Shown here: positions 1 to 64,000 of the stretch, in pieces | Position numbering within the stretch: the stretch's first letter is position 1 | Layout of the letters: every line of letters begins with the position of its first letter | Assembly: GCA_001725415.1 (NCBI GenBank) | Contig: MEGH01000012.1 | Coordinates: 83,619 to 147,618 of the forward strand | DNA: 64,000 bases | DNA from: Pseudonocardia sp. SCN 73-27 | GTDB taxonomy: Bacteria; Actinomycetota; Actinomycetes; Mycobacteriales; Pseudonocardiaceae | Direction of reading: 5' to 3' | Translations under genes and position numbers: made by a program | The notes under the pieces: generated by a model | The model's database searches: none | Seen by the model: the letters and a program-made list of their open reading frames with translations, nothing else | What the model was told of the DNA's origin: nothing

Positions 1-215
1 TCAACACCCACGACCTGCTCCCGTTCATCGACCCCGTGCAGGAGTCGGTCGACGACCACGAGGTCGTGTTCCGGGCCGTCGAGAAGGGGGACGTCGACGC
101 CGCGGCGGCCGCGATGCGCGACCACATCGAGCACACGCGCACGCAACTGCGGGCCATCGTGTTCGCGACGGACCCGCCCTCGCCGGATGCCCCCGGGGCC
201 ACCACCGTCAGCTGA
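1..215 (+). CDS. GntR-family regulator, FCD domain C-terminus (partial)
   Basis: The reading frame from base 3 encodes about 70 residues and runs off the left edge. The readable part has a helical DDHEVVFRAVEKGDVDAA...MRDHIEHTRTQL pattern, typical of the last helices of the FCD effector-binding domain of FadR/GntR regulators (His in the DHxxI segment belongs to the metal/ligand site in that family). The DNA-binding domain lies outside the window, so the target is unknown. Its stop overlaps the stop of the convergent IclR gene by 8 bases, leaving no room for a terminator between them. Confidence 0.7.
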   Translation, partial: NTHDLLPFIDPVQESVDDHEVVFRAVEKGDVDAAAAAMRDHIEHTRTQLRAIVFATDPPSPDAPGATTVS

Positions 216-951
216 TCAGGTCCGACAACAGCTTCGCCGCCTCCATCGTCGCCCCGATCTGCTCGGTCATCACCGACGCCCGTGCCGCCGGCCCGGCCAG
301 GCACAACGCGCCCACGACGTCGCCGCCACGGCTGCGGATCGGCGTGGCGCAGCAGGCGATCCCGTCGATCAGCTCGCCCCGCTGATGCGCGGTGTCGGTG
401 CGGCGCACCTCCGCGAGCTCCGCGTCGAGGACGTCCGGGTCGATGATCGTGTGCTCGGTGAGCTGCCGCAGGTGCGGCAGCGCCTGACGCCAGTCGGGCA
501 GGTGCGCGAGCAGCAGCTTCCCGGCTGCCGAGGCGTGCGGATGACGCAGCAGGTCGTGCTCGGAGTGCAGCGGCCGGTCGGGGTCCTGGTCGCCCACCCG
601 CACGGTGTCGCCGAGGTAGATGATCAGGTGCACCCCGAACCGGATGCGACCCCGCAGCTCCTCCAGCACGTCGCGGGCCGCCGACGGCACGAACGGCGCC
701 ACCGCCGCCGTCACGATCTCGTCCATCTTGCGGCCGATGGCGAAGCCGCGCAGGTCGTCGACGCGGACCAGGAACTCGCTGGCGGTCAACGTGTTCAGCA
801 GCCGGTAGCAGGTCGCGGGCGGCATGCCGACGAACGCCGCGAGCTCCTTCGCCGTCACGCCCGTGCCCAGGCGCGCGACGGCCTCGATGAGCCGCATCGC
901 CCCGTCGATCGGCGCGGGCGGCCTGCCGCGCCCCAGCGGTCCCGACGTCAC
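208..951 (-). CDS. IclR-family transcriptional regulator
   Basis: 247 residues, the usual IclR length. Residues ~10-65 form the N-terminal winged HTH (VTAKELAAFVGMPPATCYRL), followed by the IclR effector domain with the conserved tail region GIACCATPIRSRGGDVVGAL. The GTG start is chosen because it overlaps the upstream permease stop as GTGA (951-948), so the two genes are translationally coupled, with the permease first. Such pairs usually mean the regulator senses the permease substrate or a catabolite and controls its own operon; the substrate here is not evident. Family assignment is secure; the role is inference. Confidence 0.9.
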   Translation of the reverse strand: MTSGPLGRGRPPAPIDGAMRLIEAVARLGTGVTAKELAAFVGMPPATCYRLLNTLTASEFLVRVDDLRGFAIGRKMDEIVTAAVAPFVPSAARDVLEELRGRIRFGVHLIIYLGDTVRVGDQDPDRPLHSEHDLLRHPHASAAGKLLLAHLPDWRQALPHLRQLTEHTIIDPDVLDAELAEVRRTDTAHQRGELIDGIACCATPIRSRGGDVVGALCLAGPAARASVMTEQIGATMEAAKLLSDLIS

Positions 952-2408
952 CGGAAGATCCCCCGTTGCGCGCCCCGGGAGACGTCGGAGGCGATCGTCT
1001 CGTCGTAGACGCCGACGGCCTCCAGTCGTGCGGGCGCGCGTCTTCGGAAGACCAGGGCGAGACAGCTGCTGCCGAACAGCACGGCCAGGAACACCGACAC
1101 GAGCACCGGCTGCTCGCTGAACGTCTGCACGATCGCGAGCGCGATGATCACCGTCAGCAGCAGGGCCGCGGTGACCGAGACGATCCAGGTGGCCCGGGTG
1201 GCCTCGCCGATGCGGCGCAGGAACAGCGGCGTCGCCACGCAGACCACGACGTAGGTGCCCAGGTAGCCGAGCGCGGACAGGGTGAGCAGGTCGGCCAGTG
1301 CGTGCTGCTGGGCTCCGGCCAGGATCAGGATGCAGGGCGTCGCGACGACCGGCGGGAGCACGACAGCCAGGGCTCGCGACGGGGTCCGGTAGCGGGGGTG
1401 GGTGTGGCCCAGCCCGCGCGGCACCACACCCTCGCGCCCCATGCAGAACAGCACCCTGACCAGCGCATTCAGCGACGCGAGCGCGCAGCTGAACCACGAC
1501 GCCGCGATGGCCAGGTCGAGCACGATCGACATGACCATCGGCTCGTGCAGCGAGACGAGGTCGGTCACCGGGGTGACCTCGTGGCTGATGCTCGGCGACG
1601 GCATCGCGACCGACTGCACGAGGCTGGAGAACACGTACAGCACACCGGCGGCAGGGACCGTCCAACGGACGGCGCGCGGCACCGACTCCAGCGGCTTGGC
1701 CGCCTCGACGCTCAGGGTCGTCGCGCTCTCGAAGCCGATGAACGCGCTGATCGCGATGACGATGCCGACCGCGAGCGGGCGGATGTCGGGCTTCCACGCC
1801 AGCACCGCGGACAGGTCGGCGGTGGGCAGCACGAGGACGAACAGGACGATCAGCACGACGAGCACCAGCAGGATCGACACCGACTCGACGAGCAGGGTGA
1901 CCCGCGCCGACAGCCGGATGCCCGCGACGAGGATGACTCCCACCGCGACCCCGGCGACGAGCACGACCCCGGCGGCCAGTGGGGGACCGATCGACGGTGG
2001 TGCGCCCAGCCGCTGGGCCAGGTCGGCGAGGTAGAGGCCGACGGCGAGCAGTCCCGCCATGGCGACGACGGAGTAGCCGAGCAGTGCCGACCAGCCGGTC
2101 ACCAGTGCGCCGCCGGGGTGCAGTGCCCGTGCGCTGTAGCTGTAGAGCCCGCCCGGTGCGCGCATCCGGCACGCGAACTGCTGGATGCACCAGCTGACGA
2201 GCATGCAGACGACCGTCGTGCACACGAATGCGAGCAGCGCGCCCGGTCCCGTCGCCCCCAGCACGATCGCCGGGATGATCGCCGCCGCCCCGCTGGGGGC
2301 GACCGCCGCGACCGACTGCGCGAGCACGGGCAGCGGCCCGAGACGGCGTCGGTCGAGCCCCGTCACCGACGACCGTGCGGGCAGCTCGGGGCGAGCGACA
2401 CCGTGCAT
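948..2408 (-). CDS. APC-superfamily amino acid permease
   Basis: 486 residues from the ATG at 2408, which has a purine-rich AGGAAGG ribosome site about 8 nt upstream; a longer frame upstream lacks such a site. About 12 hydrophobic segments are visible. The first carries the AVAPSGAAAIIPA stretch and TM6 shows GFESATTLSVEA, both typical of the APC cationic/amino-acid permease fold. It is the first gene of a two-gene operon with the IclR regulator. Substrate cannot be read from sequence; an amino acid or amine is likely. Confidence 0.85.
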   Translation of the reverse strand: MHGVARPELPARSSVTGLDRRRLGPLPVLAQSVAAVAPSGAAAIIPAIVLGATGPGALLAFVCTTVVCMLVSWCIQQFACRMRAPGGLYSYSARALHPGGALVTGWSALLGYSVVAMAGLLAVGLYLADLAQRLGAPPSIGPPLAAGVVLVAGVAVGVILVAGIRLSARVTLLVESVSILLVLVVLIVLFVLVLPTADLSAVLAWKPDIRPLAVGIVIAISAFIGFESATTLSVEAAKPLESVPRAVRWTVPAAGVLYVFSSLVQSVAMPSPSISHEVTPVTDLVSLHEPMVMSIVLDLAIAASWFSCALASLNALVRVLFCMGREGVVPRGLGHTHPRYRTPSRALAVVLPPVVATPCILILAGAQQHALADLLTLSALGYLGTYVVVCVATPLFLRRIGEATRATWIVSVTAALLLTVIIALAIVQTFSEQPVLVSVFLAVLFGSSCLALVFRRRAPARLEAVGVYDETIASDVSRGAQRGIFR

Positions 2409-2889
2409 CCGCACCTGCCTTCCTGCCGACCTGTCCCGGCACGAGCGGAGCGAGCGTACTTCCCGGAACGGCCCGCGGCACATTACAGACATGTTTCGTG
2501 GGGTGGGAAAAGATGCGCAGACAATTCTCGGAGGGGATTTGCGTCACAGGGTTGGCAGCGGGGAGCCCGGTCTCTACTGTCGAGGCACGCCGAGCGCCGT
2601 CGTTCCCAATTCACGGCTGCCGGCCATGTCGACCCGGATCTGTACGGGAAACGGCCGGGTCACGCCATTCCTTCATCGTCGAGGGGAGACGTCCATGAGT
2701 CGTGAAACGTGTTTCCTCCATTCAATGGACTCGTCGTAGCGGGTGCGGACGCGTCCGTCACCAGCACAGAACCGCCGTTCCTGCAGCGTGGACCAGGCCG
2801 CGAAGCCTCCACGCGCGCCGCGCGGCGGACTCGACGAGCAGTGTTCGAATTCGACGCACGAACACCGCGCCCATCCCCACGGAGTCGCC
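2409..2889. other. Intergenic region between divergent permease operons
   Basis: 481 bases separate the minus-strand permease-IclR pair from the plus-strand membrane-protein operon, so promoters for both must lie here. I find no GGGTA-type -10 and no clear long dyad. The only structured item is a 14-codon ORF with a strong ribosome site, listed separately at 2695-2739. Confidence 0.5.
2695..2739 (+). CDS. Possible 14-residue leader peptide (MSRETCFLHSMDSS)
   Basis: An ATG preceded at good spacing by GAGGGGAG opens a 14-codon frame ending in TAG, 150 nt upstream of the small membrane protein at 2890. The ribosome site is better than that of many real genes in the window, and the peptide contains a single Cys and two Ser near the end. 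It could be a translated leader of the operon or a chance ORF; no alternative hairpins were worked out. Confidence 0.25.
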   Translation: MSRETCFLHSMDSS

Positions 2890-3189
2890 GTGCCCGCATC
2901 CCTCGATTCACGTATGGCCGCGTTGGCGCGCCGGGACCGAATTCTCGCGATCACCTTCACATTGCTGATGTGGGTGGTCCTGGTCTTCGTGTTCTTCGCC
3001 GCCACCTCGGTTGCACCTACGCCCGCGATCACGGTCGTACTCGCCGTGGCCACGCTGTTGCTCGGCCTGTTCAACACCGCCTCGCTGCTCGCGCTGCTCA
3101 AGCGCTACGCCGCCAACCGCGACCTGATCTACCGGCCCGACGTCATGCACCTCGACCAGCTCCGCGCCGCGCGCGGGAAGCAGGACTGA
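2890..3189 (+). CDS. Small two-TM membrane protein
   Basis: 99 residues from a GTG with GGAG 6 nt upstream; an in-frame ATG lies 8 codons in. Two hydrophobic segments (about residues 18-40 and 45-68) are separated by a short PTPAI turn, then a charged C-tail follows. I do not recognise the family. It is the first gene of a six-gene block whose members overlap or lie within 5 bases, all membrane-linked, around an APC permease; it may be an accessory subunit of that transporter (inference). Confidence 0.75.
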   Translation: MPASLDSRMAALARRDRILAITFTLLMWVVLVFVFFAATSVAPTPAITVVLAVATLLLGLFNTASLLALLKRYAANRDLIYRPDVMHLDQLRAARGKQD

Positions 3190-3193
3190 TCCC

Positions 3194-3613
3194 ATGGCCG
3201 AGTACCAGCCACCCGAACAGAGCCGGCGCGGACAGCTCGTCGACGCCGCGACCATCCTCGTCCTGCTGTTCGCAACCCTGTTCGTCACGACCTTCCTCGT
3301 GCAGGACACCGCGTCCGGCGGGGACGGCGCGGCGGCCGAACGGCCCGTCGCCGAGATGCCGGTGAACCCGACCGAACGCCAGCAGTACCAGGCGCTCATC
3401 GACTCCGGCACCACCGACCTGGCAACCGTGAACGCCGCCGTCGACTCGCACGCGGACAGCCAGGACAAGTACGCGATCAACATCTGGGCGCTGCTGGGCA
3501 CCGCCGCGCTGCTGGCGATCTACCTGGCCTTCGTCTACCGCACCTCGTTCCGCGAGTATCGCGAGGTCATCGAGGAACGGTTCGGGCCGAGCGAACGGGA
3601 GCCGACGTCATGA
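3194..3613 (+). CDS. Two-TM membrane protein with external loop
   Basis: 139 residues. One hydrophobic helix near residues 18-38 (ATILVLLFATLFVTTFLVQ) and a second near 98-118 flank a ~60-residue polar loop rich in Ala, Thr and Asp, then a charged C-terminal tail (YREVIEERFG). Starts 4 bases after the previous stop and overlaps the next start by ATGA. No family recognised; the layout is that of a small accessory membrane subunit. Confidence 0.75.
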   Translation: MAEYQPPEQSRRGQLVDAATILVLLFATLFVTTFLVQDTASGGDGAAAERPVAEMPVNPTERQQYQALIDSGTTDLATVNAAVDSHADSQDKYAINIWALLGTAALLAIYLAFVYRTSFREYREVIEERFGPSEREPTS

Positions 3614-3822
3614 CCACCGCGAGCATCCTCAACCTCCTCGCCTGGGTCCTCAGCGCGCTGATCGCCGCCTGGCTGATCCACGACGTCGTCCGCGTCGCAC
3701 GGACCCACGACGAGAAGGACCTCATCAACGCCGCGGAGATGTTCGACGACCTCGACCCGCAGGCCGCCGCCCCGGTCGCTCCCGCCGCGTCCTCGTCGTC
3801 GTCGAAGGAGGACGGCCGATGA
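3610..3822 (+). CDS. Short single-TM protein
   Basis: 70 residues: a hydrophobic N-terminal helix (SILNLLAWVLSALIAAWLI), a His/Asp/Arg-bearing amphipathic stretch, then an Ala/Pro/Ser tail. ATGA overlaps at both ends (3610 and 3819) couple it to its neighbours. Function unknown; its size and coupling to the permease directly downstream suggest a transporter-associated peptide. Confidence 0.7.
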   Translation: MTTASILNLLAWVLSALIAAWLIHDVVRVARTHDEKDLINAAEMFDDLDPQAAAPVAPAASSSSSKEDGR

Positions 3823-5273
3823 CCGCCGCAGGCGAGTCCAGCGCCTCCACCGTCTCGGCGCCGGCACCCGGGCACCACGCCCCGGCGCTGCGCAAGGTGT
3901 TGTCGCCCATGCACATCTGGGCTCTCGGCGTCGGTATCGTCCTCGTCGGCGAGTTCATGGGCTGGAACTTCTCGGTCGAGAAGGGCGGCATGTACGGCGC
4001 GCTCGTCGCCGCCTGGTTCGTCGGCCTGCTCTACACGTGCATCGTGATGATCAACTCCGAGATCACCTCGGCGATCCCGGCCGCCGGGGGCCAGTACGCG
4101 CAGGCCAAGCACACCGTCGGCCCGCTCATGGCGTTCAACGTCGGGCTCTACCTGACACTTGCCTACACGATGCTCGAGGCCGCCAACGCCAACGTCCTCA
4201 GCTACCTGCTCAGTCAGCTGTCGTCCCTCACCGGGAGCTCGGAGGAGCTGTCGCCCTACGCCTTCGCGACACTCGCGATCATGGCGCTGGCCTGGCTGAA
4301 CTACCGTGGCGTGTTCGCGGCGCTCTCGCTCAACTTCGTCATCACCGGGTTCGCGTTCATCACGATCATCGTGCTGTTCTTCGGCGTCTCCGGCTGGAAC
4401 GCCGGCATCTCGCTGCACCTCGACGGCCTCATCGGCAGTCTCGACAACGGCCTGCCCTACGGCTGGATCGGCGTCATCGCGGCGTTCCAGTTCGGGATGT
4501 GGTTCTACCTCGGCATCGAGGGCACCGCGCAGGCCGCGGAGGAGTGCCGGTCGGCGTCGCGGTCGGTCCCGATCGGCAGCATGGCCGGGATCATGACGCT
4601 GATCATCGCGGCCGGCCTCACCTGGTACGTCTGCGCGGGCCTGCTCCCGTGGCACTACCTCGGCGTGTCGATCACCCCGCTGTTCGACGCCGCGCGCGTC
4701 AGCGGCAGCGGTGTACTGGTGGTCCTGCTGCTGCTCGGCACCCTGTTCGCGACGATCGCGTCGGCCAACGGCTGCATCAACGACGCCTCGCGCGCCTGGT
4801 TCTCGATGAGCCGCGACCGCTACCTGCCGGCCTGGTTCAGCGCGGTCCATCCGCGGTACCACACGCCGTTCCGGTCGGTGGTCTTCCTGGTGCCGATCGC
4901 GATCGCGTTCGCGCTGCTGCCGGTGCTGCTCGACCAGCCGACGCTGCTCGCCACGGTGATCACGTTCTCGATCCTGTCCGGGCTGCTGACCTACAGCTTC
5001 ATGGGGCCGAACTTCATCCGGTTCCGCAAGCTGTGGCCGATGGGAACGATCACCCGCGGCTACGTGCTGCCCCTGCACCCCGCACCGGCGATCGCGCTGC
5101 TCCTGCTGTCGGGCATCGTCTTCTTCGCCACGTTCCTCGGCTACGGCACCGCACTGCTCTCGCTGCTGGCCTTCTACCTGCTCGCGTCGATCTGGTTCGT
5201 GCAACGCAGGTACAAGTACGTCAAGCGCGGCGCCCAGTTCACCGCCGACCTGCCCCGGCCCCGTGGCTACTGA
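3819..5273 (+). CDS. APC permease, ethanolamine-permease-like
   Basis: 484 residues with about 12 TM helices. The first helix region HIWALGVGIVLVGEFMGWNF resembles the ethanolamine/amino-acid permease subgroup, where a GDxSGWNFG motif follows TM1, and SEITSAIPAAGGQYAQ matches the TM2 signature of APC carriers. It begins with an ATGA overlap and its last 11 bases overlap the next gene. Likely an amine or amino acid importer or exchanger. No eut genes are nearby, so ethanolamine itself is unproven. Confidence 0.85.
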   Translation: MTAAGESSASTVSAPAPGHHAPALRKVLSPMHIWALGVGIVLVGEFMGWNFSVEKGGMYGALVAAWFVGLLYTCIVMINSEITSAIPAAGGQYAQAKHTVGPLMAFNVGLYLTLAYTMLEAANANVLSYLLSQLSSLTGSSEELSPYAFATLAIMALAWLNYRGVFAALSLNFVITGFAFITIIVLFFGVSGWNAGISLHLDGLIGSLDNGLPYGWIGVIAAFQFGMWFYLGIEGTAQAAEECRSASRSVPIGSMAGIMTLIIAAGLTWYVCAGLLPWHYLGVSITPLFDAARVSGSGVLVVLLLLGTLFATIASANGCINDASRAWFSMSRDRYLPAWFSAVHPRYHTPFRSVVFLVPIAIAFALLPVLLDQPTLLATVITFSILSGLLTYSFMGPNFIRFRKLWPMGTITRGYVLPLHPAPAIALLLLSGIVFFATFLGYGTALLSLLAFYLLASIWFVQRRYKYVKRGAQFTADLPRPRGY

Positions 5274-5946
5274 GCAGGCCGTCACCCTGGCGCCGGCCGC
5301 GCTGGTGGTGCTCGCAGTGGCGTACAACGAGATCCGCCGCGCCCGGACCCAACGGGCCGCGCGCGACGGAGTCTTCGACGCGGTCGTGTGGATGCTCTCC
5401 GACGCCCATGTGGCGACCGGAGGCGGCCGCTACCCCGTCCTCACCGGGACCCACGACGGGCACCCGGTGCGGGCGGAGGTCGTCGTCGACAGCCTCACGC
5501 TGCGCAAGCTGCCGCTGCTGTGGCTGGTCGTGACGGTCTCGCGGCCGGTCGCCGTCGACGGGACCGTCGACGTCCTGACCCGACCCAACGGCACCGAGGT
5601 CTTCTCCCGCAACGCCTCCCTGGCCCATCGGTTGTCCACACCGGACGACTTCCCGGTGCCCGCCCGCATCGCGACGTCACGTGCCGTCCCGGTGTCGGAA
5701 CGCGCGCTCGCCGCGCTCGGGGAGCTCGTGCGCGACGACCGGGTCAAGGAGATCGAGGCCGGGCCGGCCGGGGTGCGCGTCGTGCACCGGCTCGCCGAGG
5801 CCGACCAGACCCGCTACCGCGCAGGCCGCCGCGTCGACTTCGGGATGCCCACCGTCACCCCGCTGACGTTCGCGGCCCTGCTCATCGGCCTCGACGACAT
5901 CGCCTCGGCGTGCGCCGCGACCCCGACCCGGGAGTACACCCGATGA
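5263..5946 (+). CDS. Unknown 227-residue protein with N-terminal anchor
   Basis: GTG start inside the permease 3' end (11-base overlap). Residues 4-20 are hydrophobic (AVTLAPAALVVLAVAYNEI) and could anchor the protein; the remainder is soluble, with a beta-rich pattern (GHPVRAEVVVDSLTLRKLP, LLWLVVTVSRPV) and a C-terminal hydrophobic patch. No family recognised. Coupled to its neighbours on both sides, so probably made at the same membrane site as the permease. Confidence 0.7.
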   Translation: MATEQAVTLAPAALVVLAVAYNEIRRARTQRAARDGVFDAVVWMLSDAHVATGGGRYPVLTGTHDGHPVRAEVVVDSLTLRKLPLLWLVVTVSRPVAVDGTVDVLTRPNGTEVFSRNASLAHRLSTPDDFPVPARIATSRAVPVSERALAALGELVRDDRVKEIEAGPAGVRVVHRLAEADQTRYRAGRRVDFGMPTVTPLTFAALLIGLDDIASACAATPTREYTR

Positions 5947-6209
5947 CACCCCGACAGCCCATGCTCGTCCTCGCGGCCGCGATCGTGCTGCCCGGGGCGG
6001 GCCACGTCCTCAACCGGACCCCCGTCCGCGGCCTGATGTTCGTCTTCTACATCCTGCTGCTCGGCGTGGTCACCTACCACCTGACGACGCCCGACCATTC
6101 CATGATCGGGCGCCTCGCCGGAGGGCTCTTCGTCTACGCGATCAGCATCATGGACGCCTACCGGACCGCGGCCCTGCGCGCGGCGCCGCGCCGGGTGAAC
6201 CAGGCCTGA
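5943..6209 (+). CDS. Small membrane protein, PGAGH motif
   Basis: 88 residues; ATGA overlap with the preceding gene. Three hydrophobic stretches are visible, the first followed by LPGAGHVLNRTPVRGL. The short Gly-x-Gly-His turn between helices resembles small TM2-like or DUF membrane proteins of that shape, and the last helix ends YAISIMDAYRTA. Last gene of the operon; a 10-bp hairpin follows at 6261. Function not recognised. Confidence 0.7.
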   Translation: MTPRQPMLVLAAAIVLPGAGHVLNRTPVRGLMFVFYILLLGVVTYHLTTPDHSMIGRLAGGLFVYAISIMDAYRTAALRAAPRRVNQA

Positions 6210-6260
6210 CCGACCGGCCCGGCCCCGCACGCCTCCCGGATCGAGGCGCAGGGGACCATC

Positions 6261-6289
6261 GGCCCTCCCCCGACCCGGCGGGGAGGGCC
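6261..6289 (+). terminator. Hairpin after membrane-protein operon
   Basis: Perfect 10-bp stem GGCCCTCCCC / GGGGAGGGCC with a 9-nt loop, 52 bases after the last gene and before the next ribosome site. No U-tract follows, as is common for actinobacterial terminators. Confidence 0.6.
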
Positions 6290-6344
6290 ACGCTGTGACC
6301 CGCTGTTCGATCGGCTGCGAGCCCGACGAGAACGGAGGTCAGCG

Positions 6345-6653
6345 ATGAGTGTGATCGTGGTCGTGGAGTTCCCCGGTGCCCGTGTCGACGCGTTCACCGC
6401 GGCCTACCAGCGACACGCGGAGACCATGACGGCCATCACCATGGACGGGAAGGGCAAGGGCGCGCTCCACCACATGATCGTCGAGAACGAGAACGGCGAC
6501 GTCATGGTCGTCGACGAGTGGGAGACGCGCGAGCAGTTCGACGCGTTCTTCGCCGCGCAGGACGACATCAGGAAGGTCATCGCCGAGGTCGGCCTCTCCG
6601 GCCCGCCCCGCACGACGAGCTACCGGGTCATCGACACCGCCGACAGGTTCTGA
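6345..6653 (+). CDS. Antibiotic-biosynthesis-monooxygenase-like small protein
   Basis: 102 residues, a size and beta-alpha-beta-beta pattern fitting the dimeric ferredoxin-like barrel (ABM/Dabb) fold: strand SVIVVVEFPG, helix VDAFTAAYQRHAE, strand HHMIVENENGDVMVVDEW, helix EQFDAFFAA. The GGAGG ribosome site is close. Members of this fold act as cofactor-free monooxygenases, heme degraders or simply ligand binders; no catalytic set can be picked here. Convergent with the P450, possibly unrelated. Confidence 0.65.
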   Translation: MSVIVVVEFPGARVDAFTAAYQRHAETMTAITMDGKGKGALHHMIVENENGDVMVVDEWETREQFDAFFAAQDDIRKVIAEVGLSGPPRTTSYRVIDTADRF

Positions 6654-6673
6654 GCCCGGCCGCACCGGCGGTC

Positions 6674-6700
6674 GCCCGCCCGGGGAGGGCCGCGGCGGGC
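6674..6700. terminator. Possible bidirectional hairpin between convergent genes
   Basis: 7-bp inverted repeat GCCCGCC / GGCGGGC with a 13-nt loop, exactly between the stop of the ABM-like gene (+) and that of the P450 (-). Confidence 0.35.
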
Positions 6701-6701
6701 G

Positions 6702-7895
6702 TCAGCCGGTGTGCACGCGCACCGCGAGGTGCTCCAGGCCGCGCAGCCCGTTGTTGAGCAGCGGCCGCGACGCGGTGACCTCGAACCGGGCGACACGGTC
6801 GGCCAGGTGGTTCAGCAGCGCGCCCATCTCCATGCGCGCCAGATGCATCCCGATGCAGACGTGCTCGCCACGTCCGAACGCCAGCTGGTCGGACGGGCGC
6901 CTCGTGATGTCGAAACGGTCCGGGTCCGCGTACTTGCGCTCGTCACGGTTGGCCGACCCGTAGAGCAGCGCCACCCGCGTACCCGCCGGCAGCGCGACCC
7001 CGTCGACCTCGTGGTCATGGGTGAGCACCCGCGTGAACTGGGCGACCGGCGACTCGACCCGCAACGACTCGTTGATCGCGTGCGGCACCAGCGAACGGTC
7101 CGCGCGCAGCAGATCCCACTGGTCGGGGTGCGCGGCGAACAGCGCGACCGTGTTCGTGATCGCCAGGATCGTGGTGTCGAGGCTCGGCGTCACGTAGTCC
7201 AGCATCATGACCGGGCACTTCTCCCGCGGCAGCTCACCGCGGTCCGACGCCTGGTAGAGCTGGTCGGCCCAGCCGTCCGGGGTGATGTTCCCCGGGACCG
7301 CCTCCGTGGCCGCGAACGCGAGGAACTCCTCGACCAGCGGCATCGCGGCGGTGAACCGGTCGTTCACCGGACCTTGGACGTCCCAGATCGCGGCCGCCCA
7401 TTGCAGCATCCGGCCCCGGTGACCCTCGCCGAGCCCGACCAGCTCCGACACCAGCGTCATCGGCAGGTGCTCGGCCAGCTCGGTCGCGGCGTCGAACGAA
7501 CCGCGGCCGACCAGCTCCGTCACGACCTGCGCCGCCGCCGAGCCCATCCGGTCGGCGATCTCCCGCATCCGGTCCTGCCGCAAGGGCCGGCCCAGCACGC
7601 CGCGCAGCATCGAGTGCTCGGGCGGGTCGCTGCACAGCGTGATGCCCTCCAGCTGCGCGTTGATCTCCGGGTCGACGAATACGCCGCGGGCCGAGGAGAA
7701 CGTCTCCCAGTCCATCAGCGCCGCCCGGACGTCGTCGTAGCGCGACAACGCGAACGTGCCCTGCCGGCTCAGGTGCACGACCGGCCCCGCGTCGCGGAGC
7801 CGCCGGTAGATCGGGTAAGGGTCGATCCGGGCCTCGTCGGAGAACAGGTCGACGTCGTCGACCGGGATGTCGGTCGTCGCGGGCGTGACGGACAC
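6702..7895 (-). CDS. Cytochrome P450
   Basis: 397 residues, normal for a bacterial class I P450. Heme-binding loop AFGRGEHVCIGMHLARMEM carries the axial Cys; the K-helix ExxR is ESLR; the I-helix region reads DYVTPSLDTT, with the acid-Thr pair. The GTG at 7895 is chosen for its AAGGAG site 7 nt upstream. The I-helix has TPS where AGG-type residues are usual, which may alter oxygen activation or reflect substrate class. No ferredoxin gene is adjacent. Substrate unknown. Confidence 0.93.
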   Translation of the reverse strand: MSVTPATTDIPVDDVDLFSDEARIDPYPIYRRLRDAGPVVHLSRQGTFALSRYDDVRAALMDWETFSSARGVFVDPEINAQLEGITLCSDPPEHSMLRGVLGRPLRQDRMREIADRMGSAAAQVVTELVGRGSFDAATELAEHLPMTLVSELVGLGEGHRGRMLQWAAAIWDVQGPVNDRFTAAMPLVEEFLAFAATEAVPGNITPDGWADQLYQASDRGELPREKCPVMMLDYVTPSLDTTILAITNTVALFAAHPDQWDLLRADRSLVPHAINESLRVESPVAQFTRVLTHDHEVDGVALPAGTRVALLYGSANRDERKYADPDRFDITRRPSDQLAFGRGEHVCIGMHLARMEMGALLNHLADRVARFEVTASRPLLNNGLRGLEHLAVRVHTG

Positions 7896-7928
7896 GGACC
7901 GGCTCCTTCGCCGTCGGGGGAGCGCTCG

Positions 7929-7997
7929 GACCCACGACTCTGTCGGTGCCGACGGCGCGCTGTCCAGACCCACGACACCGCGGCCCAGACCCACGAC
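7929..7997. repeat. Three direct GACCCACGAC copies upstream of the P450
   Basis: The decamer GACCCACGAC occurs at 7929, 7967 and 7988. The last two sit in near-identical 21-bp units (CAGACCCACGACACCGCGGC), two helical turns apart. They lie 34-102 bp upstream of the P450 start, where repressor or activator sites would be expected. This could be an operator array or a recent small duplication. Confidence 0.6.
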
Positions 7998-8042
7998 ACC
8001 GCGGCGCTGCCCTAGGCGGTCGCCGTGGACGGCGACCGGGGG

Positions 8043-8322
8043 TCAGAGACGTCGGTCGCGGGGCGTCCGGGACTGACGCATCCGGTGGCGCTCGGCTGTG
8101 GTCGTCCCACCCCAGACGCCCTCGGGGCCGTGGGCGAGTGCCCAGTGCAGGCACGACCTCGCGGACCGGGCACCCGGCGCACACGTCGAGGGCGCGGTGC
8201 TCCTGCCGGCGGGCCGGGCCGGCGTCACCGATCGGGAAGAAGAGCTCGGGGTCGCTGTCGCGGCACGCCGCCGAGGTGCGCCACTCCATCTGGGTGAGGG
8301 TGGCCGAGTCGATCGTCGGCAT
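8043..8322 (-). pseudogene. WhiB-family regulator split by a 1-base frameshift
   Basis: The ATG at 8322 with AGGAG upstream opens a frame giving WRTSAACRDSDPELFFPIG and CAGCPVREV, the first half of a WhiB iron-sulfur protein. The second half, CLHWALAHGPEGVWGG and a basic tail, is in the next frame and stops at 8043. Removing one base near 8143-8148 joins them into a 92-residue protein with a perfect C-x2-C-x5-C spacing, the GVWGG turn and a basic C-terminus. Either a real inactivating insertion or a sequencing error; every domain element is otherwise intact. Lies upstream of and codirectional with the P450. Confidence 0.85.
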
Positions 8323-8429
8323 CAGGGCTCCTGGTCTCGGTCGGATGGACGATCGGCGCGGCGTTCCCGGGGCCGTGACCCCGAAACCCGGGCCCGAGCC
8401 GGGTAGCCCGATCGTGTGGTGACCCGCCC

Positions 8430-8454
8430 CTACCCGAGCGGGCGGCGTCCAATC
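8430..8454 (-). promoter_or_regulatory. SigB/F-class promoter before whiB
   Basis: On the minus strand: GATT-N15-GGGTAG, about 108 nt upstream of the whiB start. Fits GNNT-N14/16-GGGTA; the last base is G rather than the usual C/T. Confidence 0.4.
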
Positions 8455-8478
8455 CTGGTCGCCCGTCGACGGCACCGG

Positions 8479-8504
8479 GTGTCCGCACGGCGCCGCCGGG
8501 GTAC
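8479..8504 (+). promoter_or_regulatory. SigB/F-class promoter, antiporter gene
   Basis: GTGT-N16-GGGTAC, with the -10 ending 9 nt before the GTG start at 8514. This predicts a transcript beginning at or next to the start codon. No ribosome site is seen upstream of that GTG, in keeping with leaderless translation. Confidence 0.6.
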
Positions 8505-8513
8505 GGCGCGGGG

Positions 8514-10115
8514 GTGCCCGCACAGGTCCTGCTCGTCGTCGCCGTGCTCGCGGCCGGGGTGGTCGTCGGCCGGCTCGTGAGCAGGCGGACCGGCCTGCCC
8601 GAGGCCGCGGTCTTCGTCGTGCTCGGCGTCGGTGCGGCGTTCGTGCCCGGTGTGGAGGCGTTGCGCCTGTCACCGGACTTCGTGCTGCTCGTCTTCCTGC
8701 CCCCGCTGATCTACTACGCCGCGTTCTTCAGCGACCTCCGCGAGACCGTCCGCCACCTGGTCCCGGTGGTCGGGCAGGCCGTCGGGCTCGTCGTCGCCAC
8801 GGCATTCGCCGTGGCCGCGACCCTGCTCGCGGTGTTCCCAGAGGTCGGGTGGGCGGCGGCGATCGCGTTCGGGGCGGCCGTGGCCCCGCCGGACCCCGTG
8901 GCGGCGGGCTCGGTGTTGCGCCGCTTCGGTGTCCCGCGCCGGATGGTCACCGTGCTCGAGGCGGAAGGGCTGGTCAACGACGGCGTCGCCCTGACGCTGT
9001 TCGCGGTGGCCGTCGGCGCGGTCGGTGCGGCGACGACGACGGGTGAGGTGGGGCTCGCGCTGCTGATCGAGGTGGGCGGCGGGATCGGGTTCGGGCTCGT
9101 CGTCGGGATCGTCGCGGCGGCGGTGCGGCGCCGGATCCGCGACATCGCGGTGCAGGTGCTGCTGTCGCTGCTGGTGCCGTACCTGGCGTTCGTGCCGGCG
9201 CAGCAGGTGCACGCGTCCGGGGTGCTCGCGACCGTCACCGCCGCCGTCTGGCTGGGGGTGCGCGGCCGAGGTCTCGTGGAGCCGACCGTCCGGCTGCACG
9301 CCGAGACGTTCTGGCGGGTGCTCAACACCCTGCTCGTCGCGCTGCTGTTCGTGCTGCTCGGCGTCCAGGTACCGACGGTGTTCCGCGCCGTCGAGGGCCA
9401 GGCCGTCTGGCCCGTCGTCGGCGCGGCGGTGGCGGTCACGGTGGTCGTGGTCGTCGTCCGGCTCGCGTGGGTCATGGGGGCGGCGCCGCTGGTGTCGTTG
9501 CTGCGGGTGCGCGAGGAGTTCGTCGGCGGGATGCCGTGGCGGGAGCGGCTCGCGCTCGGCTGGTGCGGCCCGCGCGGCGCCGTCTCGCTCGCGGTCATCC
9601 TGTCGCTGCCGTTGACGACCCCCGACGGCGCGCCCTTCCCGCAGCGTGACCTGCTGGTGTTCCTGACCGTCGTCGTCGTGCTGGTGACGCTCGTCGGGCA
9701 GACGCTGCCCCTCGGTCTGCTGCTGCGCGCCCTGCGGTTGCGGCCGAGCTCGCGGGAACGCACCGAGTCGGCGCGGGCCCGGCAGGCGGCCGTCGACGCG
9801 GCGTTGCGCGAGCTCGACGGCGTCGCCGAGCGGGAGGAGCCGGTGCCGCCCGGGGTGGACGAGCTGCGGCAGGTGCTGGAGCTGCGTCGTGACCATCTGC
9901 GTGACCGCCTGGACGAGTCGGCCGACGACCGGGGTGACGGATCGGGTGGGGACCGGTCGTTCGACGTGCGGGACCTGCGGCTGCGGCTGATCGAGGTCGA
10001 GCGGGCGGCGCTGCGCCGGATGCACGACGAGGGCGAGATCGGGCGGGCGACGATGGTCGAGATCAGTCAGGAGCTCGACCTCGACGAGACGCAGTTACGG
10101 AACCGCAGGCACTGA
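8514..10115 (+). CDS. CPA1-family Na+(K+)/H+ antiporter
   Basis: 533 residues: about 12 TM helices to residue ~415, then a hydrophilic C-terminal tail with coiled-coil character (REDH-rich, ~120 residues). The ion-site region AFGAAVAPPDPVAAGSVLRR followed by EAEGLVNDGVALTLF is the CPA1 signature (the ND pair coordinates the cation). Drives proton-coupled sodium or potassium export for pH/osmotic balance. The SigB/F-like promoter immediately upstream fits osmotic-stress control. The start is the GTG at 8514, with no good ribosome site. Confidence 0.92.
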   Translation: MPAQVLLVVAVLAAGVVVGRLVSRRTGLPEAAVFVVLGVGAAFVPGVEALRLSPDFVLLVFLPPLIYYAAFFSDLRETVRHLVPVVGQAVGLVVATAFAVAATLLAVFPEVGWAAAIAFGAAVAPPDPVAAGSVLRRFGVPRRMVTVLEAEGLVNDGVALTLFAVAVGAVGAATTTGEVGLALLIEVGGGIGFGLVVGIVAAAVRRRIRDIAVQVLLSLLVPYLAFVPAQQVHASGVLATVTAAVWLGVRGRGLVEPTVRLHAETFWRVLNTLLVALLFVLLGVQVPTVFRAVEGQAVWPVVGAAVAVTVVVVVVRLAWVMGAAPLVSLLRVREEFVGGMPWRERLALGWCGPRGAVSLAVILSLPLTTPDGAPFPQRDLLVFLTVVVVLVTLVGQTLPLGLLLRALRLRPSSRERTESARARQAAVDAALRELDGVAEREEPVPPGVDELRQVLELRRDHLRDRLDESADDRGDGSGGDRSFDVRDLRLRLIEVERAALRRMHDEGEIGRATMVEISQELDLDETQLRNRRH

Positions 10116-10237
10116 CGTCCGCGCCCGCGGTCGAACCGGGGGAGAGCGCAGGGTGAGGCCCGGCGATGGCGGCACGAAGATCGTGAAGACGCCGGTGAGT
10201 CCGATGCTTTCGGCCAGCCCTCGCGGGATGCGTCACG

Positions 10238-10270
10238 ATGAGTGGCGCGGGACTCATTGCACTGAGTGCA
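10238..10270 (+). promoter_or_regulatory. Clustered dyads, likely TetR operator
   Basis: ATGAGT (10238), ACTCAT (10252) and TGAGT (10263) form two overlapping inverted repeats, ATGAGT-N8-ACTCAT and ACTCA-N6-TGAGT. Within the second, TGCAC-TGA-GTGCA is itself a perfect dyad. The cluster ends 23 bp before the tetR GTG, the normal place for autorepression. Confidence 0.6.
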
Positions 10271-10293
10271 GCGAGATTCCTACCCTCGACCGG

Positions 10294-10923
10294 GTGACGG
10301 CCCTGACGGTGCGCGATGCGCAGAAGGCGCGCACCCACCGCGCGCTCATCGACGCGGCCCTCGCCCTGACCGACGAACGTGGTCGCCAGGGGCTGACGGT
10401 GGAGGCCGTCGCCGAACGCGCCGGGGTCTCACGGCGGACCGTCTTCAACCACTTCGCGACGCTCGACGAGATCGTGCTGGCCGCCTGCACCGAGATGCTC
10501 GACGTCCTCGTCGACGGGTTCGTCGAGGCCACGGCCGCCGCGCCGCCGGGGGAGCCGGGCCTGGCCGCGGTCGTCGACGACGTCGTCCGTGCCCTGCACG
10601 CCACCGACCTCGTGGGCCCCATGGCCTACCTGACCCACGTCCTCGGCGCCCCCGACGAGCAGGACCCGCGCGTCGAGGTGATCGTCGAGGCCGCGTTCGG
10701 GCGGTGCCGACGGCACATGCTCGGCGCCGTCGCCGACCGCTACCCGGGCGTCGACCCGCTCGACGTGGAGCTCGTCGTCGGCTCCCTGCTCTCCGGGGTC
10801 CACGTGCTGCACGGGCACTGGTGGGAGCGCACCGGGGCGGTGGACGACGCCGCGTCGCGACGGGAGTGGGACCGCCTGCTCGACCGCCTGACCAGCGCAC
10901 TTCGTACGGGCTTCGGCCACTGA
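10294..10923 (+). CDS. TetR-family regulator of the MMPL gene
   Basis: 209 residues from the GTG at 10294. N-terminal HTH: ARTHRALIDAALALTDERG then LTVEAVAERAGVSRRTVFNHF, the TetR DNA-binding helix pair. The C-terminal all-helical ligand domain is divergent, as is normal. Followed 32 bp later by the MMPL transporter in the same direction; TetR-MMPL pairs usually mean substrate-induced efflux. Alternating half-sites just upstream suggest autoregulation. Confidence 0.88.
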   Translation: MTALTVRDAQKARTHRALIDAALALTDERGRQGLTVEAVAERAGVSRRTVFNHFATLDEIVLAACTEMLDVLVDGFVEATAAAPPGEPGLAAVVDDVVRALHATDLVGPMAYLTHVLGAPDEQDPRVEVIVEAAFGRCRRHMLGAVADRYPGVDPLDVELVVGSLLSGVHVLHGHWWERTGAVDDAASRREWDRLLDRLTSALRTGFGH

Positions 10924-10955
10924 CCGCCACACCTCCCCGGGAGCGACTCCTCGTC

Positions 10956-13373
10956 ATGGCAGAACTGCTGTACCGCCTCGGCCACTTCGCGGCCCGTCGT
11001 CCGTGGCGGGTCGTCACGGCGTGGGCGACCCTGCTGGTCGCGGCCGTCGTCGCCGTCCTGGTCACCGGGGTCAACCTGACCGGCGCGACCTCGATCCCCG
11101 GCACCCCGACCGAGCAGGTCTCCGAGCGGCTGCAGGCCGAGCTCCCCGGCGCCGGCGGCGGCACGGGCCTGGTCGTCCTGCACACCGCCGACGGACGGCC
11201 CTTCACCGCCGGACAGCAGGCCGCGGTGTCGGCGGCGCTGCAGCGCGTCGGCGGCATCTCCGGCGTCACGCAGGTCGTCGACCCGTTCGCGGTCGCCGCG
11301 ACCCGCGCCGCCCAGGAGCAGCAGCTCGCGGGTGGGAAGGCGCAGCTCGACGCGGCGCGCGCCCGGCTCGCCCAGGGGCAGGCACAGCTCGACGCCGCCC
11401 GCGCCGCGGGTGTACCCGCCGGAGCCCTTGCCGCGCAACAGCAGCAGCTCGACCAGGCCCGTGCGCAGCTGGACGCGGGGACCGCGCAGCTCACGGCGGG
11501 GGAGTCGCTCGCGGCGCTGGCCGCGGGCATCCGCACGGTGTCGCAGGACGGCTCCGCGGCCGTCGCGACGGTCGCGTTCGGCGCCTCGCAGACCGCGATC
11601 CCGACCGAGACCAAGGACGCCGTCACCGCCACCATCCGCGACGCGGCGGTCCCGGGGGTCGAGGTCGACTTCTCCTCCGAGATCACCCAGAATCTCGACG
11701 GCATCGCCGGGCCCTCCGAGGTCGTCGGCGTCGTGATCGCCGCCGTCGTGCTGCTGGTCATGCTGGGCACCCTCGTCGCCGCCGGGCTGCCGATCCTCAC
11801 CGCGCTCGTCGGCGTCGGTGTGGGGGTCGCGGGCGCGACGGCGTTCTCCGGCCTCGTCGAGATGACGTCGGTGACCCCGATCCTCGGCCTCATGCTGGGT
11901 CTGGCCGTGGGGATCGACTACGCACTGTTCGTCGTCAACCGTCACCGCAGGCAGCTGCGCGCGGGCGTCCCACTGCGCGAGTCGATCGCGCTGGCCACCG
12001 GCACGTCCGGCAACGCCGTCGTGTTCGCGGGCTTCACCGTCGTGATCGCACTGGTGGCGCTCACGATCACGGGCATCCCCTTCCTCGGGCTGATGGGGAT
12101 CGTCGGCGCGGCGTGCGTCGCCGTCGCCGTGCTCGTCGCCGTCACGCTGACCCCGGCACTGCTGTCGCTGATCGGGCTGCGGCTGTTGTCGCGCAAGGCC
12201 CGCTCGAAGCCCCCGGCCGCGCAGACCCCGCAGCGCGCCCCGATGTCGACGGGCAAGGCCGTGTTGCGTGCCGTCGGCGGGATCGCGCTGCTCGTCGTCA
12301 TCGCGGTCCCGGCGCTGTCGATGAGGCTCGGGCTGCCCGACGGCTCGTCCGAGCCGCAGGACTCCACCCAGTACCAGGCCTACGCGACGGTCGCGGAGAA
12401 GTTCGGGGCCGGGGCGAACGGGCCGCTGGTCGTCGTCGCGGACCTGCCCCCGGGCCTCGACGAGCAGGGGCGCACCGCCGCGCAGGCCGCGGTCGCGCAG
12501 GAGATCGGTGCCACCGAGCACGTCGCGGCCGTCGCACCGGTCGCCGTCGCGCCGAACGGGTCGTTCGCGCTGTTCCAGGTGGTGCCCACGGACGGGCCGA
12601 CGAGCAAGACCACCGAGCAGCTCGTCGACGACCTGCGCGCGATGACCACGCCGTTCGCACCGAACACGCCCCTGGGCGTCGCGGGATCGGCGTCGGGCAA
12701 CATCGACATCTCGGCCAAGCTCGCCGCGGCGCTGCCGATCTACCTGGCCGTCGTCGTCGGGCTGTCGCTGCTGATCATGATCGTGGTGTTCCGGTCGATC
12801 CTGGTGCCGGTCACCGCGACCGTCGGCTTCGTCCTGTCCTACTTCGCGGCCATGGGTGCCGTCGTCGCCATCTACCAGTGGGGCTGGCTGGGCCCGGTGT
12901 TCGGCGTGCACGACCCGGGTCCGGTGCTGAACTTCCTGCCGACACTGCTCGTCGGCATCCTGTTCGGCCTGGCCATGGACTACCAGCTGTTCCTGGTCTC
13001 GGGCATGCGCGAGGCGTTCGTGCACGGCTCACCGGCACGCCGCGCGGTCGCCGAGGGCCTGCACGCGGGCCGCCCCGTCGTCACCGCGGCCGCGATCATC
13101 ATGTTCTCCGTCTTCGGCGGGTTCGTGTTCTCCCATCTCGCGATGATCCGGCCGATGGGCTTCGGGCTGGCCTTCGGCGTGCTGTTCGACGCCTTCGTCG
13201 TGCGCATGCTGGTCATCCCCGCGCTCATGCACCTGGCCGGGAACGCCGCGTGGTGGCTCCCGAAGTGGCTCGACCGCATCCTGCCGAACGTCGACGTCGA
13301 GGGCGCCTCGCTGGAGCGCGACCACCCGACGCCGGCGGCGCAGCGCCCCGACGCGCTGACCCCGGCCGGGTAG
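10956..13373 (+). CDS. MMPL/RND-family membrane transporter
   Basis: 805 residues with the RND layout: TM1, a large external loop, TM2-6, a second loop, TM7-12. MMPL signatures GIDYALFVVNRHRRQL and GLAMDYQLFLVSGMREAF are present in the two halves, with Asp-Tyr in TM4 and TM10 as proton-relay candidates. The first external loop contains a Gln/Ala-rich coiled coil (~residues 130-185, repeating AQLDAARA/QLDQARAQLDA), as in actinobacterial MMPLs that span the envelope. Likely exports a lipid or drug; control by the adjacent TetR is expected. Confidence 0.92.
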   Translation: MAELLYRLGHFAARRPWRVVTAWATLLVAAVVAVLVTGVNLTGATSIPGTPTEQVSERLQAELPGAGGGTGLVVLHTADGRPFTAGQQAAVSAALQRVGGISGVTQVVDPFAVAATRAAQEQQLAGGKAQLDAARARLAQGQAQLDAARAAGVPAGALAAQQQQLDQARAQLDAGTAQLTAGESLAALAAGIRTVSQDGSAAVATVAFGASQTAIPTETKDAVTATIRDAAVPGVEVDFSSEITQNLDGIAGPSEVVGVVIAAVVLLVMLGTLVAAGLPILTALVGVGVGVAGATAFSGLVEMTSVTPILGLMLGLAVGIDYALFVVNRHRRQLRAGVPLRESIALATGTSGNAVVFAGFTVVIALVALTITGIPFLGLMGIVGAACVAVAVLVAVTLTPALLSLIGLRLLSRKARSKPPAAQTPQRAPMSTGKAVLRAVGGIALLVVIAVPALSMRLGLPDGSSEPQDSTQYQAYATVAEKFGAGANGPLVVVADLPPGLDEQGRTAAQAAVAQEIGATEHVAAVAPVAVAPNGSFALFQVVPTDGPTSKTTEQLVDDLRAMTTPFAPNTPLGVAGSASGNIDISAKLAAALPIYLAVVVGLSLLIMIVVFRSILVPVTATVGFVLSYFAAMGAVVAIYQWGWLGPVFGVHDPGPVLNFLPTLLVGILFGLAMDYQLFLVSGMREAFVHGSPARRAVAEGLHAGRPVVTAAAIIMFSVFGGFVFSHLAMIRPMGFGLAFGVLFDAFVVRMLVIPALMHLAGNAAWWLPKWLDRILPNVDVEGASLERDHPTPAAQRPDALTPAG

Positions 13374-13378
13374 AGCGC

Positions 13379-14113
13379 CTAGCGGGGCTCGTTCGACCCG
13401 ACCCGCTCCCAGCCCCGCCGCGCCGGTCGCGCGGCGGGGCCCGCGGTGCGGGAGCGGTACACGATGTAGGGACGGAACAGGTAGCCCACCGGCGCCGAGA
13501 AGGCGTGCACGAGCCGCGTGAACGGCCAGATCGTGAACAGCGCCATGCCGATCAGCGTGTGGATCCGGAAGGCGGGGCTCGACCCGGCCATCGCGTCGAT
13601 GTCGGGCTGGAAGACGAACAGGGACCGGAACCACGGCGAGACCCAGACGCGGTAGTCGTGCTCCTCGCCCCCGGCGACGCCGAGCAGCGTCGTGGACAGC
13701 CCCGCGACGATCGCCAGCACGAGGACGACGTACATGAGCTTGTCGTTGCGGGTCGTCGCCGAGAAGACGGGGCCGGTGGTGCGGCGCCGGTAGATCAGGA
13801 TGGCGATCCCGGCCGACGTGGAGAGGCCTGCGATCCCGCCGAGCACGAGGGCCTGCACGTGGTACGCCGTCTCGGACAGCCCGGCGGCCGTGGTCCAGCT
13901 CTTGGGGACGACCAGGCCGACGACGTGCCCGATGACGACGACGAGCAGCCCGAAATGGAACATCGGGCTGCCGATGCGCAGCAGCCGCGATTCGTGCAGC
14001 TCCGAGGACCGCGTCGTCCAGCCGAACTTGTCGTAGCGGTAGCGCCAGATCGTGCCGGTGACCAGGACGGCGACCATGACGTAGGGCAGCACCCCCCACA
14101 GCAGCACGTTCAT
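13379..14113 (-). CDS. narI: Respiratory nitrate reductase gamma subunit
   Basis: 244 residues, five TM helices. NarI is the di-heme b membrane anchor that takes electrons from menaquinol to NarH. Candidate axial histidines sit in FHFGLLVVVIGHVVGLV (TM2) and in the C-terminal RIHTLIGMALFTIWPFTRLVHAF segment, the expected positions. Start overlaps the narJ stop by ATGA. The stop is 5 bp from the convergent MMPL stop, so the two transcripts must end into each other. Confidence 0.95.
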   Translation of the reverse strand: MNVLLWGVLPYVMVAVLVTGTIWRYRYDKFGWTTRSSELHESRLLRIGSPMFHFGLLVVVIGHVVGLVVPKSWTTAAGLSETAYHVQALVLGGIAGLSTSAGIAILIYRRRTTGPVFSATTRNDKLMYVVLVLAIVAGLSTTLLGVAGGEEHDYRVWVSPWFRSLFVFQPDIDAMAGSSPAFRIHTLIGMALFTIWPFTRLVHAFSAPVGYLFRPYIVYRSRTAGPAARPARRGWERVGSNEPR

Positions 14114-14715
14114 CGCGGGCCTCCGAAGGGGGCGAGCTCGAGCCCGACCTGTTCGCGCGGCGGCCCGCTGCGGGCGAGGGCCTTGGCGGCGGCGACGTCG
14201 GCGGGCGAGGGGCCGGGCAGCAGTGCGCAGACGGCTTCCAGGACGTGCGCGTAGGGCGTCGCGGCCTCGTGCAGCGCGAGCCGCAGCAACTCGATGCCGG
14301 CCCGGTGCTCCTGCAGCAGGGCCAGGCCGTCGGCGAGGTCGACGGTGGCGGCGTATTCCAGGACGGCGGGCAGGAAGTCCGGGAGCTCGGTGCCCCCGAA
14401 CTCGGCGCCCGACCGTCGGTACCGCTCCTTCAGCGCGGCCAGCGCGCCGCCGCGGCGCCGGGTCTCCCCATCGGTCCACCAGGTCAGGTAGAGACAGCAG
14501 CGGCGGCGGGTGTCGAAGACGGCGACGTAGTGCTCGGCGAGGTCGGGGCGGTGTGCGGTGGCGTCGAGGAACGCGTCGAGTCCGGCGCGGGCGGGGCCTG
14601 CGGGCAGCTCGGCCACGGCGGCGCGCACGAGCGGCCCGCGGCCGGGGTCGTCGGGGTGGAGCAGGCACAGCGACGCCGCCTGCAGGACCACCCGGGTGCC
14701 CGCCGCGGCGCTCAC
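14110..14715 (-). CDS. narJ: Nitrate reductase assembly chaperone NarJ
   Basis: 201 residues, GTG start. All-helical TorD/NarJ fold; the core HYVAVFDTRRRCCLYLTWWTDGETRRRG is the actinobacterial NarJ signature. NarJ holds apo-NarGH while the molybdenum cofactor is inserted, then leaves; it is not in the final enzyme. Overlaps narH and narI by 4 bases each. Confidence 0.94.
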   Translation of the reverse strand: MSAAAGTRVVLQAASLCLLHPDDPGRGPLVRAAVAELPAGPARAGLDAFLDATAHRPDLAEHYVAVFDTRRRCCLYLTWWTDGETRRRGGALAALKERYRRSGAEFGGTELPDFLPAVLEYAATVDLADGLALLQEHRAGIELLRLALHEAATPYAHVLEAVCALLPGPSPADVAAAKALARSGPPREQVGLELAPFGGPR

Positions 14716-16361
14716 CGCGAATCCCGTGGCGGGAAGAGACCCGCGGGTCTGCCCTTGCCGTCCCAGTTCAGGAGGTTGACGCGGTCGGCCGAGGTGTCGG
14801 CCACGGTGTCGCTGGTCTGGCGGTCGCGCAGCGCGTGGAACGTCTCGACCGACACCGGCGCGGGTCGCCCCGACGCCTCGCCGAACGGGCCGCCCATCCC
14901 GGGGCCGCCGTCGACGTCGAGGCTGCAGCCGATCTCCTCCAGCTGGTGGGCCTCGACGACGTGGGCCGTCGGGATGACGTAGCGCTCGTCGTACTTGGCG
15001 ATCGCGAGCAGCCGGTACATCTCCATGATCTCCTCGGCGCCCATCCCGACGGAGGCGGGGATCGACTCGTCGATCTCCCGGCCGAGGGTGACGTCGCGCA
15101 TGAACGCGCGCATCGCGGCGAGTGTGCGCAGGACCCGCGTGACGGGTTCCGGGTCGCCCGCGGTGAACAGCTCGGCCAGGTAGTCGACGGGGATGCGCAG
15201 CGCGTCGATCGCGCCGAACAGGTTACCGGCGGACTCGCCGTCGTGCCCGGTCTCGGTGAGCCGGTCGACGACGGGCGAGAGCGGCGGGACGTACCAGACC
15301 ATCGGCATGGTCCGGAACTCCGGATGCAGCGGCAGCGCGACCCGGTACTGCACCACCAGCTTGTGGACGGGCGAGCGCTGCGCCGCCTCGACCCACTCGG
15401 GGTCGATGCCGTCGCGGTGCGCGGCCGCCACCACCGCGGGGTCGTGCGGGTCGAGCAGCACACCGAGCTGTGCCTCGTAGAGGTCGTGCTCGTCCTCGAC
15501 CGACGCGGCCTCGGTGACCCGGTCGGCGTCGTAGAGGAACAGGCCGATGTAGCGCAGCCGGCCGACACAGGTCTCGCTGCACACCGTGGGCAGCCCGACC
15601 TCGACGCGCGGGTAGCAGAACGTGCACTTCTCGGCCTTGCCGGTGCGATGGTTGAAGTAGATCTTCTTGTACGGGCAGCCGGTGACGCACATCCGCCAGC
15701 CGCGGCAGCGGTCCTGGTCCACGAGCACGATGCCGTCCTCGACGCGCTTGTACATCGCCCCCGACGGGCAGGAGGCGACGCAGGCGGGGTTGAGGCAGTG
15801 CTCGCAGATGCGCGGCAGGTAGAACATGAACGCCTGTTCGTACTCGAAGCGCACCTTGTCCTCGGACGCGCGCCGGATCCGTTCGACGATCGGGTCGAGC
15901 TCGCCCTGTTCGGGGATGCCGCCGAGGTCGTCGTCCCAGTTGGCGCTCCACTCGACCGACATCGGCCTGCCCGACAGCAGCGACCGCGGTTCGGCCACCG
16001 GGAAGTCGTCGCCGAGCGGGGCGTCGACGAGGGTCTCGTAGTCGTAGGTCCAGGGCTCGTAGTAGTCGCGGATGTTCGGCAGGACCGGGTTGGCGAAGAT
16101 CGACAGCAGCTTGTGGACGCGCCCGCCCGCGCGCAGCGTCAACCGGCCACGCCGGTTGCGCACCCAGCCGCCGCGCCATCGGTCCTGGTCCTGGTAGCGG
16201 CGCGGATAGCCCTGACCGGGCCGGGTCTCGACGTTGTTGAACCACACGTACTCGACGCCCGCACGGTTGGTCCAGGCCTGCTTGCAGGTGACCGAGCACG
16301 TGTGGCATCCGATGCACTTGTCGAGGTTCATCACCATGCCCAGCTGGGCCATGACCTTCAT
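14712..16361 (-). CDS. narH: Respiratory nitrate reductase beta subunit
   Basis: 549 residues, normal for NarH. Four ferredoxin-type Cys clusters are visible: CIGCHTCSVTC near the N-terminus; CEHCLNPACVASCPSG; CRGWRMCVTGCPYKK (with Trp in place of one Cys, marking the [3Fe-4S] site); and CTFCYPRVEVGLPTVCSETC. These relay electrons from NarI to NarG. The ATG at 16361 overlaps the narG stop by ATGA. Confidence 0.96.
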   Translation of the reverse strand: MKVMAQLGMVMNLDKCIGCHTCSVTCKQAWTNRAGVEYVWFNNVETRPGQGYPRRYQDQDRWRGGWVRNRRGRLTLRAGGRVHKLLSIFANPVLPNIRDYYEPWTYDYETLVDAPLGDDFPVAEPRSLLSGRPMSVEWSANWDDDLGGIPEQGELDPIVERIRRASEDKVRFEYEQAFMFYLPRICEHCLNPACVASCPSGAMYKRVEDGIVLVDQDRCRGWRMCVTGCPYKKIYFNHRTGKAEKCTFCYPRVEVGLPTVCSETCVGRLRYIGLFLYDADRVTEAASVEDEHDLYEAQLGVLLDPHDPAVVAAAHRDGIDPEWVEAAQRSPVHKLVVQYRVALPLHPEFRTMPMVWYVPPLSPVVDRLTETGHDGESAGNLFGAIDALRIPVDYLAELFTAGDPEPVTRVLRTLAAMRAFMRDVTLGREIDESIPASVGMGAEEIMEMYRLLAIAKYDERYVIPTAHVVEAHQLEEIGCSLDVDGGPGMGGPFGEASGRPAPVSVETFHALRDRQTSDTVADTSADRVNLLNWDGKGRPAGLFPPRDSR

Positions 16362-19300
16362 CGGTAACGCACCTCCTGCGCGCGGCGGCGGATGACGGTG
16401 ACCTCGTCGCGCTGGTTGCCGGTGGGGCCCAGGTAGTTGAAGGCGTAGGACAGCTGGCCGTAGCCGCCGATCAGGTGCGTCGGTTTGACGAGGATGCGGG
16501 TGGCCGAGTTGTGGATGCCGCCGCGCCGGCCGGTCGTCTCCGAGACCGGGACGTTGACGACGCGTTCCTGCGCGTGGTGGACGTACACCGTGCCCTCGGG
16601 CATCCGGTGGGACACGATGGCGCGCAGCACGACGACGCCGTTGCGGTTGACGGCCTCCACCCAGTCGTTGTCGCGCACGCCTGCGGCGGCCGCGTCCTGC
16701 GGGCTCATCCAGACGACAGGCCCGCCGCGCGAGAGCGACAGCATGAACAGGTTGTCCTGGTACTCGGAGTGGATCGACCATTTCGAGTGCGGTGTCAGGT
16801 AGCGGACCGCCACCGACGTGCCCGGTTCGGAGGTGCCCACCGGGGGCTCGCCGAAGAGCCGGTGCATGTCCAGCGGTGCCCGGAAGATCGGCAGGGTCTC
16901 GCCGAGCTCGTGCATCCAGTCGTGGTCGAGCAGGAAGTGCATACGTCCGGTCAGGGTGTGCCAGGGCTTGCCGCGCTCGACGTTGACGGTGAACGGCGCG
17001 TAGCGACGTCCGCCCGTCTCGCTGCCGGACCACTCCGGGCTGGTGATCACCGGGACGGGACGGGCCTGGGTGTCGGCGAACCGGATCCGTCGCTCCTCGC
17101 TGCCCTCGGCGAGGTCGGCCAGGCGCACCCCGGTCCGGCGCTCCAGCTCGCGGAAGCCCTGGACGGCGAGGCGGCCGTTGGTGGTGGCGGACAGGGCGAG
17201 GATGGCCTCGGCCATCCTGGCGTCCGTGTCGATCGCGGGTCGCCCGTCGCCGGCCCCGCCGAGCATGACGCCGTTGGTGTGCGCGAGCTCGGCGATCTCC
17301 TCGTGCGGCCGGTAGGTGATGCCCTTCGTCGACAGCCCGAGCCGGTCGACGAGTGGGCCGATGCTCGCCATCTTGTCGGCGATCGCGGTGTAGTCGCGTT
17401 CGACGACGGTGAACCCGGGCATGGTCCGGCCGGGCACGGGTTCGCAGTCGCCGGTGCGCCAGTCGAGGACGCGTCCGCCCGGCTGCGCGGTCTCGCCGGG
17501 GGTGTCGTGCTGCAGCGGGACGGCGACGACGTCGCGGCGCACCCCGAGGTGTCCGGCGGCCAGCTCGTCGAACCGGCGGGCGACGGCGTGGAAGGCGTCG
17601 AAGTCGGTGCGCGTCTCGAACGGCGGGTCGATCGCCGGGTTGAAGGCGTGCACGAAGGGGTGCATGTCCGTCGTGTTGAGGTCGTGCTTCTCGTACCAGG
17701 TGGCGGCGGGGAACACGACGTCGGCGAGCAGGGTGGAGCTGGTCATCCGGAAGTCGAGCGCGAGCAGCAGGTCGAGCTTGCCCTCGGGCGGGTCGCCGTC
17801 GCGCCACGCGACGTCGCGGGGCCTGCGGTCGGGTGCGGTCTGCGCGGCGCGCAGGTTGTCGTGGGTGCCGAGCAGGTGGCGCAGGAAGTACTCGTCGCCC
17901 TTGGCCGAGGAGCCCAGCAGGTTGGCCCGCCACAGCGTCAGGCAGCGCGGCCAGTTCTCCGGGGCGTCGGGGTCGTCGATCGCGAAGCGGAGCCTGCCGT
18001 CGCGCAGCCGTTCGACCACCGCGGGCCCGACGTCGGCGTCGCCGATCTCGTCGGCCAGGTCGAGGGGGTTGCGGTCGAACTGCGGGTACGACGGCATCCA
18101 GCCCAGCCGCGCGGACAGCGCGATGGTGTCGATCGTGGACATCCCGGCGAGCAGGCCGCCGGCCAGCGGGGAGGCGAGCGCGTCGGCGCGGTAGCCGTCG
18201 TAGCGCCACTGGTCGGTGTGGGTGTACCAGAACGCGGTGCCGATCATGGTGCGCGGCGGCCGCTGCCAGTCGGTCGCCGACGCCATCGCGGCCCAGCCGG
18301 TGAGCGGGCGGCACTTCTCCTGCCCGACGTAGTGCGCCCAGCCGCCGCCGTTGCGCCCCATGGCTCCCGTCAGCATGAGCAGGGCGAGGACCGCGCGGTA
18401 GGTGGCGTCGCCGTGGAACCACTGGCAGATGCCCGCGCCCATGATGATCATGCTGCGCCCGCCGGACTCCTCGGAGTTCGTGGCCAGCTCGCGGGCGACG
18501 CGGACCGCCTGCGCGGCCGGGACCGACGTGAGCGCCTCCTGCCAGGCGGGGGTGTACGGCTCGTCGGCGTCGTCGTAGCCGGAGGGCCAGCGGCCGGGCA
18601 GTCCGGGCCGGTGCACGCCGTACTGGGCGAGCATCAGGTCGTGGACGGTGGTGACGAGCTTCCCGCCCACCCGGCGCACCGGGACTCCGCGGCGCAGGAC
18701 GCCCGCGTCCGCGGAGTCGAACCGGGGCAGCAGCACCTCCGCCGCCTCGCGGCCCAGCGCGCTCAGCCGCGGGACGACCTCGCCGAGGTCGAGGTTCCAC
18801 CGGCCGACGCCCGAGTCGGTGTGCCGGAAGCCCAGCGACCCGTTGGGCACCACCGGTTCGCCGGTGCGTTCGTCGAGGACGACGGTCTTCCACGCCGCGC
18901 CCTCGCCGGTGTCGCCGAGGTCGGCCGCGGTGAGGAACCTCCCCGGCACGTAGGCGCCGTCGCGCTGCTCCAGCGTCACCAGGAACGGCAGGTCGGTGGT
19001 GCGGCGCACGAAGTCGGTGAAGAACCGGACCTTCCGGTCGACGAAGAACTCCCGAAGGATCACGTGACCCATCGCCATCGCGAGCGCGCCGTCGGTCCCC
19101 GGCTGGGCGGGCAGCCACTGGTCGGCGAACTTGGTCGCGTCGGAGTAGTCGGGCGAGACCACGACGACCTTCTGCCCCTTGTAGCGGGCCTCGGCCATCC
19201 AGTGGGCGTCCGGGGTGCGGGTGACGGGCACGTTCGAGCCCCACACCAGCAGGTAGGTGGCGTTCCACCAGTCGCCGGACTCCGGCACGTCGGTCTGGTC

Positions 19301-20038
19301 GCCGAACACCTGAGGGCTCGCGACGGGCAGGTCGGCGTACCAGTCGTAGAACGAGGTCATGACTCCGCCGAGCAGCTGCACGAACCGGGAGCCGGCGGCG
19401 TGGCTGACCATCGACATGGCCGGGATCGGCGAGAACCCGACGACGCGGTCCGGGCCATGGGTCCTGACGGTGTGGACGTGCGCCGCCGCCACGATCTCGA
19501 CGGCCTCGGCCCAGCTCACCCGCACGTGCCCGCCCTTGCCGCGGGCCCGCTGGTAGCGGCGCCGGCGGTCCGGGTCGCCGGTGACCTCGGCCCACGCGAG
19601 CACGGGATCGCCCAGGCGGGCCTTCGCCTCCCGGTACATCTCGACGAGCACGCCGCGCGCGTACGGGTAGCGGATCCGGGTGGGGGAGTAGGTGTACCAG
19701 GAGAACGCCGCCCCCCGCGGGCAGCCGCGTGGCTCGTACTCCGGCGAGTCCGGCCCCACCGACGGGTAGTCGGTCTCCTGGGTCTCCCAGGTGATGATCC
19801 CGTCCTTGACGTAGACCTTCCAGGAGCAGGACCCGGTGCAGTTGACGCCGTGCGTCGACCGGACGATCTTGTCGTGACTCCACCGGTCCCGGTAGAAGAC
19901 ATCACCCTCGCGGCCGCCGTCGAGGTACTGCGCCCGCAGGTCCGGCGACGTCGGGCGGCGGGTGAAGAACCTGCCGGTCCGCAGCAGCAGGTCCGACGCC
20001 GGACCGTCGGTCCCCGTCCCGTCGGCACGGGTCGTCAT
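16358..20038 (-). CDS. narG: Respiratory nitrate reductase alpha subunit
   Basis: 1226 residues, the family length. The N-terminal FS0 cluster motif HGVNCTGSCSWKVYVKDG has His then Cys-x3-Cys; the Mo-coordinating Asp region is SFYDWYADLP. The C-terminal molybdopterin-dinucleotide-binding domain ends with YLGPTGNQRDEVTVIRRR. No twin-arginine signal is seen, so the catalytic side faces the cytoplasm, as in other NarG. Reduces nitrate to nitrite with quinol electrons. It is second in the operon, overlapping the TDT carrier by 4 bases. Confidence 0.97.
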   Translation of the reverse strand: MTTRADGTGTDGPASDLLLRTGRFFTRRPTSPDLRAQYLDGGREGDVFYRDRWSHDKIVRSTHGVNCTGSCSWKVYVKDGIITWETQETDYPSVGPDSPEYEPRGCPRGAAFSWYTYSPTRIRYPYARGVLVEMYREAKARLGDPVLAWAEVTGDPDRRRRYQRARGKGGHVRVSWAEAVEIVAAAHVHTVRTHGPDRVVGFSPIPAMSMVSHAAGSRFVQLLGGVMTSFYDWYADLPVASPQVFGDQTDVPESGDWWNATYLLVWGSNVPVTRTPDAHWMAEARYKGQKVVVVSPDYSDATKFADQWLPAQPGTDGALAMAMGHVILREFFVDRKVRFFTDFVRRTTDLPFLVTLEQRDGAYVPGRFLTAADLGDTGEGAAWKTVVLDERTGEPVVPNGSLGFRHTDSGVGRWNLDLGEVVPRLSALGREAAEVLLPRFDSADAGVLRRGVPVRRVGGKLVTTVHDLMLAQYGVHRPGLPGRWPSGYDDADEPYTPAWQEALTSVPAAQAVRVARELATNSEESGGRSMIIMGAGICQWFHGDATYRAVLALLMLTGAMGRNGGGWAHYVGQEKCRPLTGWAAMASATDWQRPPRTMIGTAFWYTHTDQWRYDGYRADALASPLAGGLLAGMSTIDTIALSARLGWMPSYPQFDRNPLDLADEIGDADVGPAVVERLRDGRLRFAIDDPDAPENWPRCLTLWRANLLGSSAKGDEYFLRHLLGTHDNLRAAQTAPDRRPRDVAWRDGDPPEGKLDLLLALDFRMTSSTLLADVVFPAATWYEKHDLNTTDMHPFVHAFNPAIDPPFETRTDFDAFHAVARRFDELAAGHLGVRRDVVAVPLQHDTPGETAQPGGRVLDWRTGDCEPVPGRTMPGFTVVERDYTAIADKMASIGPLVDRLGLSTKGITYRPHEEIAELAHTNGVMLGGAGDGRPAIDTDARMAEAILALSATTNGRLAVQGFRELERRTGVRLADLAEGSEERRIRFADTQARPVPVITSPEWSGSETGGRRYAPFTVNVERGKPWHTLTGRMHFLLDHDWMHELGETLPIFRAPLDMHRLFGEPPVGTSEPGTSVAVRYLTPHSKWSIHSEYQDNLFMLSLSRGGPVVWMSPQDAAAAGVRDNDWVEAVNRNGVVVLRAIVSHRMPEGTVYVHHAQERVVNVPVSETTGRRGGIHNSATRILVKPTHLIGGYGQLSYAFNYLGPTGNQRDEVTVIRRRAQEVRYR

Positions 20039-21102
20039 CGCACCGCCTCCTCACCTCGTCGGACCAGAGCGTGGGTGAGCGAGTGGACGAGGCCGGCGAA
20101 GGTGGCGAGCCACGCCAGCAGTGCCCACCCCAGCGCGACCGGCGGCACCCAGCCCAGGAACCCGAGGTCGAGCGCGGTCCGCATCCGTGCGGTGGCCAGG
20201 CTGTACATCCCGACCGGGAACACCAGCGACCAGTACGACGGGTGGTAGCGCAGGGGCATCCGGTGCACGACGTGGCGCCACACCCCGATCGCGACCATGA
20301 GCGGCAACCAGAACGTCGCCGTCGCCCAGGCCACCAGCGTGAGCAGCTCGACGGCGGGTGCGACACGCTGCAGCAGCGGGTCGGCCGGCGCCCCGAGCAG
20401 CAGGTTCGACCCTGCCAGCGTGGTGATCGCGACCGCCCCCGCCGCGATCCAGATCGGCGGGTCCTCCTCGTCGGGGCTCAACCGGTGGAACGTCCAGCGG
20501 GTGAACACCATCGTCATCACGACGACGTAGAGCACCATGCCGAGCCCGAAGAACGTCGCCGCGACGAACGCGACGAGGGGGCTCTGCAGCCGCGGCGCCA
20601 GCAGGGCGCCCAGCACCGCGACCGACTGCGTCGACACGGTCAGCAGGAACCACGTGCCGTTGATGCCGACGCCGATCTCCGGCTTGTCCACGCGCAGCAC
20701 CACGGCGATCAGCGGCGGGTAGAGCAGCACCACCCACAGCGTGACACCCACCAGCCACAGAACCGCGGCGGCCGTCCACCAGCCGAACACCAGCCCGCTC
20801 GCGGTCCCCATCACCTCGGTCGCCGCGACCGCCGTCGTGAAGGCGAAGCCCTTGGCGTGGCTGAGCAGGTCCGCCCGGAAGCGGTCCGGGTAGCGCAGCA
20901 AGCGCGCCACGGTCAGCACCGCGATCACGACGTAGCCGGCCCCGGCGACGACGTAGAGCACCTCGCCCGCGCCCGCCACACCGAGCGCGCGGCACCCGAG
21001 CGCGACGACGCCCGTCGCCATCACGAACGCGAAGTAGCCCGGGAAGAACCGGGCGAGGGGCCTGTCGGGGATCGGGGTGGTCCGCTGCGGCAGCTCGCTC
21101 AT
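20035..21102 (-). CDS. TDT/SLAC1-family anion transporter heading the nar operon
   Basis: 355 residues with ten TM helices. Begins LARFFPGYFAFVMATGVVAL, the TDT (TehA / Mae1 / SLAC1) first-helix signature, and keeps GINGTWFLLTVSTQSVAVLG and the LSPDEEDPPIWI loop. Members move C4-dicarboxylates, sulfite, chloride or nitrate. ATGA coupling to narG and the absence of any narK in the operon suggest it carries nitrate or nitrite here (inference). A tellurite-resistance label would be only historical. Confidence 0.85.
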   Translation of the reverse strand: MSELPQRTTPIPDRPLARFFPGYFAFVMATGVVALGCRALGVAGAGEVLYVVAGAGYVVIAVLTVARLLRYPDRFRADLLSHAKGFAFTTAVAATEVMGTASGLVFGWWTAAAVLWLVGVTLWVVLLYPPLIAVVLRVDKPEIGVGINGTWFLLTVSTQSVAVLGALLAPRLQSPLVAFVAATFFGLGMVLYVVVMTMVFTRWTFHRLSPDEEDPPIWIAAGAVAITTLAGSNLLLGAPADPLLQRVAPAVELLTLVAWATATFWLPLMVAIGVWRHVVHRMPLRYHPSYWSLVFPVGMYSLATARMRTALDLGFLGWVPPVALGWALLAWLATFAGLVHSLTHALVRRGEEAVR

Positions 21103-21239
21103 GGCGCGCACGTCGGGGTGAGCCGGTCGAGTCGCATGCGTCACCCCGCCTGACGTGAGTGCGGTCCGTGCTCCCGGGCGCTCGCCGTCCGTCGTCGGAC
21201 GGTGCCGAAAGGCTTCCACTGTCCGGATCGGTTGTCCAC

Positions 21240-21745
21240 GATCCCCGCCGCCACGATGAACCGCTGGGGCGCGCCGCCGGAGAACCAGGTCTTCGCCGAC
21301 ACCGACGGCACGATCGCGTGGAAGACCGGCGGGCCGACCCCGATCCGGGCGAACCGGGACGGGACGCTGCCGGTGCCCGGCGACGGCCGCTACGAGTGGG
21401 CGCTGGCCGCCGACTCGGCCGCCGCCACGGTCTTCGAGGTCTGGTACCGCCGCCACCTGCGCCCCGCGCTGCTCGGCCCCGACCGCGCGATGCGGAGCTG
21501 GGCCGCACGTCGCACTGGCCCGCCGCCCGTTCTCCGCACTGCCGACGAACGTGCCCGCCGACCACCTCGCTGCCGGCCCGGAGCCGCGCGGGGGCAGCGG
21601 CGACACCGTCGGCAACTCCACGTACGGGCGCAACTTCGTGCAGAGCGCGGGCTCGACGTTCCGCCTCGTCGTCGACGTGGGGGAGTGGGACTCGTCGCCG
21701 GCCCCGACCGGCCGACCCGTCCCGCCCGGTCCGGGTGGTCAGTCG
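21240..21745 (+). pseudogene. Penicillin-acylase-family remnant
   Basis: Frame 1 gives NQVFADTDGTIAWKTGG...PIRANRDGTLPVPGDG and FEVWYRRHLRPALL; after about 21510 a different frame gives ARRPFSALPTNVPADHLAAG, GGSGDTVGNSTYGRNF and FRLVVDVGEWDSS. Both are blocks of the beta-subunit C-terminal half of Ntn-type penicillin/AHL acylases. The N-terminal nucleophile half is absent, spacing between blocks is shortened, and the frames change. About 170 codons remain of some 750. The 3' end overlaps the SDR stop. Confidence 0.75.
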
Positions 21746-22527
21746 TCGTGGGGGCGGACGCCGCCGTAGGTCTGCCAGTTGGGGGAGATCAGCCAGCCCG
21801 CGTCGACGGGGATCGTGACGCCGGTGATCGCCGACGACTCGGGCCCGGCGAGGAACGCGACGGCGTTGGCGATCTCCTCGGGCTCGATCATGCGGCCCAT
21901 CGCCGTGGAGTTCGTGATCGACGACGCGTCGCGCTCGCCGGCCTCGATGAGGCGCCGGACCAGCGGGGTCAGCGTGTAGCCGGGGGCGACGCCGTTGACC
22001 CGGACCCCGGCGCGGCCCCATTCGCCGGCGAGGTTCTCGGTCATGCGGATGACCGCGGCCTTGCCGATGCCGTAGGAGTGCAGGGGCGTCGAGCGCAGGC
22101 CGGTGATCGACGAGATCGTGACGACGGTGCCCCGGCGGCGCTGCACCATCGCCTTGCCGAACCCGACGGCGGACGACCAGGTGCCGCGGACGTCGACGCG
22201 CATGACCTCGTCCCACGTCTCGGTGGCGAGCTCCTCGGCGGGGACCGGCAGGTGGGTGATGCCGGCGGCGGTGACGACGATCGTGACCGGCCCGACCTCG
22301 GCCTCGACGCGGTCGGCGCAGGCGCGGACGGCGTCGTCGTCGGTGACGTCGAGGGTGAACGTCTCGTGGTCGGCGCCCTTGAGGGTGCCGACGGCGTCCT
22401 GCAGGGCCGACTCGTTGATGTCGGTGAGCACGACGCGGGCGCCGCGTTCGGCGAGCAGCTGGGCGCACGCGAGCCCGATGCCGCTGGCTCCTCCGGTCAC
22501 GACCGCGATCTCGCCGTCGAGTGTCAC
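21739..22527 (-). CDS. Short-chain dehydrogenase/reductase (SDR)
   Basis: 262 residues. Rossmann motif TGGASGIGLACAQLL (residues ~11-25); an acidic DINES after beta-2 favours NAD(H). Catalytic Ser-Tyr-Lys: ISSITGLRSTPLHSYGIGKAA; PGYTLTPLV follows as usual. The GTG start has AGGAGG upstream. Divergent from a second SDR; a perfect 14-bp palindrome lies 44 bp upstream. Substrate not readable. Confidence 0.92.
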   Translation of the reverse strand: MTLDGEIAVVTGGASGIGLACAQLLAERGARVVLTDINESALQDAVGTLKGADHETFTLDVTDDDAVRACADRVEAEVGPVTIVVTAAGITHLPVPAEELATETWDEVMRVDVRGTWSSAVGFGKAMVQRRRGTVVTISSITGLRSTPLHSYGIGKAAVIRMTENLAGEWGRAGVRVNGVAPGYTLTPLVRRLIEAGERDASSITNSTAMGRMIEPEEIANAVAFLAGPESSAITGVTIPVDAGWLISPNWQTYGGVRPHDD

Positions 22528-22570
22528 GTCGTCCTCCTGGGTCGTCTCGGGTGTCCCGGCCGAATTCTCG

Positions 22571-22584
22571 ACCGACCGGTCGGT
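22571..22584. promoter_or_regulatory. Perfect palindrome ACCGACCGGTCGGT
   Basis: 14-bp perfect dyad in the 288-bp gap between divergent SDR genes, 44 bp from the minus-strand start. The form is typical of TetR-family operators in actinobacteria; no TetR gene is adjacent, so the regulator would act in trans. Confidence 0.65.
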
Positions 22585-22815
22585 AGAACGATGCTCGCAG
22601 GGACGCGGGGCGGGGTCAATCGGTGCGCACGTAGCTGAACGTCTGGTCGGTTACGCAGCGGAGTCGCCGCCGTGGTCCGCAGGTTGTCGGCACGAACGTT
22701 GACACCTTCGGCGATCACGGTCACCCTGGCGGTGGCGATAAACGACCTCACGTTTGGCAACGACATCGGGGTCCGTCGCCGCCGGTCGGCACATCGTCGT
22801 GGGACAGGAGTGGAC

Positions 22816-23577
22816 GTGAACAGGTTCGAGGGCAAGGTCGCGGTCGTCACCGGCGGGGTCCAGGGAATCGGGCGTGGCGTCGCGATGCGGCTCGCCTCGG
22901 AGGGCGCCGCCGTCGTCATCGGCGACCTCCAGGACAACGACTCCACCGCCGAGCAGATCGTCGCCGAGGGCGGCCGCGCCACCCACGTCGTCATGGACGT
23001 CCGCAAGCCCGGCGACTGGAAGCGGCTCGTCGACGAGGCCGTCGGCGGCTTCGGCGCGGTCGACGTGCTCGGCAACATCGCGGGCGTCGTCAACTCCGTC
23101 GGCCCCGACAACGTCGTCGACCTCGACGAGACCGGCTGGAACCTCGTGATCGACACCGACCTCAAGGGCGTCTGGCTCGGCATGCAGGCCGTGATCCCGC
23201 GGATGCTCGACAACGGTGGCGGTGCCATCGTCAACATCGGGTCGATGGCCGCGCTCAAGGGCCTGGAGAACCTGGCCGCCTACTCCGCCGCGAAGGGCGG
23301 CGTCGTCAGCCTGACCCAGCAGGTCGCGATGGAGTACAGCCCGCGCGGCATCCGCGTCAACTGCATCTGCCCCGGCACGATCGACACCCCGATCCTCGCG
23401 GGCATCACCGACAGCATGCGGGAGAACTTCGTCTCCGCCCACCTGATCCCACGCCTGGGCACCGCGCAGGACATCGCCGCGGCCGCCGCCTTCCTGCTGT
23501 CGGACGACGCGAGCTTCTGCACCGGTGAGATCCTCCCTGTCGACGGCGGCTGGAACACCAAGGGCAGCGCCGGCTGA
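22816..23577 (+). CDS. Short-chain dehydrogenase/reductase (SDR)
   Basis: 253 residues from the GTG at 22816 (GGAG 5 nt upstream; a second in-frame GTG at 22810 is too close to that site). TGGVQGIGRGVAMRL is the dinucleotide loop, GDLQDN follows beta-2, NIAGV replaces the NNAG motif, and the catalytic triad is GSMAALKGLENLAAYSAAK. C-terminal CTGEILPVDGG is classic. Shares the divergent promoter region with the other SDR and may work on the same pathway. Confidence 0.92.
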   Translation: MNRFEGKVAVVTGGVQGIGRGVAMRLASEGAAVVIGDLQDNDSTAEQIVAEGGRATHVVMDVRKPGDWKRLVDEAVGGFGAVDVLGNIAGVVNSVGPDNVVDLDETGWNLVIDTDLKGVWLGMQAVIPRMLDNGGGAIVNIGSMAALKGLENLAAYSAAKGGVVSLTQQVAMEYSPRGIRVNCICPGTIDTPILAGITDSMRENFVSAHLIPRLGTAQDIAAAAAFLLSDDASFCTGEILPVDGGWNTKGSAG

Positions 23578-23613
23578 ACACGGGGCCGGACCACGCGGGC
23601 CGGCTGGACGGGG

Positions 23614-23639
23614 GCCGGGTGCCGACGGGCCCGCCCGGC
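23614..23639. terminator. Weak hairpin between convergent SDR and GAF-ANTAR genes
   Basis: 6-bp stem GCCGGG / CCCGGC with a 14-nt GC-rich loop, filling most of the gap between the two stops. Confidence 0.3.
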
Positions 23640-24335
23640 TCAGGTCGGGACCTCGCCCGTCCCGACCACGTCGGCGGCGACGTCGCGGAGCTTGCGGTTG
23701 GCGTGCTGGCTCGCCTCGCGCAGCGCGGTGAACGCGGCGTCCTGCGTCCATCCGTGCCGGGCCATCAGTACCCCGATGGCCGTGCCGATCGTGCGGCTGG
23801 ACGCCAGCGCCTCGGTCAGCTGGTCGGCGCGGGCCCGGGTCGCGACGGCGGCCAGTGCGAGGCAGGCCGCCGCGGCGGCGGCGGCCACGGCGTCGCGGTC
23901 CGGGACGGGTACGCCCAGGTAGACGTTCAGGCTCGCCGGGGTCCCGTCGCGCAGCGGCTGGCTCAGCACCCCGCCGACCGCGGGTTCCCCGGCGATCCGG
24001 CTACGGAACCGGGGCCACCGCGCGTCGGCCGCGCCGTCGGCGAGATCGAGGACGACGAGCTCGTCGCCGGTCATGGCGTGCAGGCAGGGTCCCTCACCGG
24101 TGTCGTACTGCATGCGGTCGGCGCGGTCGGCCAGGGCGTCGGTGCTGACGGCGGTGACGGGGCTACGGCCGGAGCAGCGCGTGAGGCTCACCGACACCAC
24201 CCCGGGCACGTGGTCGCGCAGGAGGCCGACGACGGCGGCCTCCGAACGCACACGGTCGAACGGGCCGGGCGCGGTGAGCAGCGTGGTGAGGTCGTGGAGT
24301 CGCGCGGCGAGGCCGGCCGCCGGGAGTGTGGTCAT
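23640..24335 (-). CDS. GAF-ANTAR antitermination regulator
   Basis: 231 residues. The N-terminal GAF domain (about 15-160) includes QYDTGEGPCLHAM, the typical pocket of actinobacterial GAF-ANTAR proteins. The C-terminal ANTAR (about 172-226) reads SSRTIGTAIGVLMARHG...AFTALREASQHANRKLRDVA. ANTAR domains bind paired RNA hexaloop hairpins and prevent termination. A second GAF-ANTAR gene lies divergently 262 bp away. Signal unknown. Confidence 0.9.
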   Translation of the reverse strand: MTTLPAAGLAARLHDLTTLLTAPGPFDRVRSEAAVVGLLRDHVPGVVSVSLTRCSGRSPVTAVSTDALADRADRMQYDTGEGPCLHAMTGDELVVLDLADGAADARWPRFRSRIAGEPAVGGVLSQPLRDGTPASLNVYLGVPVPDRDAVAAAAAAACLALAAVATRARADQLTEALASSRTIGTAIGVLMARHGWTQDAAFTALREASQHANRKLRDVAADVVGTGEVPT

Positions 24336-24597
24336 TTCTGGTCGCCGTTCGGGTATGCGGGGGCCGGACGACCGGAGGAGACGGTCGGTACCGGTTGCCG
24401 CGGACACAGGGCGACGAGGGCGAGGGCCGCTGGGGCCCGTCGGGGAGAAGTTTAGGCGACCCCGTCGGGGGGTGCGCACCGGCCACGGGGGAGGGTGGCC
24501 CGGCGCCGTCCGTGCATGTCGGGCGGCCGGTCCGGGCATACAGGGCCCGTAGGGGCCGCCCGCCCACCGCAGCGACACCTCCAGGAGATCTGCACCG

Positions 24598-25299
24598 ATG
24601 GCGAACATCGACGTCGACCAGCTCACGGCGAGCCTGCGAGGGCTCGAACCGGCAGACGACGCCGACCTCGCCGGCGCCCTCGACGCCGTCGTCGAGGCCT
24701 GCGTGGACCTGTTCGGGGTGACGGGCGCGGGACTGATGGTGGCCGACGAGCAGGACTCGCTGCGCTACGCGGCGGCGACCGACGGCCCGGGCCGCGTCCT
24801 CGAGGAGGTGCAGACGGAGACGGGGCAGGGGCCCTGCGTCGACACGTTCGTCCACGGGCGGCCCGTCGAGACGACCGACCTCGCGACGGAGCAGCGTTGG
24901 CCCGCGAGCAGGCAGGTCCTCGTCGAGCACGACGTGTACTCGGTGCTGGGGGTTCCGGTCCGGCTGGGCGGGGTCACCGTCGGCTCGCTCGACGTCTACC
25001 GCGACCGGCCGCACGAGTGGGACGACTCGGAACGCTCGGCGCTCGTCGGCTACTCCGGGGCGCTGGAGACGACCCTGCGGTCGCTGCTGGCAGCCCGCCG
25101 GTCCGACGAGCTCGCCCGGCAGCTGCAGTACGCGCTCGACTATCGCGTCGTGATCGAGCGGGCCGTCGGCTACCTGATGGCGGCCCGGCGCACCGACGCG
25201 GTCACGGCCTTCGACCTGTTGCGCCGCACCGCCCGCAACCGCAGGCGCAAGGTCGCCGACGTGGCCCGGGACCTGCTCGACAGCGGGTCACTGCCCTGA
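24598..25299 (+). CDS. GAF-ANTAR antitermination regulator
   Basis: 233 residues with AGGAG upstream. GAF domain about 20-165 (VTGAGLMVADEQDSLRYAAA; TETGQGPCVDTFVHGRPV), ANTAR about 175-230 (DYRVVIERAVGYLMAARRT...AFDLLRRTARNRRRKVADVA). The ANTAR helix keeps the Arg/Lys-rich face that contacts RNA. Divergent from its paralogue at 23640, and they share the same GAF pocket motif, so the two probably arose by duplication. Confidence 0.9.
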   Translation: MANIDVDQLTASLRGLEPADDADLAGALDAVVEACVDLFGVTGAGLMVADEQDSLRYAAATDGPGRVLEEVQTETGQGPCVDTFVHGRPVETTDLATEQRWPASRQVLVEHDVYSVLGVPVRLGGVTVGSLDVYRDRPHEWDDSERSALVGYSGALETTLRSLLAARRSDELARQLQYALDYRVVIERAVGYLMAARRTDAVTAFDLLRRTARNRRRKVADVARDLLDSGSLP

Positions 25300-25303
25300 G
25301 CGG

Positions 25304-25328
25304 GGGTAACGCCGCGGCGCCCGGGTAG
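25304..25328 (+). promoter_or_regulatory. SigB/F-class promoter, LLM oxidoreductase gene
   Basis: GGGT-N15-GGGTAG, with the -10 ending 8 nt before the ATG at 25337; predicts a leaderless mRNA. The site lies in the 37-bp gap after the GAF-ANTAR gene. Confidence 0.45.
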
Positions 25329-25336
25329 CCGCGGCC

Positions 25337-26344
25337 ATGACCTCCTTCGGCTACACCCTGATGACCGAGCAGCGCGGCCCGCGCGAGCTCGTCGCCGACG
25401 CCGTCGCCGCCGAGCGGGCCGGCTTCGACTTCGAGGTGATGAGCGACCACTACTTCCCGTGGCTCGACGAGATGGGTCACGCCCCGTACGCGTGGAGCGT
25501 CCTCGGCGCCGTCGCCACCGCGACCGAGCAGGTCCCGCTCATGACGTACGTGACCTGCCCGATCATGCGCTACCACCCGGCCGTCGTCGCGCAGAAGGCT
25601 GCGACGGTCTCACTGCTCTCCGGTGGTCGGTTCACCCTCGGGCTGGGGTCGGGGGAGAACCTCAACGAGCACGTCGTCGGCCGGGGCTGGCCCGCCGCCG
25701 ACGTGCGCCAGGAGATGCTCGACGAGGCAGTCGCGATCATCCGCGACCTGTTCGACGGCGGCTACGTGACCCGCGAGGGCAGGCACTTCCGGGTCGACTC
25801 GGCGAAGCTGTGGGACCACCCCGCCGAGGGGGTGCCGATCGCCGTCGCGGTGTCGGGGGAGCAGTCGGTGCAGCGCTGGGCGCCGGTGGCCGACGCGATG
25901 ATCGCCGTGCAGCCGGAGGCCGAACTGGTGCGCGGCTGGGACGACGCCGCCGGTGCGGACCTGCCCAAGATCGGTCAGCAGCCCGTCAGCTGGGGCCCGG
26001 ACGTCGACGCGGCGACCGACCGCGCACACGCCCTGTTCCGCTGGTTCGGCGGTGGCTGGAAGGTCAACGCCGAGCTGCCGGGGACGGCGGGGTTCGCGGC
26101 GGCGTCGCAGTTCGTGCGGCGTGAGGACGTCGCCGGTGCGATCCCGTGCGGACCCGACGTCGACGGGGTCGTGGAGGCGGTGCGCCCGTTCGTCGAGGCC
26201 GGGTTCACCCACGTCGCGCTCGTCGAGGTGGGCGGGGAGATGCAGCCCGACTTCTGCGAGTTCGCCCGCACCCGGCTGCTCCCCGCGCTGCGTGAGGAGT
26301 TCGGGAAGGCCGAGCAACCGGGCATCGCCGTGCGGCGACGTTGA
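25337..26344 (+). CDS. F420-type LLM class oxidoreductase (G6PDH-like)
   Basis: 335 residues, a (beta/alpha)8 luciferase-like barrel. FGYTLMTEQRGPRELV, MSDHYFPW and FTLGLGSGENLNEHVVG match the F420-dependent glucose-6-phosphate-dehydrogenase-like subgroup. These use deazaflavin F420 for hydride transfer; the true substrate of this subgroup is generally not sugar phosphate. No ribosome site precedes the ATG; a GGGTAG element does. Confidence 0.88.
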   Translation: MTSFGYTLMTEQRGPRELVADAVAAERAGFDFEVMSDHYFPWLDEMGHAPYAWSVLGAVATATEQVPLMTYVTCPIMRYHPAVVAQKAATVSLLSGGRFTLGLGSGENLNEHVVGRGWPAADVRQEMLDEAVAIIRDLFDGGYVTREGRHFRVDSAKLWDHPAEGVPIAVAVSGEQSVQRWAPVADAMIAVQPEAELVRGWDDAAGADLPKIGQQPVSWGPDVDAATDRAHALFRWFGGGWKVNAELPGTAGFAAASQFVRREDVAGAIPCGPDVDGVVEAVRPFVEAGFTHVALVEVGGEMQPDFCEFARTRLLPALREEFGKAEQPGIAVRRR

Positions 26345-26355
26345 CCCGGGGTGGT

Positions 26356-26385
26356 GCGCGGGGGCCGTGGGCCCGGCCCCCGCGC
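26356..26385. terminator. Strong bidirectional hairpin
   Basis: Perfect 11-bp stem GCGCGGGGGCC / GGCCCCCGCGC with an 8-nt loop between the convergent LLM oxidoreductase and glycosyltransferase genes. Confidence 0.7.
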
Positions 26386-26465
26386 GGGGAAGGTGCCGGC
26401 TCGAAGGGGAGGTCGTTGCCGACACCGGGATCGGATCGGCCGCCTCCTACCCGTCCGCGCGCGGT

Positions 26466-27305
26466 TCACACCTGTGTGACGGCAACCTTCTCCCAGTCGT
26501 CGGTGACGGGGTCGTGGCGGACGAGGCCCGCCGCCGCGAACGCCCCCAGCCAGCCCGTCATCGGCCATCGGCCCCACCGCCTGCGGAAGAGCGCGCCGTT
26601 GCGCAGGATGTCGTCGAGGTGCTCGACGGGCGGGTCGCTCACGGGATGGTGCTGGTGGAAGGCCGTGGCGCCGCCGACCCAGCGCAGCCCGACCCCGGCC
26701 GCGGCGGCCGCGTACCCGAAGTCGGTGTCCTCGCCGCCGTAGCCGCGGTAGCCCTCGTGGAACCCGCCGAGGCGGATCCACGCCGGCGTCGTCACCGCGA
26801 ACGACAGCGACCAGAACAGGTCGTGGTCGTCGGTGTCGACACAGGTGCCGTCGGCGGGGGCGGGCCGGGCCGGGTGCGGCGCGGCGCTCGTGGCCAGCGC
26901 GTCGGCCCGGTAGCCGCCCTCGGGCGGCGGCGGCAGGTACGCGACGGGCCCGCACAGCAGCCGCTCGCCGCCGCCGGCGGCGGCCTCGCGGTAGCGACGG
27001 AACAGTGCCGGGCCGGGGATGCAATCGACGTCGAGGAACACCAGCAGCTCGGCGCCCCGGGCGATCGCGGCGGCGGCGCCGACGTTGCGCGCGTGCGCGA
27101 CCGGCAGCCCGGTGCCGTCGGAGCGCACGGCCACGGTACGGCTGTCGGGCAGCGGGCAGCCGGCCACGATCGTCGCGATCACGGGGTCGTCGACGGCGAC
27201 GACGACCCGGGTCGCGGGTGGCTCCTCGACGTCGGCGAGCCCGGCCTGCTGGCGGCGCAGGTGCCCGTGCCGGCCGTGCGCCACGGTGATCAGGCCGACG
27301 TGCAC
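26466..27305 (-). CDS. Family-2 glycosyltransferase
   Basis: 279 residues. GTG at 27305 inside the preceding gene (16-base overlap) with GGACGGG upstream. GT-A features: LPVAHARNVGAAAAIARGAELLVFLDVDC carries the DxD (DVD) metal site for nucleotide-sugar binding; GGFHEGYRGYGGEDTDFGYA is the galactosyltransferase-type acceptor loop (GGEDxD). Last gene of a four-gene operon of sugar transferases. Confidence 0.85.
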   Translation of the reverse strand: MHVGLITVAHGRHGHLRRQQAGLADVEEPPATRVVVAVDDPVIATIVAGCPLPDSRTVAVRSDGTGLPVAHARNVGAAAAIARGAELLVFLDVDCIPGPALFRRYREAAAGGGERLLCGPVAYLPPPPEGGYRADALATSAAPHPARPAPADGTCVDTDDHDLFWSLSFAVTTPAWIRLGGFHEGYRGYGGEDTDFGYAAAAAGVGLRWVGGATAFHQHHPVSDPPVEHLDDILRNGALFRRRWGRWPMTGWLGAFAAAGLVRHDPVTDDWEKVAVTQV

Positions 27306-28330
27306 GTCGACCCGTCCTGGGCGAGCTCCCGGATCAGGCCGGCGGCCGCGATGGCCGCCCCGCCCGGGCACCACAACCGCCACCGGTCGCCGTCGTCGGC
27401 GGTCGCGTCGTCGAGCAGCGTCGGCCACACCGCCGCGTCGGGCCACCGTGGGCAGACCGTGGCCAGCCCGGCCGCCGCGATCGCCGACGACGCCGCGAAC
27501 TGCTCGTCGTGCGGACGTCGCTGGGGGACGACGATCGCGGGCCTGCGCGCGGCCGCGACCTCCGCCAGCGCGTTCTGGCCCGCGTGGGTGACGATGACGT
27601 CGGCGCCGCGCAGCAGCGGCCACGGATCGGGGAACCAGCCGTTGCCGCCGCCGAGGACGGTCCAGTTCCAGCCCGGTGTGGCACGGACGGCCGCCGCGAG
27701 GTCCTCGTCGGAGACGTCGCGTCCGCCGGCCCCGAGGAGCACGACGACACTGCGCCGCCGGGTCCGCGCGGCGGCCACCTCGGCCGGCTCGACCGCGGTG
27801 GGGACGCCGATCCGGTCGTCGTAGCGCGACAACGCGCCCACGAACCGGGTCTTCGCCGTCCACGCCGTCGGCCACGGCGGGTCGAGGACCTCTCGCGGCC
27901 AGCACGCGAGCAGCGCGTCGGCGGCGTCGTAGGCGGCGCGATGGGGCCGGTCGGTCCGGTCACCGGCCATCGCGACGACGAGGACGGGTACCCCGAGCAG
28001 CCGGCACAGCAGCGTCACCTCGACCGACACGTCGACGACGACGAGCCGCGGTGCCGTCCGTCCGATCCACTCCGCGATCGTGGCCATCCGGCCCCGCAGC
28101 CCTGGGTCGTGGCGCGGTGCCCAGTGCAGGACGCCGCCCGCGGTCGGGTCCTGCGGCCGCAGCGCCTCGTCGTCGCGGGGCAGCTCGACCCAGCCGAGCG
28201 CGGCGGCCGAGCCGTCGTCGGGCCGGGGGACGGTGCTCAGTACCGTGGCGGGCCCGCCGTAGGCGGCGAGGATCCCCAGCGCCCTCGTGAGATGCCCACG
28301 GCCCTGGTGGTGGACGTAGTAGCCGATCAT
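27290..28330 (-). CDS. MurG/UGT-like (GT-B) glycosyltransferase
   Basis: 346 residues starting IGYYVHHQGRGHLTRALGI, an N-terminal GT-B loop with a GxGH motif as in MurG-type enzymes. The C-terminal nucleotide-binding half has VVLLGAGG and ADVIVTHAGQNALAEVAAARRPAIVVPQ, the GT28/GT1 donor loop. ATGA overlap with the GT4 gene upstream. Probably transfers a hexose from a UDP-sugar; acceptor unknown. Confidence 0.85.
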   Translation of the reverse strand: MIGYYVHHQGRGHLTRALGILAAYGGPATVLSTVPRPDDGSAAALGWVELPRDDEALRPQDPTAGGVLHWAPRHDPGLRGRMATIAEWIGRTAPRLVVVDVSVEVTLLCRLLGVPVLVVAMAGDRTDRPHRAAYDAADALLACWPREVLDPPWPTAWTAKTRFVGALSRYDDRIGVPTAVEPAEVAAARTRRRSVVVLLGAGGRDVSDEDLAAAVRATPGWNWTVLGGGNGWFPDPWPLLRGADVIVTHAGQNALAEVAAARRPAIVVPQRRPHDEQFAASSAIAAAGLATVCPRWPDAAVWPTLLDDATADDGDRWRLWCPGGAAIAAAGLIRELAQDGSTCTSA

Positions 28331-29388
28331 GCCGCGATCCGGCGGTACAGCGCCTCGTACTGGTCGACCATGCGGCGGTGGCTCCACCGCAGCTCCGCCC
28401 GGCGGCGTGCGGCGCTGCGCGACAGCTGTTCCACCGCCGGGATGACGGCGGCGAGCGCGTCGGTGTCGCCCGCGGGCACCAGCCGTCCGCAGCTGTCGTC
28501 GACGATCTCGGGCAGCGCACCCACCGCGAACCCGGCGACGGGCGTGCCGCACGCCAGCGCTTCGGCGACGACGAGCCCGTACGGCTCCTCCCAGCTCGGC
28601 GTCACCAGCATCGCCGCGGCCCGGGCCACCAGCCGGGTGAGCGCGGGATGGGGCAGGTGGCCGACGTGGCGGACGGTGCCGCCCAGCAGCGGCGCCACCG
28701 CCTCGGCGAAGTACCCGGGATCGCTCACCGGACCCGCGAGCAGCAACGGCCGGTCGGCCGCCCGCGCGGCACGGATCGCCAGGTGGGCGCCCTTCTCGGG
28801 GACGATGCGTCCCGCCCACACCAGCGGGCCACCGCCCGGCCCGTGCGGACGTGCCTCCACGTCGACACCGTTGTGGATCACGGTGATGCCGTCCGCGACG
28901 TGCCGCCACGCTCCTGCGGTGTGGCTGCTCACCGCGGTGAGTACGCCGTGCCGGCCGCCCGCGGTGACGACCGCGGACTCCAGCCACGGCGTCGGCGGCG
29001 TGTGCAGGGTCGTGACCAGCGGGACGGGCAACGTGCGCGCCATCGCGACCGGGAGATGGTGGAGGCTGTTGTTGTGGACGACGTCGAACTCGTCGCCGCG
29101 GGCCAGCCTCAGCATGAGGTCGAGGTAGGCGTGGTGCTCGGCCATGAACCGCGCCGGGGGCATGGACACGTCACCGCGGGCGACGTCGCTGATCGCCAGG
29201 ACCGGCATCTCCTCGACCCGCGCGCCGGGCACGACGTCGGACCCCGGCGCGGCGAACACCGTGACGTCGTGGCCCCGGGCGGTCAGCTCGCGGGCGAGCA
29301 GGGCGGTGTGCGCCTCGAGGCCGCCGGCGAACGGTTCGGCGATCGGAAAGTTCGACGAGGCGATCAGCGCGATCCGCAGCGGCGTCAT
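28327..29388 (-). CDS. Family-4 glycosyltransferase
   Basis: 353 residues. N-terminal IALIASSNFPIAEPFAGGLEAHTALLARELTARGHDV and C-terminal VTPSWEEPYGLVVAEALACGTPVAGF, with the E-x7-E retaining GT-B motif and the GGIE-type glycine loop of GT4 enzymes. HNGVD precedes the donor domain as usual. Coupled by 4-base overlaps to both neighbours. Confidence 0.92.
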   Translation of the reverse strand: MTPLRIALIASSNFPIAEPFAGGLEAHTALLARELTARGHDVTVFAAPGSDVVPGARVEEMPVLAISDVARGDVSMPPARFMAEHHAYLDLMLRLARGDEFDVVHNNSLHHLPVAMARTLPVPLVTTLHTPPTPWLESAVVTAGGRHGVLTAVSSHTAGAWRHVADGITVIHNGVDVEARPHGPGGGPLVWAGRIVPEKGAHLAIRAARAADRPLLLAGPVSDPGYFAEAVAPLLGGTVRHVGHLPHPALTRLVARAAAMLVTPSWEEPYGLVVAEALACGTPVAGFAVGALPEIVDDSCGRLVPAGDTDALAAVIPAVEQLSRSAARRRAELRWSHRRMVDQYEALYRRIAA

Positions 29389-30500
29389 CCGCGCACCCGG
29401 TCGAGCGCCCGGCGGTAGATGCGCTCGTGCTCGCGGGCGAGCGCGAGCCGCTCGGCCGTGCGCCGGTTCCGGCCCGGCCGTGCGGGCGGCGCCGCCCGGC
29501 AGGCCGTCACGACGGCGTCGGCCAGCGACGCTGCGTCGACGCCGTCGACCTCGTTGTTGCCGTAGGTCGGGCACGGGTGCTGGTCGCGGTAGTAGCCGCA
29601 GTCCGGGGCGACGACGGCTGTCCCGAGGTCGTGGCAGGCCTCCGCCCAGCCCGAGTGCGTACCGAACCGGTAGGGCAGCACCGACACGTCGATCTCGTCG
29701 CGCAGGTAGGTGAACAGCTCCTCGTCGGAGAAGAGGTCGTGGACCTCCAGCCGCAGCAGCCCGTCGCGCTCCGCCTGCCGCAGCCGGCTCGCGACCTCGG
29801 CGTCGTGGTTCTCCCCGCCCGGGTCCATGACGTCACGGTGCACGTCGACGCGCAGCACGACGTCGTCGCACCCGGCGACCGCGGCGGCCACCGTGTCGAC
29901 CACGGGCAGCGGATCGACGTTGGCGCGCAAGCTCTTCAGGTGGATGCCGACGACCGTACCGGCACGCGCGGCCCGCGGCGCGTCGATCGACGGAAGGTCG
30001 ACGACGTGCGGGTGCGGCAGCACGGTGGCCTCCCGGCCCCAGCGCCGTGCGATCTCGTCCGCGGCGCCGCGGGTCAGCGTCACGAGCTCGTCGGCGGCCG
30101 GGATCAGCACGTCGAGATGGCGGTCGTGCTCGTTGCGGCGGGGATGGTGCGGGTTGCGGAGATCGTGGACTGTCTGCACCAGCGGGATGCCGTTGCGGCG
30201 CAACGTGTCGACCAGCGCACGGAGGTCCTCGACCGGTTGGGCGTCGAAGCCGAAGTGGAGGTGGAACACGTCGAAGGACCGGTGGTTGTCCGCAACCCAG
30301 GCCGGGTCGATCATCCGCGGCGGCCACCAGACCGACGGGTCGCTCGGGGCCGGGACGGGACGCGGGTCGGGGAGACGGTCGACCCGGTCGCGCTCGACGG
30401 GATCGGAGAGGTGGCGCACGTAGGCGTGACCCTCGGGCACCGATGCGACGGTGACGACGCCGTCGCGCGGAGGTTTCCGGGCCAGCACGGGGCCGGTCAT
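29385..30500 (-). CDS. GT-B glycosyltransferase-like protein
   Basis: 371 residues. FDVFHLHFGFDAQPVEDL, LVQTVHDLRNPHHP and VLPHPHVVDL match the N-terminal half of GT4-like transferases; the C-terminal DVSVLPYRFGTHSGWAEACHDLGTAVVAPD is the donor-site loop with the acidic residue of E-x7-E types. First gene of the operon. A canonical GTTT-N16-GGGTAT promoter sits 58 nt upstream; no good ribosome site precedes the ATG, so the start is the least certain part. Confidence 0.8.
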   Translation of the reverse strand: MTGPVLARKPPRDGVVTVASVPEGHAYVRHLSDPVERDRVDRLPDPRPVPAPSDPSVWWPPRMIDPAWVADNHRSFDVFHLHFGFDAQPVEDLRALVDTLRRNGIPLVQTVHDLRNPHHPRRNEHDRHLDVLIPAADELVTLTRGAADEIARRWGREATVLPHPHVVDLPSIDAPRAARAGTVVGIHLKSLRANVDPLPVVDTVAAAVAGCDDVVLRVDVHRDVMDPGGENHDAEVASRLRQAERDGLLRLEVHDLFSDEELFTYLRDEIDVSVLPYRFGTHSGWAEACHDLGTAVVAPDCGYYRDQHPCPTYGNNEVDGVDAASLADAVVTACRAAPPARPGRNRRTAERLALAREHERIYRRALDRVRG

Positions 30501-30557
30501 GGTGTACGGGTCGCGCGGACGCGGCCGGTGATCGAGGTGGGGGTCACGGCGCGGGCG

Positions 30558-30583
30558 ATACCCAGGGCCCGGCCCGGGGAAAC
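30558..30583 (-). promoter_or_regulatory. Canonical SigF/B promoter of the glycosyltransferase operon
   Basis: Minus strand GTTT-N16-GGGTAT, an exact match to the mycobacterial SigF consensus. Places the transcription start about 50 nt before the first glycosyltransferase gene. Confidence 0.7.
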
Positions 30584-30712
30584 CGTACCGGGCCGATCGA
30601 CTGGGCCCGCGTGGCCCGTTTCTCGTGCGGGGGTTGAACGGCACCGCAACGGGCTAAGCAGGGTCCTGGGGCGGCCGGGGCGCCCTGCGTCGGGGGACGG
30701 GGAGGCGATCGG

Positions 30713-31132
30713 ATGGACGCGCAGCTGTGCCTGGGGGTGGACGCGCAGCCGGCGGAGCTCGGTCTGGTACGTCGTGCGGTGCGGACGTGGCTCGCCGCCC
30801 AGGCGTGGCCGTCGTCGGCGGCCGACGCGCTCGTCTTCGCGGTGGTGGAGGCGTTCGGCAACAGCGTGGAGCATGCCTACCGGGGCCTCGACACGGGCCG
30901 GGTGCACATCGACCTGGCCGTGGAGCCGGCGGGTTCGGGACGGCGTCGGGCGACCGCCGTCGTCACCGACACAGGGCGGTGGCGGGACGGAGCCCACTGC
31001 ACGGAGGGCCGCGGCAACGGGCTCGCGCTGATCCGGTCGATCGCCCGCGGGCTGACCGTGACGACGGACGCGGCGGGGACCCGTGTCACCGTGTGGACCG
31101 ACGACGAGGACGTGCTGTCCGTGGAGGGCTGA
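30713..31132 (+). CDS. RsbW-like anti-sigma / serine kinase (HATPase)
   Basis: 139 residues, the whole being a GHKL ATPase domain: N-box EAFGNSVEHAYRG, G1 box VTDTGRWRD, G2 GRGNGLALIRSIA, then TDAAGTRVTVWT. These single-domain kinases bind a SigB/F-type sigma factor or phosphorylate a STAS partner. It is immediately upstream of such a sigma gene (31327), so it is probably that factor's antagonist (inference). Confidence 0.88.
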   Translation: MDAQLCLGVDAQPAELGLVRRAVRTWLAAQAWPSSAADALVFAVVEAFGNSVEHAYRGLDTGRVHIDLAVEPAGSGRRRATAVVTDTGRWRDGAHCTEGRGNGLALIRSIARGLTVTTDAAGTRVTVWTDDEDVLSVEG

Positions 31133-31176
31133 TCCGGCCTGTCCTTGCAGGTCGGAGGCCCATTTTGTCGCATCGT

Positions 31177-31201
31177 GGTTGACGACGGCCGAGCCGGGTA
31201 C
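31177..31201 (+). promoter_or_regulatory. SigB/F-class promoter before the first sigma gene
   Basis: GGTT-N15-GGGTAC, an exact fit to GNNT-N14/16-GGGTA(C/T), 126 nt upstream of the sigma start. Suggests positive autoregulation. The shared 20-bp leader motif lies downstream of it at 31282, which would place that motif in the transcript. Confidence 0.65.
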
Positions 31202-31281
31202 CCAAACCTGTTACGAGCCGCTGTCGTCGCGGCCGTCACGACGACCGGGTCGCGGCGCGTCAGCCCGATTCCAGACCCCGG

Positions 31282-31301
31282 GGTACAGCCAGTTGCCTCC
31301 C
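31282..31301 (+). promoter_or_regulatory. Shared 20-bp leader element, copy 1
   Basis: GGTACAGCCAGTTGCCTCCC, 45 nt before the sigma start. The same 20-mer with up to three changes occurs at 34724 and 44573. It contains a GGGTAC at its 5' edge (31281-31286) but has no GNNT at the right distance. Confidence 0.6.
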
Positions 31302-31326
31302 GACCGCTCTCAGCGAGGAGGAACAC

Positions 31327-32223
31327 GTGTACCCAGCCACCACGTCGGTCCCGGAACAGCGTCGTCCGCGGGCCGCACCCGTCGAGGACGGGCGGGACGC
31401 CACCGGCGCAACGGTCGGGACGCATCCCGGTCCGAGCGAGTACGCCGACCAGATGCCGTTGCTGCACCGGTACGCGGAGCTCGACGAGAACGATCCGGAA
31501 CGGGCCGAGCTGCGGTCCCGCCTGGTCCTCGCCTTCCTGCCGGTGGTCGAGCACCTCGCGCGACGCCATGGTCACGGGTACCGCGTGGCCAGCCACGACG
31601 ATCTCGTGCAGACCGGAACCGTCGGTCTGATCACCGCGATCGACCGATGGGATCCTGCGCGGGCGAAGGGTGAGTTCCTCGGATACCTGATCCCGTGCGT
31701 GCGCGGTGAGATCCTGCGCTACTTCCGTGACCGGACGTGGTCGATGCGGGTCCCGCGCAGGTTGAAGGAGCTCGGCGTCTCGATCGGGAAGGCGTCCGGC
31801 CCCTTGGCGCAGCAGCTCGGCCGCGCACCCCGGCCCAGCGAGCTGGCGGCCTACCTCCAGGTCGACCGCGAAGAGGTCATCGAGGCACTCGCGGCTGCCG
31901 CCGACCGGCACGCCGCACCGCTGTACCCCGTCGACGACGAGGATTCGGGGGAGGAGCGCGTCGGCACCGTCGAGAAGGCCTACGAGCAGGTCGAGTACGA
32001 GCTCGCGCTCCGGCCGCTGATCGACGAGCTGCCCGAGCGCGAGCGGCGCATCCTGCGGCTGCGGTTCTTCGAGGACCAGTCGCAGTCGCGGATCGCGGCG
32101 CAGGTGGGAGTGTCCCAGATGCACGTGTCGCGGCTGCTCACACGCACCCTGCGCCGGCTGCGGGAGGGGCTCACCGCAGACGACCCGTCGGCAGCGCGAG
32201 CCGCGAAGAGTGCGCGCGGCTGA
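31327..32223 (+). CDS. SigB/SigF/SigG-subfamily sigma factor
   Basis: 298 residues, GTG start with GAGGAG upstream. Region 2: HDDLVQTGTVGLITAIDRWD and RYFRDRTWSMRVPRRL (the -10 reading helix); region 3 APRPSELAAYLQV; region 4 LPERERRILRLRFFEDQSQSRIAAQVGVSQMHVSRLL. This is the general-stress/sporulation sigma subfamily recognising GTTT / GGGTA promoters. Closely related to the second sigma at 44618. An RsbW-like kinase precedes it. Confidence 0.95.
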   Translation: MYPATTSVPEQRRPRAAPVEDGRDATGATVGTHPGPSEYADQMPLLHRYAELDENDPERAELRSRLVLAFLPVVEHLARRHGHGYRVASHDDLVQTGTVGLITAIDRWDPARAKGEFLGYLIPCVRGEILRYFRDRTWSMRVPRRLKELGVSIGKASGPLAQQLGRAPRPSELAAYLQVDREEVIEALAAAADRHAAPLYPVDDEDSGEERVGTVEKAYEQVEYELALRPLIDELPERERRILRLRFFEDQSQSRIAAQVGVSQMHVSRLLTRTLRRLREGLTADDPSAARAAKSARG

Positions 32224-32293
32224 ACGGGAGCGGGGACGGTCGCGCGACCCCCGCATCCGGTCCGGCTACGGCGCGGCCGGCCCCCTGCCGCGG

Positions 32294-32464
32294 CTACTTC
32301 TCGGCCGCGACGGCGTCGGAGCCGTCCGCCCGGGTGTCGACGTCGGCGGCCGCGGCCACGTCCGCCTGCTCCTGTTCGGGGCGTGACGACCGGGCGAACG
32401 AGCCGGGCCGTGCGGCGGGCGACGCAGGGCGCCACAGCCTCAGGTCACAGTTGTCGATGCTCAC
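32294..32464 (-). CDS. Small 56-residue protein with SigB-type promoter
   Basis: A GTG start with GAGGAG 8 nt upstream opens SIDNCDLRLWRPASPAARPG..., a short protein with one Cys, a basic middle and an acidic Ala/Asp-rich end. No family recognised. The case for it being real rests on the ribosome site and a perfect GGTT-N16-GGGTAT promoter about 50 nt upstream. It is convergent with the sigma gene. Confidence 0.55.
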   Translation of the reverse strand: MSIDNCDLRLWRPASPAARPGSFARSSRPEQEQADVAAAADVDTRADGSDAVAAEK

Positions 32465-32514
32465 GTGTCGGTCTCCTCGCCCTGGCCGGCTGGCCTCCCG
32501 GTCACGTCGATCGG

Positions 32515-32540
32515 ATACCCACAGTGACCACCACGCAACC
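32515..32540 (-). promoter_or_regulatory. SigB/F-class promoter of the 56-residue gene
   Basis: Minus strand GGTT-N16-GGGTAT. One of the best matches in the window to GNNT-N14/16-GGGTA(C/T). Confidence 0.65.
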
Positions 32541-32725
32541 GCGCCGCACGTCCGGATCCGGCGTACGGGCGTCGTCGTGCGGTCAGAGGCCCGAGCGGCG
32601 CGACCGGAGGCGCACGCCTGCGGACGACCGTTCGGCGCACCGGAGACGTCCCACTTCCGGCCCGGAGGGCATGTCCCACCCCTGAGCACCGTCGGTGACG
32701 ACGGACGCGCCTGCGGGGACCCGGG

Positions 32726-34228
32726 TCAGAGCGAGCGTGCGCGCTTCGCGAGCCGCTTCCACGCCCGGGGGAGCCGTGCCCGCAGCTCCTGGGCCACCGC
32801 GGCCTCCCGCGCGTACAGGATGCCGAAGGTGAAGCCGTTGTGGCCCTCGGAGTGGGCCTGGGCGCCCAGCTCACGCAGCACCGGGCGGGCGACGACCGTG
32901 TCCTGGTGGTCACCGAGCACCGTCTGGACGTCCTTGATCCGCGTGCGCAGCCGTGACGCTCGTTTCCCGAGCACGCTCTCGGCGACCTCGGTGACGTAGC
33001 GGGCCCGCTTCGCCGCCTTGCGGACCTCGTGCAGAGCGGCGTCGCGCTCGGCCGCGTCGCCCGCCGACGCCAGGGCGTCGTGGCGTGCCGCGGTGCGGCG
33101 CCACGCAGCGCGGACCGCGCGGCGCAGCTCGGGCCGGGGCTTGCCCGCGGCGTGGCGGGTCAGCGGCGGGCGGTCGAGCAGGTCGTCGAGGCGGGCCTGC
33201 AGGTCGAGGTAGCGGTGGCTGTCGAGGGCGGCCAGCGCGCGCGACCGCCCCTCCCGCTGCTGCCGGCCGAACCGCCGGGTGATCTGGGCCTGCACCGGCC
33301 CCAGGACGTCGACGTCCGGGACGGCGTCGACGGCCGCGGCGAACCGCGCGGCCATGACCTCGGTGTCGCGGGCCGCGCCGAGTTCGGCGCCCAGCCAGCG
33401 CATGTCGTCGACGACGGCCGCCGTCGCGGCCCGGTCGATCAGACGGCGGTGGCCTTGAAGGATGCTGCGCAGCCGGCGGGCCGTGACCCGCATCGTGTGG
33501 ACGGCGTCGCCGGCGTCGAGCCGGACGAGCGGGTCCTGGGCCCGCAGGGTCGTGACCTGCGTGCGGAGGTGGTCGAGGAGCACGTCGCCCGCCGTGCGGT
33601 GTGTGCGTCCGGGCGCAGGCGCGGGCAGCCGGTCACCGAGCACCCTGCTGAGCTTGGACGGCGCGTCCGACCGGTGCACGCCCAGCCCGCTCAGCTCCGA
33701 CTCGACCGCGTCGAGCAGTCGTCCCGGCGCATCGCCGACCAGCTCGACCTCGAGCTCCCGCCAGTTCTCCTCGCCGGACGCGGGGCTCAGCCGCACGCCG
33801 TGCACCCCGTCCTCGGCGACCTCGGCGACGCGCGTGCCGCCGTCGTCGACGAGCTGCCAGCGGCGGCGCCGGGTGAGGATTTTCGCGACCGGTTCGAGGG
33901 CCGCGTCCCGGGTGTGGACGCGGACCAGCTCGACCAGCTCCTCGGGCACCGCGGTGGTCGCGGGGTCCAGCGGGCGCCGGATCTCGTCGCGGGTGTCGGC
34001 GTCGACGGGCAGCTTGAGGTGCCAGCCCGAGTCGTCACCGCCGACCCTGCGCCGCAGCGTGAGCCCGGCGCGGGCCAGGCCGAGGTCGGCGGTGTCGTAG
34101 TACGTGGCGTCGAGCTCCACCTCGTCGTGGCCGCTCACCCTGAGGCCGAACAGCTCACCCGGATCGGGCAGCCGCGCGTCCTCCGGTGCCTCGAACTTCC
34201 GTTCACGCTCACGCACCCCGGTCGTCAC
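32726..34228 (-). CDS. CYTH-CHAD domain protein
   Basis: 500 residues from a GTG with GGGAGG upstream. Residues ~3-200: CYTH triphosphate-tunnel domain with the ERERKFE (ExExK) signature and acid-rich strands (ELEVELVGDAPGRLL). Residues ~220-500: CHAD helical domain with the conserved His sets VHTMRVTARRLRSIL, HEVRKAAKRARYVTE and LGDHQDTVVARP. CYTH domains hydrolyse or bind triphosphates; CHAD domains bind inorganic polyphosphate. A polyphosphate-linked role is likely. No polyphosphate kinase is nearby. Confidence 0.93.
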   Translation of the reverse strand: MTTGVRERERKFEAPEDARLPDPGELFGLRVSGHDEVELDATYYDTADLGLARAGLTLRRRVGGDDSGWHLKLPVDADTRDEIRRPLDPATTAVPEELVELVRVHTRDAALEPVAKILTRRRRWQLVDDGGTRVAEVAEDGVHGVRLSPASGEENWRELEVELVGDAPGRLLDAVESELSGLGVHRSDAPSKLSRVLGDRLPAPAPGRTHRTAGDVLLDHLRTQVTTLRAQDPLVRLDAGDAVHTMRVTARRLRSILQGHRRLIDRAATAAVVDDMRWLGAELGAARDTEVMAARFAAAVDAVPDVDVLGPVQAQITRRFGRQQREGRSRALAALDSHRYLDLQARLDDLLDRPPLTRHAAGKPRPELRRAVRAAWRRTAARHDALASAGDAAERDAALHEVRKAAKRARYVTEVAESVLGKRASRLRTRIKDVQTVLGDHQDTVVARPVLRELGAQAHSEGHNGFTFGILYAREAAVAQELRARLPRAWKRLAKRARSL

Positions 34229-34347
34229 GCCGCCTCCCATGCGCTCGCCCAGTCGGGTCCCCACCCGGGAAACGACGGTTGACGACGCCGGCCCCGTGGA
34301 ACCCCCAACACGTCAGTATCCCCTCCGCCCGTGGACAGGAGTACCCC

Positions 34348-34647
34348 ATGACCTCGACGCAGCGACGCCACGACGACCGCGACCGGGGCGCGAGCCGTGA
34401 CGAGGAGCAGCGGACGCCGGAGCCGCGTGAGGTGTTCGTCCGGCTGCTGCTCGACACTGTCCGTGACGACCCCTACCCGAGCGGAACCCAGCTCGACATG
34501 ATCGAGGAGTCGATCCCCGCGGAGATGGTCCCGGAGTACGTGCAGCTGCTGGCGGACAAGTCACGGGAGGGGTGCTTCCCGAGCACGGACGTACTGCGCC
34601 GGATGCAACGGATGTCGGCAGGAGGGGGCGCCGGCTCGCGCTGCTGA
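34348..34647 (+). CDS. Unknown 99-residue protein
   Basis: ATG with AGGAG upstream. The first 28 residues are charged and probably disordered. Then comes a compact helical segment PREVFVRLLLDTVRDDPYPSGTQLDMIEESIPAEMVPEYVQLLADK, which looks like a small folded domain with a PxP-turn. No family recognised. Upstream of and codirectional with the unknown gene at 34763, and may be cotranscribed. Confidence 0.7.
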   Translation: MTSTQRRHDDRDRGASRDEEQRTPEPREVFVRLLLDTVRDDPYPSGTQLDMIEESIPAEMVPEYVQLLADKSREGCFPSTDVLRRMQRMSAGGGAGSRC

Positions 34648-34723
34648 CGGATGCGCTCCGGCCGGCTCTGCCACCGGCCGGGGTCTGGCGCCGCTGCCGG
34701 CGACCTGCCTACGATCGCGACGG

Positions 34724-34743
34724 GGTACAGCCAGCTGCCTCGC
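34724..34743 (+). promoter_or_regulatory. Shared 20-bp leader element, copy 2
   Basis: GGTACAGCCAGCTGCCTCGC, 39 nt before the start at 34763. Differs from the sigma-gene copies by two or three bases although the gene below is not a sigma factor. Confidence 0.6.
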
Positions 34744-34762
34744 CGTCGGCGGAGGAGCGCAC

Positions 34763-35194
34763 ATGGCTGTGGGATGTTCCCGGGTGGTTCGCGACGACGG
34801 TCGGCCCATGACCGCCGGCCCCGTCGACGTGATGGCTGCGCTGCACGTGAGGGCTCCCGCCGAGCTCGATCCGCATGTGATCGCGGCCGAGCTGACGCGC
34901 GCGGTCAACGGCCACCGCAAGCACCCGATGACCGCAGAGGTCGCGTTCGCCCGCGATGTGTTGACCCCGCGGCGACGCGGCCGGCACCGGCGACACGGCT
35001 ACGTCGCGATCCTGACCTTCGGCGCGGCGGGCCCACCGAGAAAGCTGGACCGTCGGCTGCGCAAGATCGTCCGTGCGTCGCTCGAGCAGGCGTTCGGATC
35101 GGACATGGCGGCGCAGGTCCGGACGGAACTCACGCCCGCCGAGGTGTCGGCGTACTGGTGCAGCCTGCGCGGCGCGCCGCACCGCTCCGCCTGA
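34763..35194 (+). CDS. Unknown 143-residue protein sharing the sigma leader element
   Basis: ATG with GGAGGAG at correct spacing. Contains two basic helical stretches, PHVIAAELTRAVNGHRKHP and KLDRRLRKIVRASLEQAFG, and a central RRRGRHRRHGYVAILTF strand. Overall basic, so a nucleic-acid or phosphate-polymer interaction is possible but unproven. No recognised family. Its interest is that its leader carries the same 20-bp element as the two SigB/F genes, hinting at co-regulation. Confidence 0.7.
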   Translation: MAVGCSRVVRDDGRPMTAGPVDVMAALHVRAPAELDPHVIAAELTRAVNGHRKHPMTAEVAFARDVLTPRRRGRHRRHGYVAILTFGAAGPPRKLDRRLRKIVRASLEQAFGSDMAAQVRTELTPAEVSAYWCSLRGAPHRSA

Positions 35195-35529
35195 CCGATC
35201 CACCCCCGCGCCCGGCCGGTTCACCACCGTCGAGGACCGGCCGCGGCCTGCGGGCCTCCCGGCGAACCCGCGGCCACGGCCGGTGCTCTTGGCATTCCCC
35301 ACGATGCCGGATTCAATCCCGCCGGTTCCGTCGCGTTCGCCCGGCCGCGTAGGACGGCCCCGCGCGGAGTATCGCCTGAAGTGTCTGAAAAGAGTGCGGC
35401 CGCGACGAGACGGTCGACGTGCTCGCAGCCCGGGTGGAGCTGAGCACCCACCGCTGACCGAGCGGCGCGCCGCCGCCTACGAGTCGGAGGGCGGCGCGCC
35501 GCGGATCGCGCCGAGGAGAGCTGGTCGAT
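35195..35529. other. Gap between unknown gene and PAS-ANTAR remnant
   Basis: 335 bases without a supported gene. The stretch around 35300-35400 is less GC-rich than its surroundings. I see no hairpin, promoter or intact ORF; it may hold further decayed 3' sequence of the neighbouring remnant. Confidence 0.4.
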
Positions 35530-35960
35530 CACCGCGTCGGCGACGACGTGCACCTCGTGTTCGTCTGCTGCGACAGGCTGACGAGCAGGGCGAACGCGTC
35601 GTCGGGGGTGCACCGCCGGTCGGCCATGAGCACACCCTTGGCCTGCTCGATGCTCACCCGGCGGTGGAACCGGACACCACGTCGAGTACCACGTCGACCG
35701 CCCCGGCCGCAGTGCTGTCGACGGCGCCGTCGAGCTCGGCGGGGGTGACGAGGCCGTCGGGGCCGTCGGTCGTGCCGGCGCGGTCGCCGTCGCCGTGGAG
35801 GTTGTCGAGGTTGTCACTGTCGCCCACCAGGTCGGTGACGTCCTCGACGTGGTGCAGGATCCCGACGACCTCATTGTCGGCGCCGCGGATGGGGGAGTTG
35901 ACGGGGAGCCAGACCCGGGCGACGAACCCGTCGGCAGAACCCGCGGCGGGCGCAGGACGT
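35530..35960 (-). pseudogene. Decayed PAS-ANTAR regulator
   Basis: On the minus strand one frame reads VWLPVNSPIRGADNEVVGIL then HHVEDVTDL, the end of a PAS domain (usual form WSPVNTPV...HRVEDVTEL). The next ~70 codons look out of phase and end in a stop. A second frame gives HRRVSIEQAKGVLMADRR, TPDDAFALLVSLSQQTNTR, an ANTAR domain; a third gives VHVVADAVIDQL, its end. At least two frameshifts and no start: a dead gene. Confidence 0.8.
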
Positions 35961-36324
35961 CGCCGACCGCATGAGCCGCGTCGACCCGCCCGAGGGGCGA
36001 ACCGACACGTGTCCCCCTCCGGCGGCCGCGAGCGTCCTGATCAGCGTCGGTCCCGCCGGCTTCGCGACTCCCCGGGGCACCGCTCCACGAAGCGGCCGCC
36101 GATTTGGATCATGAATTGCCGTGGCGTCGCGGTCCCCGGCCCCTCGGACTTGTCGATCCCCCGGACGGCGGCGTGTCGCAGCGGCCGATCGAGTCGGAGA
36201 TTGCGACGGGAGGCTGAAATTCTCGAATTCTCGTCCGAAACGCGTAACGCGCAGCCCTGCCCGGGTAATTCGCTCGGTGTCGCCTCCTCGCCCGGGGTGG
36301 GGCGGCTCAAGGGAGGGTCAACGT
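35961..36324. other. Gap upstream of gas-vesicle region
   Basis: 364 bases with no supported gene. The AT-richer patch near 36210-36270 contains GCGT-N17-GGGTAA (36242-36268), a weak SigB/F-like promoter 56 nt before the gene at 36325. Confidence 0.4.
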
Positions 36325-36768
36325 ATGCGGCCGACGACGGCTCTGGAGATCGACGGGGAACGGCATGTCTCGACGAACGGCAGCCGGCCGTCCGATTCCG
36401 AGCGCAGGGCCGCGGCGATCGCCGATCTGAAGGACAGCCTCAAGGAGCTCCTGCGATCGGCGCTGCGCGCGACGACAGGGATCGCCCTCGACCAGGTCGA
36501 GGACCTGGCCGGGACGTTCGACCGCACCGCCGCCGCCGGAGGGCTCGCTGTCGGCGGGCTGCTGGGCGGTGTACGTGCGGGAATGCAGGGCCGCAACGCG
36601 GTCTGGGGCGCCTTCAAGGGGGTCATCGGCGCGCTGAGCCCGAGGATGCGCGTCGCGCTGGTCGGCATTCTCCTGCTCGCGATCCTGCTGTTGCCGATCA
36701 CCGTGGTGCTGCTCCTCGTCGCGCTCATCGTGCTGGTCGTGGTCGCCGCCGCGAACGCGTCGTCCTGA
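36325..36768 (+). CDS. Membrane protein preceding the gas-vesicle operon
   Basis: 147 residues, ATG with GGGAGGG upstream. A polar N-terminus is followed by a helical Lys/Leu stretch (IADLKDSLKELLRSALRATTG), a Gly-rich loop (GGLAVGGLLGGVRAGMQG), then one or two C-terminal hydrophobic helices. I do not recognise the family. It is separated from the gvp genes by 368 bp and its own hairpin, so membership of the operon is uncertain. Confidence 0.65.
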   Translation: MRPTTALEIDGERHVSTNGSRPSDSERRAAAIADLKDSLKELLRSALRATTGIALDQVEDLAGTFDRTAAAGGLAVGGLLGGVRAGMQGRNAVWGAFKGVIGALSPRMRVALVGILLLAILLLPITVVLLLVALIVLVVVAAANASS

Positions 36769-36831
36769 CGCGATCCGCAGTCTCGCCGGAAGACCTTCTC
36801 GGTCACCGCGAAGACGCCCCGGATCCCGTAT

Positions 36832-36853
36832 TTGATCCGTGGTTGCGGATCAA
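36832..36853. terminator. Inverted repeat TTGATCCG-N6-CGGATCAA
   Basis: Perfect 8-bp arms with a 6-nt loop, 63 bp after the membrane gene. Could terminate that transcript or be an operator upstream of the gas-vesicle promoter. Confidence 0.45.
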
Positions 36854-37011
36854 GATCCCTCGGTCGGTGTCGTCGCGGTCCGAATTGCGGCGGGGTGCGC
36901 CGCATTCCGGCGTTCGGGGCAGCCTCACCCGGATGATCGAGGATCGCGTCCGTGAAATGTCGCGTTGCGGTCCGCCGAACGGCGCAAATATCGACGGGAA
37001 CCGCCGTAAAG

Positions 37012-37036
37012 GTGTGCGCATCGAGAGGCCGGGTAT
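37012..37036 (+). promoter_or_regulatory. SigB/F-class promoter of the gas-vesicle operon
   Basis: GTGT-N15-GGGTAT, 100 nt upstream of the first gvp-cluster ATG. It fits the SigB class fully and is the only such site before the operon. Confidence 0.65.
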
Positions 37037-37136
37037 TTGAAAGTGACCCTGGTCCGCCCACCCCCCACGTTCATTGAATTCGATCACGAATTCTTGATCG
37101 CGGACTCCCGGCGCGGGCCACAGAAGAGGAGGAACG

Positions 37137-38024
37137 ATGAAATGCGGCGCACGCGTCGCGCTCGGGGTGGCCGGTGGCTACTTCCTGGGCCGAACGAAGA
37201 AGATGAAGCTCGCCCTGATGCTCGGTGGGATGGCAGCAGGTCGACGCGCCGGTGGCCCGGGTGAACTCCTCGCCCAGGGCAGCAAGCTGCTCGGGAAGTC
37301 GCCGGAGCTGACGGCGCTGACCGACCAGGTCCGTGGCCGGCTGCTCGAGGCCGGCAAGGGCGCCGCGATGGCGGTCGCGGCCCGCCAGGTCACCGCACTG
37401 ACCGACAAGGTCGGCAAGCGGGTCGAGTCGCTCGGCGACGTCGGCTCCGGCGCGAAGGACGCGGGCACGTCCGCCGCCTCCTCGGCCACGGATGCCGCAT
37501 CGTCGGCCGGCGGCAAGGTCTCGGACACCGTGCGCGGCCGTCGGGGCCGCGCGGACGAGGACCGGGACGACCGCGACGTCGAGGGCGTCGAGGACATCGG
37601 CGACCGCGACGACGAGGACCAGGACGCCGATCAGGGCGAGGTGGACCGCGACGACGAGCCCGCCGACAGCGTCGAGGACGACGCCGGCACCGACGCCGGC
37701 ACCGACGCCGACGCCGGCACCGACACCGACACCGACACCGACACCGAGGAGCGTCCACGCCGCCGCACTGCGAAGGCGACGAACGGGGCGCGCCGGACCG
37801 CCGCCGCGGGCAAGCGTGACGCCGAGGAGACCGCGACCCGCGCGACGCGTTCGGGCGGGTCGCGGGCGTCGGGCACCGCCGCCAAGACGACGCGGACCGC
37901 GGCGAAGACGACCCGGACCGCGGCGAAGACCGCGGGCGGCGCCACCAAGACGGCCCGGTCCGCGGGCAAGACCGCCTCGAGCGCGGCCAAGGGCACCGGG
38001 CGACGGAGGACGAGCAATGCCTGA
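37137..38024 (+). CDS. Gas-vesicle-cluster protein with acidic and basic low-complexity tail
   Basis: 295 residues, ATG with GAGGAGG upstream. The N-terminus (1-130) is hydrophobic then helical, with a GYFLGRTKKMKLALMLGG start. Residues ~135-205 are Asp/Glu-rich (DDRDVEGVEDIGDRDDED), then DTDTDTDT repeats, and the last ~90 are Lys/Ala/Thr repeats (TAAKTTRTAAKTTRTAAK) resembling histone H1 tails. No defined function. A scaffold or charge-tuning role in vesicle packing is a guess. The next ORF overlaps it by 8 bases. Confidence 0.7.
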   Translation: MKCGARVALGVAGGYFLGRTKKMKLALMLGGMAAGRRAGGPGELLAQGSKLLGKSPELTALTDQVRGRLLEAGKGAAMAVAARQVTALTDKVGKRVESLGDVGSGAKDAGTSAASSATDAASSAGGKVSDTVRGRRGRADEDRDDRDVEGVEDIGDRDDEDQDADQGEVDRDDEPADSVEDDAGTDAGTDADAGTDTDTDTDTEERPRRRTAKATNGARRTAAAGKRDAEETATRATRSGGSRASGTAAKTTRTAAKTTRTAAKTAGGATKTARSAGKTASSAAKGTGRRRTSNA

Positions 38025-39318
38025 CTCCAAGCTCACCGACGTACTGCCGACGGACGCACTCAAGGACTCCGGCCAACGACTGCTGACGTTGCTGGTGCAG
38101 CGGGCGGCCGAGGCGGCGACGGATCGCGTGAGCGGTCTGACCGACCGGCTCGACGGCATCACCGAGAGCGGTGGCTCCGGCGTGCGCAAGGCGCTGGGCG
38201 GCCGGGACCGCGACGACCGCGACGACGACCGCGACGACGACGAGGACCGGGACGGCGACGACGACTCCGACAAGGGGTCGGGCGGCGGGTTCTTCGCCGG
38301 TCTCAAGGACAAGGTGTCCGGCCTGTTCGGCGGCGGTTCCGGCGGCGGTGGCGGGTCCGGCAGTGGGAAGAAGCTGAAGGTCACCAACATCGTCGAGGAG
38401 ATCGACGTCGGCCTCCCGCTGCGCACCACCTACAACCTCTGGACGCAGCTGTCCGACTTTCCCAGCTTCATGAAGAAGGTGGAGAGCGTCGAGCAGGTCT
38501 CCGACGAGAAGACCCAGTGGAAGGCACAGATCTTCCTGTCCCACCGCGAGTGGGAGGCGACGACCCTCGAGCAGGTCCCGGACTCCCACATCGTGTGGCG
38601 GTCGAAGGGTGCGAAGGGGCACGTCGACGGCGCGGTCGCGTTCACCGAGATCGGCCCGAACATGACGCGGATCCTGCTGGTGCTGGAGTACTGGCCGCAG
38701 GGCCTGTTCGAGCGCACCGGCAACATCTGGCGCGCCCAGGGCCGGCGGGCCCGGCTGGAGTTCAAGCACTTCCGCAGGCACGCGATGGCCTCCGCGCTGC
38801 TGCGTCAGGACGAGATCGAGGGCTGGCGTGGAGAGATCCGCGACAGCGAGGTCGTCAAGACGCACGAGGAGGCGCTCGAGGAGGAGGGTCGCGCCGACGA
38901 CGACTCCGCCGAGCCGGACGCCGACGAGCGAGACGCCGACGGCGCCGACGACGAGTACGCCGAGGACTCCGCGGACGAGTCGGCGGACGACGCCGAGGAC
39001 GACGCCGACTACGACCGCGCCGACGACGAGTACGACGAGGACGACGCCGGCGGCGCGGACGACGAGTACGACGAGTACGACGCCGACTACGACGACGCCG
39101 ATGAGCGCGACGACACCGAGGGCGCCGACGACGAGTACGACGACCGGGCCGACGAGGACGTCGACGACCGGGACGACCGTTCCGACGACGGCGCAGACGA
39201 CGAGTACGACGACTACGACGAGGGCGCCGACGACGAGGTCGACGAGCCCGACGAGGAGCCGCCCGCCCGCCGGCGCAACGCGCGTCGCCGGCCCGCGGCA
39301 GCCGGAAGGAGCCGATGA
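38017..39318 (+). CDS. SRPBCC-domain protein of the gas-vesicle cluster
   Basis: 433 residues, ATG inside the previous gene with GGAGG upstream. Residues ~125-270 form a START-like/SRPBCC domain (VTNIVEEIDVGLPLRTTYNLW, DFPSFMKKVESV, THIV-type HIVWRSKGAKGHVDGAV). The flanks are disordered: a DDRDDDRDDDED run before it, a long Asp/Glu/Tyr tail (DDEYDEDD repeats) after, and a basic end. SRPBCC genes recur in actinobacterial gvp clusters; the ligand is unknown. Confidence 0.8.
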   Translation: MPDSKLTDVLPTDALKDSGQRLLTLLVQRAAEAATDRVSGLTDRLDGITESGGSGVRKALGGRDRDDRDDDRDDDEDRDGDDDSDKGSGGGFFAGLKDKVSGLFGGGSGGGGGSGSGKKLKVTNIVEEIDVGLPLRTTYNLWTQLSDFPSFMKKVESVEQVSDEKTQWKAQIFLSHREWEATTLEQVPDSHIVWRSKGAKGHVDGAVAFTEIGPNMTRILLVLEYWPQGLFERTGNIWRAQGRRARLEFKHFRRHAMASALLRQDEIEGWRGEIRDSEVVKTHEEALEEEGRADDDSAEPDADERDADGADDEYAEDSADESADDAEDDADYDRADDEYDEDDAGGADDEYDEYDADYDDADERDDTEGADDEYDDRADEDVDDRDDRSDDGADDEYDDYDEGADDEVDEPDEEPPARRRNARRRPAAAGRSR

Positions 39319-39765
39319 ATGACGGTCGCGACGCAGCCCGCAGGCGGCGGATACGTCGACCGGGGCGGAGGCGGTGGGTCCAGCGGACTGGCCGACGTCG
39401 TCGAACTGATCCTCGACAAGGGATTGGTCATCGACGTCTTCGTCCGGGTGTCGCTGGTCGGGATCGAGATCCTCACCATCGACGCACGCATCGTCGTCGC
39501 CAGCGTCGACACGTTCCTGAGGTTCGCCGAGGCCACCAACCGGCTCGACCTCTACGGGGAGGGCAAGGGCGGTAAGGACCTCACCCAGCTGACCCAGGGG
39601 ATGATGGAGGGCGGTGCCAAGGGCAAGACGTCCGGCGTCCTCGACGCGGCCGTCGACAAGGTCGAGGAGATCCTCGGCGGCAACCGCAATGGGGACGGCG
39701 ACGACGAGGACGAGCGCGAGCCCCGCAGGCGGCCGCGGCAGCGTGCCCGGGAGCGTGAGAGGTGA
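39319..39765 (+). CDS. gvpA: Gas vesicle structural protein GvpA
   Basis: 148 residues. The conserved GvpA core is [46 protein letters not shown] (alpha-beta-beta-alpha), the ribbed-wall subunit that polymerises into the air-filled shell. The C-terminal extension (~75 residues: Gly-rich, then Asp/Glu, then Arg-rich) is longer than in classic GvpA. Starts directly at the preceding TGA. Confidence that it is the main wall protein rather than GvpJ is good because it lacks the J-type coiled tail. Confidence 0.88.
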
Positions 39766-40493
39766 CGGCCACCTACGTCTACGGGCTGGTTGCCGCCGAC
39801 GCCGAGCTCCCGGACGGCCTCAGGGGACTGGGGCCGTCGGGGGAGGTGACGACGGTCGAGCACGACGGCGTCGCCGCGCTCGTCGGAGACGTCCCCGCCG
39901 ACCGACCGCTCGGCACCCGCGACGACCTGATGGCACACGAGAACGTCGTCGACACCGTCGCGGCTGCGACCACGGTGCTGCCCATGCGCTTTCCGGCGGT
40001 CGTCGAGCACGACCAGGTCGTCGAGGAGCTCCTCGTCCCGCACCACGACCGCTTCGTGCGCGCGCTGGAGGCCCTCGAGGGGCTCGTCCAGTACTCGCTG
40101 AAGGGGCGCTACGTGCAGGAGGTGCTCGTCCAGGAGATCGTCGAGGAGGAACCGGCCGTCGCGGAGCTGCAGGAACGCATCCGTGGCGTGCCCGAGGACG
40201 CCTCCTACTACGACCGCGTCAAGCTGGGCGAGATCGTCGCCAAGGCGATGGAGCAGCGTCGCGACGTCGACGCCCGCGACATCGTCGAACGCCTGAGCCC
40301 GTTCGCCCGGCAGGTCTCGAGTTCCACACCCGGGCAACCGGACGACGTCGTCGAGGCGGCGTTCCTCGTCGCCCGCGACGGCGCCGAGGAGTTCGAGAAG
40401 GAGGTCGAGGAACTGGGCGCTGACACCCACGAGTGGCTGCGGCTACGGTTGCTCGGCCCGCTCGCCCCGTACGACTTCGTCCCGGAGGACTGA
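39762..40493 (+). CDS. gvpF: Gas vesicle protein GvpF/GvpL family
   Basis: 243 residues. [15 protein letters not shown], then [20 protein letters not shown] and the C-terminal [18 protein letters not shown] are the GvpF/L signature: two alpha/beta domains that nucleate assembly and bind GvpA. GTG start overlaps the gvpA stop (GTGA). The paralogue at 41989 is the second F/L protein; which is F and which L follows from order (F next to A). Confidence 0.88.
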
Positions 40494-40499
40494 TTCGTC

Positions 40500-40730
40500 G
40501 TGGGAGTGGTATCCGGACTCCTGGGCCTGCCGCTCGCCCCTGTCCGCGGGGTCGTGTGGCTGGCCCAGCAGATCCAGGAACAGGCGGAGGACCAGTACTA
40601 CGACCCGGCGCGGATCCGGGCCGAGCTCGAGGCGGTCGACGAGGCGCGTCGGACGGGTGCGCTGTCGGAGGAGGAGTGCGTCGAGCGTGAGAACGAGCTG
40701 CTGCAACGACTGATGGTCCGCCGGACCTGA
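40500..40730 (+). CDS. gvpG: Gas vesicle protein GvpG
   Basis: 76 residues. LLGLPLAPVRGVVWLAQQIQEQAEDQYYDPARIRAELEAVDEARRTGALSEEE is the GvpG pattern: a short hydrophobic start and a long amphipathic helix ending LLQRLMVRR. Minor shell-assembly component. GTG start 6 bases after gvpF. Confidence 0.9.
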   Translation: MGVVSGLLGLPLAPVRGVVWLAQQIQEQAEDQYYDPARIRAELEAVDEARRTGALSEEECVERENELLQRLMVRRT

Positions 40731-40739
40731 CCGGCGGAC

Positions 40740-41594
40740 GTGACCGACGAGAGGGGACCGCCGCAGATGACCGGCGACGACCGCCCCCGCCGTCGACCCG
40801 CCCAGGGCCGGCACGCCGGCCGGGGCGCACGCGGCGACCGTCGGACCCGGCGCGCCCGTGACGGCGGGACCGAGGACCGCGACGAGGTCCGGTCCCGCGC
40901 GCGGGCCGCCGGGACCGGCGACGCGGAGGCGCCCGAGGACGAGGAGCCCGACCAGGTCGACCCCGACGTCGACGAGGACGGGCCCGCCGAGATCGATGAC
41001 GAGGAGATCGACGAGGAGCCTGCCGGCGAGGCTGACGAGGCTGACGAGGCCGACGACATCGAGGACGAGGCCGACGACATCGAGGACGAGGCCGACGACA
41101 TCGAGGACGAGGCCGACGACATCGAGGACGAGCCCGACGACGAGATCGCCGAGGAGCAGATCGAGGAGCCCGCGGACGAGGTCGACGACGAGGGCGGCGA
41201 CGAGCCGGACCGGGAGTCCGGCCGGCGCAACGGCGGTCGCCGCCCCCGCAGCGCCGCCCGCCGACCCGCCCGTCGTCCCGGACGGGATGCCCCGCAGCGC
41301 AACGGCTCGGCACACGGCAACGGGGCGATGCTCCCGGTCGCCGCGGCCCGCCGCGCCGCCGAGCAGATCGTCGGACTCACCGGTCGCGAGCTGGAGAGCG
41401 TGGTCTCGGTCGAACGCGATCGCGACGAGGGCGGGTGGCGGATCGGGGTCGAGGTCGTCGAGACCCGGCGCATCCCCGACTCGGCCGACATGCTCGCGAT
41501 GTTCGAGGTGCACGTTGACGAACACGGCGACCTGGCGGAGTTCCGCCGCCTCGGCCGCTACAGCCGCGGTCGTGGCCAGGGAGGAGGACGATGA
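40740..41594 (+). CDS. gvpO: Gas vesicle protein GvpO with acidic repeats
   Basis: 284 residues from the GTG at 40740 (an ATG at 40767 with a GAGGGGA site is an alternative start). The C-terminal ~85 residues form the GvpO domain: AARRAAEQIVGLTGRELESVV...GWRIGVEVVETRRIPDSADMLAMFEVHVD. Before it lies a long disordered segment: Arg-rich, then Asp/Glu-rich with four identical EADDIED units, then Arg-rich. GvpO is required for vesicle formation in actinobacteria and haloarchaea; the acidic insert is unusual in length. Confidence 0.85.
   Translation: MTDERGPPQMTGDDRPRRRPAQGRHAGRGARGDRRTRRARDGGTEDRDEVRSRARAAGTGDAEAPEDEEPDQVDPDVDEDGPAEIDDEEIDEEPAGEADEADEADDIEDEADDIEDEADDIEDEADDIEDEPDDEIAEEQIEEPADEVDDEGGDEPDRESGRRNGGRRPRSAARRPARRPGRDAPQRNGSAHGNGAMLPVAAARRAAEQIVGLTGRELESVVSVERDRDEGGWRIGVEVVETRRIPDSADMLAMFEVHVDEHGDLAEFRRLGRYSRGRGQGGGR
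41046..41129 (+). repeat. Four 21-bp tandem repeats in gvpO
   Basis: Four identical GAGGCCGACGACATCGAGGA-type 21-bp units, each encoding EADDIED. Identity at the DNA level means recent expansion or active slippage. Confidence 0.9.
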
Positions 41595-41992
41595 CAAGCG
41601 GTGGCATCCCGATGCCGGGCCGCGGCGCGAGATCGCCCGAGCACCGCGTCGAGTCGACCAACCTGGCCGACATCCTCGAACGCGTCCTCGACAAGGGGAT
41701 CGTGATCGCGGGTGACATCCGGGTGAACCTGCTCGACATCGAGCTGTTGACGATCAAGATCAGGCTGCTGGTGGCGTCGGTCGACAAGGCGCGTGAGATG
41801 GGGATCGACTGGTGGGAGCACGATCCCAGTCTCAGCTCCGGTGAGCGTGACGTGCACGAGGAGAACCGCAGGCTGCGTCAGCGGATCGGTGAGCTGGAGG
41901 CCGACCGGACCGCGGAGCTGGACGAGGCGCCGCCGCGCAAGCGGGCGGCGACCAAGCGTCGTGCGCCGCAGCAGCAGGAGTCCGACGGATGA
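41591..41992 (+). CDS. gvpJ: Gas vesicle protein GvpJ
   Basis: 133 residues. The GvpA-like core is NLADILERVLDKGIVIAGDIRVNLLDIELLTIKIRLLVASVDKARE, followed by WWEHDPSLS and a charged coiled helix (EENRRLRQRIGELEADR) typical of GvpJ tips rather than wall subunits. ATGA overlap with gvpO. Confidence 0.88.
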   Translation: MTSGGIPMPGRGARSPEHRVESTNLADILERVLDKGIVIAGDIRVNLLDIELLTIKIRLLVASVDKAREMGIDWWEHDPSLSSGERDVHEENRRLRQRIGELEADRTAELDEAPPRKRAATKRRAPQQQESDG

Positions 41993-42747
41993 GCCTGGTG
42001 TGGGTGTACGCCGTACAGGAGGCGGGCGCGGGCGAGGCACCCGACATGTCCGGTGTGGACGGTGAGCGGCCGCGGGTCGTGGGCACGGAGGAGCTCGCCG
42101 CGGTGGTGGGGACCGTCGCCGACGACGGTTTCGACGAGGCCGGGCTGGCGGCCGCGATGGAGGACCTCGGGCGGATCGAGATGCTCGTGCGCGCGCACCA
42201 CGGTGTCGTCGCGGCGACGGCGCAGGACCGGACGGTCGCCCCGGTGCGGCTCGCGACGGTGTTCCGCGACGACGACGCGGTCACCGCGATGCTGCGGCAG
42301 CGCCACGACGAGTTCCGCGCCGCGCTCGACCGCGTCCGCGGCCGTCGCGAGTGGGGGGTGAAGGTCTATGTGGACGGCACGGCAGCACCGCCGCCCGCCC
42401 CGGATGCCGGGGCCGCGTCCACCGGGGACCGGCCGGGTACCGCATATCTGTTGCGGCGCAGGGCAGACCGGGACCGGGGTGCGGAGGCACGGGAGGATGC
42501 GCGGGCCGTCGCCGAGCGGGTGGCGGGGACCGCGGCGGCGTGCGCCGTGGACGTCCGCCGGTTCGCCCCGCAGGACGCCCGGCTGTCGGGCCGCACCCAG
42601 GAGATGGTCCTCAACGCCACGTTCCTCGTGGACCGGGAGCGCGAGGACGAGTTCCGGGACACGGTGTCGAGGTCGGGGGACGGCGCGGTCGTCGAGGTCA
42701 CGGGCCCGTGGCCGCCGTTCTCGTTCGCCGCGGCGGAGGAGTCGTGA
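41989..42747 (+). CDS. gvpL: Gas vesicle protein GvpL/F family
   Basis: 252 residues. VWVYAVQEAG start, APVRLATVFRDDDAV, WGVKVYVDG and the C-terminal VVEVTGPWPPFSFA are the F/L family blocks. Paralogue of the product of 39762. The GvpF/L proteins are the accessory proteins that initiate shell growth. ATGA overlap with gvpJ. Confidence 0.88.
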   Translation: MSLVWVYAVQEAGAGEAPDMSGVDGERPRVVGTEELAAVVGTVADDGFDEAGLAAAMEDLGRIEMLVRAHHGVVAATAQDRTVAPVRLATVFRDDDAVTAMLRQRHDEFRAALDRVRGRREWGVKVYVDGTAAPPPAPDAGAASTGDRPGTAYLLRRRADRDRGAEAREDARAVAERVAGTAAACAVDVRRFAPQDARLSGRTQEMVLNATFLVDREREDEFRDTVSRSGDGAVVEVTGPWPPFSFAAAEES

Positions 42748-42953
42748 GCGGTCCGGTGTCGATCAGCCACCCGGACGACGAGCTGAGCCTGGTCGACCTC
42801 CTCGACCGTCTGCTCGCGGGCGGGGTGGTGCTGACCGGCGAGGTGACGATCTCCCTCGCCGAGGTCGACCTGGTCCACGTGTCGTTGCGGGCGCTGATCA
42901 GCTCGGTGTCGACGCTGCAGCAGGGCGATCGCGAGGACGCCACCGATGCCTGA
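42744..42953 (+). CDS. gvpS: Gas vesicle protein GvpS (GvpA/J-like)
   Basis: 69 residues. LSLVDLLDRLLAGGVVLTGEVTISLAEVDLVHVSLRALISSV is a third GvpA-type core, here with a short tail, matching GvpS/GvpM of actinobacteria. GTG start with GTGA overlap. Confidence 0.85.
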   Translation: MSGPVSISHPDDELSLVDLLDRLLAGGVVLTGEVTISLAEVDLVHVSLRALISSVSTLQQGDREDATDA

Positions 42954-43242
42954 GCTGCCGGCCCGTGTCGACGCCCAGCCCGATACCGTCGCCCGCGACC
43001 TGGGCCGGCTGGTACTGACCATCGTCGAGCTGCTGCGCCAGCTGATGGAGCGCCAGGCGTTGCGCCGGGTGGACGCGGGCGACCTGCCCGAGGAGAAGAT
43101 CGAGGCGCTCGGTGTCGGCCTCATGCGCCTGGAGGAGGCGATGGTGGATCTGCGCGAGCACTTCGGGCTCGAGCCGGGCGACCTGAACATCGACCTCGGG
43201 CCGCTCGGGAACCTGCTCGGACCGGAGGCCGGACAACGCTGA
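42946..43242 (+). CDS. gvpK: Gas vesicle protein GvpK
   Basis: 98 residues. DTVARDLGRLVLTIVELLRQLMERQALRRVDAGDLPEEKIEALGVGLMRLEEAM is the GvpK signature. Last gene of the cluster; its start overlaps gvpS by 8 bases and a 16-bp perfect hairpin follows. No gvpN (AAA ATPase) is present in this window. Confidence 0.93.
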   Translation: MPELPARVDAQPDTVARDLGRLVLTIVELLRQLMERQALRRVDAGDLPEEKIEALGVGLMRLEEAMVDLREHFGLEPGDLNIDLGPLGNLLGPEAGQR

Positions 43243-43267
43243 CCCGAATCGTCGCCCCTGAATACCG

Positions 43268-43305
43268 GAATCCGCCGCTCGCGCAATGACGCGAGCGGCG
43301 GATTC
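43268..43305 (+). terminator. 16-bp perfect hairpin closing the gas-vesicle operon
   Basis: GAATCCGCCGCTCGCG / CGCGAGCGGCGGATTC, perfect 16-bp arms with a 6-nt loop, 25 bp after gvpK. The strongest hairpin in the window; no U-run. Confidence 0.85.
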
Positions 43306-43398
43306 GGGTCGACCGACCCTCTGCGAACTTTCCACGGCCGACGGCGGTCACCTACCCTCGGCCGTGTTCGGTAAACCTTCCGGAATTCCGGCGGCCGA

Positions 43399-43662
43399 TC
43401 AGGCGCCCGGGTGGTCCGGCGTTCCTCCTCCGGAGTGCAGCCGGGACAGCATCTCGGTGACCGCCTTGTCGCCGGCGTCGGTGAGCTGCTGGTCGGCGTA
43501 GATCCCCGACGCCGTCTCGACGCGGTCGCGGTCGGTCCCGGGGTCGGCGACGACCGCGTCCGGGGCGGTTCGTGGATCGGCGACGAGTTCCGCGACTGCC
43601 GCCCGCACGTCGTCGAGGGAATGCTGTTCCTCGAATGCGATGTCGGAGATGCGACGGCCCAT
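43399..43662 (-). CDS. Unknown 87-residue acidic protein
   Basis: ATG at 43662 with GGAGG 8 nt upstream. A helical segment ISDIAFEEQHSLDDVRAAVAELVADP is followed by a loop with many Asp and a helix YADQQLTDAGDKAVTEMLSRLH. No family recognised. Lies between the gvp terminator and the glycosylase-like gene, facing the former. Confidence 0.65.
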   Translation of the reverse strand: MGRRISDIAFEEQHSLDDVRAAVAELVADPRTAPDAVVADPGTDRDRVETASGIYADQQLTDAGDKAVTEMLSRLHSGGGTPDHPGA

Positions 43663-43813
43663 TGTGGCGACCTCCAGTGGTACCGGTGGACGAATTCCGT
43701 CACGGCCCACGTTCGAGTGACGGCCGGCCGACTCTAGAACATTCGGTCCATTTTCGCGCGTCGTCGGACGGCGTTCTCGGAGAATGGTCCGAAGATCCGA
43801 TGAGGTGGTGTCG

Positions 43814-44458
43814 TCAGCGGTCGCGGAGGACCGCCCGGCGGACGTCGGCGTCGAGGGCGGCCCGGGTCAGGGCGGCGGCGAGCCGGCCGAGGTCGTTGTC
43901 GGCGACGAGGCGGGCGAGCCGGTGCGGGTCGGTCGGCAGATTCAGCCGCTGCGCGCCCTGGCGGGCCTTTCCGTCGAGGGCGGGGCGCAGCTCGGGCCAG
44001 ACGTCCTGCGCCTCGCGGCAGAAGATGTCGGCGCCGGTCGGGCCGAGCCGCGGCATCTCGGTGAGCAGGTCGCGGATCACCGTGGGGCTGCCGTCGGCCT
44101 CGGCACGCAGCCGCCGCAGATCACCCCGCCAGCGGCCCAGCATCAGCTCGGCGCCCTCGCCGAGGGCGGTCGCCGTCGACTCGTCGTAGCGGCTGTAGTG
44201 GGCACGGCCGAGCGCGTCGACCCGGTCCTGCCACGAGGCCTCGCGCATCCGCGTGGGGGTGCCCATCCCGGAGCGGACGAGCTCGCGCGCGGCGTCGACG
44301 GCGATGTCGGCCCGGATCCGGGTGGACAGCAGCACCGCGAGGACCAGCAGCCGGTAGAGCGGGGCGGGCTTGTCGCGCAGCGTGATACCGGCCTGGTCGG
44401 CGTAGGTGCGGCCGGCCGCGTCGAGGAGGGTGTCGACGGTCGTCGAGTCGCGGGTCAT
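43814..44458 (-). CDS. HhH-GPD endonuclease-III-like protein
   Basis: 214 residues. LYRLLVLAVLLSTRIRADIAVDAARELV corresponds to the LLSxQTxD helix of endonuclease III; later EMPRLGPTGADIFCREAQDVWPE is the helix-hairpin-helix region, with the catalytic Asp possibly kept in GADIF. The usual HhH Lys is absent and no 4Fe-4S Cys cluster follows, so glycosylase activity is uncertain. The start codon is preceded by a GGGTAG -10 only 10 nt away, implying a leaderless transcript. Confidence 0.7.
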   Translation of the reverse strand: MTRDSTTVDTLLDAAGRTYADQAGITLRDKPAPLYRLLVLAVLLSTRIRADIAVDAARELVRSGMGTPTRMREASWQDRVDALGRAHYSRYDESTATALGEGAELMLGRWRGDLRRLRAEADGSPTVIRDLLTEMPRLGPTGADIFCREAQDVWPELRPALDGKARQGAQRLNLPTDPHRLARLVADNDLGRLAAALTRAALDADVRRAVLRDR

Positions 44459-44468
44459 GTCGTCGCAC

Positions 44469-44494
44469 CTACCCGTTTGGTCGTCACGCCAGGC
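44469..44494 (-). promoter_or_regulatory. SigB/F-class promoter, glycosylase-like gene
   Basis: Minus strand GCCT-N16-GGGTAG; the -10 ends 10 nt before the ATG at 44458. Leaderless geometry like 8479, 25304, 49655, 52514 and 59267. Confidence 0.5.
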
Positions 44495-44572
44495 ATCGGA
44501 AGGGTTGGACCACCTCGTTCGTGGGAAAGGTCCTGACGAGGGCGCTCGCGCGACCGGCGCCCCAGCGTGCGA

Positions 44573-44592
44573 GGTACAGACAGCTGCCTCCC
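44573..44592 (+). promoter_or_regulatory. Shared 20-bp leader element, copy 3
   Basis: GGTACAGACAGCTGCCTCCC, 45 nt before the second sigma start, the same distance as copy 1. Confidence 0.6.
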
Positions 44593-44617
44593 TTCGACCC
44601 GTCAGGGGAGGGGCCCA

Positions 44618-45460
44618 GTGCCCACGAACGTTGCCGCGTCCGCGGTCGACCATGCCGTGCTCGACCATGCCGTGCTCGACCATGCCGACCATGCCGACGG
44701 CCCGAGCGAGTACGCCGACCAGATGCCGTTGCTGCACCGCTTCGCGGCGCTGCCCGACGGCGACCCCGAGCGCGCGGACCTGCGGTCCCGGCTGGTGATC
44801 GCGTTCCTGCCGGTGGTCGAGCACCTCGCACGACGGCACGGCACCGGTCTCGTCGGTCACGACGACCTGGTGCAGACGGGGACCATCGCGCTGATATCGG
44901 CGATCGACCGCTGGGACCCGGAGCGGGCGCAGGGGGAGTTCCTCGGCTACCTGATCCCGTGCGTGCGCGGGGAGATGCTGCGGTACTTCCGCGACCGGAC
45001 ATGGTCGATGCGGGTGCCGCGGCGGCTCAAGGACCTCGGCGTCGCGATCGGGAAGGCGACCGGTCCGCTGACGCAGGAGCTGGGTCGCGCGCCGCGGCCG
45101 AGCGAGCTCGCCACCCGCCTCGGCGCCGACCGCGAGGAGATCATCGAGGCGCTCGCGGCGCGGGCCGAGCGCTACGCGGCCCCGCTGTTCCCCGTCGACG
45201 ACGACGCCGACGGCGGTGCCCGGTCCGAGACGGTCGGCGCCGTCGAGGAGGCCTACAGCCGCGTCGAGTACCGGGAGGCCTTGCGGCCGCTGATCGAGGG
45301 CCTGCCCGAGCGGGAACGGCGGATCCTGCTGCTGCGGTTCTTCGGCGACCAGTCGCAGTCGCAGATCGCCGAGCAGATCGGGGTCTCGCAGATGCACGTG
45401 TCCCGGCTGCTCGCGAAGACCCTGCTGCGGCTGCGCGACGGGTTGTCCGCCGGCGGGTGA
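44618..45460 (+). CDS. SigB/SigF/SigG-subfamily sigma factor, paralogue
   Basis: 280 residues from a GTG with GGGGAGGGG upstream. Nearly the same region-2 string as the first sigma (FRDRTWSMRVPRRLKDLGVAIGKATGP) and region 4 LPERERRILLLRFFGDQSQSQIAEQIGVSQMHVSRLL. The N-terminus differs and has a short AVLDHAVLDHADHAD repeat. The two are clear duplicates and may read the same promoters; no anti-sigma gene sits beside this one. Confidence 0.95.
   Translation: MPTNVAASAVDHAVLDHAVLDHADHADGPSEYADQMPLLHRFAALPDGDPERADLRSRLVIAFLPVVEHLARRHGTGLVGHDDLVQTGTIALISAIDRWDPERAQGEFLGYLIPCVRGEMLRYFRDRTWSMRVPRRLKDLGVAIGKATGPLTQELGRAPRPSELATRLGADREEIIEALAARAERYAAPLFPVDDDADGGARSETVGAVEEAYSRVEYREALRPLIEGLPERERRILLLRFFGDQSQSQIAEQIGVSQMHVSRLLAKTLLRLRDGLSAGG
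44648..44695 (+). repeat. Short tandem repeats in the sigma N-terminus
   Basis: Two 15-bp units GACCATGCCGTGCTC followed by two 9-bp GACCATGCC units, encoding DHAVLDHAVLDHADHAD. Absent from the paralogue at 31327. Confidence 0.8.
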
Positions 45461-45465
45461 CCCGG

Positions 45466-45657
45466 TCAGTCCCCGTCGGCCGGGGTCGGTGCCCCCGCGC
45501 TGGTCCCGGAGTTCGGCGGCCCCGCGGCCCGGTCGTCGCTGCCGGCGTCGTCGCGGTCGTCCGCGTCGTCGCGGTCGTCCCGGTCCTGGCCGGGTTGCAG
45601 CGCGTCGGGCTCGTCGCGTGGACGGAGGTCGCGCGAGCCCTTCGGGTCTCCGCTCAT
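45466..45657 (-). CDS. Small acidic protein (63 residues)
   Basis: MSGDPKGSRDLRPRDEPDAL, then a run of DRDDRDDADDRDDAGSDDR and a Pro/Ala end. No fold expected. The ATG has no ribosome site but a GTTT-N16-CGGTAG element ends 10 nt upstream, the same leaderless geometry seen elsewhere in the window. Convergent with the second sigma gene. Confidence 0.5.
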   Translation of the reverse strand: MSGDPKGSRDLRPRDEPDALQPGQDRDDRDDADDRDDAGSDDRAAGPPNSGTSAGAPTPADGD

Positions 45658-45667
45658 GGACGGTGAC

Positions 45668-45693
45668 CTACCGCGGCCCCGGCGCCGGTAAAC
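45668..45693 (-). promoter_or_regulatory. Imperfect SigB/F-class promoter
   Basis: Minus strand GTTT-N16-CGGTAG; one mismatch in the -10. Ends 10 nt before the ATG at 45657. Confidence 0.4.
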
Positions 45694-45709
45694 CCGCCCC
45701 GGCAGGTGC

Positions 45710-45735
45710 GGTTGTGCCGCACCGGCTCCGGGTAG
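45710..45735 (+). promoter_or_regulatory. SigB/F-class promoter of the acyl-CoA dehydrogenase operon
   Basis: GGTT-N16-GGGTAG, 85 nt upstream of the ATG at 45821. The -10 is followed by AGCCCCCTCG, vaguely like the shared leader element. Confidence 0.5.
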
Positions 45736-45820
45736 AGCCCCCTCGTCCCGTCGGGGTCAGCACGCAGCTCGGCCCCGTCGTCGTGCCACCGCAGACGTGG
45801 CGAGAGGAGACCCGGCCCCG

Positions 45821-46828
45821 ATGACCGTCTCGCCGCCCGGCGTACGCACCCGACTGCTCGACGTCGCACCGCCCGAGCCGCCGCGCACGCCACCGGCCGC
45901 CGCGTTGCGGGCCCTCGTCGCCGCGGGGGCCGCCGACCTACCCCTGCCCGGTGGCGGCGCGACGTTGCACCGGTGGGCGGACCTGGCGCGCTGGGGTCGC
46001 ACCGACCTCTCCCTCGCCCGCCTCGCCGAGGGCCACGCCGACGCGCTCGCCGTCCTCGCCGACGCCGGGTGCACCCCCGAGCCCGGCGCCACCTACGGCG
46101 TGTGGGCGGCCCGCTCGGGCGGCACCGGCGCGATTCTGGACGGGGGGCCGGGCGCCTGGCGGCTGCACGGCCGGGTGCGGTTCTGCTCCGGTGCGCACGA
46201 CCTGGACCGTGCCCTCGTCGTCGCCCTCACCGCGGACGGCAGCCGCATCGCCGACGTACCGTTGCGCCGGCCGGGCGTTCGGCCCGTCGAGGGCACGTGG
46301 GAGACCGTCGGCATGGCCGGCAGCGACAGCGCCGACGTCGACCTCGACGACGTGCCGGTCCCCGACGACGCCCTGCTCGGCGGCCCCGGCTGGTACACGG
46401 CGCGGCCCGGGTTCTGGCACGGCGGCGCGGGCGTCGCGGCCGTCTGGCTGGGCGGTGCGGCCGGCGTCGTCGACGACCTCCGCGCCGGCCTCGCGGCCGG
46501 CGACCCGGACCCGCACCGGCTCGCCCTGCTCGGTGAGCTGCACGCGTGCGTCGCGGCGGCCGAGGCGCTGCTGGTCACCACGGCCGCAGCCGTCGACGAC
46601 GACCCCACCGACCCGCACCGCGACGCCGCCTGGACCGTCCGCGCGGCCGTGGAGTCGGCGTGCCGCCGGGTCCTCGACGTCGCGCCCCGCCTCGCGGGTG
46701 TCGCCGCACTGACCCGCGGCGGGCCGCTGGCGGGCAGGCTCGCCGACCTCGGCGTCTACGTCCGTCAGCACCACGGCGAACGTGACCTCGCCGCCCTGGG
46801 CGCCGCCGTGCTGGACGGTGCCCGGTGA
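45821..46828 (+). CDS. Acyl-CoA dehydrogenase-like protein
   Basis: 335 residues, ATG with GAGGAG upstream (a GTG at 45797 is an alternative). WRLHGRVRFCSGAHDLDRALVV is the FAD/substrate loop and the C-terminal helical bundle is recognisable. The catalytic Glu and the N-terminal helices are poorly conserved, so it may not dehydrogenate acyl-CoA. Coupled by GTGA to the PIG-L/methyltransferase gene; this trio (ACAD-like, PIG-L/MT, GT2) looks like one pathway for a modified sugar or lipid (inference). Confidence 0.75.
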   Translation: MTVSPPGVRTRLLDVAPPEPPRTPPAAALRALVAAGAADLPLPGGGATLHRWADLARWGRTDLSLARLAEGHADALAVLADAGCTPEPGATYGVWAARSGGTGAILDGGPGAWRLHGRVRFCSGAHDLDRALVVALTADGSRIADVPLRRPGVRPVEGTWETVGMAGSDSADVDLDDVPVPDDALLGGPGWYTARPGFWHGGAGVAAVWLGGAAGVVDDLRAGLAAGDPDPHRLALLGELHACVAAAEALLVTTAAAVDDDPTDPHRDAAWTVRAAVESACRRVLDVAPRLAGVAALTRGGPLAGRLADLGVYVRQHHGERDLAALGAAVLDGAR

Positions 46829-48126
46829 CCGCTCGGACCGTCGTGCCCCCGCACGTGTGGGCCACCGCGCTCGCCGCCCACGACCTGCCCGCGATGGACC
46901 TCGGCGGCGACCCGCTCGTGGTGGTCGCCGCCCATCCCGACGACGAGACGCTCGGTGCAGGCGGGTATCTCGCGGCAGCGCACGCGTCGGGTGTGGACGT
47001 GCGGCTCGTCGTCGCCACCGACGGTGAGGCGGCCTTCCCGGGGCTCGACGCCGACGGCCGGGCCGCACTGGGCCGGGCCCGCCGCGCCGAGCTGCACGAC
47101 GCACTGCGGGCCCTGGGCCTCGACGGGGTCGACGTCACGTGGCTGGGCCTGCCCGACTCGGGGCTCGACGCGCACCGCGACGAGCTCACCGACGCCGTCG
47201 CCCCGCTGCTCGCCGATGCCGGGGCGTGCCTCGCCACCTGGGCCGACGACCCGCACCCCGACCACGCCGCGGTCGGTGCGGCGGTGTCGGCCGTCGCCCC
47301 CGTCACCACCGCCTGCTGGGCGTTCCCGGTCTGGGCGTGCGTGTGGGGGGCGCCCGACGAGGTGCGGGTTCCGTGGGAGCGCGCCGCCCGCCATGCCCTC
47401 GACTCCGGTGCGGCCGCCCGCAAGCGTGCCGCGGTCGCCGCCTTCACGACGCAGGTCGGTGCCGCACCCGACGGCGGGGCGCCGGTCCTGCCGCCGGAGG
47501 TGCTGGCGCACTTCGACTCCGGTGTCGAGCTGTTCCTGCGGGCGCCGCGCCGCGCGGGTGCGCCGGCCGCCCGGTTCGCCGACCTGTACGCGGCCGGTGA
47601 CGGTGACCCGTGGGACACCCGCACGAGCTGGTACGAGCGGCGCAAACGTGCGGTGGCGCTGGCCTGCCTGCCGCGCGAGCGGTACCGGTGCGCGGCCGAA
47701 CCCGGCTGCGGGACCGGCGAGCTCACCCGCGAGCTGGCCGCACGCTGCGACGCCGTGCACGCCTCGGACTACGCGGCCGCGGCCGTCGCCGCCACCCGCG
47801 AGGCCGTCGCCGGTGCCGGGCACGTCACGGTGTCCGGCGCCGCGCTGCCCGACGCGGCCGCGCTGCCGTCGGGCGTCGACCTCGCGGTGCTGTCCGAGGT
47901 CCTCTACTACCTGTCCGCACCCGATCTCGGCGCGACGCTCGACCGCCTCGCCGACGCGGTCGTCCCCGGCGGCGACGTGCTCGTCGTGCACTGGCGGGGC
48001 TGGCCGGAGGAGGCCCCGCACGACGCGCGGGAGGTACGGGCGCGCTTCGACGCCGACGACCGGTTCGCGCTGCTCGTGGAGCACGTCGACGACGGTTTCG
48101 CACTGCACGTCCACCGCCGCCGGTGA
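46825..48126 (+). CDS. PIG-L deacetylase - methyltransferase fusion
   Basis: 433 residues. Residues ~30-200: LmbE/PIG-L domain with the zinc motif AAHPDDETLGAGG and a later HPDH pair; hydrolyses N-acetyl groups from amino sugars (for example MshB, GlcNAc-PI deacetylase). Residues ~255-430: class I SAM methyltransferase, CAAEPGCGTGELTRELA motif I, SEVLYYLSAP post-motif as in NodS-type enzymes. A fused deacetylase-methyltransferase acting on one amino-sugar substrate is the simplest reading. Confidence 0.88.
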   Translation: MTARTVVPPHVWATALAAHDLPAMDLGGDPLVVVAAHPDDETLGAGGYLAAAHASGVDVRLVVATDGEAAFPGLDADGRAALGRARRAELHDALRALGLDGVDVTWLGLPDSGLDAHRDELTDAVAPLLADAGACLATWADDPHPDHAAVGAAVSAVAPVTTACWAFPVWACVWGAPDEVRVPWERAARHALDSGAAARKRAAVAAFTTQVGAAPDGGAPVLPPEVLAHFDSGVELFLRAPRRAGAPAARFADLYAAGDGDPWDTRTSWYERRKRAVALACLPRERYRCAAEPGCGTGELTRELAARCDAVHASDYAAAAVAATREAVAGAGHVTVSGAALPDAAALPSGVDLAVLSEVLYYLSAPDLGATLDRLADAVVPGGDVLVVHWRGWPEEAPHDAREVRARFDADDRFALLVEHVDDGFALHVHRRR

Positions 48127-48887
48127 GCCACGCACACGGGAGGGTGCGGGCCGTCGCCGTCGTCGTGCCCGCCCACGACGAGCAGGCGCTGATCGGGCCC
48201 TGCCTCGACGCGCTGGCGGCGGCGGTCGACGTCGTCCCGGACGACTGCACGGTCGCCGTGACGGTCGTCCTCGACCGCTGCACCGACGGCACCGCCACCG
48301 TCGTCCGCGACACCGCCCGGCGCCGGTTCCGCCCGGGAACGGTCGCCACGGTCGTCACCGGCTCGGCTCGCACCGTCGGTGAGCTGCGCACACTCGGTCT
48401 CGACGACGCGCTGCGCCGCCTCGGCGACGTCCCCGCCGACCGGGTGTGGCTGCTGTCCACCGACGCCGACACCCGCGTCCCGCCGACGTGGATCCGCGAC
48501 CATCTCCGGTTCGCCGACACCGGCGCCGACGCGGTCGCCGGTGTCGTCGACCTCGACGGCCTCCACGAGCTGCCCGCCGAGGTGCAGTGCCGCTACACCG
48601 CGATCGTCGACGCCGGGACCACCGCCCACGGCCACACCCACGCCTACGCCGCGAACCTCGGTGTGCGCGCCGACGCGTTCGCCACCGCGGGTGGCTTCCC
48701 GGTCGTGGCGGCGGGGGAGGAGCACGCCCTGCTGGCGGTGCTGCGGGCGGCCGGACGGCGGATCGCCACCCCGGTCGACGTGCGTGTGCGCACCAGCGCC
48801 CGGACCCGCGGCCGCGCCGCGGGCGGGCTCGCCGACCTGCTGTGCGACCTCGCCGGCGCCGGGCATGTCCGCGCCGAGCCCGGGTAG
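48123..48887 (+). CDS. Family-2 glycosyltransferase
   Basis: 254 residues, GTG with GTGA overlap. VAVVVPAHDEQALIGPCLDAL and VWLLSTDADTRVPPTWIRDHL give the GT-A start and the DxD (DAD) donor site; GVRADAFATAGGF is the acceptor-side loop. Third gene of the ACAD / PIG-L-MT / GT2 operon. Likely builds or extends the sugar that the fusion enzyme modifies. No TM helices are evident. Confidence 0.85.
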   Translation: MSHAHGRVRAVAVVVPAHDEQALIGPCLDALAAAVDVVPDDCTVAVTVVLDRCTDGTATVVRDTARRRFRPGTVATVVTGSARTVGELRTLGLDDALRRLGDVPADRVWLLSTDADTRVPPTWIRDHLRFADTGADAVAGVVDLDGLHELPAEVQCRYTAIVDAGTTAHGHTHAYAANLGVRADAFATAGGFPVVAAGEEHALLAVLRAAGRRIATPVDVRVRTSARTRGRAAGGLADLLCDLAGAGHVRAEPG

Positions 48888-48946
48888 CCACCGGGCCGGC
48901 ACAACCCGCGTCGTCGCCGCCCGATCCGGCGGTGACACACGACCCG

Positions 48947-48974
48947 GCGGGCGCCGCGATCGCGACGCCCGCCC
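48947..48974. terminator. Hairpin between GT2 and Dps genes
   Basis: 8-bp stem GGCGGGCG / CGCCCGCC with a 12-nt loop that itself can pair (CGCG-AT-CGCG), between convergent stops. Confidence 0.45.
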
Positions 48975-48996
48975 GGGATCGGTTGCCAGATCGGTA

Positions 48997-49548
48997 TCAG
49001 GCCTGCTCGGCAGCACCTTCCTCGGTGCGTGCCGCGTCCGTGCTCAGCCGCCCGTCGGACGACTCGAGGTGCGCGCGGACGAACCACTGGTACTGCTCCA
49101 GCTCGCCGGCCTGCGCGATCAGCATGTCCTGGGTGACCAGGTCGAGCTTGTCGGTCGTCTCGATCCCGGACCGGTGGTCGGAGATGACCCCGGCGTAGAC
49201 GAGGTCGAGCGCACCGAGGTGGGCGATCGCGTCGTCGCGGCCGATCGAGTAGTCGTCCCAGGTCCGCTGCTCGACGAGCGCACCCGGCGTCCCGACGGGG
49301 GAGCCACCGAGGGTGGCGATGCGCTCGGCGACGTCGTCGACCATCGCGCGCACCCCGTCGACCTGCGGGTCGAGCATGGTGTGGACGGCGATGAAGTGCG
49401 GACCGGTGACGTTCCAGTGCACGTGCTTGAGGGTCAGCGCCAGGTCGTTGAGCGCGTTGAGCCGGCCCTGCAGCAGCGTGATCACGTCGCCTGCGGCCTC
49501 GGCGTCCAGGCCGGGCACGGTGTAGTGGACGCGAGCGTTGTGGGTCAT
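48997..49548 (-). CDS. dps: Dps-family ferritin-like DNA-protection protein
   Basis: 183 residues, ATG with GAGAGAGGA upstream. The ferroxidase-type residues are in LALTLKHVHWNVTGPHFIAVHTMLDPQVDGVRAMVDDVAERI (His, Asp, Glu of the inter-subunit site). Forms 12-mers that oxidise and store iron and shield DNA. A GTTT-N16-GGGCAC element lies 65 nt upstream, a near match to the SigF promoter, consistent with stress-type expression. The C-tail is acidic. Confidence 0.93.
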   Translation of the reverse strand: MTHNARVHYTVPGLDAEAAGDVITLLQGRLNALNDLALTLKHVHWNVTGPHFIAVHTMLDPQVDGVRAMVDDVAERIATLGGSPVGTPGALVEQRTWDDYSIGRDDAIAHLGALDLVYAGVISDHRSGIETTDKLDLVTQDMLIAQAGELEQYQWFVRAHLESSDGRLSTDAARTEEGAAEQA

Positions 49549-49613
49549 GGTTCCTCTCTCGGCTTGTGTCGATGTGCGGATGCGGGGCGGGATCATGGCT
49601 GGGTGGCGACGGC

Positions 49614-49639
49614 GTGCCCGGTCGCGGCCGGGGTGAAAC
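49614..49639 (-). promoter_or_regulatory. Near-match SigB/F promoter of dps
   Basis: Minus strand GTTT-N16-GGGCAC: a perfect -35 and spacing, one -10 change (C for T). Confidence 0.35.
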
Positions 49640-49654
49640 GTCCCCTGTGCGTGT

Positions 49655-49679
49655 GGTTCGCCGGGTCCCGGCGGGGTAG
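49655..49679 (+). promoter_or_regulatory. SigB/F-class promoter of the two membrane genes
   Basis: GGTT-N15-GGGTAG; the -10 ends 9 nt before the ATG at 49689 and no ribosome site is present, so leaderless. Confidence 0.55.
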
Positions 49680-49688
49680 TGGGTCGGC

Positions 49689-50153
49689 ATGGGACTTCTG
49701 CTGAGAGGTGTCGCCGCCGGTGCCGCGGGGACCACCGCGCTGAACACCGCCACCTACCTCGACATGCTCGGGCGCGCCCGGCCGGCCGGCACGAGCCCGG
49801 AGGAGACGGTGCGCCGCCTCGTCGAGCGCCGTGACCCGACGCTGCTCGGCCGGGACGAGGACGCCGCGGGCAACCGGCGCAGCGCCCTGGGGGCACTCAT
49901 GGGCATCGCGACGGGCACACTCACCGGGGCGGTCCTCGGCGCGGTGCGTCCACGCCTGGGGCGCAACGGGTTCGCCGCCGCCGCGTTGCTCGCCGCGGTA
50001 CTGGCCAATGCGGGGAGCGTACTGCCGATGTGGGCACTCGGCGTGAGCGATCCGCGGACCTGGAGCGCCGCGTCGTGGGTGTCCGACGCGCTGCCGCACC
50101 TCGCCTACGGGCTCGTCACCGCCGCCGCCCTCGAGCCCGGGGAGGCCCGGTGA
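49689..50153 (+). CDS. Membrane protein of unknown function
   Basis: 154 residues. Small hydrophobic helices at the N-terminus (LLRGVAAGAAGTTALN), near residue 75-95 (LGALMGIATGTLTGAVLGAV) and around 100-150. Polar TSPEETVRRLVERR between. No family recognised. Overlaps the next membrane gene by 4 bases (GTGA), so the pair likely forms one complex. Confidence 0.7.
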   Translation: MGLLLRGVAAGAAGTTALNTATYLDMLGRARPAGTSPEETVRRLVERRDPTLLGRDEDAAGNRRSALGALMGIATGTLTGAVLGAVRPRLGRNGFAAAALLAAVLANAGSVLPMWALGVSDPRTWSAASWVSDALPHLAYGLVTAAALEPGEAR

Positions 50154-50728
50154 CGACCCGCAACGGGACCCTCGACGACGCCGTGCGCACCGGAACGGAC
50201 CCGGAAGCCGTCGCCGCACCGGGCCGGGTGCCCCCGCTCGCCGTGCTCGTCCGGGCCGCCGCGATCGGGCTCGCCACCGGTGCCCGCAGCACGTCGGCCA
50301 CCGCAGCGCTCGTCCTGACGACGACGTCGTCGGACCCGGCGCCGCTCGACCGGGTCGCGTCGGTACCGGCGCGGATCGTCGCCGGTCTGGCGGCCGCCGG
50401 TGAGCTCGTCGCCGACAAGCTGCCCGTCGCCCCGCCGCGGACCGACCCGACGGGACTGCTGCCCAGGCTCCTGCTGGCCCCGGTCGCCGCGGCCGCCGCG
50501 GACCGCCGCGACGGCGCCGGGCCCGACGGCTGGACCGCGCTCGACGCGCTGGTGGCCACGGCGTCGGCCGCGGCGTCGGCCCTCGGCGGGGTCCGGCTGC
50601 GGGCGGCGCTCCAGCGGCGGCTCGGGTCCGACCTGCCCGGCGCGATCGCCGAGGACGTCCTCGCCGCGACGCTGGCGTGGGTGGGCAGCCGCCGCGCCCC
50701 GGGCCCACGCGCCACGCCCGGCACCTGA
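50150..50728 (+). CDS. Membrane protein, DUF4126-like
   Basis: 192 residues from a GTG with GGGGAGG upstream. Hydrophobic Ala/Leu-rich segments with AAIGLATGARSTSATAALVL and PARIVAGLAAAGELVADKLP, and the tail ALQRRLGSDLPGAIAEDVLAATLAW, resemble the DUF4126 integral-membrane family. Role unknown; paired with the preceding gene. Confidence 0.65.
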   Translation: MTTRNGTLDDAVRTGTDPEAVAAPGRVPPLAVLVRAAAIGLATGARSTSATAALVLTTTSSDPAPLDRVASVPARIVAGLAAAGELVADKLPVAPPRTDPTGLLPRLLLAPVAAAAADRRDGAGPDGWTALDALVATASAAASALGGVRLRAALQRRLGSDLPGAIAEDVLAATLAWVGSRRAPGPRATPGT

Positions 50729-50741
50729 GCGGGCCGGGCCG

Positions 50742-51509
50742 TCAGAGCGCCGCGAGCGCCGCGGCGGCCCGGGCGACCGCCGCCGCACGGCCGGCCGCGC
50801 CCGAGCACGGGTCGCCGCGGCGGGCCAGCCGGCGCCGCACCGACCGGACGTCGTGCCCGTCGGGCTCGATGCGGCCCAGCTCGTCGAAGGACAGCGGCAC
50901 CGCCACCGGTGCGCCCGGCACCGCGCGCGGCGAGTAGGGCGCGACAGCGGTCTGTCCATAGGCGTTGCGGTTGGTGTCGAGGAAGATCCGGTCGCCGCTG
51001 TCGGCCTTGCGCTGCCGGGTGGTGAGGCCGTCGGGGTCGGCGGCGACGAGCCGGTCCGCCACGGCGACCGCGAGGGCGCGGGCCTCGTCGAAGTCGGCGG
51101 ACCCGTCGAGCGGGGCGGCGACGTGGTAGCCGTAGCCGCCCGTCGCCATCAGGTACGGGGTCAGGCCGATCGCCTCGAAGAGATCCCGGGCGGCGCGCGC
51201 GGTGGCGCGCAGCGGGGCGAGGTCGTGGTCACCGACCATCAGGTGCCGCACGTGGCCGCGGTCGTTGTCGGCGTCGACGGTGACCGTCTCGGCGGCCTCG
51301 GGGAGGCCGCGCGGGGCCTGCTTCTGGAAGAACCCGGCATCGTCGACGCCGTCGGGGAAGCGGTGCAGCACGAGTGGTCGGCCGACCAGGTGCGGGAGCA
51401 TCACGTCGGCCACGGCCGTGTAGTAGTCGGCCAGGTCGGCCTTGGTCACCGGCGACCCGTCGGCGGGATCGGGGAACAGCACCTTGTCCGGGCGGGATAT
51501 CTCGGTCAC
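50742..51509 (-). CDS. ligD-like: LigD-type primase/polymerase domain with internal deletion
   Basis: 255 residues versus ~300 for stand-alone LigD polymerase proteins. Recognisable blocks: SRPDKVLFPDPADGSPVTKADLADYY, HRFPDGVDDAGFFQKQ, LTPYLMATGGYGYHVAAPL and TTRQRKADSGDRIFLDTNRNAYGQTAVAPYSPRA. Between residues ~90 and 105 the usual ~45 residues that contain the metal-binding DLD motif (normally VFDLDP) are missing: HLMVGD runs straight into HDLAPLRATARA. The reading frame is intact. As read, this protein should lack polymerase activity. GTG start coupled to the ligase by GTGA. Confidence 0.8.
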   Translation of the reverse strand: MTEISRPDKVLFPDPADGSPVTKADLADYYTAVADVMLPHLVGRPLVLHRFPDGVDDAGFFQKQAPRGLPEAAETVTVDADNDRGHVRHLMVGDHDLAPLRATARAARDLFEAIGLTPYLMATGGYGYHVAAPLDGSADFDEARALAVAVADRLVAADPDGLTTRQRKADSGDRIFLDTNRNAYGQTAVAPYSPRAVPGAPVAVPLSFDELGRIEPDGHDVRSVRRRLARRGDPCSGAAGRAAAVARAAAALAAL

Positions 51510-52504
51510 CGGTCCTCCTCACGGACCACGTCACGGGGGTCCTTGTCGTCGCGCAGGCCCAGGTAGCGGGGATGGCGCAGGCGTCCGTCACGGGTCCACT
51601 CGGTGAACCCGACCTGCGCGACCAGCTCCGGGCGCAGCCAGTGCGCCCCCTTCGCGGGCACCGGCCCCGCGAAGGGGGAGTCGTCGGCGGCGAGGTCGTC
51701 GAACCGGGCACGCAGCGTGCGCAGCAGCCGGTCGTCGAAACCGGTGCCGACCTTGCCCGCGTAGCGCAGCCGGCCGTCGTCGAAGACACCGACGAGCAGC
51801 GCCCCGAACGACTGCCGCGACCCCGCAGGGTCGGTCCAGCCGCCGACGACGAACTCCTGGCCGCGCACGCACTTGAACTTCAGCCACTGGTCGGAGCGCC
51901 GCCCGGGCCGGTAGACGCCGTCGGCGCGCTTCGCGATGAGGCCCTCCCAGCCTCGCGCGCAGGCGTCGGCGAGGAACGTCTCTCCGTCGGTGTTGCGGTG
52001 CTGCGAGAGCCGGATCGGGCCGCCGGCGTCGACAGCCGCGCGCAGCAGCGCCTTGCGCCGCCGCAGCGGCAGCCCGGTCACGTCGCAGCCGTCGACCACC
52101 ACCACGTCGAACAGGTAGAGGTACACCGCGATCCCGGTGGCGCGGGCGCGGTCGGGGTCGGTCAGCCCGAGCCGTCCCTGCAGCCGCGAGAAGCTGGTCT
52201 GCGCGCCGTCGAACGCGACGATCTCCCCGTCGGCGACCAGCGGCGCGCCACCCGCGAGTGCCTCGACGAGCTCCGGATAGCCGCCGGTCATGTCCTTGTG
52301 GTTGCGGGAGAACAGATGCGTGCCGTCGCCGTCGCGGACGACGACCGCGCGGACGCCGTCGAGCTTGCGTTCGAAGACCCAGCCGGGGTCGGAGAAGTGG
52401 TCGGCGGTGAGCGTGGCGAGCATCGGGGCGACGAACCCGGTCTCGCCGGGGCGCAGCAGCTCCCGTTCGGCGCTGGTCAGGACGTCGAGCGGGCTGCCGG
52501 ACAT
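51506..52504 (-). CDS. ligD-like: ATP-dependent DNA ligase (LigD ligase type)
   Basis: 332 residues. Motif I ERKLDGVRAV carries the adenylated Lys; VADGEIVAFDG (motif III), EGLIAKR (IV) and DQWLKFKCVRGQEFVVGGWT (V/VI) follow, then an OB-fold C-terminus. NHEJ-type ligases of this size join nicks after end-processing; Ku is not in the window. A GATT-N16-GGGTAT element ends 9 nt before the ATG, predicting a leaderless SigB/F-driven transcript that also carries the polymerase gene. Confidence 0.92.
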   Translation of the reverse strand: MSGSPLDVLTSAERELLRPGETGFVAPMLATLTADHFSDPGWVFERKLDGVRAVVVRDGDGTHLFSRNHKDMTGGYPELVEALAGGAPLVADGEIVAFDGAQTSFSRLQGRLGLTDPDRARATGIAVYLYLFDVVVVDGCDVTGLPLRRRKALLRAAVDAGGPIRLSQHRNTDGETFLADACARGWEGLIAKRADGVYRPGRRSDQWLKFKCVRGQEFVVGGWTDPAGSRQSFGALLVGVFDDGRLRYAGKVGTGFDDRLLRTLRARFDDLAADDSPFAGPVPAKGAHWLRPELVAQVGFTEWTRDGRLRHPRYLGLRDDKDPRDVVREEDR

Positions 52505-52513
52505 CTGGGCCAC

Positions 52514-52539
52514 ATACCCCGGCGCCACCGGATCCAATC
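52514..52539 (-). promoter_or_regulatory. SigB/F-class promoter of the ligase-polymerase operon
   Basis: Minus strand GATT-N16-GGGTAT, the -10 ending 9 nt before the ligase start. Confidence 0.6.
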
Positions 52540-52669
52540 GGCGTCGACCGCCGCCTGCCCGCCGAACGGGTGACGGCTGCGGGTGTCGGCGCGTCCCCCG
52601 CGTGTACGCGCTCCGGCGGTCGGGTGACCGACGCGTGACCGACGGGTTGACGAGGAGGAGGATCGCGCG

Positions 52670-54274
52670 GTGCAACCCGCCGAGGCATACGGCGAGCGGC
52701 TGCGCCGGCTGCAGGCACTGACGGACTCCGACCTGGCGCGGCTCGGCGTCGACGACCTGCTCGACGTCGTCCTCGAACGCGTCCGTGACCTGCTGTCGGT
52801 CGACACCGGCGCCGTGCTGCTGCTCGACCCGTCGGGCGCCTACCTCGTCGCGACGTCCGCGCTCGGGCTGGAGGAGGAGACCCGCCAGGGCGTCCGCATC
52901 CCCGTGGGCCGGGGCTTCGCCGGCCGGGTCGCCCAGGAACGACGCGCGGTGACGATCCCCGAGGTCGACCACGGCAACGTCCTGAACCCGATCCTGCGGG
53001 AGAAAGGCATCCGCTCGCTGCTGGGTGTGCCGCTGTGTGTGGGGGACGACGTCATCGGGGTCCTGCACGTCGGGACGCTCGCCCCGCGCGCGTTCACCGA
53101 CGACGACGCCGAGCTGCTGCAGCTCGCCGCCGACCGCATCGCGCTCGCGACCCGCGCCCGGATGACCGTGGCCGAACGGGCGGCGGCGTCGGCGCTGCAG
53201 CGCAGCCTGCTGCCGGGCCTGCTGCCCGACGTCCCGGGGCTGGAGTTCGCGGCGCGGTACGTGCCCGGCGGGGGCGGGGACGTCGGCGGCGACTGGTACG
53301 ACGTGTTCGCCCTGCCCTCGGGGCAGCTGTGCGTGGTGGTGGGCGACGTCGTCGGCCGCGGTCTGCCCGCGTCGGTGGCGATGGGCAGGCTGCGCAGTGC
53401 CGTCCGCGCGTACGCGCTGGTGAGCGAGGACCCGGCCGAGATCCTGCGCCGCCTCGACGAGCAGGTCCGCCACTTCGAACGCGACGTCATGGCGACGGTG
53501 CTGTGCGCGATCGTCGACGCGGCCCAGCACACCGTCCGGATCTCCTCGGCCGGGCACCCACCGCCGGTCCTGGCCGCCCCGGGACGCGCCGGCGAGCTCG
53601 TCGAGGTGCCGACGGACTTGCCCGTCGGCCTGCCCCGGCCCCGCAGCAGGCACTCCGTGACGGTCGACCTGCCGGTCGGCGGCGGGCTCGTGCTCTACAC
53701 CGACGGCCTGGTGGAGCGCCGCACCGAGCCGCTCGACGAGGGCCTCGGCCGGCTCACCGCCGCGGTCGGCCCGGGCCCGGCGGAGGCCGTGTGCGCCGCG
53801 GTGATGGGCCGGATGATCGGCGGGGATCACGCCGTCGACGACGTGGCGCTGCTCGTCGTGATGCGTACGTCCCCGGCGCCCGCTGGCTCGTTGCGGCTGG
53901 TCGAGCCCGCGGTTCCGCAGTCGTTGCGGGTGGTGCGGCACGCCGTCCGGACCTACCTCGGCGCTGTCGGTGCGACCGCCGAGGACGTCGCCGACGTCGT
54001 CCTCGCGGTGGGGGAGGCGGCCGCCAACGTGGTCGAGCACGCCTACGGGCCCGCGGGCGGTGCCTTGGAGGTGGTGCTGCACCGCGACGGGCCCCGGCTG
54101 TCGATCACGGTTGCCGACACCGGCTCGTGGCGGGAGGCGCGGGGGATCAACCGTGGCCGGGGCACGACGATGATCGCCGCCCTGGTCGACGACGTCCGCA
54201 TCGACCGCGACACTGCGGGGACGCGCGTCGTGATGACGAGGACGATCGGTGACGAACGAGGGGAGGACCGATGA
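52670..54274 (+). CDS. GAF - SpoIIE phosphatase - HATPase fusion
   Basis: 534 residues, GTG with GAGGAGGAGG upstream. GAF ~18-160 (FAGRVAQERRAVTIPEVD); PP2C/SpoIIE ~185-400 with metal Asp residues in DVGGDWYDVF, VVGDVVGRGLPAS and DDVALLVV; C-terminal RsbW-type HATPase ~410-530 (GEAAANVVEHAYG, VADTGSW, NRGRGTTMIAALVDDV). One chain carries both the phosphatase that activates STAS proteins and a kinase/anti-sigma module. With the STAS gene it forms a partner-switching unit for SigB/F-type control. Confidence 0.93.
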   Translation: MQPAEAYGERLRRLQALTDSDLARLGVDDLLDVVLERVRDLLSVDTGAVLLLDPSGAYLVATSALGLEEETRQGVRIPVGRGFAGRVAQERRAVTIPEVDHGNVLNPILREKGIRSLLGVPLCVGDDVIGVLHVGTLAPRAFTDDDAELLQLAADRIALATRARMTVAERAAASALQRSLLPGLLPDVPGLEFAARYVPGGGGDVGGDWYDVFALPSGQLCVVVGDVVGRGLPASVAMGRLRSAVRAYALVSEDPAEILRRLDEQVRHFERDVMATVLCAIVDAAQHTVRISSAGHPPPVLAAPGRAGELVEVPTDLPVGLPRPRSRHSVTVDLPVGGGLVLYTDGLVERRTEPLDEGLGRLTAAVGPGPAEAVCAAVMGRMIGGDHAVDDVALLVVMRTSPAPAGSLRLVEPAVPQSLRVVRHAVRTYLGAVGATAEDVADVVLAVGEAAANVVEHAYGPAGGALEVVLHRDGPRLSITVADTGSWREARGINRGRGTTMIAALVDDVRIDRDTAGTRVVMTRTIGDERGEDR

Positions 54275-54588
54275 CGGACGCAGGGGTGGCGTCGCGCGGC
54301 GCGGATCCAGGGCGCCTCGAGATCGCGCTCTCGGGGGAGATCGACCTGCAGAACGCCGGTGCGGTGGAACGGCAGCTCGACGACCTCGTCTCCAACACGA
54401 CGGAGTCGGTGACGATCGACCTGACGCGGCTGACCTATCTCGACAGCGCTGGCCTGCGGGTGTTGTTCGGGCTGGCCTCGCGACTGGAGCTGTTGCAGGT
54501 GCACCTGGAGCTGCGGGTACCCCGGGGCTCGGTCGTGCGCCGCGCCGTCGAGGTGTCGGGGCTCGGCGAGGTCGTCGCGATCGACTGA
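54271..54588 (+). CDS. STAS anti-anti-sigma factor
   Basis: 105 residues, ATGA overlap with the phosphatase gene. LEIALSGEIDLQNAGAVERQL and SVTIDLTRLTYLDSAGLRVLF: Ser in LDSAG is the phosphorylated residue of SpoIIAA/RsbV. In its unphosphorylated form it would sequester an RsbW-like kinase and release a sigma factor. Its kinase may be the fused HATPase or the one at 30713. Confidence 0.94.
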   Translation: MTDAGVASRGADPGRLEIALSGEIDLQNAGAVERQLDDLVSNTTESVTIDLTRLTYLDSAGLRVLFGLASRLELLQVHLELRVPRGSVVRRAVEVSGLGEVVAID

Positions 54589-54592
54589 CGGT

Positions 54593-56197
54593 TCAGCCGC
54601 GGACCGACGCCCAGAACCCGCAGCGGTGCTCGGCGGCGACGTCCACCGGCGCGATCGTCGGCGCCAGCTGCAGCGACGGGCCGTCCGTACCGGTCAGCGC
54701 GGGCCACGCCGGGGCGCCGGGTGCGGCCGGGGTGCCGGTCCGCGCGAAGCTCGTCCAGTAGGCGACCATCGCTTCCGCGAGCCGTTGCTGCTCCGGGGTG
54801 TGGAGCAGGCTGCGGCCGGTGAGGTCGAAGAGGTAGCCGACGTCGGTCGCGTGCGCGGGGCCCGGGTCGAAGTCGGGCGAGCCGGCCTGGTTGACGTCGG
54901 GTGCCGTGGGGTCGGCGAACTCGTAGCCGTGCACCGTCGCGCCGCCGCGCGCCATGGCCGCGTTGCCGGCCAGCGTCGGGCACGCCCATGACGAGTCGGT
55001 GATCACGGCCGACCACGCCGTCGCCGCGTTCGGGTACCCCGAGAGCGGGTACTGCGCCGCGACGGCGTCGGCCTGGTCGGCGAAGGCGTTGCGCAGCAAC
55101 GCCGGGTACGTCTCGGGCGTGACGAAGGGCTGGATCTTGAGCATTCCGCCGACGAACGCGCGGGCCTCGGCCTGGTTGCCCCCGGACAGGATCGGGATCG
55201 TCGGTGTCACGCCGTCGCGGACCGCCCGCGCGGGATCGACCGGCAGCATCGGGGTGCCGAAGGCGAGCATGTTCGCGAAGCTCGGCGCGATCGGCAGCAG
55301 GTCGGTGACGGGCTTGCCGCGCAGGCAGCCCACGGTGTCGGGGCCGGTGCAGCCCACCGCCTGCGCCTGCGAGCTGCCGAACGCCTCGGCGTCGGGCAGC
55401 GCGACGTAGGGGGTGCTCGGCGGCACGCCGGGCAGCAGCCCGTCCTGCGGCCAGTCGAGCAGGCAGGAGCCCGACGACATGGCGACCTTGTCGGCCAGCC
55501 CCCTCGCCCCGGGGGAGGTGAGCATCGCGCACGCGCTCATGGCGCCGGCCGACTCCCCGAACACCGTGACGTTGCCCGGGTCGCCGCCGAACGCGGCGGC
55601 GTTGTCACGGGCCCAGCGGGTGGCGAGCATCTGGTCGGCCAGCCCGAAGTCGCCCGAGCCCGACAGCCCCGGCAGCGACAGGTAGCCGAAGACGCCGAGC
55701 CGGTAGTTGACCGTCACGACCATGACACGGCCCTGCGAGGCGAGCCGCTGCGCGTCGTAGACCGCGCCCGAGCCGGTGGTGTAGCCGCCGCCGTGCCACC
55801 ACACCATCACCGGCAGCTTCTCGCCCGGACGCAGGTCCTTCGGCGTCGTCACGTTCAAGAACAGGCAGTCCTCGTCGGGCGACGATGTCGCGTCGGCACC
55901 CGGGACGCCGCTCGACTGGGCGCACGCCGGCCCGGGCGCGGTCGCCGCGACGGTGCCCTCCGGTGTGGGCGGGGCGACGGGCAGCGTCCAGCGGCGCGGG
56001 CCGATCGGTGCCTCGGCGTAGCGGACACCCAGGAACTGCCGGGCTGTGTCGGTCGACAGTCCCTGTAGCCGGCCGCTGGTGGTGTCGACCTGCAGCGGGG
56101 CAGGGGCGGAACCGGGGGGCCCGGCGCTCGAACAGCCCGTGACCAGCGCTGTCAGTGCGGCGAGACCGAGGACGAGCAGGCGGCGGCGGGGAGTCAC
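54593..56197 (-). CDS. Type-B carboxylesterase, lipoprotein
   Basis: 534 residues. N-terminal RRRLLVLGLAALTALVTGCSS has a lipobox (LVTGC), so it is exported and lipid-anchored. Catalytic features: oxyanion HGGGYTTGSG, nucleophile elbow FGESAGAMS, later acid and His. Cleaves esters outside the membrane; substrate unknown. Starts GTGA inside the TetR stop, and TetR is the first gene of the operon, so it likely controls the esterase. Confidence 0.9.
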   Translation of the reverse strand: MTPRRRLLVLGLAALTALVTGCSSAGPPGSAPAPLQVDTTSGRLQGLSTDTARQFLGVRYAEAPIGPRRWTLPVAPPTPEGTVAATAPGPACAQSSGVPGADATSSPDEDCLFLNVTTPKDLRPGEKLPVMVWWHGGGYTTGSGAVYDAQRLASQGRVMVVTVNYRLGVFGYLSLPGLSGSGDFGLADQMLATRWARDNAAAFGGDPGNVTVFGESAGAMSACAMLTSPGARGLADKVAMSSGSCLLDWPQDGLLPGVPPSTPYVALPDAEAFGSSQAQAVGCTGPDTVGCLRGKPVTDLLPIAPSFANMLAFGTPMLPVDPARAVRDGVTPTIPILSGGNQAEARAFVGGMLKIQPFVTPETYPALLRNAFADQADAVAAQYPLSGYPNAATAWSAVITDSSWACPTLAGNAAMARGGATVHGYEFADPTAPDVNQAGSPDFDPGPAHATDVGYLFDLTGRSLLHTPEQQRLAEAMVAYWTSFARTGTPAAPGAPAWPALTGTDGPSLQLAPTIAPVDVAAEHRCGFWASVRG

Positions 56198-56847
56198 GGG
56201 TGCTCCCGGCGGGTCAGCCCGTCGACTGCGGCGACGACCTCGCGCCGGATCGCGTCCACCTCGTCGGCGGGCAGCGGTGGGGTCACGGCCACGCGGGCGA
56301 CGACCGAGTCGAGCACCGCGCGGACGATGCCCGCGGTGGTGCGCGGGTCGAGGTCGCGGAACTGCCCGGCCTCGCGGCCCGCCGCCAGCAACGCCGCGAC
56401 GTCGTCGATCTCGCGGCCGTGCTCGGGCAGCGCATCGCGCGACCCGGTGCGGGTGCGCCTGCGCTCGGCGAGGATCTCCTGCAGGGCCACCATGTGCCGG
56501 GGGAACTCGGCGTAGAACCCGACGCTCCCGCCCGCGAACACCAGCAGCGCGTCACGCGGCGTCGGTGCCGACGCCACCCGTTCCCGCAGCCGTTCGCCGC
56601 CGAGCCGGTAGACCTCGGCGACGACGGCGTCGTGGACGTCGTCGAGGTCGCGGAAGTGGTAGGCGACCACGCCGCGGCTCACCCCGGCGTGCGCGGCGAT
56701 CTTGACGACCGACGCCCGCGCGACGCCCAGCTCGGCGATCACCGCGACCGCGGCCCCGACGATCTGGCCGCGGCGCGCGGACCGGACGAACGAGCCCGGT
56801 GCCGACTGCGGCGGCACGTGCACGGCGACGTTCCTCCGGGCGTTCAC
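56194..56847 (-). CDS. TetR-family regulator
   Basis: 217 residues, GTG start. HTH: RGQIVGAAVAVIAELGVARASVVKIAAHAGVSRGVVAYHF (residues ~27-66). The C-terminal domain is helical, with GGSVGFYAEFPRHMVALQEIL. First gene of an operon with the carboxylesterase. It faces the ADH gene across a 137-bp gap and may control both directions. Confidence 0.9.
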   Translation of the reverse strand: MNARRNVAVHVPPQSAPGSFVRSARRGQIVGAAVAVIAELGVARASVVKIAAHAGVSRGVVAYHFRDLDDVHDAVVAEVYRLGGERLRERVASAPTPRDALLVFAGGSVGFYAEFPRHMVALQEILAERRRTRTGSRDALPEHGREIDDVAALLAAGREAGQFRDLDPRTTAGIVRAVLDSVVARVAVTPPLPADEVDAIRREVVAAVDGLTRREHP

Positions 56848-56914
56848 GGGCCGGAATCTACAGGCCTACCGAGAATTGTGCAGCACTGACCAAACCGTTG
56901 GGACGCAGGGAGAG

Positions 56915-56939
56915 GTGTGACCCGCACGGAGTGGGGTAG
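56915..56939 (+). promoter_or_regulatory. SigB/F-class promoter of the ADH gene
   Basis: GTGT-N15-GGGTAG, 45 nt upstream of the ADH GTG, between divergent TetR and ADH genes. Confidence 0.55.
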
Positions 56940-56984
56940 GCGGAGGACCGAACCACGACCGACACCAGGGAGAGAGGTGACGAG

Positions 56985-58118
<1,134 letters not shown>

Positions 58119-58156
58119 TCAGTTCGCCCACGTCCGTTCTCCCTCTGGAGGTTCCG

Positions 58157-58393
58157 ATGCTCGACCGGCTCCGATCCCTGTTCGGCAAGCCCCGCACCGC
58201 CGAGGACGACGTCCGACCCGACCCGGACGTCGCCCGCACCCGTGAGACCGGCGGGCGCGACACCGAGGGCGGTGACAGCGGGTCCACCACCGGCGTCGGC
58301 CGCTCCGAGGAGTTCGTCGGCCGCGCCGCGGGCCAGGACGAGGGGTTCGCGGGGGAGACGGGCGCCGAGATCCGGCGCAACGGCTCGTCGTGA
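58157..58393 (+). CDS. Small charged protein
   Basis: 78 residues, ATG with TGGAGG upstream. MLDRLRSLFGKPRTAEDDV gives an amphipathic start; the rest is Gly/Asp/Glu/Arg-rich and probably disordered (GRDTEGGDSGSTTGVG). No family recognised. GTGA overlap with the HAD gene below. Confidence 0.65.
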   Translation: MLDRLRSLFGKPRTAEDDVRPDPDVARTRETGGRDTEGGDSGSTTGVGRSEEFVGRAAGQDEGFAGETGAEIRRNGSS

Positions 58394-59112
58394 CCGAGCG
58401 GGAACGGGTCTACGACGCCGTCGTGCTCGACGTCGACGGCACCCTCGTCGACACCAACTACCAGCACGCGCTGGCCTGGTACCGGGCGTTCCGCCGCGTC
58501 GGTATCACGTTGCCGGTGTGGCGGCTGCACCGTGCCATCGGGATGGGCGGCGACCAGCTCGTCGCCGCCGTCGCCGGTGACGACGCCGAACGCGAGCACG
58601 GCGACACGCTGCGCGCGGCCTGGGCCGAGGAGTTCGAGCCCATGCTGGGCGAGGTCGCCGCGTTCGACCGGGTGCGGGACCTGTTGCGCACCATCGGCGA
58701 CCACGGGTCGAAGGTCGTGCTGGCGAGCTCGGGCAAGCCCGACCACGTGGACGCCTACCTCGACCTGTTCGACGGCCGGGAGCTCGCCGGGGCCTGGACC
58801 ACCAGCGAGGACGTCGAACGGACCAAACCCGAACCGGACCTGGTCGCGGCCGCCCTCGACCGTGTCGGCGGCGGCGCCGCGCTCGTCGTCGGCGACACGG
58901 TGTGGGACATGGAGGCCGCCGCCCGCGCCGGGCAGGACGGCATCGCCGTCCGGACCGGCGGGTTCTCGGCCGCCGAGCTGCGCGACGCCGGGGCGCGCGC
59001 GGTCTACGACTCGGTCGGTGACCTGTGCGACGACCTCGACGCGGTGCTCGCCGGGTCCCCGTCGGTCGCGACGGCGCCGTCGGACTCCCCGGCGGCGTCG
59101 GTCGCGCGCTGA
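58390..59112 (+). CDS. HAD-superfamily phosphatase
   Basis: 240 residues, GTG. Motif I DVDGTLVDTNYQ (nucleophile and acid Asp), motif II SSGKPD, motif III Lys in TKPEPD, motif IV VGDTVWDMEAAARAG. A C1-cap sits between I and II. Phosphoglycolate-phosphatase-like; hydrolyses a small phosphate monoester. Follows a small charged protein in one operon; a bulged hairpin follows. Confidence 0.9.
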   Translation: MTERERVYDAVVLDVDGTLVDTNYQHALAWYRAFRRVGITLPVWRLHRAIGMGGDQLVAAVAGDDAEREHGDTLRAAWAEEFEPMLGEVAAFDRVRDLLRTIGDHGSKVVLASSGKPDHVDAYLDLFDGRELAGAWTTSEDVERTKPEPDLVAAALDRVGGGAALVVGDTVWDMEAAARAGQDGIAVRTGGFSAAELRDAGARAVYDSVGDLCDDLDAVLAGSPSVATAPSDSPAASVAR

Positions 59113-59113
59113 C

Positions 59114-59165
59114 GTCCCCGCCGCGGCCCCGTCGACCTCCGCCGACGCCGGGTCCGCGGCGGGAC
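59114..59165 (+). terminator. Bulged long-stem hairpin after the HAD gene
   Basis: GTCC(C)CGCCGCGG / CCGCGGCGGGAC, 12 paired bases with one bulged C and a long loop, starting 2 bp after the HAD stop. Confidence 0.5.
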
Positions 59166-59266
59166 GGTCAGGACCGGCTCACGACGTCGACGGGTACTGC
59201 TGCGAGCCGAGCAGCGCCGCCAGGTGTGCGACGTCGGCGGTCAACGGGGCCGTACCCGGCACGCGG

Positions 59267-59292
59267 GCGTGAAACGCCGTCGCGCGGGGTAC
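59267..59292 (+). promoter_or_regulatory. SigB/F-class promoter of the MTHFR-like gene
   Basis: GCGT-N16-GGGTAC; the -10 ends 10 nt before the ATG at 59303, which has no ribosome site. Confidence 0.55.
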
Positions 59293-59302
59293 CGAACCCG
59301 TC

Positions 59303-60307
59303 ATGGCGACAGGACCCGCGGCGCAGTGTCCGAAGAGGATGCGGTTCGGACCGTGCGGCGGCGTCCGCGCCGACCTGTCCTGCGAGGTCGGGCCGGTGCG
59401 CTGCCCGTTCGGGACCCTCGAGGACCCGGTCCCGTGGAACGGTCCGGAGCCACCGCGCCGCCCGACGCCTGCGCTGCTGGCGGCGGCACCGGTCGTCCTC
59501 ACCGACCTGACGACACCGTCTTTCGACCGCCGCGGCCTCGCACGGGTCGTCACCACCTTGGCGGGCACCTGCGACGGCCTGCTCGTCGGTGAGCACCACA
59601 ACCGCCCCGACTTCCCACCGACGCAGATGACCGCGCTCGTCCGCGAGGCCGGGGGAGCGCCCGTCGTGACCCTGACCTGCCGCGACCGCAACCGCGTCGT
59701 CCTCGACCAGGAGCTCGCCGGGCTCGCCGAGGAGGGTCCGGCCGCGGTGTTCTGCGCGACGGGTGACGCCCGCGCCACCGGGGTGCGGCCCGAGGTGACG
59801 CAGGTGTTCGACCTCGACGGCACCACGCTCGCCGCACACGCTGCCGCGGCCGGACTGGCCGTCGGGGTCCCGGAGTCGCCGGGGGCGCCACCGCTGCGGC
59901 TGCGACCGGGGCGCCTCGCGCAGAAGCAGTGCGCAGGTGCGCAGTTCGCGGTGCTCAACCACGTGTCCGGCCCGGCGCGGCTGGCCGTGTTCGCCGGTCG
60001 GGCCCGCGCCGCCGGGGCGACGTTGCCGCTGGTCGCGGGGGTCGCCGTCTACACCGACGAACGGTCGGCGCGGGTGCTCGCCGCGTTCCCGGGTCTGCAT
60101 CTCGACCCCGACCGCATCGGCACCGTGCTCGGGGCGCCCGACCCGGTCGAGGCCGGGATCGCCGAGGCGGTCGAGCAGGCCCGGGCGCTGCTGGCCGTCG
60201 ACGGCGTCGTCGGGGTGAACCTGTCGGGCCTCGCGTCGGCGAAGGGACCGGCCGAGGGCGCCGCGGTGAAGGCGGCCGTGGGCCGGGCGCTGAAGGACGC
60301 GGCGTGA
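59303..60307 (+). CDS. Methylenetetrahydrofolate-reductase-like protein with MTHFR_C motif
   Basis: 334 residues. The N-terminal CPKRMRFGPCGG then CEVGPVRCPFG is the MTHFR_C-type Cys motif (CPKxM...GPCGG), normally seen at the C-terminus or as a separate protein; here it leads. The remainder (~55-330) is a TIM-barrel half resembling MTHFR: TQMTALVREAGGAPVVTLTCRDRNR, CAGAQFAVLNHVSG and VVGVNLSGL. Possibly a flavin- or folate-linked reductase of one-carbon metabolism. It forms an operon with a methyltransferase (GTGA overlap). Confidence 0.8.
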   Translation: MATGPAAQCPKRMRFGPCGGVRADLSCEVGPVRCPFGTLEDPVPWNGPEPPRRPTPALLAAAPVVLTDLTTPSFDRRGLARVVTTLAGTCDGLLVGEHHNRPDFPPTQMTALVREAGGAPVVTLTCRDRNRVVLDQELAGLAEEGPAAVFCATGDARATGVRPEVTQVFDLDGTTLAAHAAAAGLAVGVPESPGAPPLRLRPGRLAQKQCAGAQFAVLNHVSGPARLAVFAGRARAAGATLPLVAGVAVYTDERSARVLAAFPGLHLDPDRIGTVLGAPDPVEAGIAEAVEQARALLAVDGVVGVNLSGLASAKGPAEGAAVKAAVGRALKDAA

Positions 60308-61140
60308 GCGGGCCCGGTGCGGCCGAGCCGATGGACGCCGAGTTCGACGTCATGCCCCGCTGGGTCGCCGAGGCCGTCGCCACCCTCGGGACCGGCCACG
60401 CCGTGCCCGCGGCGTGCCGGGGCAGCGTCGGCCCTGCCGGGCTGGCCTGGCTCGCCGAGCACACCCACGTCGGTCCGGGCACCGTGCTCGTCGACGTCGG
60501 CGGCGGCATGGGGGGTCCCGCCGCGTGGGCGCGACAGGAGTGCGGCGCGGCGCCCGTCGTCGTCGAACCCCAGCCCGGCGCGTGCGCGGCCGCCCACCGC
60601 ATGTTCGACCTACCCGTCGTCGTCGCCACCGGTACGGCCCTCCCGGTCGCCGACGACGCCGCCGCGGCCGTGTGGTGCCTCGGCGTCCTCTGCACGACGA
60701 CGGCGAAGGCCCGGCTGCTGCGCGAGCTGCGCCGGATCGTCGCCCCCGGCGGCCTGCTCGGGCTCTACGCCCTCGTCGCCCGCGGTGAGGTCGTCGACCC
60801 GCCGGAGGGCAACGAGTTCCCGACCGACGTCGAGGTCGCAGCCCTGCTCACCGCCGCAGGCCTCGATGCCCGGCACGCCCTCGACGTCGACGGGCTGCCG
60901 GACGAACCACGCGACTGGGCCGACCGCGCCGACGCCGTCGACGACCTCGTCCACGCCCGCCACGGCGACGACCCGTCATGGCGGCGGATGCAGGAGCAGG
61001 AGGCTCGGCTCGCCCGGCTCATGCGGTCCGGCGCGATCGCGGCCCGGCTCGTCGTCGCCCGCAGGCCCGGGCCCGAGGGCGGTCCGGTCAGTCGAGGCGG
61101 TGCCGCACCACCAGCGGGTACACCAGCCACAACCCCGTGA
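60304..61140 (+). CDS. SAM-dependent methyltransferase
   Basis: 278 residues, GTG. Motif I VLVDVGGGMGGPAAWARQEC, post-motif VVVEPQPGACAAAHRMF and LGVLCTTTAKARLLRELRRIVAPGG are class I methyltransferase features. The substrate is not readable. Translational coupling to the MTHFR-like gene suggests shared one-carbon chemistry. Its 3' end overlaps the oppositely directed DUF6328 gene by 53 bp. Confidence 0.85.
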   Translation: MSGPGAAEPMDAEFDVMPRWVAEAVATLGTGHAVPAACRGSVGPAGLAWLAEHTHVGPGTVLVDVGGGMGGPAAWARQECGAAPVVVEPQPGACAAAHRMFDLPVVVATGTALPVADDAAAAVWCLGVLCTTTAKARLLRELRRIVAPGGLLGLYALVARGEVVDPPEGNEFPTDVEVAALLTAAGLDARHALDVDGLPDEPRDWADRADAVDDLVHARHGDDPSWRRMQEQEARLARLMRSGAIAARLVVARRPGPEGGPVSRGGAAPPAGTPATTP

Positions 61141-61591
61141 ACACCGCGAGCCCGCACGAGGCCGCGACGACGCCCGCGGCCGCGCCCAGGACGACGTCGA
61201 AGATCAGGTCCAGCACGGCGACGACCGCGAGCCCGAGCGTCCCCAGGCCGGCGATGGCGAAGACCTGACCCGCGGCGACGAGGGATGCGCGGGCGTGTTT
61301 GCGGAACAGCAGCCGGTGCAGCAGGACGGGCGCGATCAGCAGTGCGGTGGCGGCGATCGACAGCCCGAGCGCCACGAGGTAGACGATGCGCTGGTGGGCG
61401 AGCAGGTCGGGGAACCGGCTCTGGAACGGCACGGTCAGCAGCAGGCCGGTGAGCAGCTGCACGCCGGTCTGGGAGACGCGCAGCTCCTGCAGCAGGTCGT
61501 TCCAGTTGCGGTCGAGACGTTCGGTGTCGGTCTCGTCTCGCGCGGCCCGGTTCCACTCGGCGTCGGCGCGAAGATCGTCATCGGCGGCCAC
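61088..61591 (-). CDS. DUF6328-family membrane protein
   Basis: 167 residues, GTG with AAAGG upstream. RNWNDLLQELRVSQTGVQLLTGLLLTVPFQ is the DUF6328 signature, followed by four hydrophobic helices. Function of the family is not known. Its last 53 bases are antisense to the end of the methyltransferase gene, so mutations there would affect both proteins. Confidence 0.88.
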   Translation of the reverse strand: MAADDDLRADAEWNRAARDETDTERLDRNWNDLLQELRVSQTGVQLLTGLLLTVPFQSRFPDLLAHQRIVYLVALGLSIAATALLIAPVLLHRLLFRKHARASLVAAGQVFAIAGLGTLGLAVVAVLDLIFDVVLGAAAGVVAASCGLAVFTGLWLVYPLVVRHRLD

Positions 61592-61661
61592 GTCGGGACC
61601 TTTCGTCGTGCGCCGGGGCGGGCCTTCGCATGGTCGCACGAGACACGTCATCGCACCGGGC

Positions 61662-61688
61662 GGTTGCACCGACGCCCGCCCGGGGTAG
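61662..61688 (+). promoter_or_regulatory. SigB/F-like promoter of the SRPBCC gene
   Basis: GGTT-N17-GGGTAG; the spacing is one longer than usual. A normal GGCGGAGG ribosome site follows, so this transcript has a leader. Confidence 0.4.
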
Positions 61689-61711
61689 AACCGCGGCGGA
61701 GGTGGTGCGCG

Positions 61712-62149
61712 ATGACGGTCGGACTGACCGTGCCGACGACACCCGAACGCGTCTTCGCCGTCCTGGCCGACGGCTGGAGCTATCCGCTGTGGGTGGTCGG
61801 GGCGACGCACATGCGCGACGTCGACGGCGACTGGCCCGCGATCGGGGCCCGGCTGCACCACAGCGTCGGGGTCTGGCCGTTGCAGGCCCACGACACCACC
61901 CGGGTCGTCGCCGTCCGCGCGGGCGAGCTGCTCGAGCTGCGCGCCCACCTGTGGCCGACGGGATCGGCCCGGATCCTGCTGACGTTGCGGCCGGAAGGGG
62001 CCGGGACGCACGTCGAGATGGACGAGTGGGCCGACTCCGGGCCGCTCGCGCTGGTCCCGCGGGCCGTGCAGGACCTGGTGATCGCACCGCGCAACCGGGA
62101 GTCCCTGTCCCGGCTCGCCGCCGTCGCGACCCGGCGGGCCGGGCCGTGA
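61712..62149 (+). CDS. SRPBCC-domain protein
   Basis: 145 residues. VGLTVPTTPERVFAVLADGWSYPLWVVGATHMRDVDGDWPAIGARLHHSVG is the start of a polyketide-cyclase/START-like fold, ending GPLALVPRAVQDLVIAPRNRESLSRLAAVA. Binds a hydrophobic ligand. Coupled by GTGA to the FAD oxidoreductase; such SRPBCC-FAD pairs occur in actinobacteria, probably in lipid or terpenoid metabolism. Confidence 0.88.
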   Translation: MTVGLTVPTTPERVFAVLADGWSYPLWVVGATHMRDVDGDWPAIGARLHHSVGVWPLQAHDTTRVVAVRAGELLELRAHLWPTGSARILLTLRPEGAGTHVEMDEWADSGPLALVPRAVQDLVIAPRNRESLSRLAAVATRRAGP

Positions 62150-63642
62150 GCGACACCGAGGTCGACGCCGTCGTCGTCGGTGGCGGGCACAACGGTCTCG
62201 TCGCCGCGAACCTGCTCGCGGACGCCGGCTGGGACGTCCTGGTGTGCGAGGCCGCCGACGCCCCCGGCGGCGCGGTGCGCAGCGCCGAGATCACCGCCCC
62301 CGGGTTCACCAACGACCTGTTCAGCGCCTTCTACCCGCTCGGCGCGGCGTCCCCGGTGCTGCGCGGGCTCGACCTGGACCGCCACGGCCTGCGCTGGCGC
62401 CACGCCCCCGCGGTGCTCGCCCACGTCACCCCCGCCGACCGCTGTGTCGTCCTGTCCCGCGACCTCGATGTCACCGCCGCGGGGCTCGACGCGTGGGCGC
62501 CCGGCGACGGCGACGCCTGGCGCGACCTCGTCGCGCAGTGGCGGCGCATCCGGGACCCGCTGCTCGACACCGTGCTGCGGCCGTTCCCGCCGGTCCGCGC
62601 CGCGCCGCGGCTGCTGCGCGCGCTCGGCACCGCCGAGGCGCTGCGGTTCGCGCGGATGCTGGTCCAGCCGGTCGCCGGGTTCGGCCGCGAGCACTTCACC
62701 GGCGACGGCGCCGCACTGCTGCTGGCCGGCAACGCCCTGCACACCGACCTCGGACCCGACGCCGGAGGCAGCGCCGTCTTCGGCTGGCTGCTCGCGATGC
62801 TGGGCCAGGACGTCGGCTTCCCGGTGCCCGAGGGCGGGGCCGGCCGGCTCACCGACGCGCTCGTCGCCCGCCTGCGCGCCCGCGGCGGGCGGCTCGACGT
62901 CGGGCGCCCGGTGCGCCGCGTCCTCGTCGCCGGCGGCCGGGCGCTCGGGGTGCGCGACGCCGACGGCGTGGCCGTGCGCGCCCGCCGCGCTGTGCTCGCC
63001 GACGTGGCCGCACCACTGCTCTACCGCGAGCTGGTGGGGGAGGAGCACCTGCCGGACCGGTTCGTGGACGACCTGCGCCGGTTCGAGTGGGACTTCGCGA
63101 CGGTCAAGATCGACTGGGCGCTCGACGGCCCGGTCCCGTGGACGGCGCCCGGCGCGCGCGGCGCCGGGACGGTGCACCTGGGCGTCGGGCTCGACGGGAT
63201 GCGCGACTACGCCACCGACCTGGCCGCGGGCCGGGTGCCCCGGGAGCCGTTCGTGCTGTTCGGGCAGATGACGACGGCCGACCCGACGCGCTCGCCGCTG
63301 GTGCCCGCCATGCCGGACGGCAGCCCATTCGCCCGGCTGAAGGTGGCGCAACTGGCCCTCAAGGTGGAGGCACAGCGGCTGGCGCTGGATGAGGAGAAGG
63401 GACGCTTGATCGACAGCCGCACCGCCAACGCCGCAATCGACGAGATCGCCGGCGGCATGCGCGACGCGCTGCTGACCTGGCCGGCGCGGGTGGCGGGGCT
63501 GATGGCGGCCGATCTTGGCGCCGATCCGCATCTGATGCAGACGATCCTGCAGCAACATGTCAACGAACTGCTGACCGCGGTGGCGGATCGGTTCGATCCA
63601 TCGGATATCGGCGTCACCAATGGCGACCCGGCAGCGGCGTGA
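62146..63642 (+). CDS. FAD-dependent oxidoreductase with foreign C-terminus
   Basis: 498 residues as read. Residues 1-385: PYROXD2/phytoene-desaturase-like FAD protein, VDAVVVGGGHNGLVAANLLADAGWDVLVCEAADAPGGAVRS, then QMTTADPTRSP, after which family members normally continue with a WAYTHVP block and a C-terminal flavin-binding end. Here the sequence changes to SPFARLKVAQLALKVEAQRLALDEEKGRLIDSR, DALLTWPARVAGLMAADLG, HLMQTILQQHVNELLTAV, which resembles phage terminase small subunits, with lower-GC codon choice. The enzyme is therefore truncated. Confidence 0.8.
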   Translation: MSDTEVDAVVVGGGHNGLVAANLLADAGWDVLVCEAADAPGGAVRSAEITAPGFTNDLFSAFYPLGAASPVLRGLDLDRHGLRWRHAPAVLAHVTPADRCVVLSRDLDVTAAGLDAWAPGDGDAWRDLVAQWRRIRDPLLDTVLRPFPPVRAAPRLLRALGTAEALRFARMLVQPVAGFGREHFTGDGAALLLAGNALHTDLGPDAGGSAVFGWLLAMLGQDVGFPVPEGGAGRLTDALVARLRARGGRLDVGRPVRRVLVAGGRALGVRDADGVAVRARRAVLADVAAPLLYRELVGEEHLPDRFVDDLRRFEWDFATVKIDWALDGPVPWTAPGARGAGTVHLGVGLDGMRDYATDLAAGRVPREPFVLFGQMTTADPTRSPLVPAMPDGSPFARLKVAQLALKVEAQRLALDEEKGRLIDSRTANAAIDEIAGGMRDALLTWPARVAGLMAADLGADPHLMQTILQQHVNELLTAVADRFDPSDIGVTNGDPAAA

Positions 63643-63646
63643 CCGA

Positions 63647-63913
63647 TCAGTGGAGACGCCGCGCCGCCCGGCCCGCGGCCTCGAACGCCGCCGCAGCCGC
63701 GGACCAGTCATTGTCTGTCGCACCGGCGAGTCCGCGTAGCGGCGTCAGCGCCGGCCTTGCGCGACGCGCCCAGTAATCGCCGTTCAGGATCGCATACCAG
63801 CCGGCCAGCCCGGCCGCCGCCAGGGGAGCCTCGTTGGTGGGCTTGATTGCTACCGGAGTTCCGGCTCTGCCATCCAGGACGGAATGTCGCGCTGCGCATG
63901 AAGGATGCGCCAC
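63647..63913 (-). CDS. Uncertain 88-residue ORF
   Basis: The C-terminal part AAAGLAGWYAILNGDYWARRA...GATDNDWSAAAAAFEAAGRAARRLH reads like a real small protein of mobile origin, but the start overlaps the ParE-like coding end in another frame and no ribosome site is visible. Could be a 3' remnant of a longer gene. Confidence 0.3.
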   Translation of the reverse strand: MAHPSCAARHSVLDGRAGTPVAIKPTNEAPLAAAGLAGWYAILNGDYWARRARPALTPLRGLAGATDNDWSAAAAAFEAAGRAARRLH

Positions 63914-64000
63914 ACATCGATGGTGTCTGGCCGTTCCTGGTAGAAGATCAACATGGGAAAGCGGCGTAGTGGCCAGACCCGCAACCCTTCGAGCCCCAAT
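63850..64000 (-). CDS. RelE/ParE-family toxin, partial
   Basis: Minus-strand frame open to the window edge, ending in TAG at 63850. It reads RVWPLRRFPMLIFYQERPDTIDVWRILHAQRDIPSWM, the last half of a ParE/RelE toxin (typical FPY-x-IFYR-x-RxD-x-I-x-V-x-RILH-x-RDI). The antitoxin would lie to the right of the window, since it normally precedes the toxin. Its presence supports a mobile or foreign origin of this end. Confidence 0.7.
   Translation of the reverse strand, partial: LGLEGLRVWPLRRFPMLIFYQERPDTIDVWRILHAQRDIPSWMAEPELR

Follow-up and report, generated by a model that had tools for sequence, protein, structure and literature searches.

A clustered SigB/SigF-type promoter set beside putative regulators in Pseudonocardia sp. 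SCN 73-27

Do the GGGTA boxes that recur through the final 64,000 nucleotides (hereafter the window) of a 147.6-kb Pseudonocardia contig (C12) mark a stress regulon gathered around its own sigma genes? The initial annotation had read GNNT-N15/16-GGGTA as a SigB/SigF-type promoter preceding twelve or more transcription units, and much of the locus as one general-stress and sporulation regulon island. We propose that the window is one of two neighbouring clusters holding a large share of a conserved SigB/SigF-type stress regulon beside its own regulators, and we give this reading a probability of about 0.85.

The motif has 20 matches on the two strands of the window, against a mean of 3.5 and a maximum of 10 in 200 dinucleotide shuffles, and 18 in its intergenic pieces, against a shuffle mean of 0.70 and a maximum of 3 (200 shuffles). 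By gene calls, 17 matches fall in 8,754 bp of intergenic DNA and 3 in 55,246 bp of genic DNA, while a background of 20 stretches of the same genome (394,778 bp) holds 5 in 43,662 bp and 12 in 351,116 bp, respectively; the intergenic density of the window is about 17-fold that of this 395-kb sample. An excess over shuffled and intragenic sequence, the check proposed in the initial annotation, is found for the window. We give counts from two gene callers because each made errors: the main one left the ligase gene 51515-52504(-) uncalled, along with several leaderless genes of the relatives, and the second, which yields 16 matches in 7,594 bp of window intergenic DNA versus 5 in 40,576 bp of background (Fisher p = 1.3e-9), mis-started the SpoIIE gene. 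Control motifs set against the same background gave p = 1.0 (GGGAT), 0.37 (GTGGA), 0.12 (CGGTA) and 0.12 (C..A box), CGGTA being mildly enriched relative to window genes (p = 0.025). Thirteen further first-round stretches outside C12, chosen partly around pattern hits, were excluded from the background; they hold 15 matches in 36,015 bp of intergenic and 14 in 214,951 bp of genic DNA. Since the motif was derived from the window itself, the window enrichment figures are partly circular; this does not apply to the sister cluster, to the relatives or to the start-codon geometry. Across the genome, 11 of the 29 matches to GNTT-N15-GGGTA lie on C12, which makes up 2.1% of it (binomial p about 1e-11, for a contig singled out because of the motif). 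Four exact patterns (GNTT/GNGT, N15/N16) have 183 matches outside C12, and their reversed controls have 184 in the whole genome; hence noise accounts for most such matches outside C12, and by itself the motif argues only weakly for any one site.

The window sites join a GNNT or GTTT -35 element to a GGGTA -10 element 14-17 nt away, as in SigB/SigF-type promoters. All 13 core sites of the initial annotation exist as GNNT-N15/16-GGGTA, and for 11 of them a credible gene on the same strand lies within 250 nt; with 61662 as the twelfth, its count of units was about right. Among its looser sites, 61662-61687 holds (N17), 49614(-) reads GTTT-N16-GGGCA and 45668(-) has no GGGTA. The predicted promoters, with the ligase gene, are:

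8431..8455, minus strand: core site, GATT-N15-GGGTA, 108 nt upstream of a WhiB-like ORF (from 8322) whose frame seems to break
8479..8503, plus strand: core site, GTGT-N16-GGGTA, with the Na+/H+ exchanger gene 8514-10115 starting 10 nt downstream; leaderless geometry
25285..25327, plus strand: two overlapping GGGT-N15-GGGTA, the second (25304-25327, core site) ending 9 nt before the luciferase-like gene 25337-26344
26448..26471, minus strand: orphan promoter GTGT-N15-GGGTA between convergent genes
30559..30583, minus strand: core site, GTTT-N16-GGGTAT, glycosyltransferase operon 30500-26466(-)
31177..31200, plus strand: core site, GGTT-N15-GGGTA, 126 nt upstream of sigma gene 1; kept in P. sulfidoxydans
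32516..32540, minus strand: core site, GGTT-N16-GGGTA, with only a short minus-strand reading frame (~32479-32297) downstream
36242..36267, plus strand: GCGT-N17-GGGTA, 57 nt ahead of gene 36325-36768
37012..37035, plus strand: core site, GTGT-N15-GGGTA, gas-vesicle operon 37137-43242; P. dioxanivorans match at 97 nt
43353..43376, minus strand: orphan promoter GTTT-N15-GGGTA, facing the 3' end of the gas-vesicle operon
44470..44494, minus strand: core site, GCCT-N16-GGGTA, 11 nt before gene 44458-43814(-); leaderless geometry
45710..45734, plus strand: core site, GGTT-N16-GGGTA, operon 45821-48887; match at 85-88 nt in three relatives
49655..49678, plus strand: core site, GGTT-N15-GGGTA, 10 nt before gene 49689-50153; leaderless geometry
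51515..52504, minus strand: NHEJ-type ATP-dependent DNA ligase (TIGR02779, 271 bits, cut-off 227.75)
52515..52539, minus strand: core site, GATT-N16-GGGTA, 10 nt before the ligase gene ATG; leaderless geometry
56915..56938, plus strand: core site, GTGT-N15-GGGTA, 46 nt upstream of the zinc alcohol dehydrogenase gene 56985-58118
59253..59277, minus strand: motif match overlapping the 59291(+) site in a short palindrome
59267..59291, plus strand: core site, GCGT-N16-GGGTA, 47 nt before gene 59339-60307; P. dioxanivorans match also at 47 nt
61662..61687, plus strand: GGTT-N17-GGGTA, 24 nt upstream of gene 61712-62149

Five of these were missing from the earlier list (25285-25308, 36242-36267, 26471-26448(-), 43376-43353(-) and 59277-59253(-)). 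Three intergenic sites, at 26448, 43353 and 59253, face the opposite strand; we treat the last as incidental, the alignments to P. dioxanivorans CB1190 and P. sulfidoxydans covering only the flanks of its palindrome. Ahead of the glycosyltransferase operon, the exact consensus GTTT-N16-GGGTAT is as first described, and orthologs of this operon have a promoter match in P. dioxanivorans, Pseudonocardia sp. N23 and P. sulfidoxydans. Luciferase-like orthologs in P. dioxanivorans, P. halophobica C31 and P. sulfidoxydans have theirs 10 nt upstream, and those of gene 36325-36768 at 49-56 nt in four relatives. The exchanger promoter recurs in P. sulfidoxydans and is missing at the P. kujensis and P. 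halophobica orthologs; likewise, the match for gene 61712-62149 lies 21 nt upstream in Pseudonocardia sp. N23 and 63 nt upstream in P. dioxanivorans, with none at its P. kujensis and P. halophobica orthologs. The operon 45821-48887 comprises a weakly acyl-CoA-dehydrogenase-like gene, a PIG-L/methyltransferase gene and a glycosyltransferase gene, and a primase-polymerase gene, 51509-50742(-), follows the ligase gene. Gene 44458-43814(-) has no match in Pfam or NCBIfam, and the short frame at ~32479-32297(-) is 57% identical to a P. sulfidoxydans stretch. Dps, first counted as a member, has the GGGCA variant only. A scan of window 25.2-33.0 kb for sigma-70 promoters found none.

These sites form part of a larger arrangement. 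With N14-17 allowed and the motif sought within 250 nt, 12 of 32 transcription-unit leaders bear it at window 8.4-61.8 kb and 10 of 31 at C12:0-38 kb, against 0 of 32 at C12:38-92 kb, a span that includes the window up to 8.4 kb, and 6 of 237 background leaders. The second cluster, at C12:0.5-36.8 kb, lies outside the window; the two span roughly 36 and 53 kb, and C12:37-92 kb is almost motif-free. The motif scan gave no intergenic site at window 8.6-25.2 kb either. The cluster is a regulon scattered among other genes: the clustering part of the island reading holds, and the regulon reaches beyond the window. As for sporulation, nothing in the analysis shows its control here.

The promoter class and its link to SigB-type regulators are supported; the regulator genes of the window are:

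30713..31132, plus strand: RsbW-like HATPase_c_2 protein, putative anti-sigma factor (PF13581, 69.5 bits; far under the RsbW equivalog cut-offs)
31327..32223, plus strand: SigB/SigF-type sigma factor 1, 298 aa (232.9 bits to TIGR02980)
44618..45460, plus strand: SigB/SigF-type sigma factor 2, 280 aa (224.5 bits to TIGR02980)
52670..54274, plus strand: GAF-SpoIIE-HATPase_c_2 protein, putative phosphatase with an RsbW-like domain, from domain matches
54271..54588, plus strand: STAS protein, putative anti-anti-sigma factor (TIGR00377, 55.3 bits, cut-off 53.45)

The two sigma factors are 75% identical, and both have sigma-70 regions 2, 3 and 4 above cut-off (PF04542, PF04539, PF04545). They match TIGR02980 over nearly its full profile (E 3.7e-69 and 1.4e-66) and narrowly miss its curated cut-off of 234.35, which is why we call them SigB/SigF-type and do not file them as members. 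On C12, the sister cluster adds three further SpoIIE proteins and a second RsbW-like protein; also on C12, a match to sigma region 3 at 32147, after an RsbW-like gene, was set aside as a third sigma gene: it is short (153 nt, 54% identity) and looks like a relic. Kinase-like, STAS and SpoIIE genes thus stand near the sigma genes, and the regulon is probably under partner-switching control, whose steps we deduce from the protein families. Under stress, the SpoIIE-type phosphatases would become active and dephosphorylate the STAS proteins, which would in turn free the SigB-type sigma factors from the RsbW-like proteins. The freed factors would then initiate at GNNT-N15/16-GGGTA ahead of the antiporter, luciferase-like, glycosyltransferase, gas-vesicle, ligase and alcohol dehydrogenase units, and ahead of one of the sigma genes, where the site at 31177..31200 points to putative positive autoregulation.

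Whether the window pair are the chief readers of these promoters is a separate matter. The genome encodes seven SigB-type sigma factors with a near-identical recognition helix, from which sequence cannot tell which paralogue reads which promoter; the initial annotation was right about the two in the window, and an assignment of the promoters to these two does not follow from sequence. The five others (contigs C4, C20, C24, C45) are open frames, 48-60% identical to sigma factor 1, and retain SQMHVSRLL in region 4.2 (SQMHVS in one match that ends early); SigB homologues of S. coelicolor, according to the part of PMC8346170 used here, cross-recognise promoters. It is possible, if somewhat less than probable, that genuine promoters are read mainly by these factors elsewhere or redundantly by all seven; on the other hand, both window sigma genes sit within the cluster, and the promoter ahead of one of them belongs to this class and is kept in P. 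sulfidoxydans. That GGGTA is instead the site of another DNA-binding regulator, as the degenerate -35 half (GNNT) could suggest, we consider extremely improbable. Indeed, the partner is fixed at 15-16 nt, the next gene shares the strand in 123 of 133 intergenic matches (all stretches), and GGGTA shows a sharp peak 10 nt ahead of start codons, much as TANNNT peaks at 6-8 nt in the background (56 of 389 leaders). Of 823 called genes in these stretches, 35 have GGGTA at a distance of 9-11 nt upstream, versus 4 of 620 in the background; in 30 of those 35, G..T stands another 15-16 nt up. None of the other pentamers compared peaks at 9-11 nt except CGGTA (4 at 10 nt, 2 at 11 nt), which may be a variant -10. 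Counted without gene calls, an ATG or GTG follows at 9-11 nt in 56 of 133 intergenic sites (all stretches) and also in 6 of 26 sites inside called genes, so the geometry is not exclusive to intergenic DNA. From this spacing, many of the mRNAs seem to be leaderless, starting at the start codon or 1-2 nt ahead of it.

The relatives bear on a further alternative, recent acquisition of the cluster as a mobile island, which the almost motif-free C12:37-92 kb and a gene order different from that of CB1190 would fit. We judge it very unlikely: orthologs preceded by the same promoters are present in several Pseudonocardia, including on the CB1190 chromosome, and within collinear blocks, and G+C is high along the entire window (0.69-0.79 in 2-kb steps). 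CB1190 has a like cluster at 2.44-2.60 Mb, with 29 intergenic matches in 26,301 bp versus 3 in 32,060 bp of 12 background stretches; 7 of the 26 GNTT-N15-GGGTA matches of its chromosome fall within 102 kb, a width chosen after their positions were known and a number reached by 4 of 100,000 random placements. In ortholog pairs, the promoter is present in 28 of 36 where the C12 gene has one (and missing in 8), versus 12 of 172 otherwise; pairs with identity of 45% or less, not reciprocal best, or aligned over less than half of the query were dropped. The relatives' stretches were picked around sigma genes or pattern hits, and counts over them are not independent because several relatives are close to each other. 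A local promoter excess around a sigma gene is thus conserved across species, as expected of a clustered regulon.

Such clustering is already visible in M. smegmatis data, and the Pseudonocardia cluster extends a known kind, carrying the mycobacterial type of regulon cluster into this genus with a list of promoters and predicted start sites. In the part of PMC4694148 consulted, the SigF regulon (MSMEG_1758-1804 round sigF) has GTTT/GTGT-N15-17-GGGTA promoters, at least 14 of which, by our count, sit 8-11 nt before a start codon; as here, many regulon genes are grouped, with gaps, around sigF and an RsbW gene, and they also include a glycosyltransferase, a starvation-induced DNA-protecting protein, an antiporter and dehydrogenases. 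What differs in Pseudonocardia is that the two C12 clusters, at the sizes given above, contain two SigB-type sigma genes, that gas vesicles, a ligase of NHEJ type and a probable selenocysteine formate dehydrogenase are among their contents, and that the -35 is looser (GNNT). The GNNT -35 and multiple SigB homologues are shared with S. coelicolor, where the SigB/SigL/SigM promoters of the osmotic-stress group have this less conserved -35 (PMC8346170, in part). Its gas-vesicle operon has a SigB-regulated promoter (PMC5733086, in part); the one here is a single unit of a larger cluster. A search of open-licence literature for Pseudonocardia with sigma factor/gas vesicle or SigB regulon found no Pseudonocardia paper, which does not prove absence in print.

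Two orphan promoters may make small RNAs, 43353(-) being a weak lead. The latter, an exact consensus, was tried as an antisense control of the gas-vesicle operon and set aside: blastn and tblastn against the relatives' contigs gave no match for its region, identity to the syntenic P. sulfidoxydans gap is 0.46 over the full length, and, read by eye, an inverted repeat with 16-bp arms follows ~47 nt past GGGTA, which makes long antisense transcription look unlikely. C12:6090(-) has only short matches, of ~35 nt. Downstream of 26448(-), a promoter conserved in P. sulfidoxydans, lies a non-coding stretch with two hairpins (~26441-26352), the first with a CCUCCCC loop that could base-pair with Shine-Dalgarno sequences. 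It remains a candidate because long matches are few, its intergenic identity is ordinary and a stem pair is lost: 16 of 62 genomes of the genus match, only 2 of 62 at length (its own and one relative, with coordinates as in P. sulfidoxydans), the others over 23-52 bases; identity to P. sulfidoxydans is 0.77, within the 0.46-0.85 range of eight syntenic intergenic regions; and one stem pair is lost there. Rfam gave no family at gathering score in the window or in stretch L001. We regard as unlikely a wider picture in which a ~100-kb regulon, its clustering kept between species, would be unusually rich in leaderless units (up to ~40% of promoters one start-site distance from ATG/GTG) and include SigB-dependent small RNAs, at least 26441-26352(-) and perhaps 43353(-), stress then favouring leaderless mRNAs while the small RNA restrains leadered ones; leaderless richness, if true, would make the selection of leaderless messages by a stress sigma factor directly testable. 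By its layout, a SigF/SigB-type promoter and convergent genes, the 26448(-) candidate resembles SfdS/F6 of M. tuberculosis, a SigF-dependent small RNA between two genes described as convergent in the part of PMC8557902 used here.

The window (C12:83619-147618) forms the final 64 kb of C12, a 147,618-bp contig of a 6.95-Mb genome. Genes were called by codon usage, selected proteins were compared with Pfam and NCBIfam, and the SigB/SigF-type promoter motif GNNT-N15/16-GGGTA was scanned on both strands. The initial annotation had described a dense set of such promoters across the window; the scan recovered all 13 core sites and the one at 61662 at the positions claimed, while two of the looser sites, 45668(-) and 49614(-), lack GGGTA. 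The motif is present in the window beyond chance, i.e., 20 matches against a mean of 3.5 and a maximum of 10 in 200 dinucleotide shuffles, and 18 against a mean of 0.70 and a maximum of 3 when the intergenic pieces are shuffled in the same way (200 shuffles). The excess over intragenic DNA was also borne out, with 17 matches in 8,754 bp of intergenic and 3 in 55,246 bp of genic window sequence; the genome sample gave 5 in 43,662 bp and 12 in 351,116 bp, respectively. With a second gene caller, the intergenic counts were 16 in 7,594 bp (window) versus 5 in 40,576 bp (background; Fisher p = 1.3e-9). None of four control motifs reached significance relative to this background (p 0.12-1.0), and the control motif CGGTA was mildly enriched relative to the window genes (p = 0.025). 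Since the motif was derived from the window itself, the stronger tests are the extent of the cluster, its conservation, and the distance to start codons.

Along C12, the count of intergenic matches per 10 kb runs 4, 3, 3, and 3, drops to zero between 40 and 90 kb, and resumes with 2, 2, 4, 4, 2, and 3. The motif lies within 250 nt of 12 of the 32 unit leaders at 8.4-61.8 kb of the window and of 10/31 at C12:0-38 kb, versus 0/32 at C12:38-92 kb and 6/237 in the background. Genome-wide, GNTT-N15-GGGTA has 29 matches, 11 of them on C12 (binomial p ~1e-11); the corresponding figures are 35 and 5 for GNTT-N16, 63 and 7 for GNGT-N15, and 87 and 8 for GNGT-N16, a few sites falling under two patterns. 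Outside C12 the four patterns total 183, versus 184 across the entire genome for reversed control patterns, and matches elsewhere are thus mostly background. In the genome sample, intergenic DNA is nevertheless modestly richer in matches than genic DNA (0.11 vs 0.034 per kb), and five intergenic SigB-type sites form another, smaller cluster on C20 (C20:35001-55000, stretch L014), near another SigB-type sigma gene. Hence, much of the detectable regulon, though not the whole, is on C12. The units served by the promoters, and the two sigma factors of the window, are as follows.

Window, 31327-32223(+): sigma factor 1, SigB/SigF-type
Window, 44618-45460(+): sigma factor 2, SigB/SigF-type
Window, promoter units: Na+/H+ exchanger; luciferase-like protein; glycosyltransferase operon (four genes)
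Window, promoter units: SigB-type sigma gene; gas-vesicle operon; alcohol dehydrogenase
Window, operon: weakly acyl-CoA-dehydrogenase-like, PIG-L/methyltransferase, and glycosyltransferase genes
Window, promoter unit: NHEJ-type DNA ligase, then a primase-polymerase gene
Sister cluster, C12:0.5-36.8 kb, among others: formate-dehydrogenase-like operon; CinA; release-factor-like protein; alcohol dehydrogenase
Sister cluster, C12:0.5-36.8 kb: PAS-SpoIIE-HATPase-STAS protein, with an N14 site

Dps, previously counted in the regulon, has upstream only a variant, GTTT-N16-GGGCA. The formate-dehydrogenase-like gene (C12:649-3921, L001:649-3921) contains a single in-frame TGA at residue 188 (ARI-U-HSATVPGLG) and a SigB-type promoter 30 nt upstream. 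Its halves are called separately in contigs of four relatives too, SelA is encoded in the genome, and the product is probably a selenoprotein. A WhiB-like ORF at 8322-8158(-) covers 38 of 65 Pfam positions, its frame seemingly broken past the CxxC part.

Among the regulators attributed to the window, the RsbW-like, SpoIIE, and STAS proteins are present, as are the two SigB/SigF-type sigma factors, both of which score just below the TIGR02980 cut-off. For sigma factor 1, 11 of 12 related loci are from Pseudonocardia (54-84% identity) and one from Nocardioides (36%), on which basis the source was assigned to Pseudonocardia. Sigma factors 1 and 2 share 75% identity, and residues are mostly identical in the stretches that we take to be regions 2.4 and 4.2. 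In seven open-frame SigB-type paralogues of the genome, the recognition helix is nearly the same, SQMHVSRLL (for one of them, the match stops after SQMHVS), so that the acting sigma factor is not distinguishable from promoter sequence. In a report on S. coelicolor, passages on the SigB homologues describe cross-recognition of promoters, GNNT marking the osmotic group (PMC8346170). The joint presence of RsbW-like, SpoIIE, and STAS proteins makes partner switching the likely control of the regulon, its steps being read from the protein families. Behind an RsbW-like gene of the sister cluster, a sigma region-3 remnant (C12:32147-32272, L002:12147-12272) is probably what is left of a third such sigma gene, of SigB type, on C12. 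The clusters also contain, or are flanked by, three ANTAR-domain proteins, two of them with a GAF domain as well (23640-24335(-), 24598-25299, and L002:8605-9348).

The cluster is, as judged from sequence comparison, conserved among Pseudonocardia. In the P. dioxanivorans CB1190 chromosome, 7 of the 26 GNTT-N15-GGGTA matches fall within 102 kb, a width chosen after the match places were known, which 4 of 100,000 random placements reached. The region at 2.44-2.60 Mb has 29 intergenic matches in 26,301 bp, whereas 12 other stretches together have 3 in 32,060 bp, and orthologs of both C12 clusters lie near each other there, at ~54-75 and 88-128 kb of the stretch. Among stretches of other relatives, chosen around sigma genes or pattern matches and hence not a random sample, matches per kb are dense in P. 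kujensis (1.37), P. halophobica C53 (2.57) and C31 (2.30), and P. sulfidoxydans (1.74), and sparser in Pseudonocardia sp. N23 (0.51) and P. halophobica C48 (0.41). When a C12 gene has a promoter, its reciprocal ortholog has one too in 28 of 36 pairs, versus 12 of the 172 remaining pairs. Promoter-to-gene distances are often near-equal between orthologs (9/10, 57/56, 86/85, and 47/47 nt), and in alignments the -35 and -10 blocks of several promoters stand out amid diverged sequence, including those of the first sigma gene and of gene 36325; for others, among them 45821 and 61712, the boxes were not brought into register in every relative.

The start-codon distance supports a -10 role for GGGTA. 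When no -35 is required, 35 of the 823 called genes in the compared stretches have GGGTA 9-11 nt upstream (24 at exactly 10), versus 4/620 in the background, and for 30 of these 35 a G..T is found 15 or 16 nt upstream of the GGGTA. Leaving gene calls unused, 56 of 133 intergenic sites have a start codon 9-11 nt downstream (33 ATG, 23 GTG). At other offsets up to 30, ATG counts are 0-1 each (4 at offset 28) and GTG counts 0-3, the exceptions being offsets 0 (6), 1 (7), and 26 (5). C12 alone gives 13/30, sites within called genes 6/26, and background intergenic sites 1/5. Given this spacing, transcripts from such sites are probably leaderless; within the window, the sites concerned precede the genes for the exchanger, the luciferase-like protein, and the DNA ligase, as well as 44458(-) and 49689. 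In mycobacteria, leaderless transcription is described as common, with 24% of M. smegmatis transcripts (PMC6448022); the share of ~40% here is suggestive, its denominator not being comparable and related species being pooled. Of 389 background unit leaders (L030-L049 and CB1190 L070-L081), 56 are preceded by a TANNNT that ends 6-8 nt away, a clear leaderless signal of housekeeping-type promoters; the GGGTA hexamer lies ~3 nt farther from the start.

A parallel is already known from M. smegmatis and its SigF regulon: many MSMEG_1758-1804 genes around sigF are SigF-dependent, and at least 14 rows of the SigF table give positions 8-11 nt before start codons (PMC4694148). The motif is the same, and the Pseudonocardia cluster thus belongs to an already-known kind, larger and with other cargo. 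We found no prior description of such a cluster in Pseudonocardia in searches of an open-licence library, which does not prove absence in print.

For 123 of the 133 intergenic matches, the next gene is on the same strand. Eighteen orphan sites (opposite strand or >250 nt) were listed, several with an ATG ~10 nt downstream, and these are genes missed by the gene caller. The 26448(-) promoter lies between convergent genes, and P. sulfidoxydans retains both its boxes (-35 and -10) and the sequence downstream, a conservation not exceptional for that genome pair. The non-coding stretch after it (26352-26471(-) with the promoter included), also found in P. sulfidoxydans, would form a candidate RNA, placed at 26441-26352(-), with two hairpins and a CCUCCCC loop; both counterparts fold into the same hairpins (z -3.46 and -3.60), a slightly longer piece gives z -2.91, and the element occurs at length in only 2/62 genus genomes. 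A SigF-dependent small RNA of M. tuberculosis has flanking genes described as convergent (PMC8557902), a likeness in layout only. At 43243-43398, an exact SigB-type consensus faces the 3' end of the gas-vesicle operon, with an inverted repeat (16-bp arms) ~47 nt downstream.
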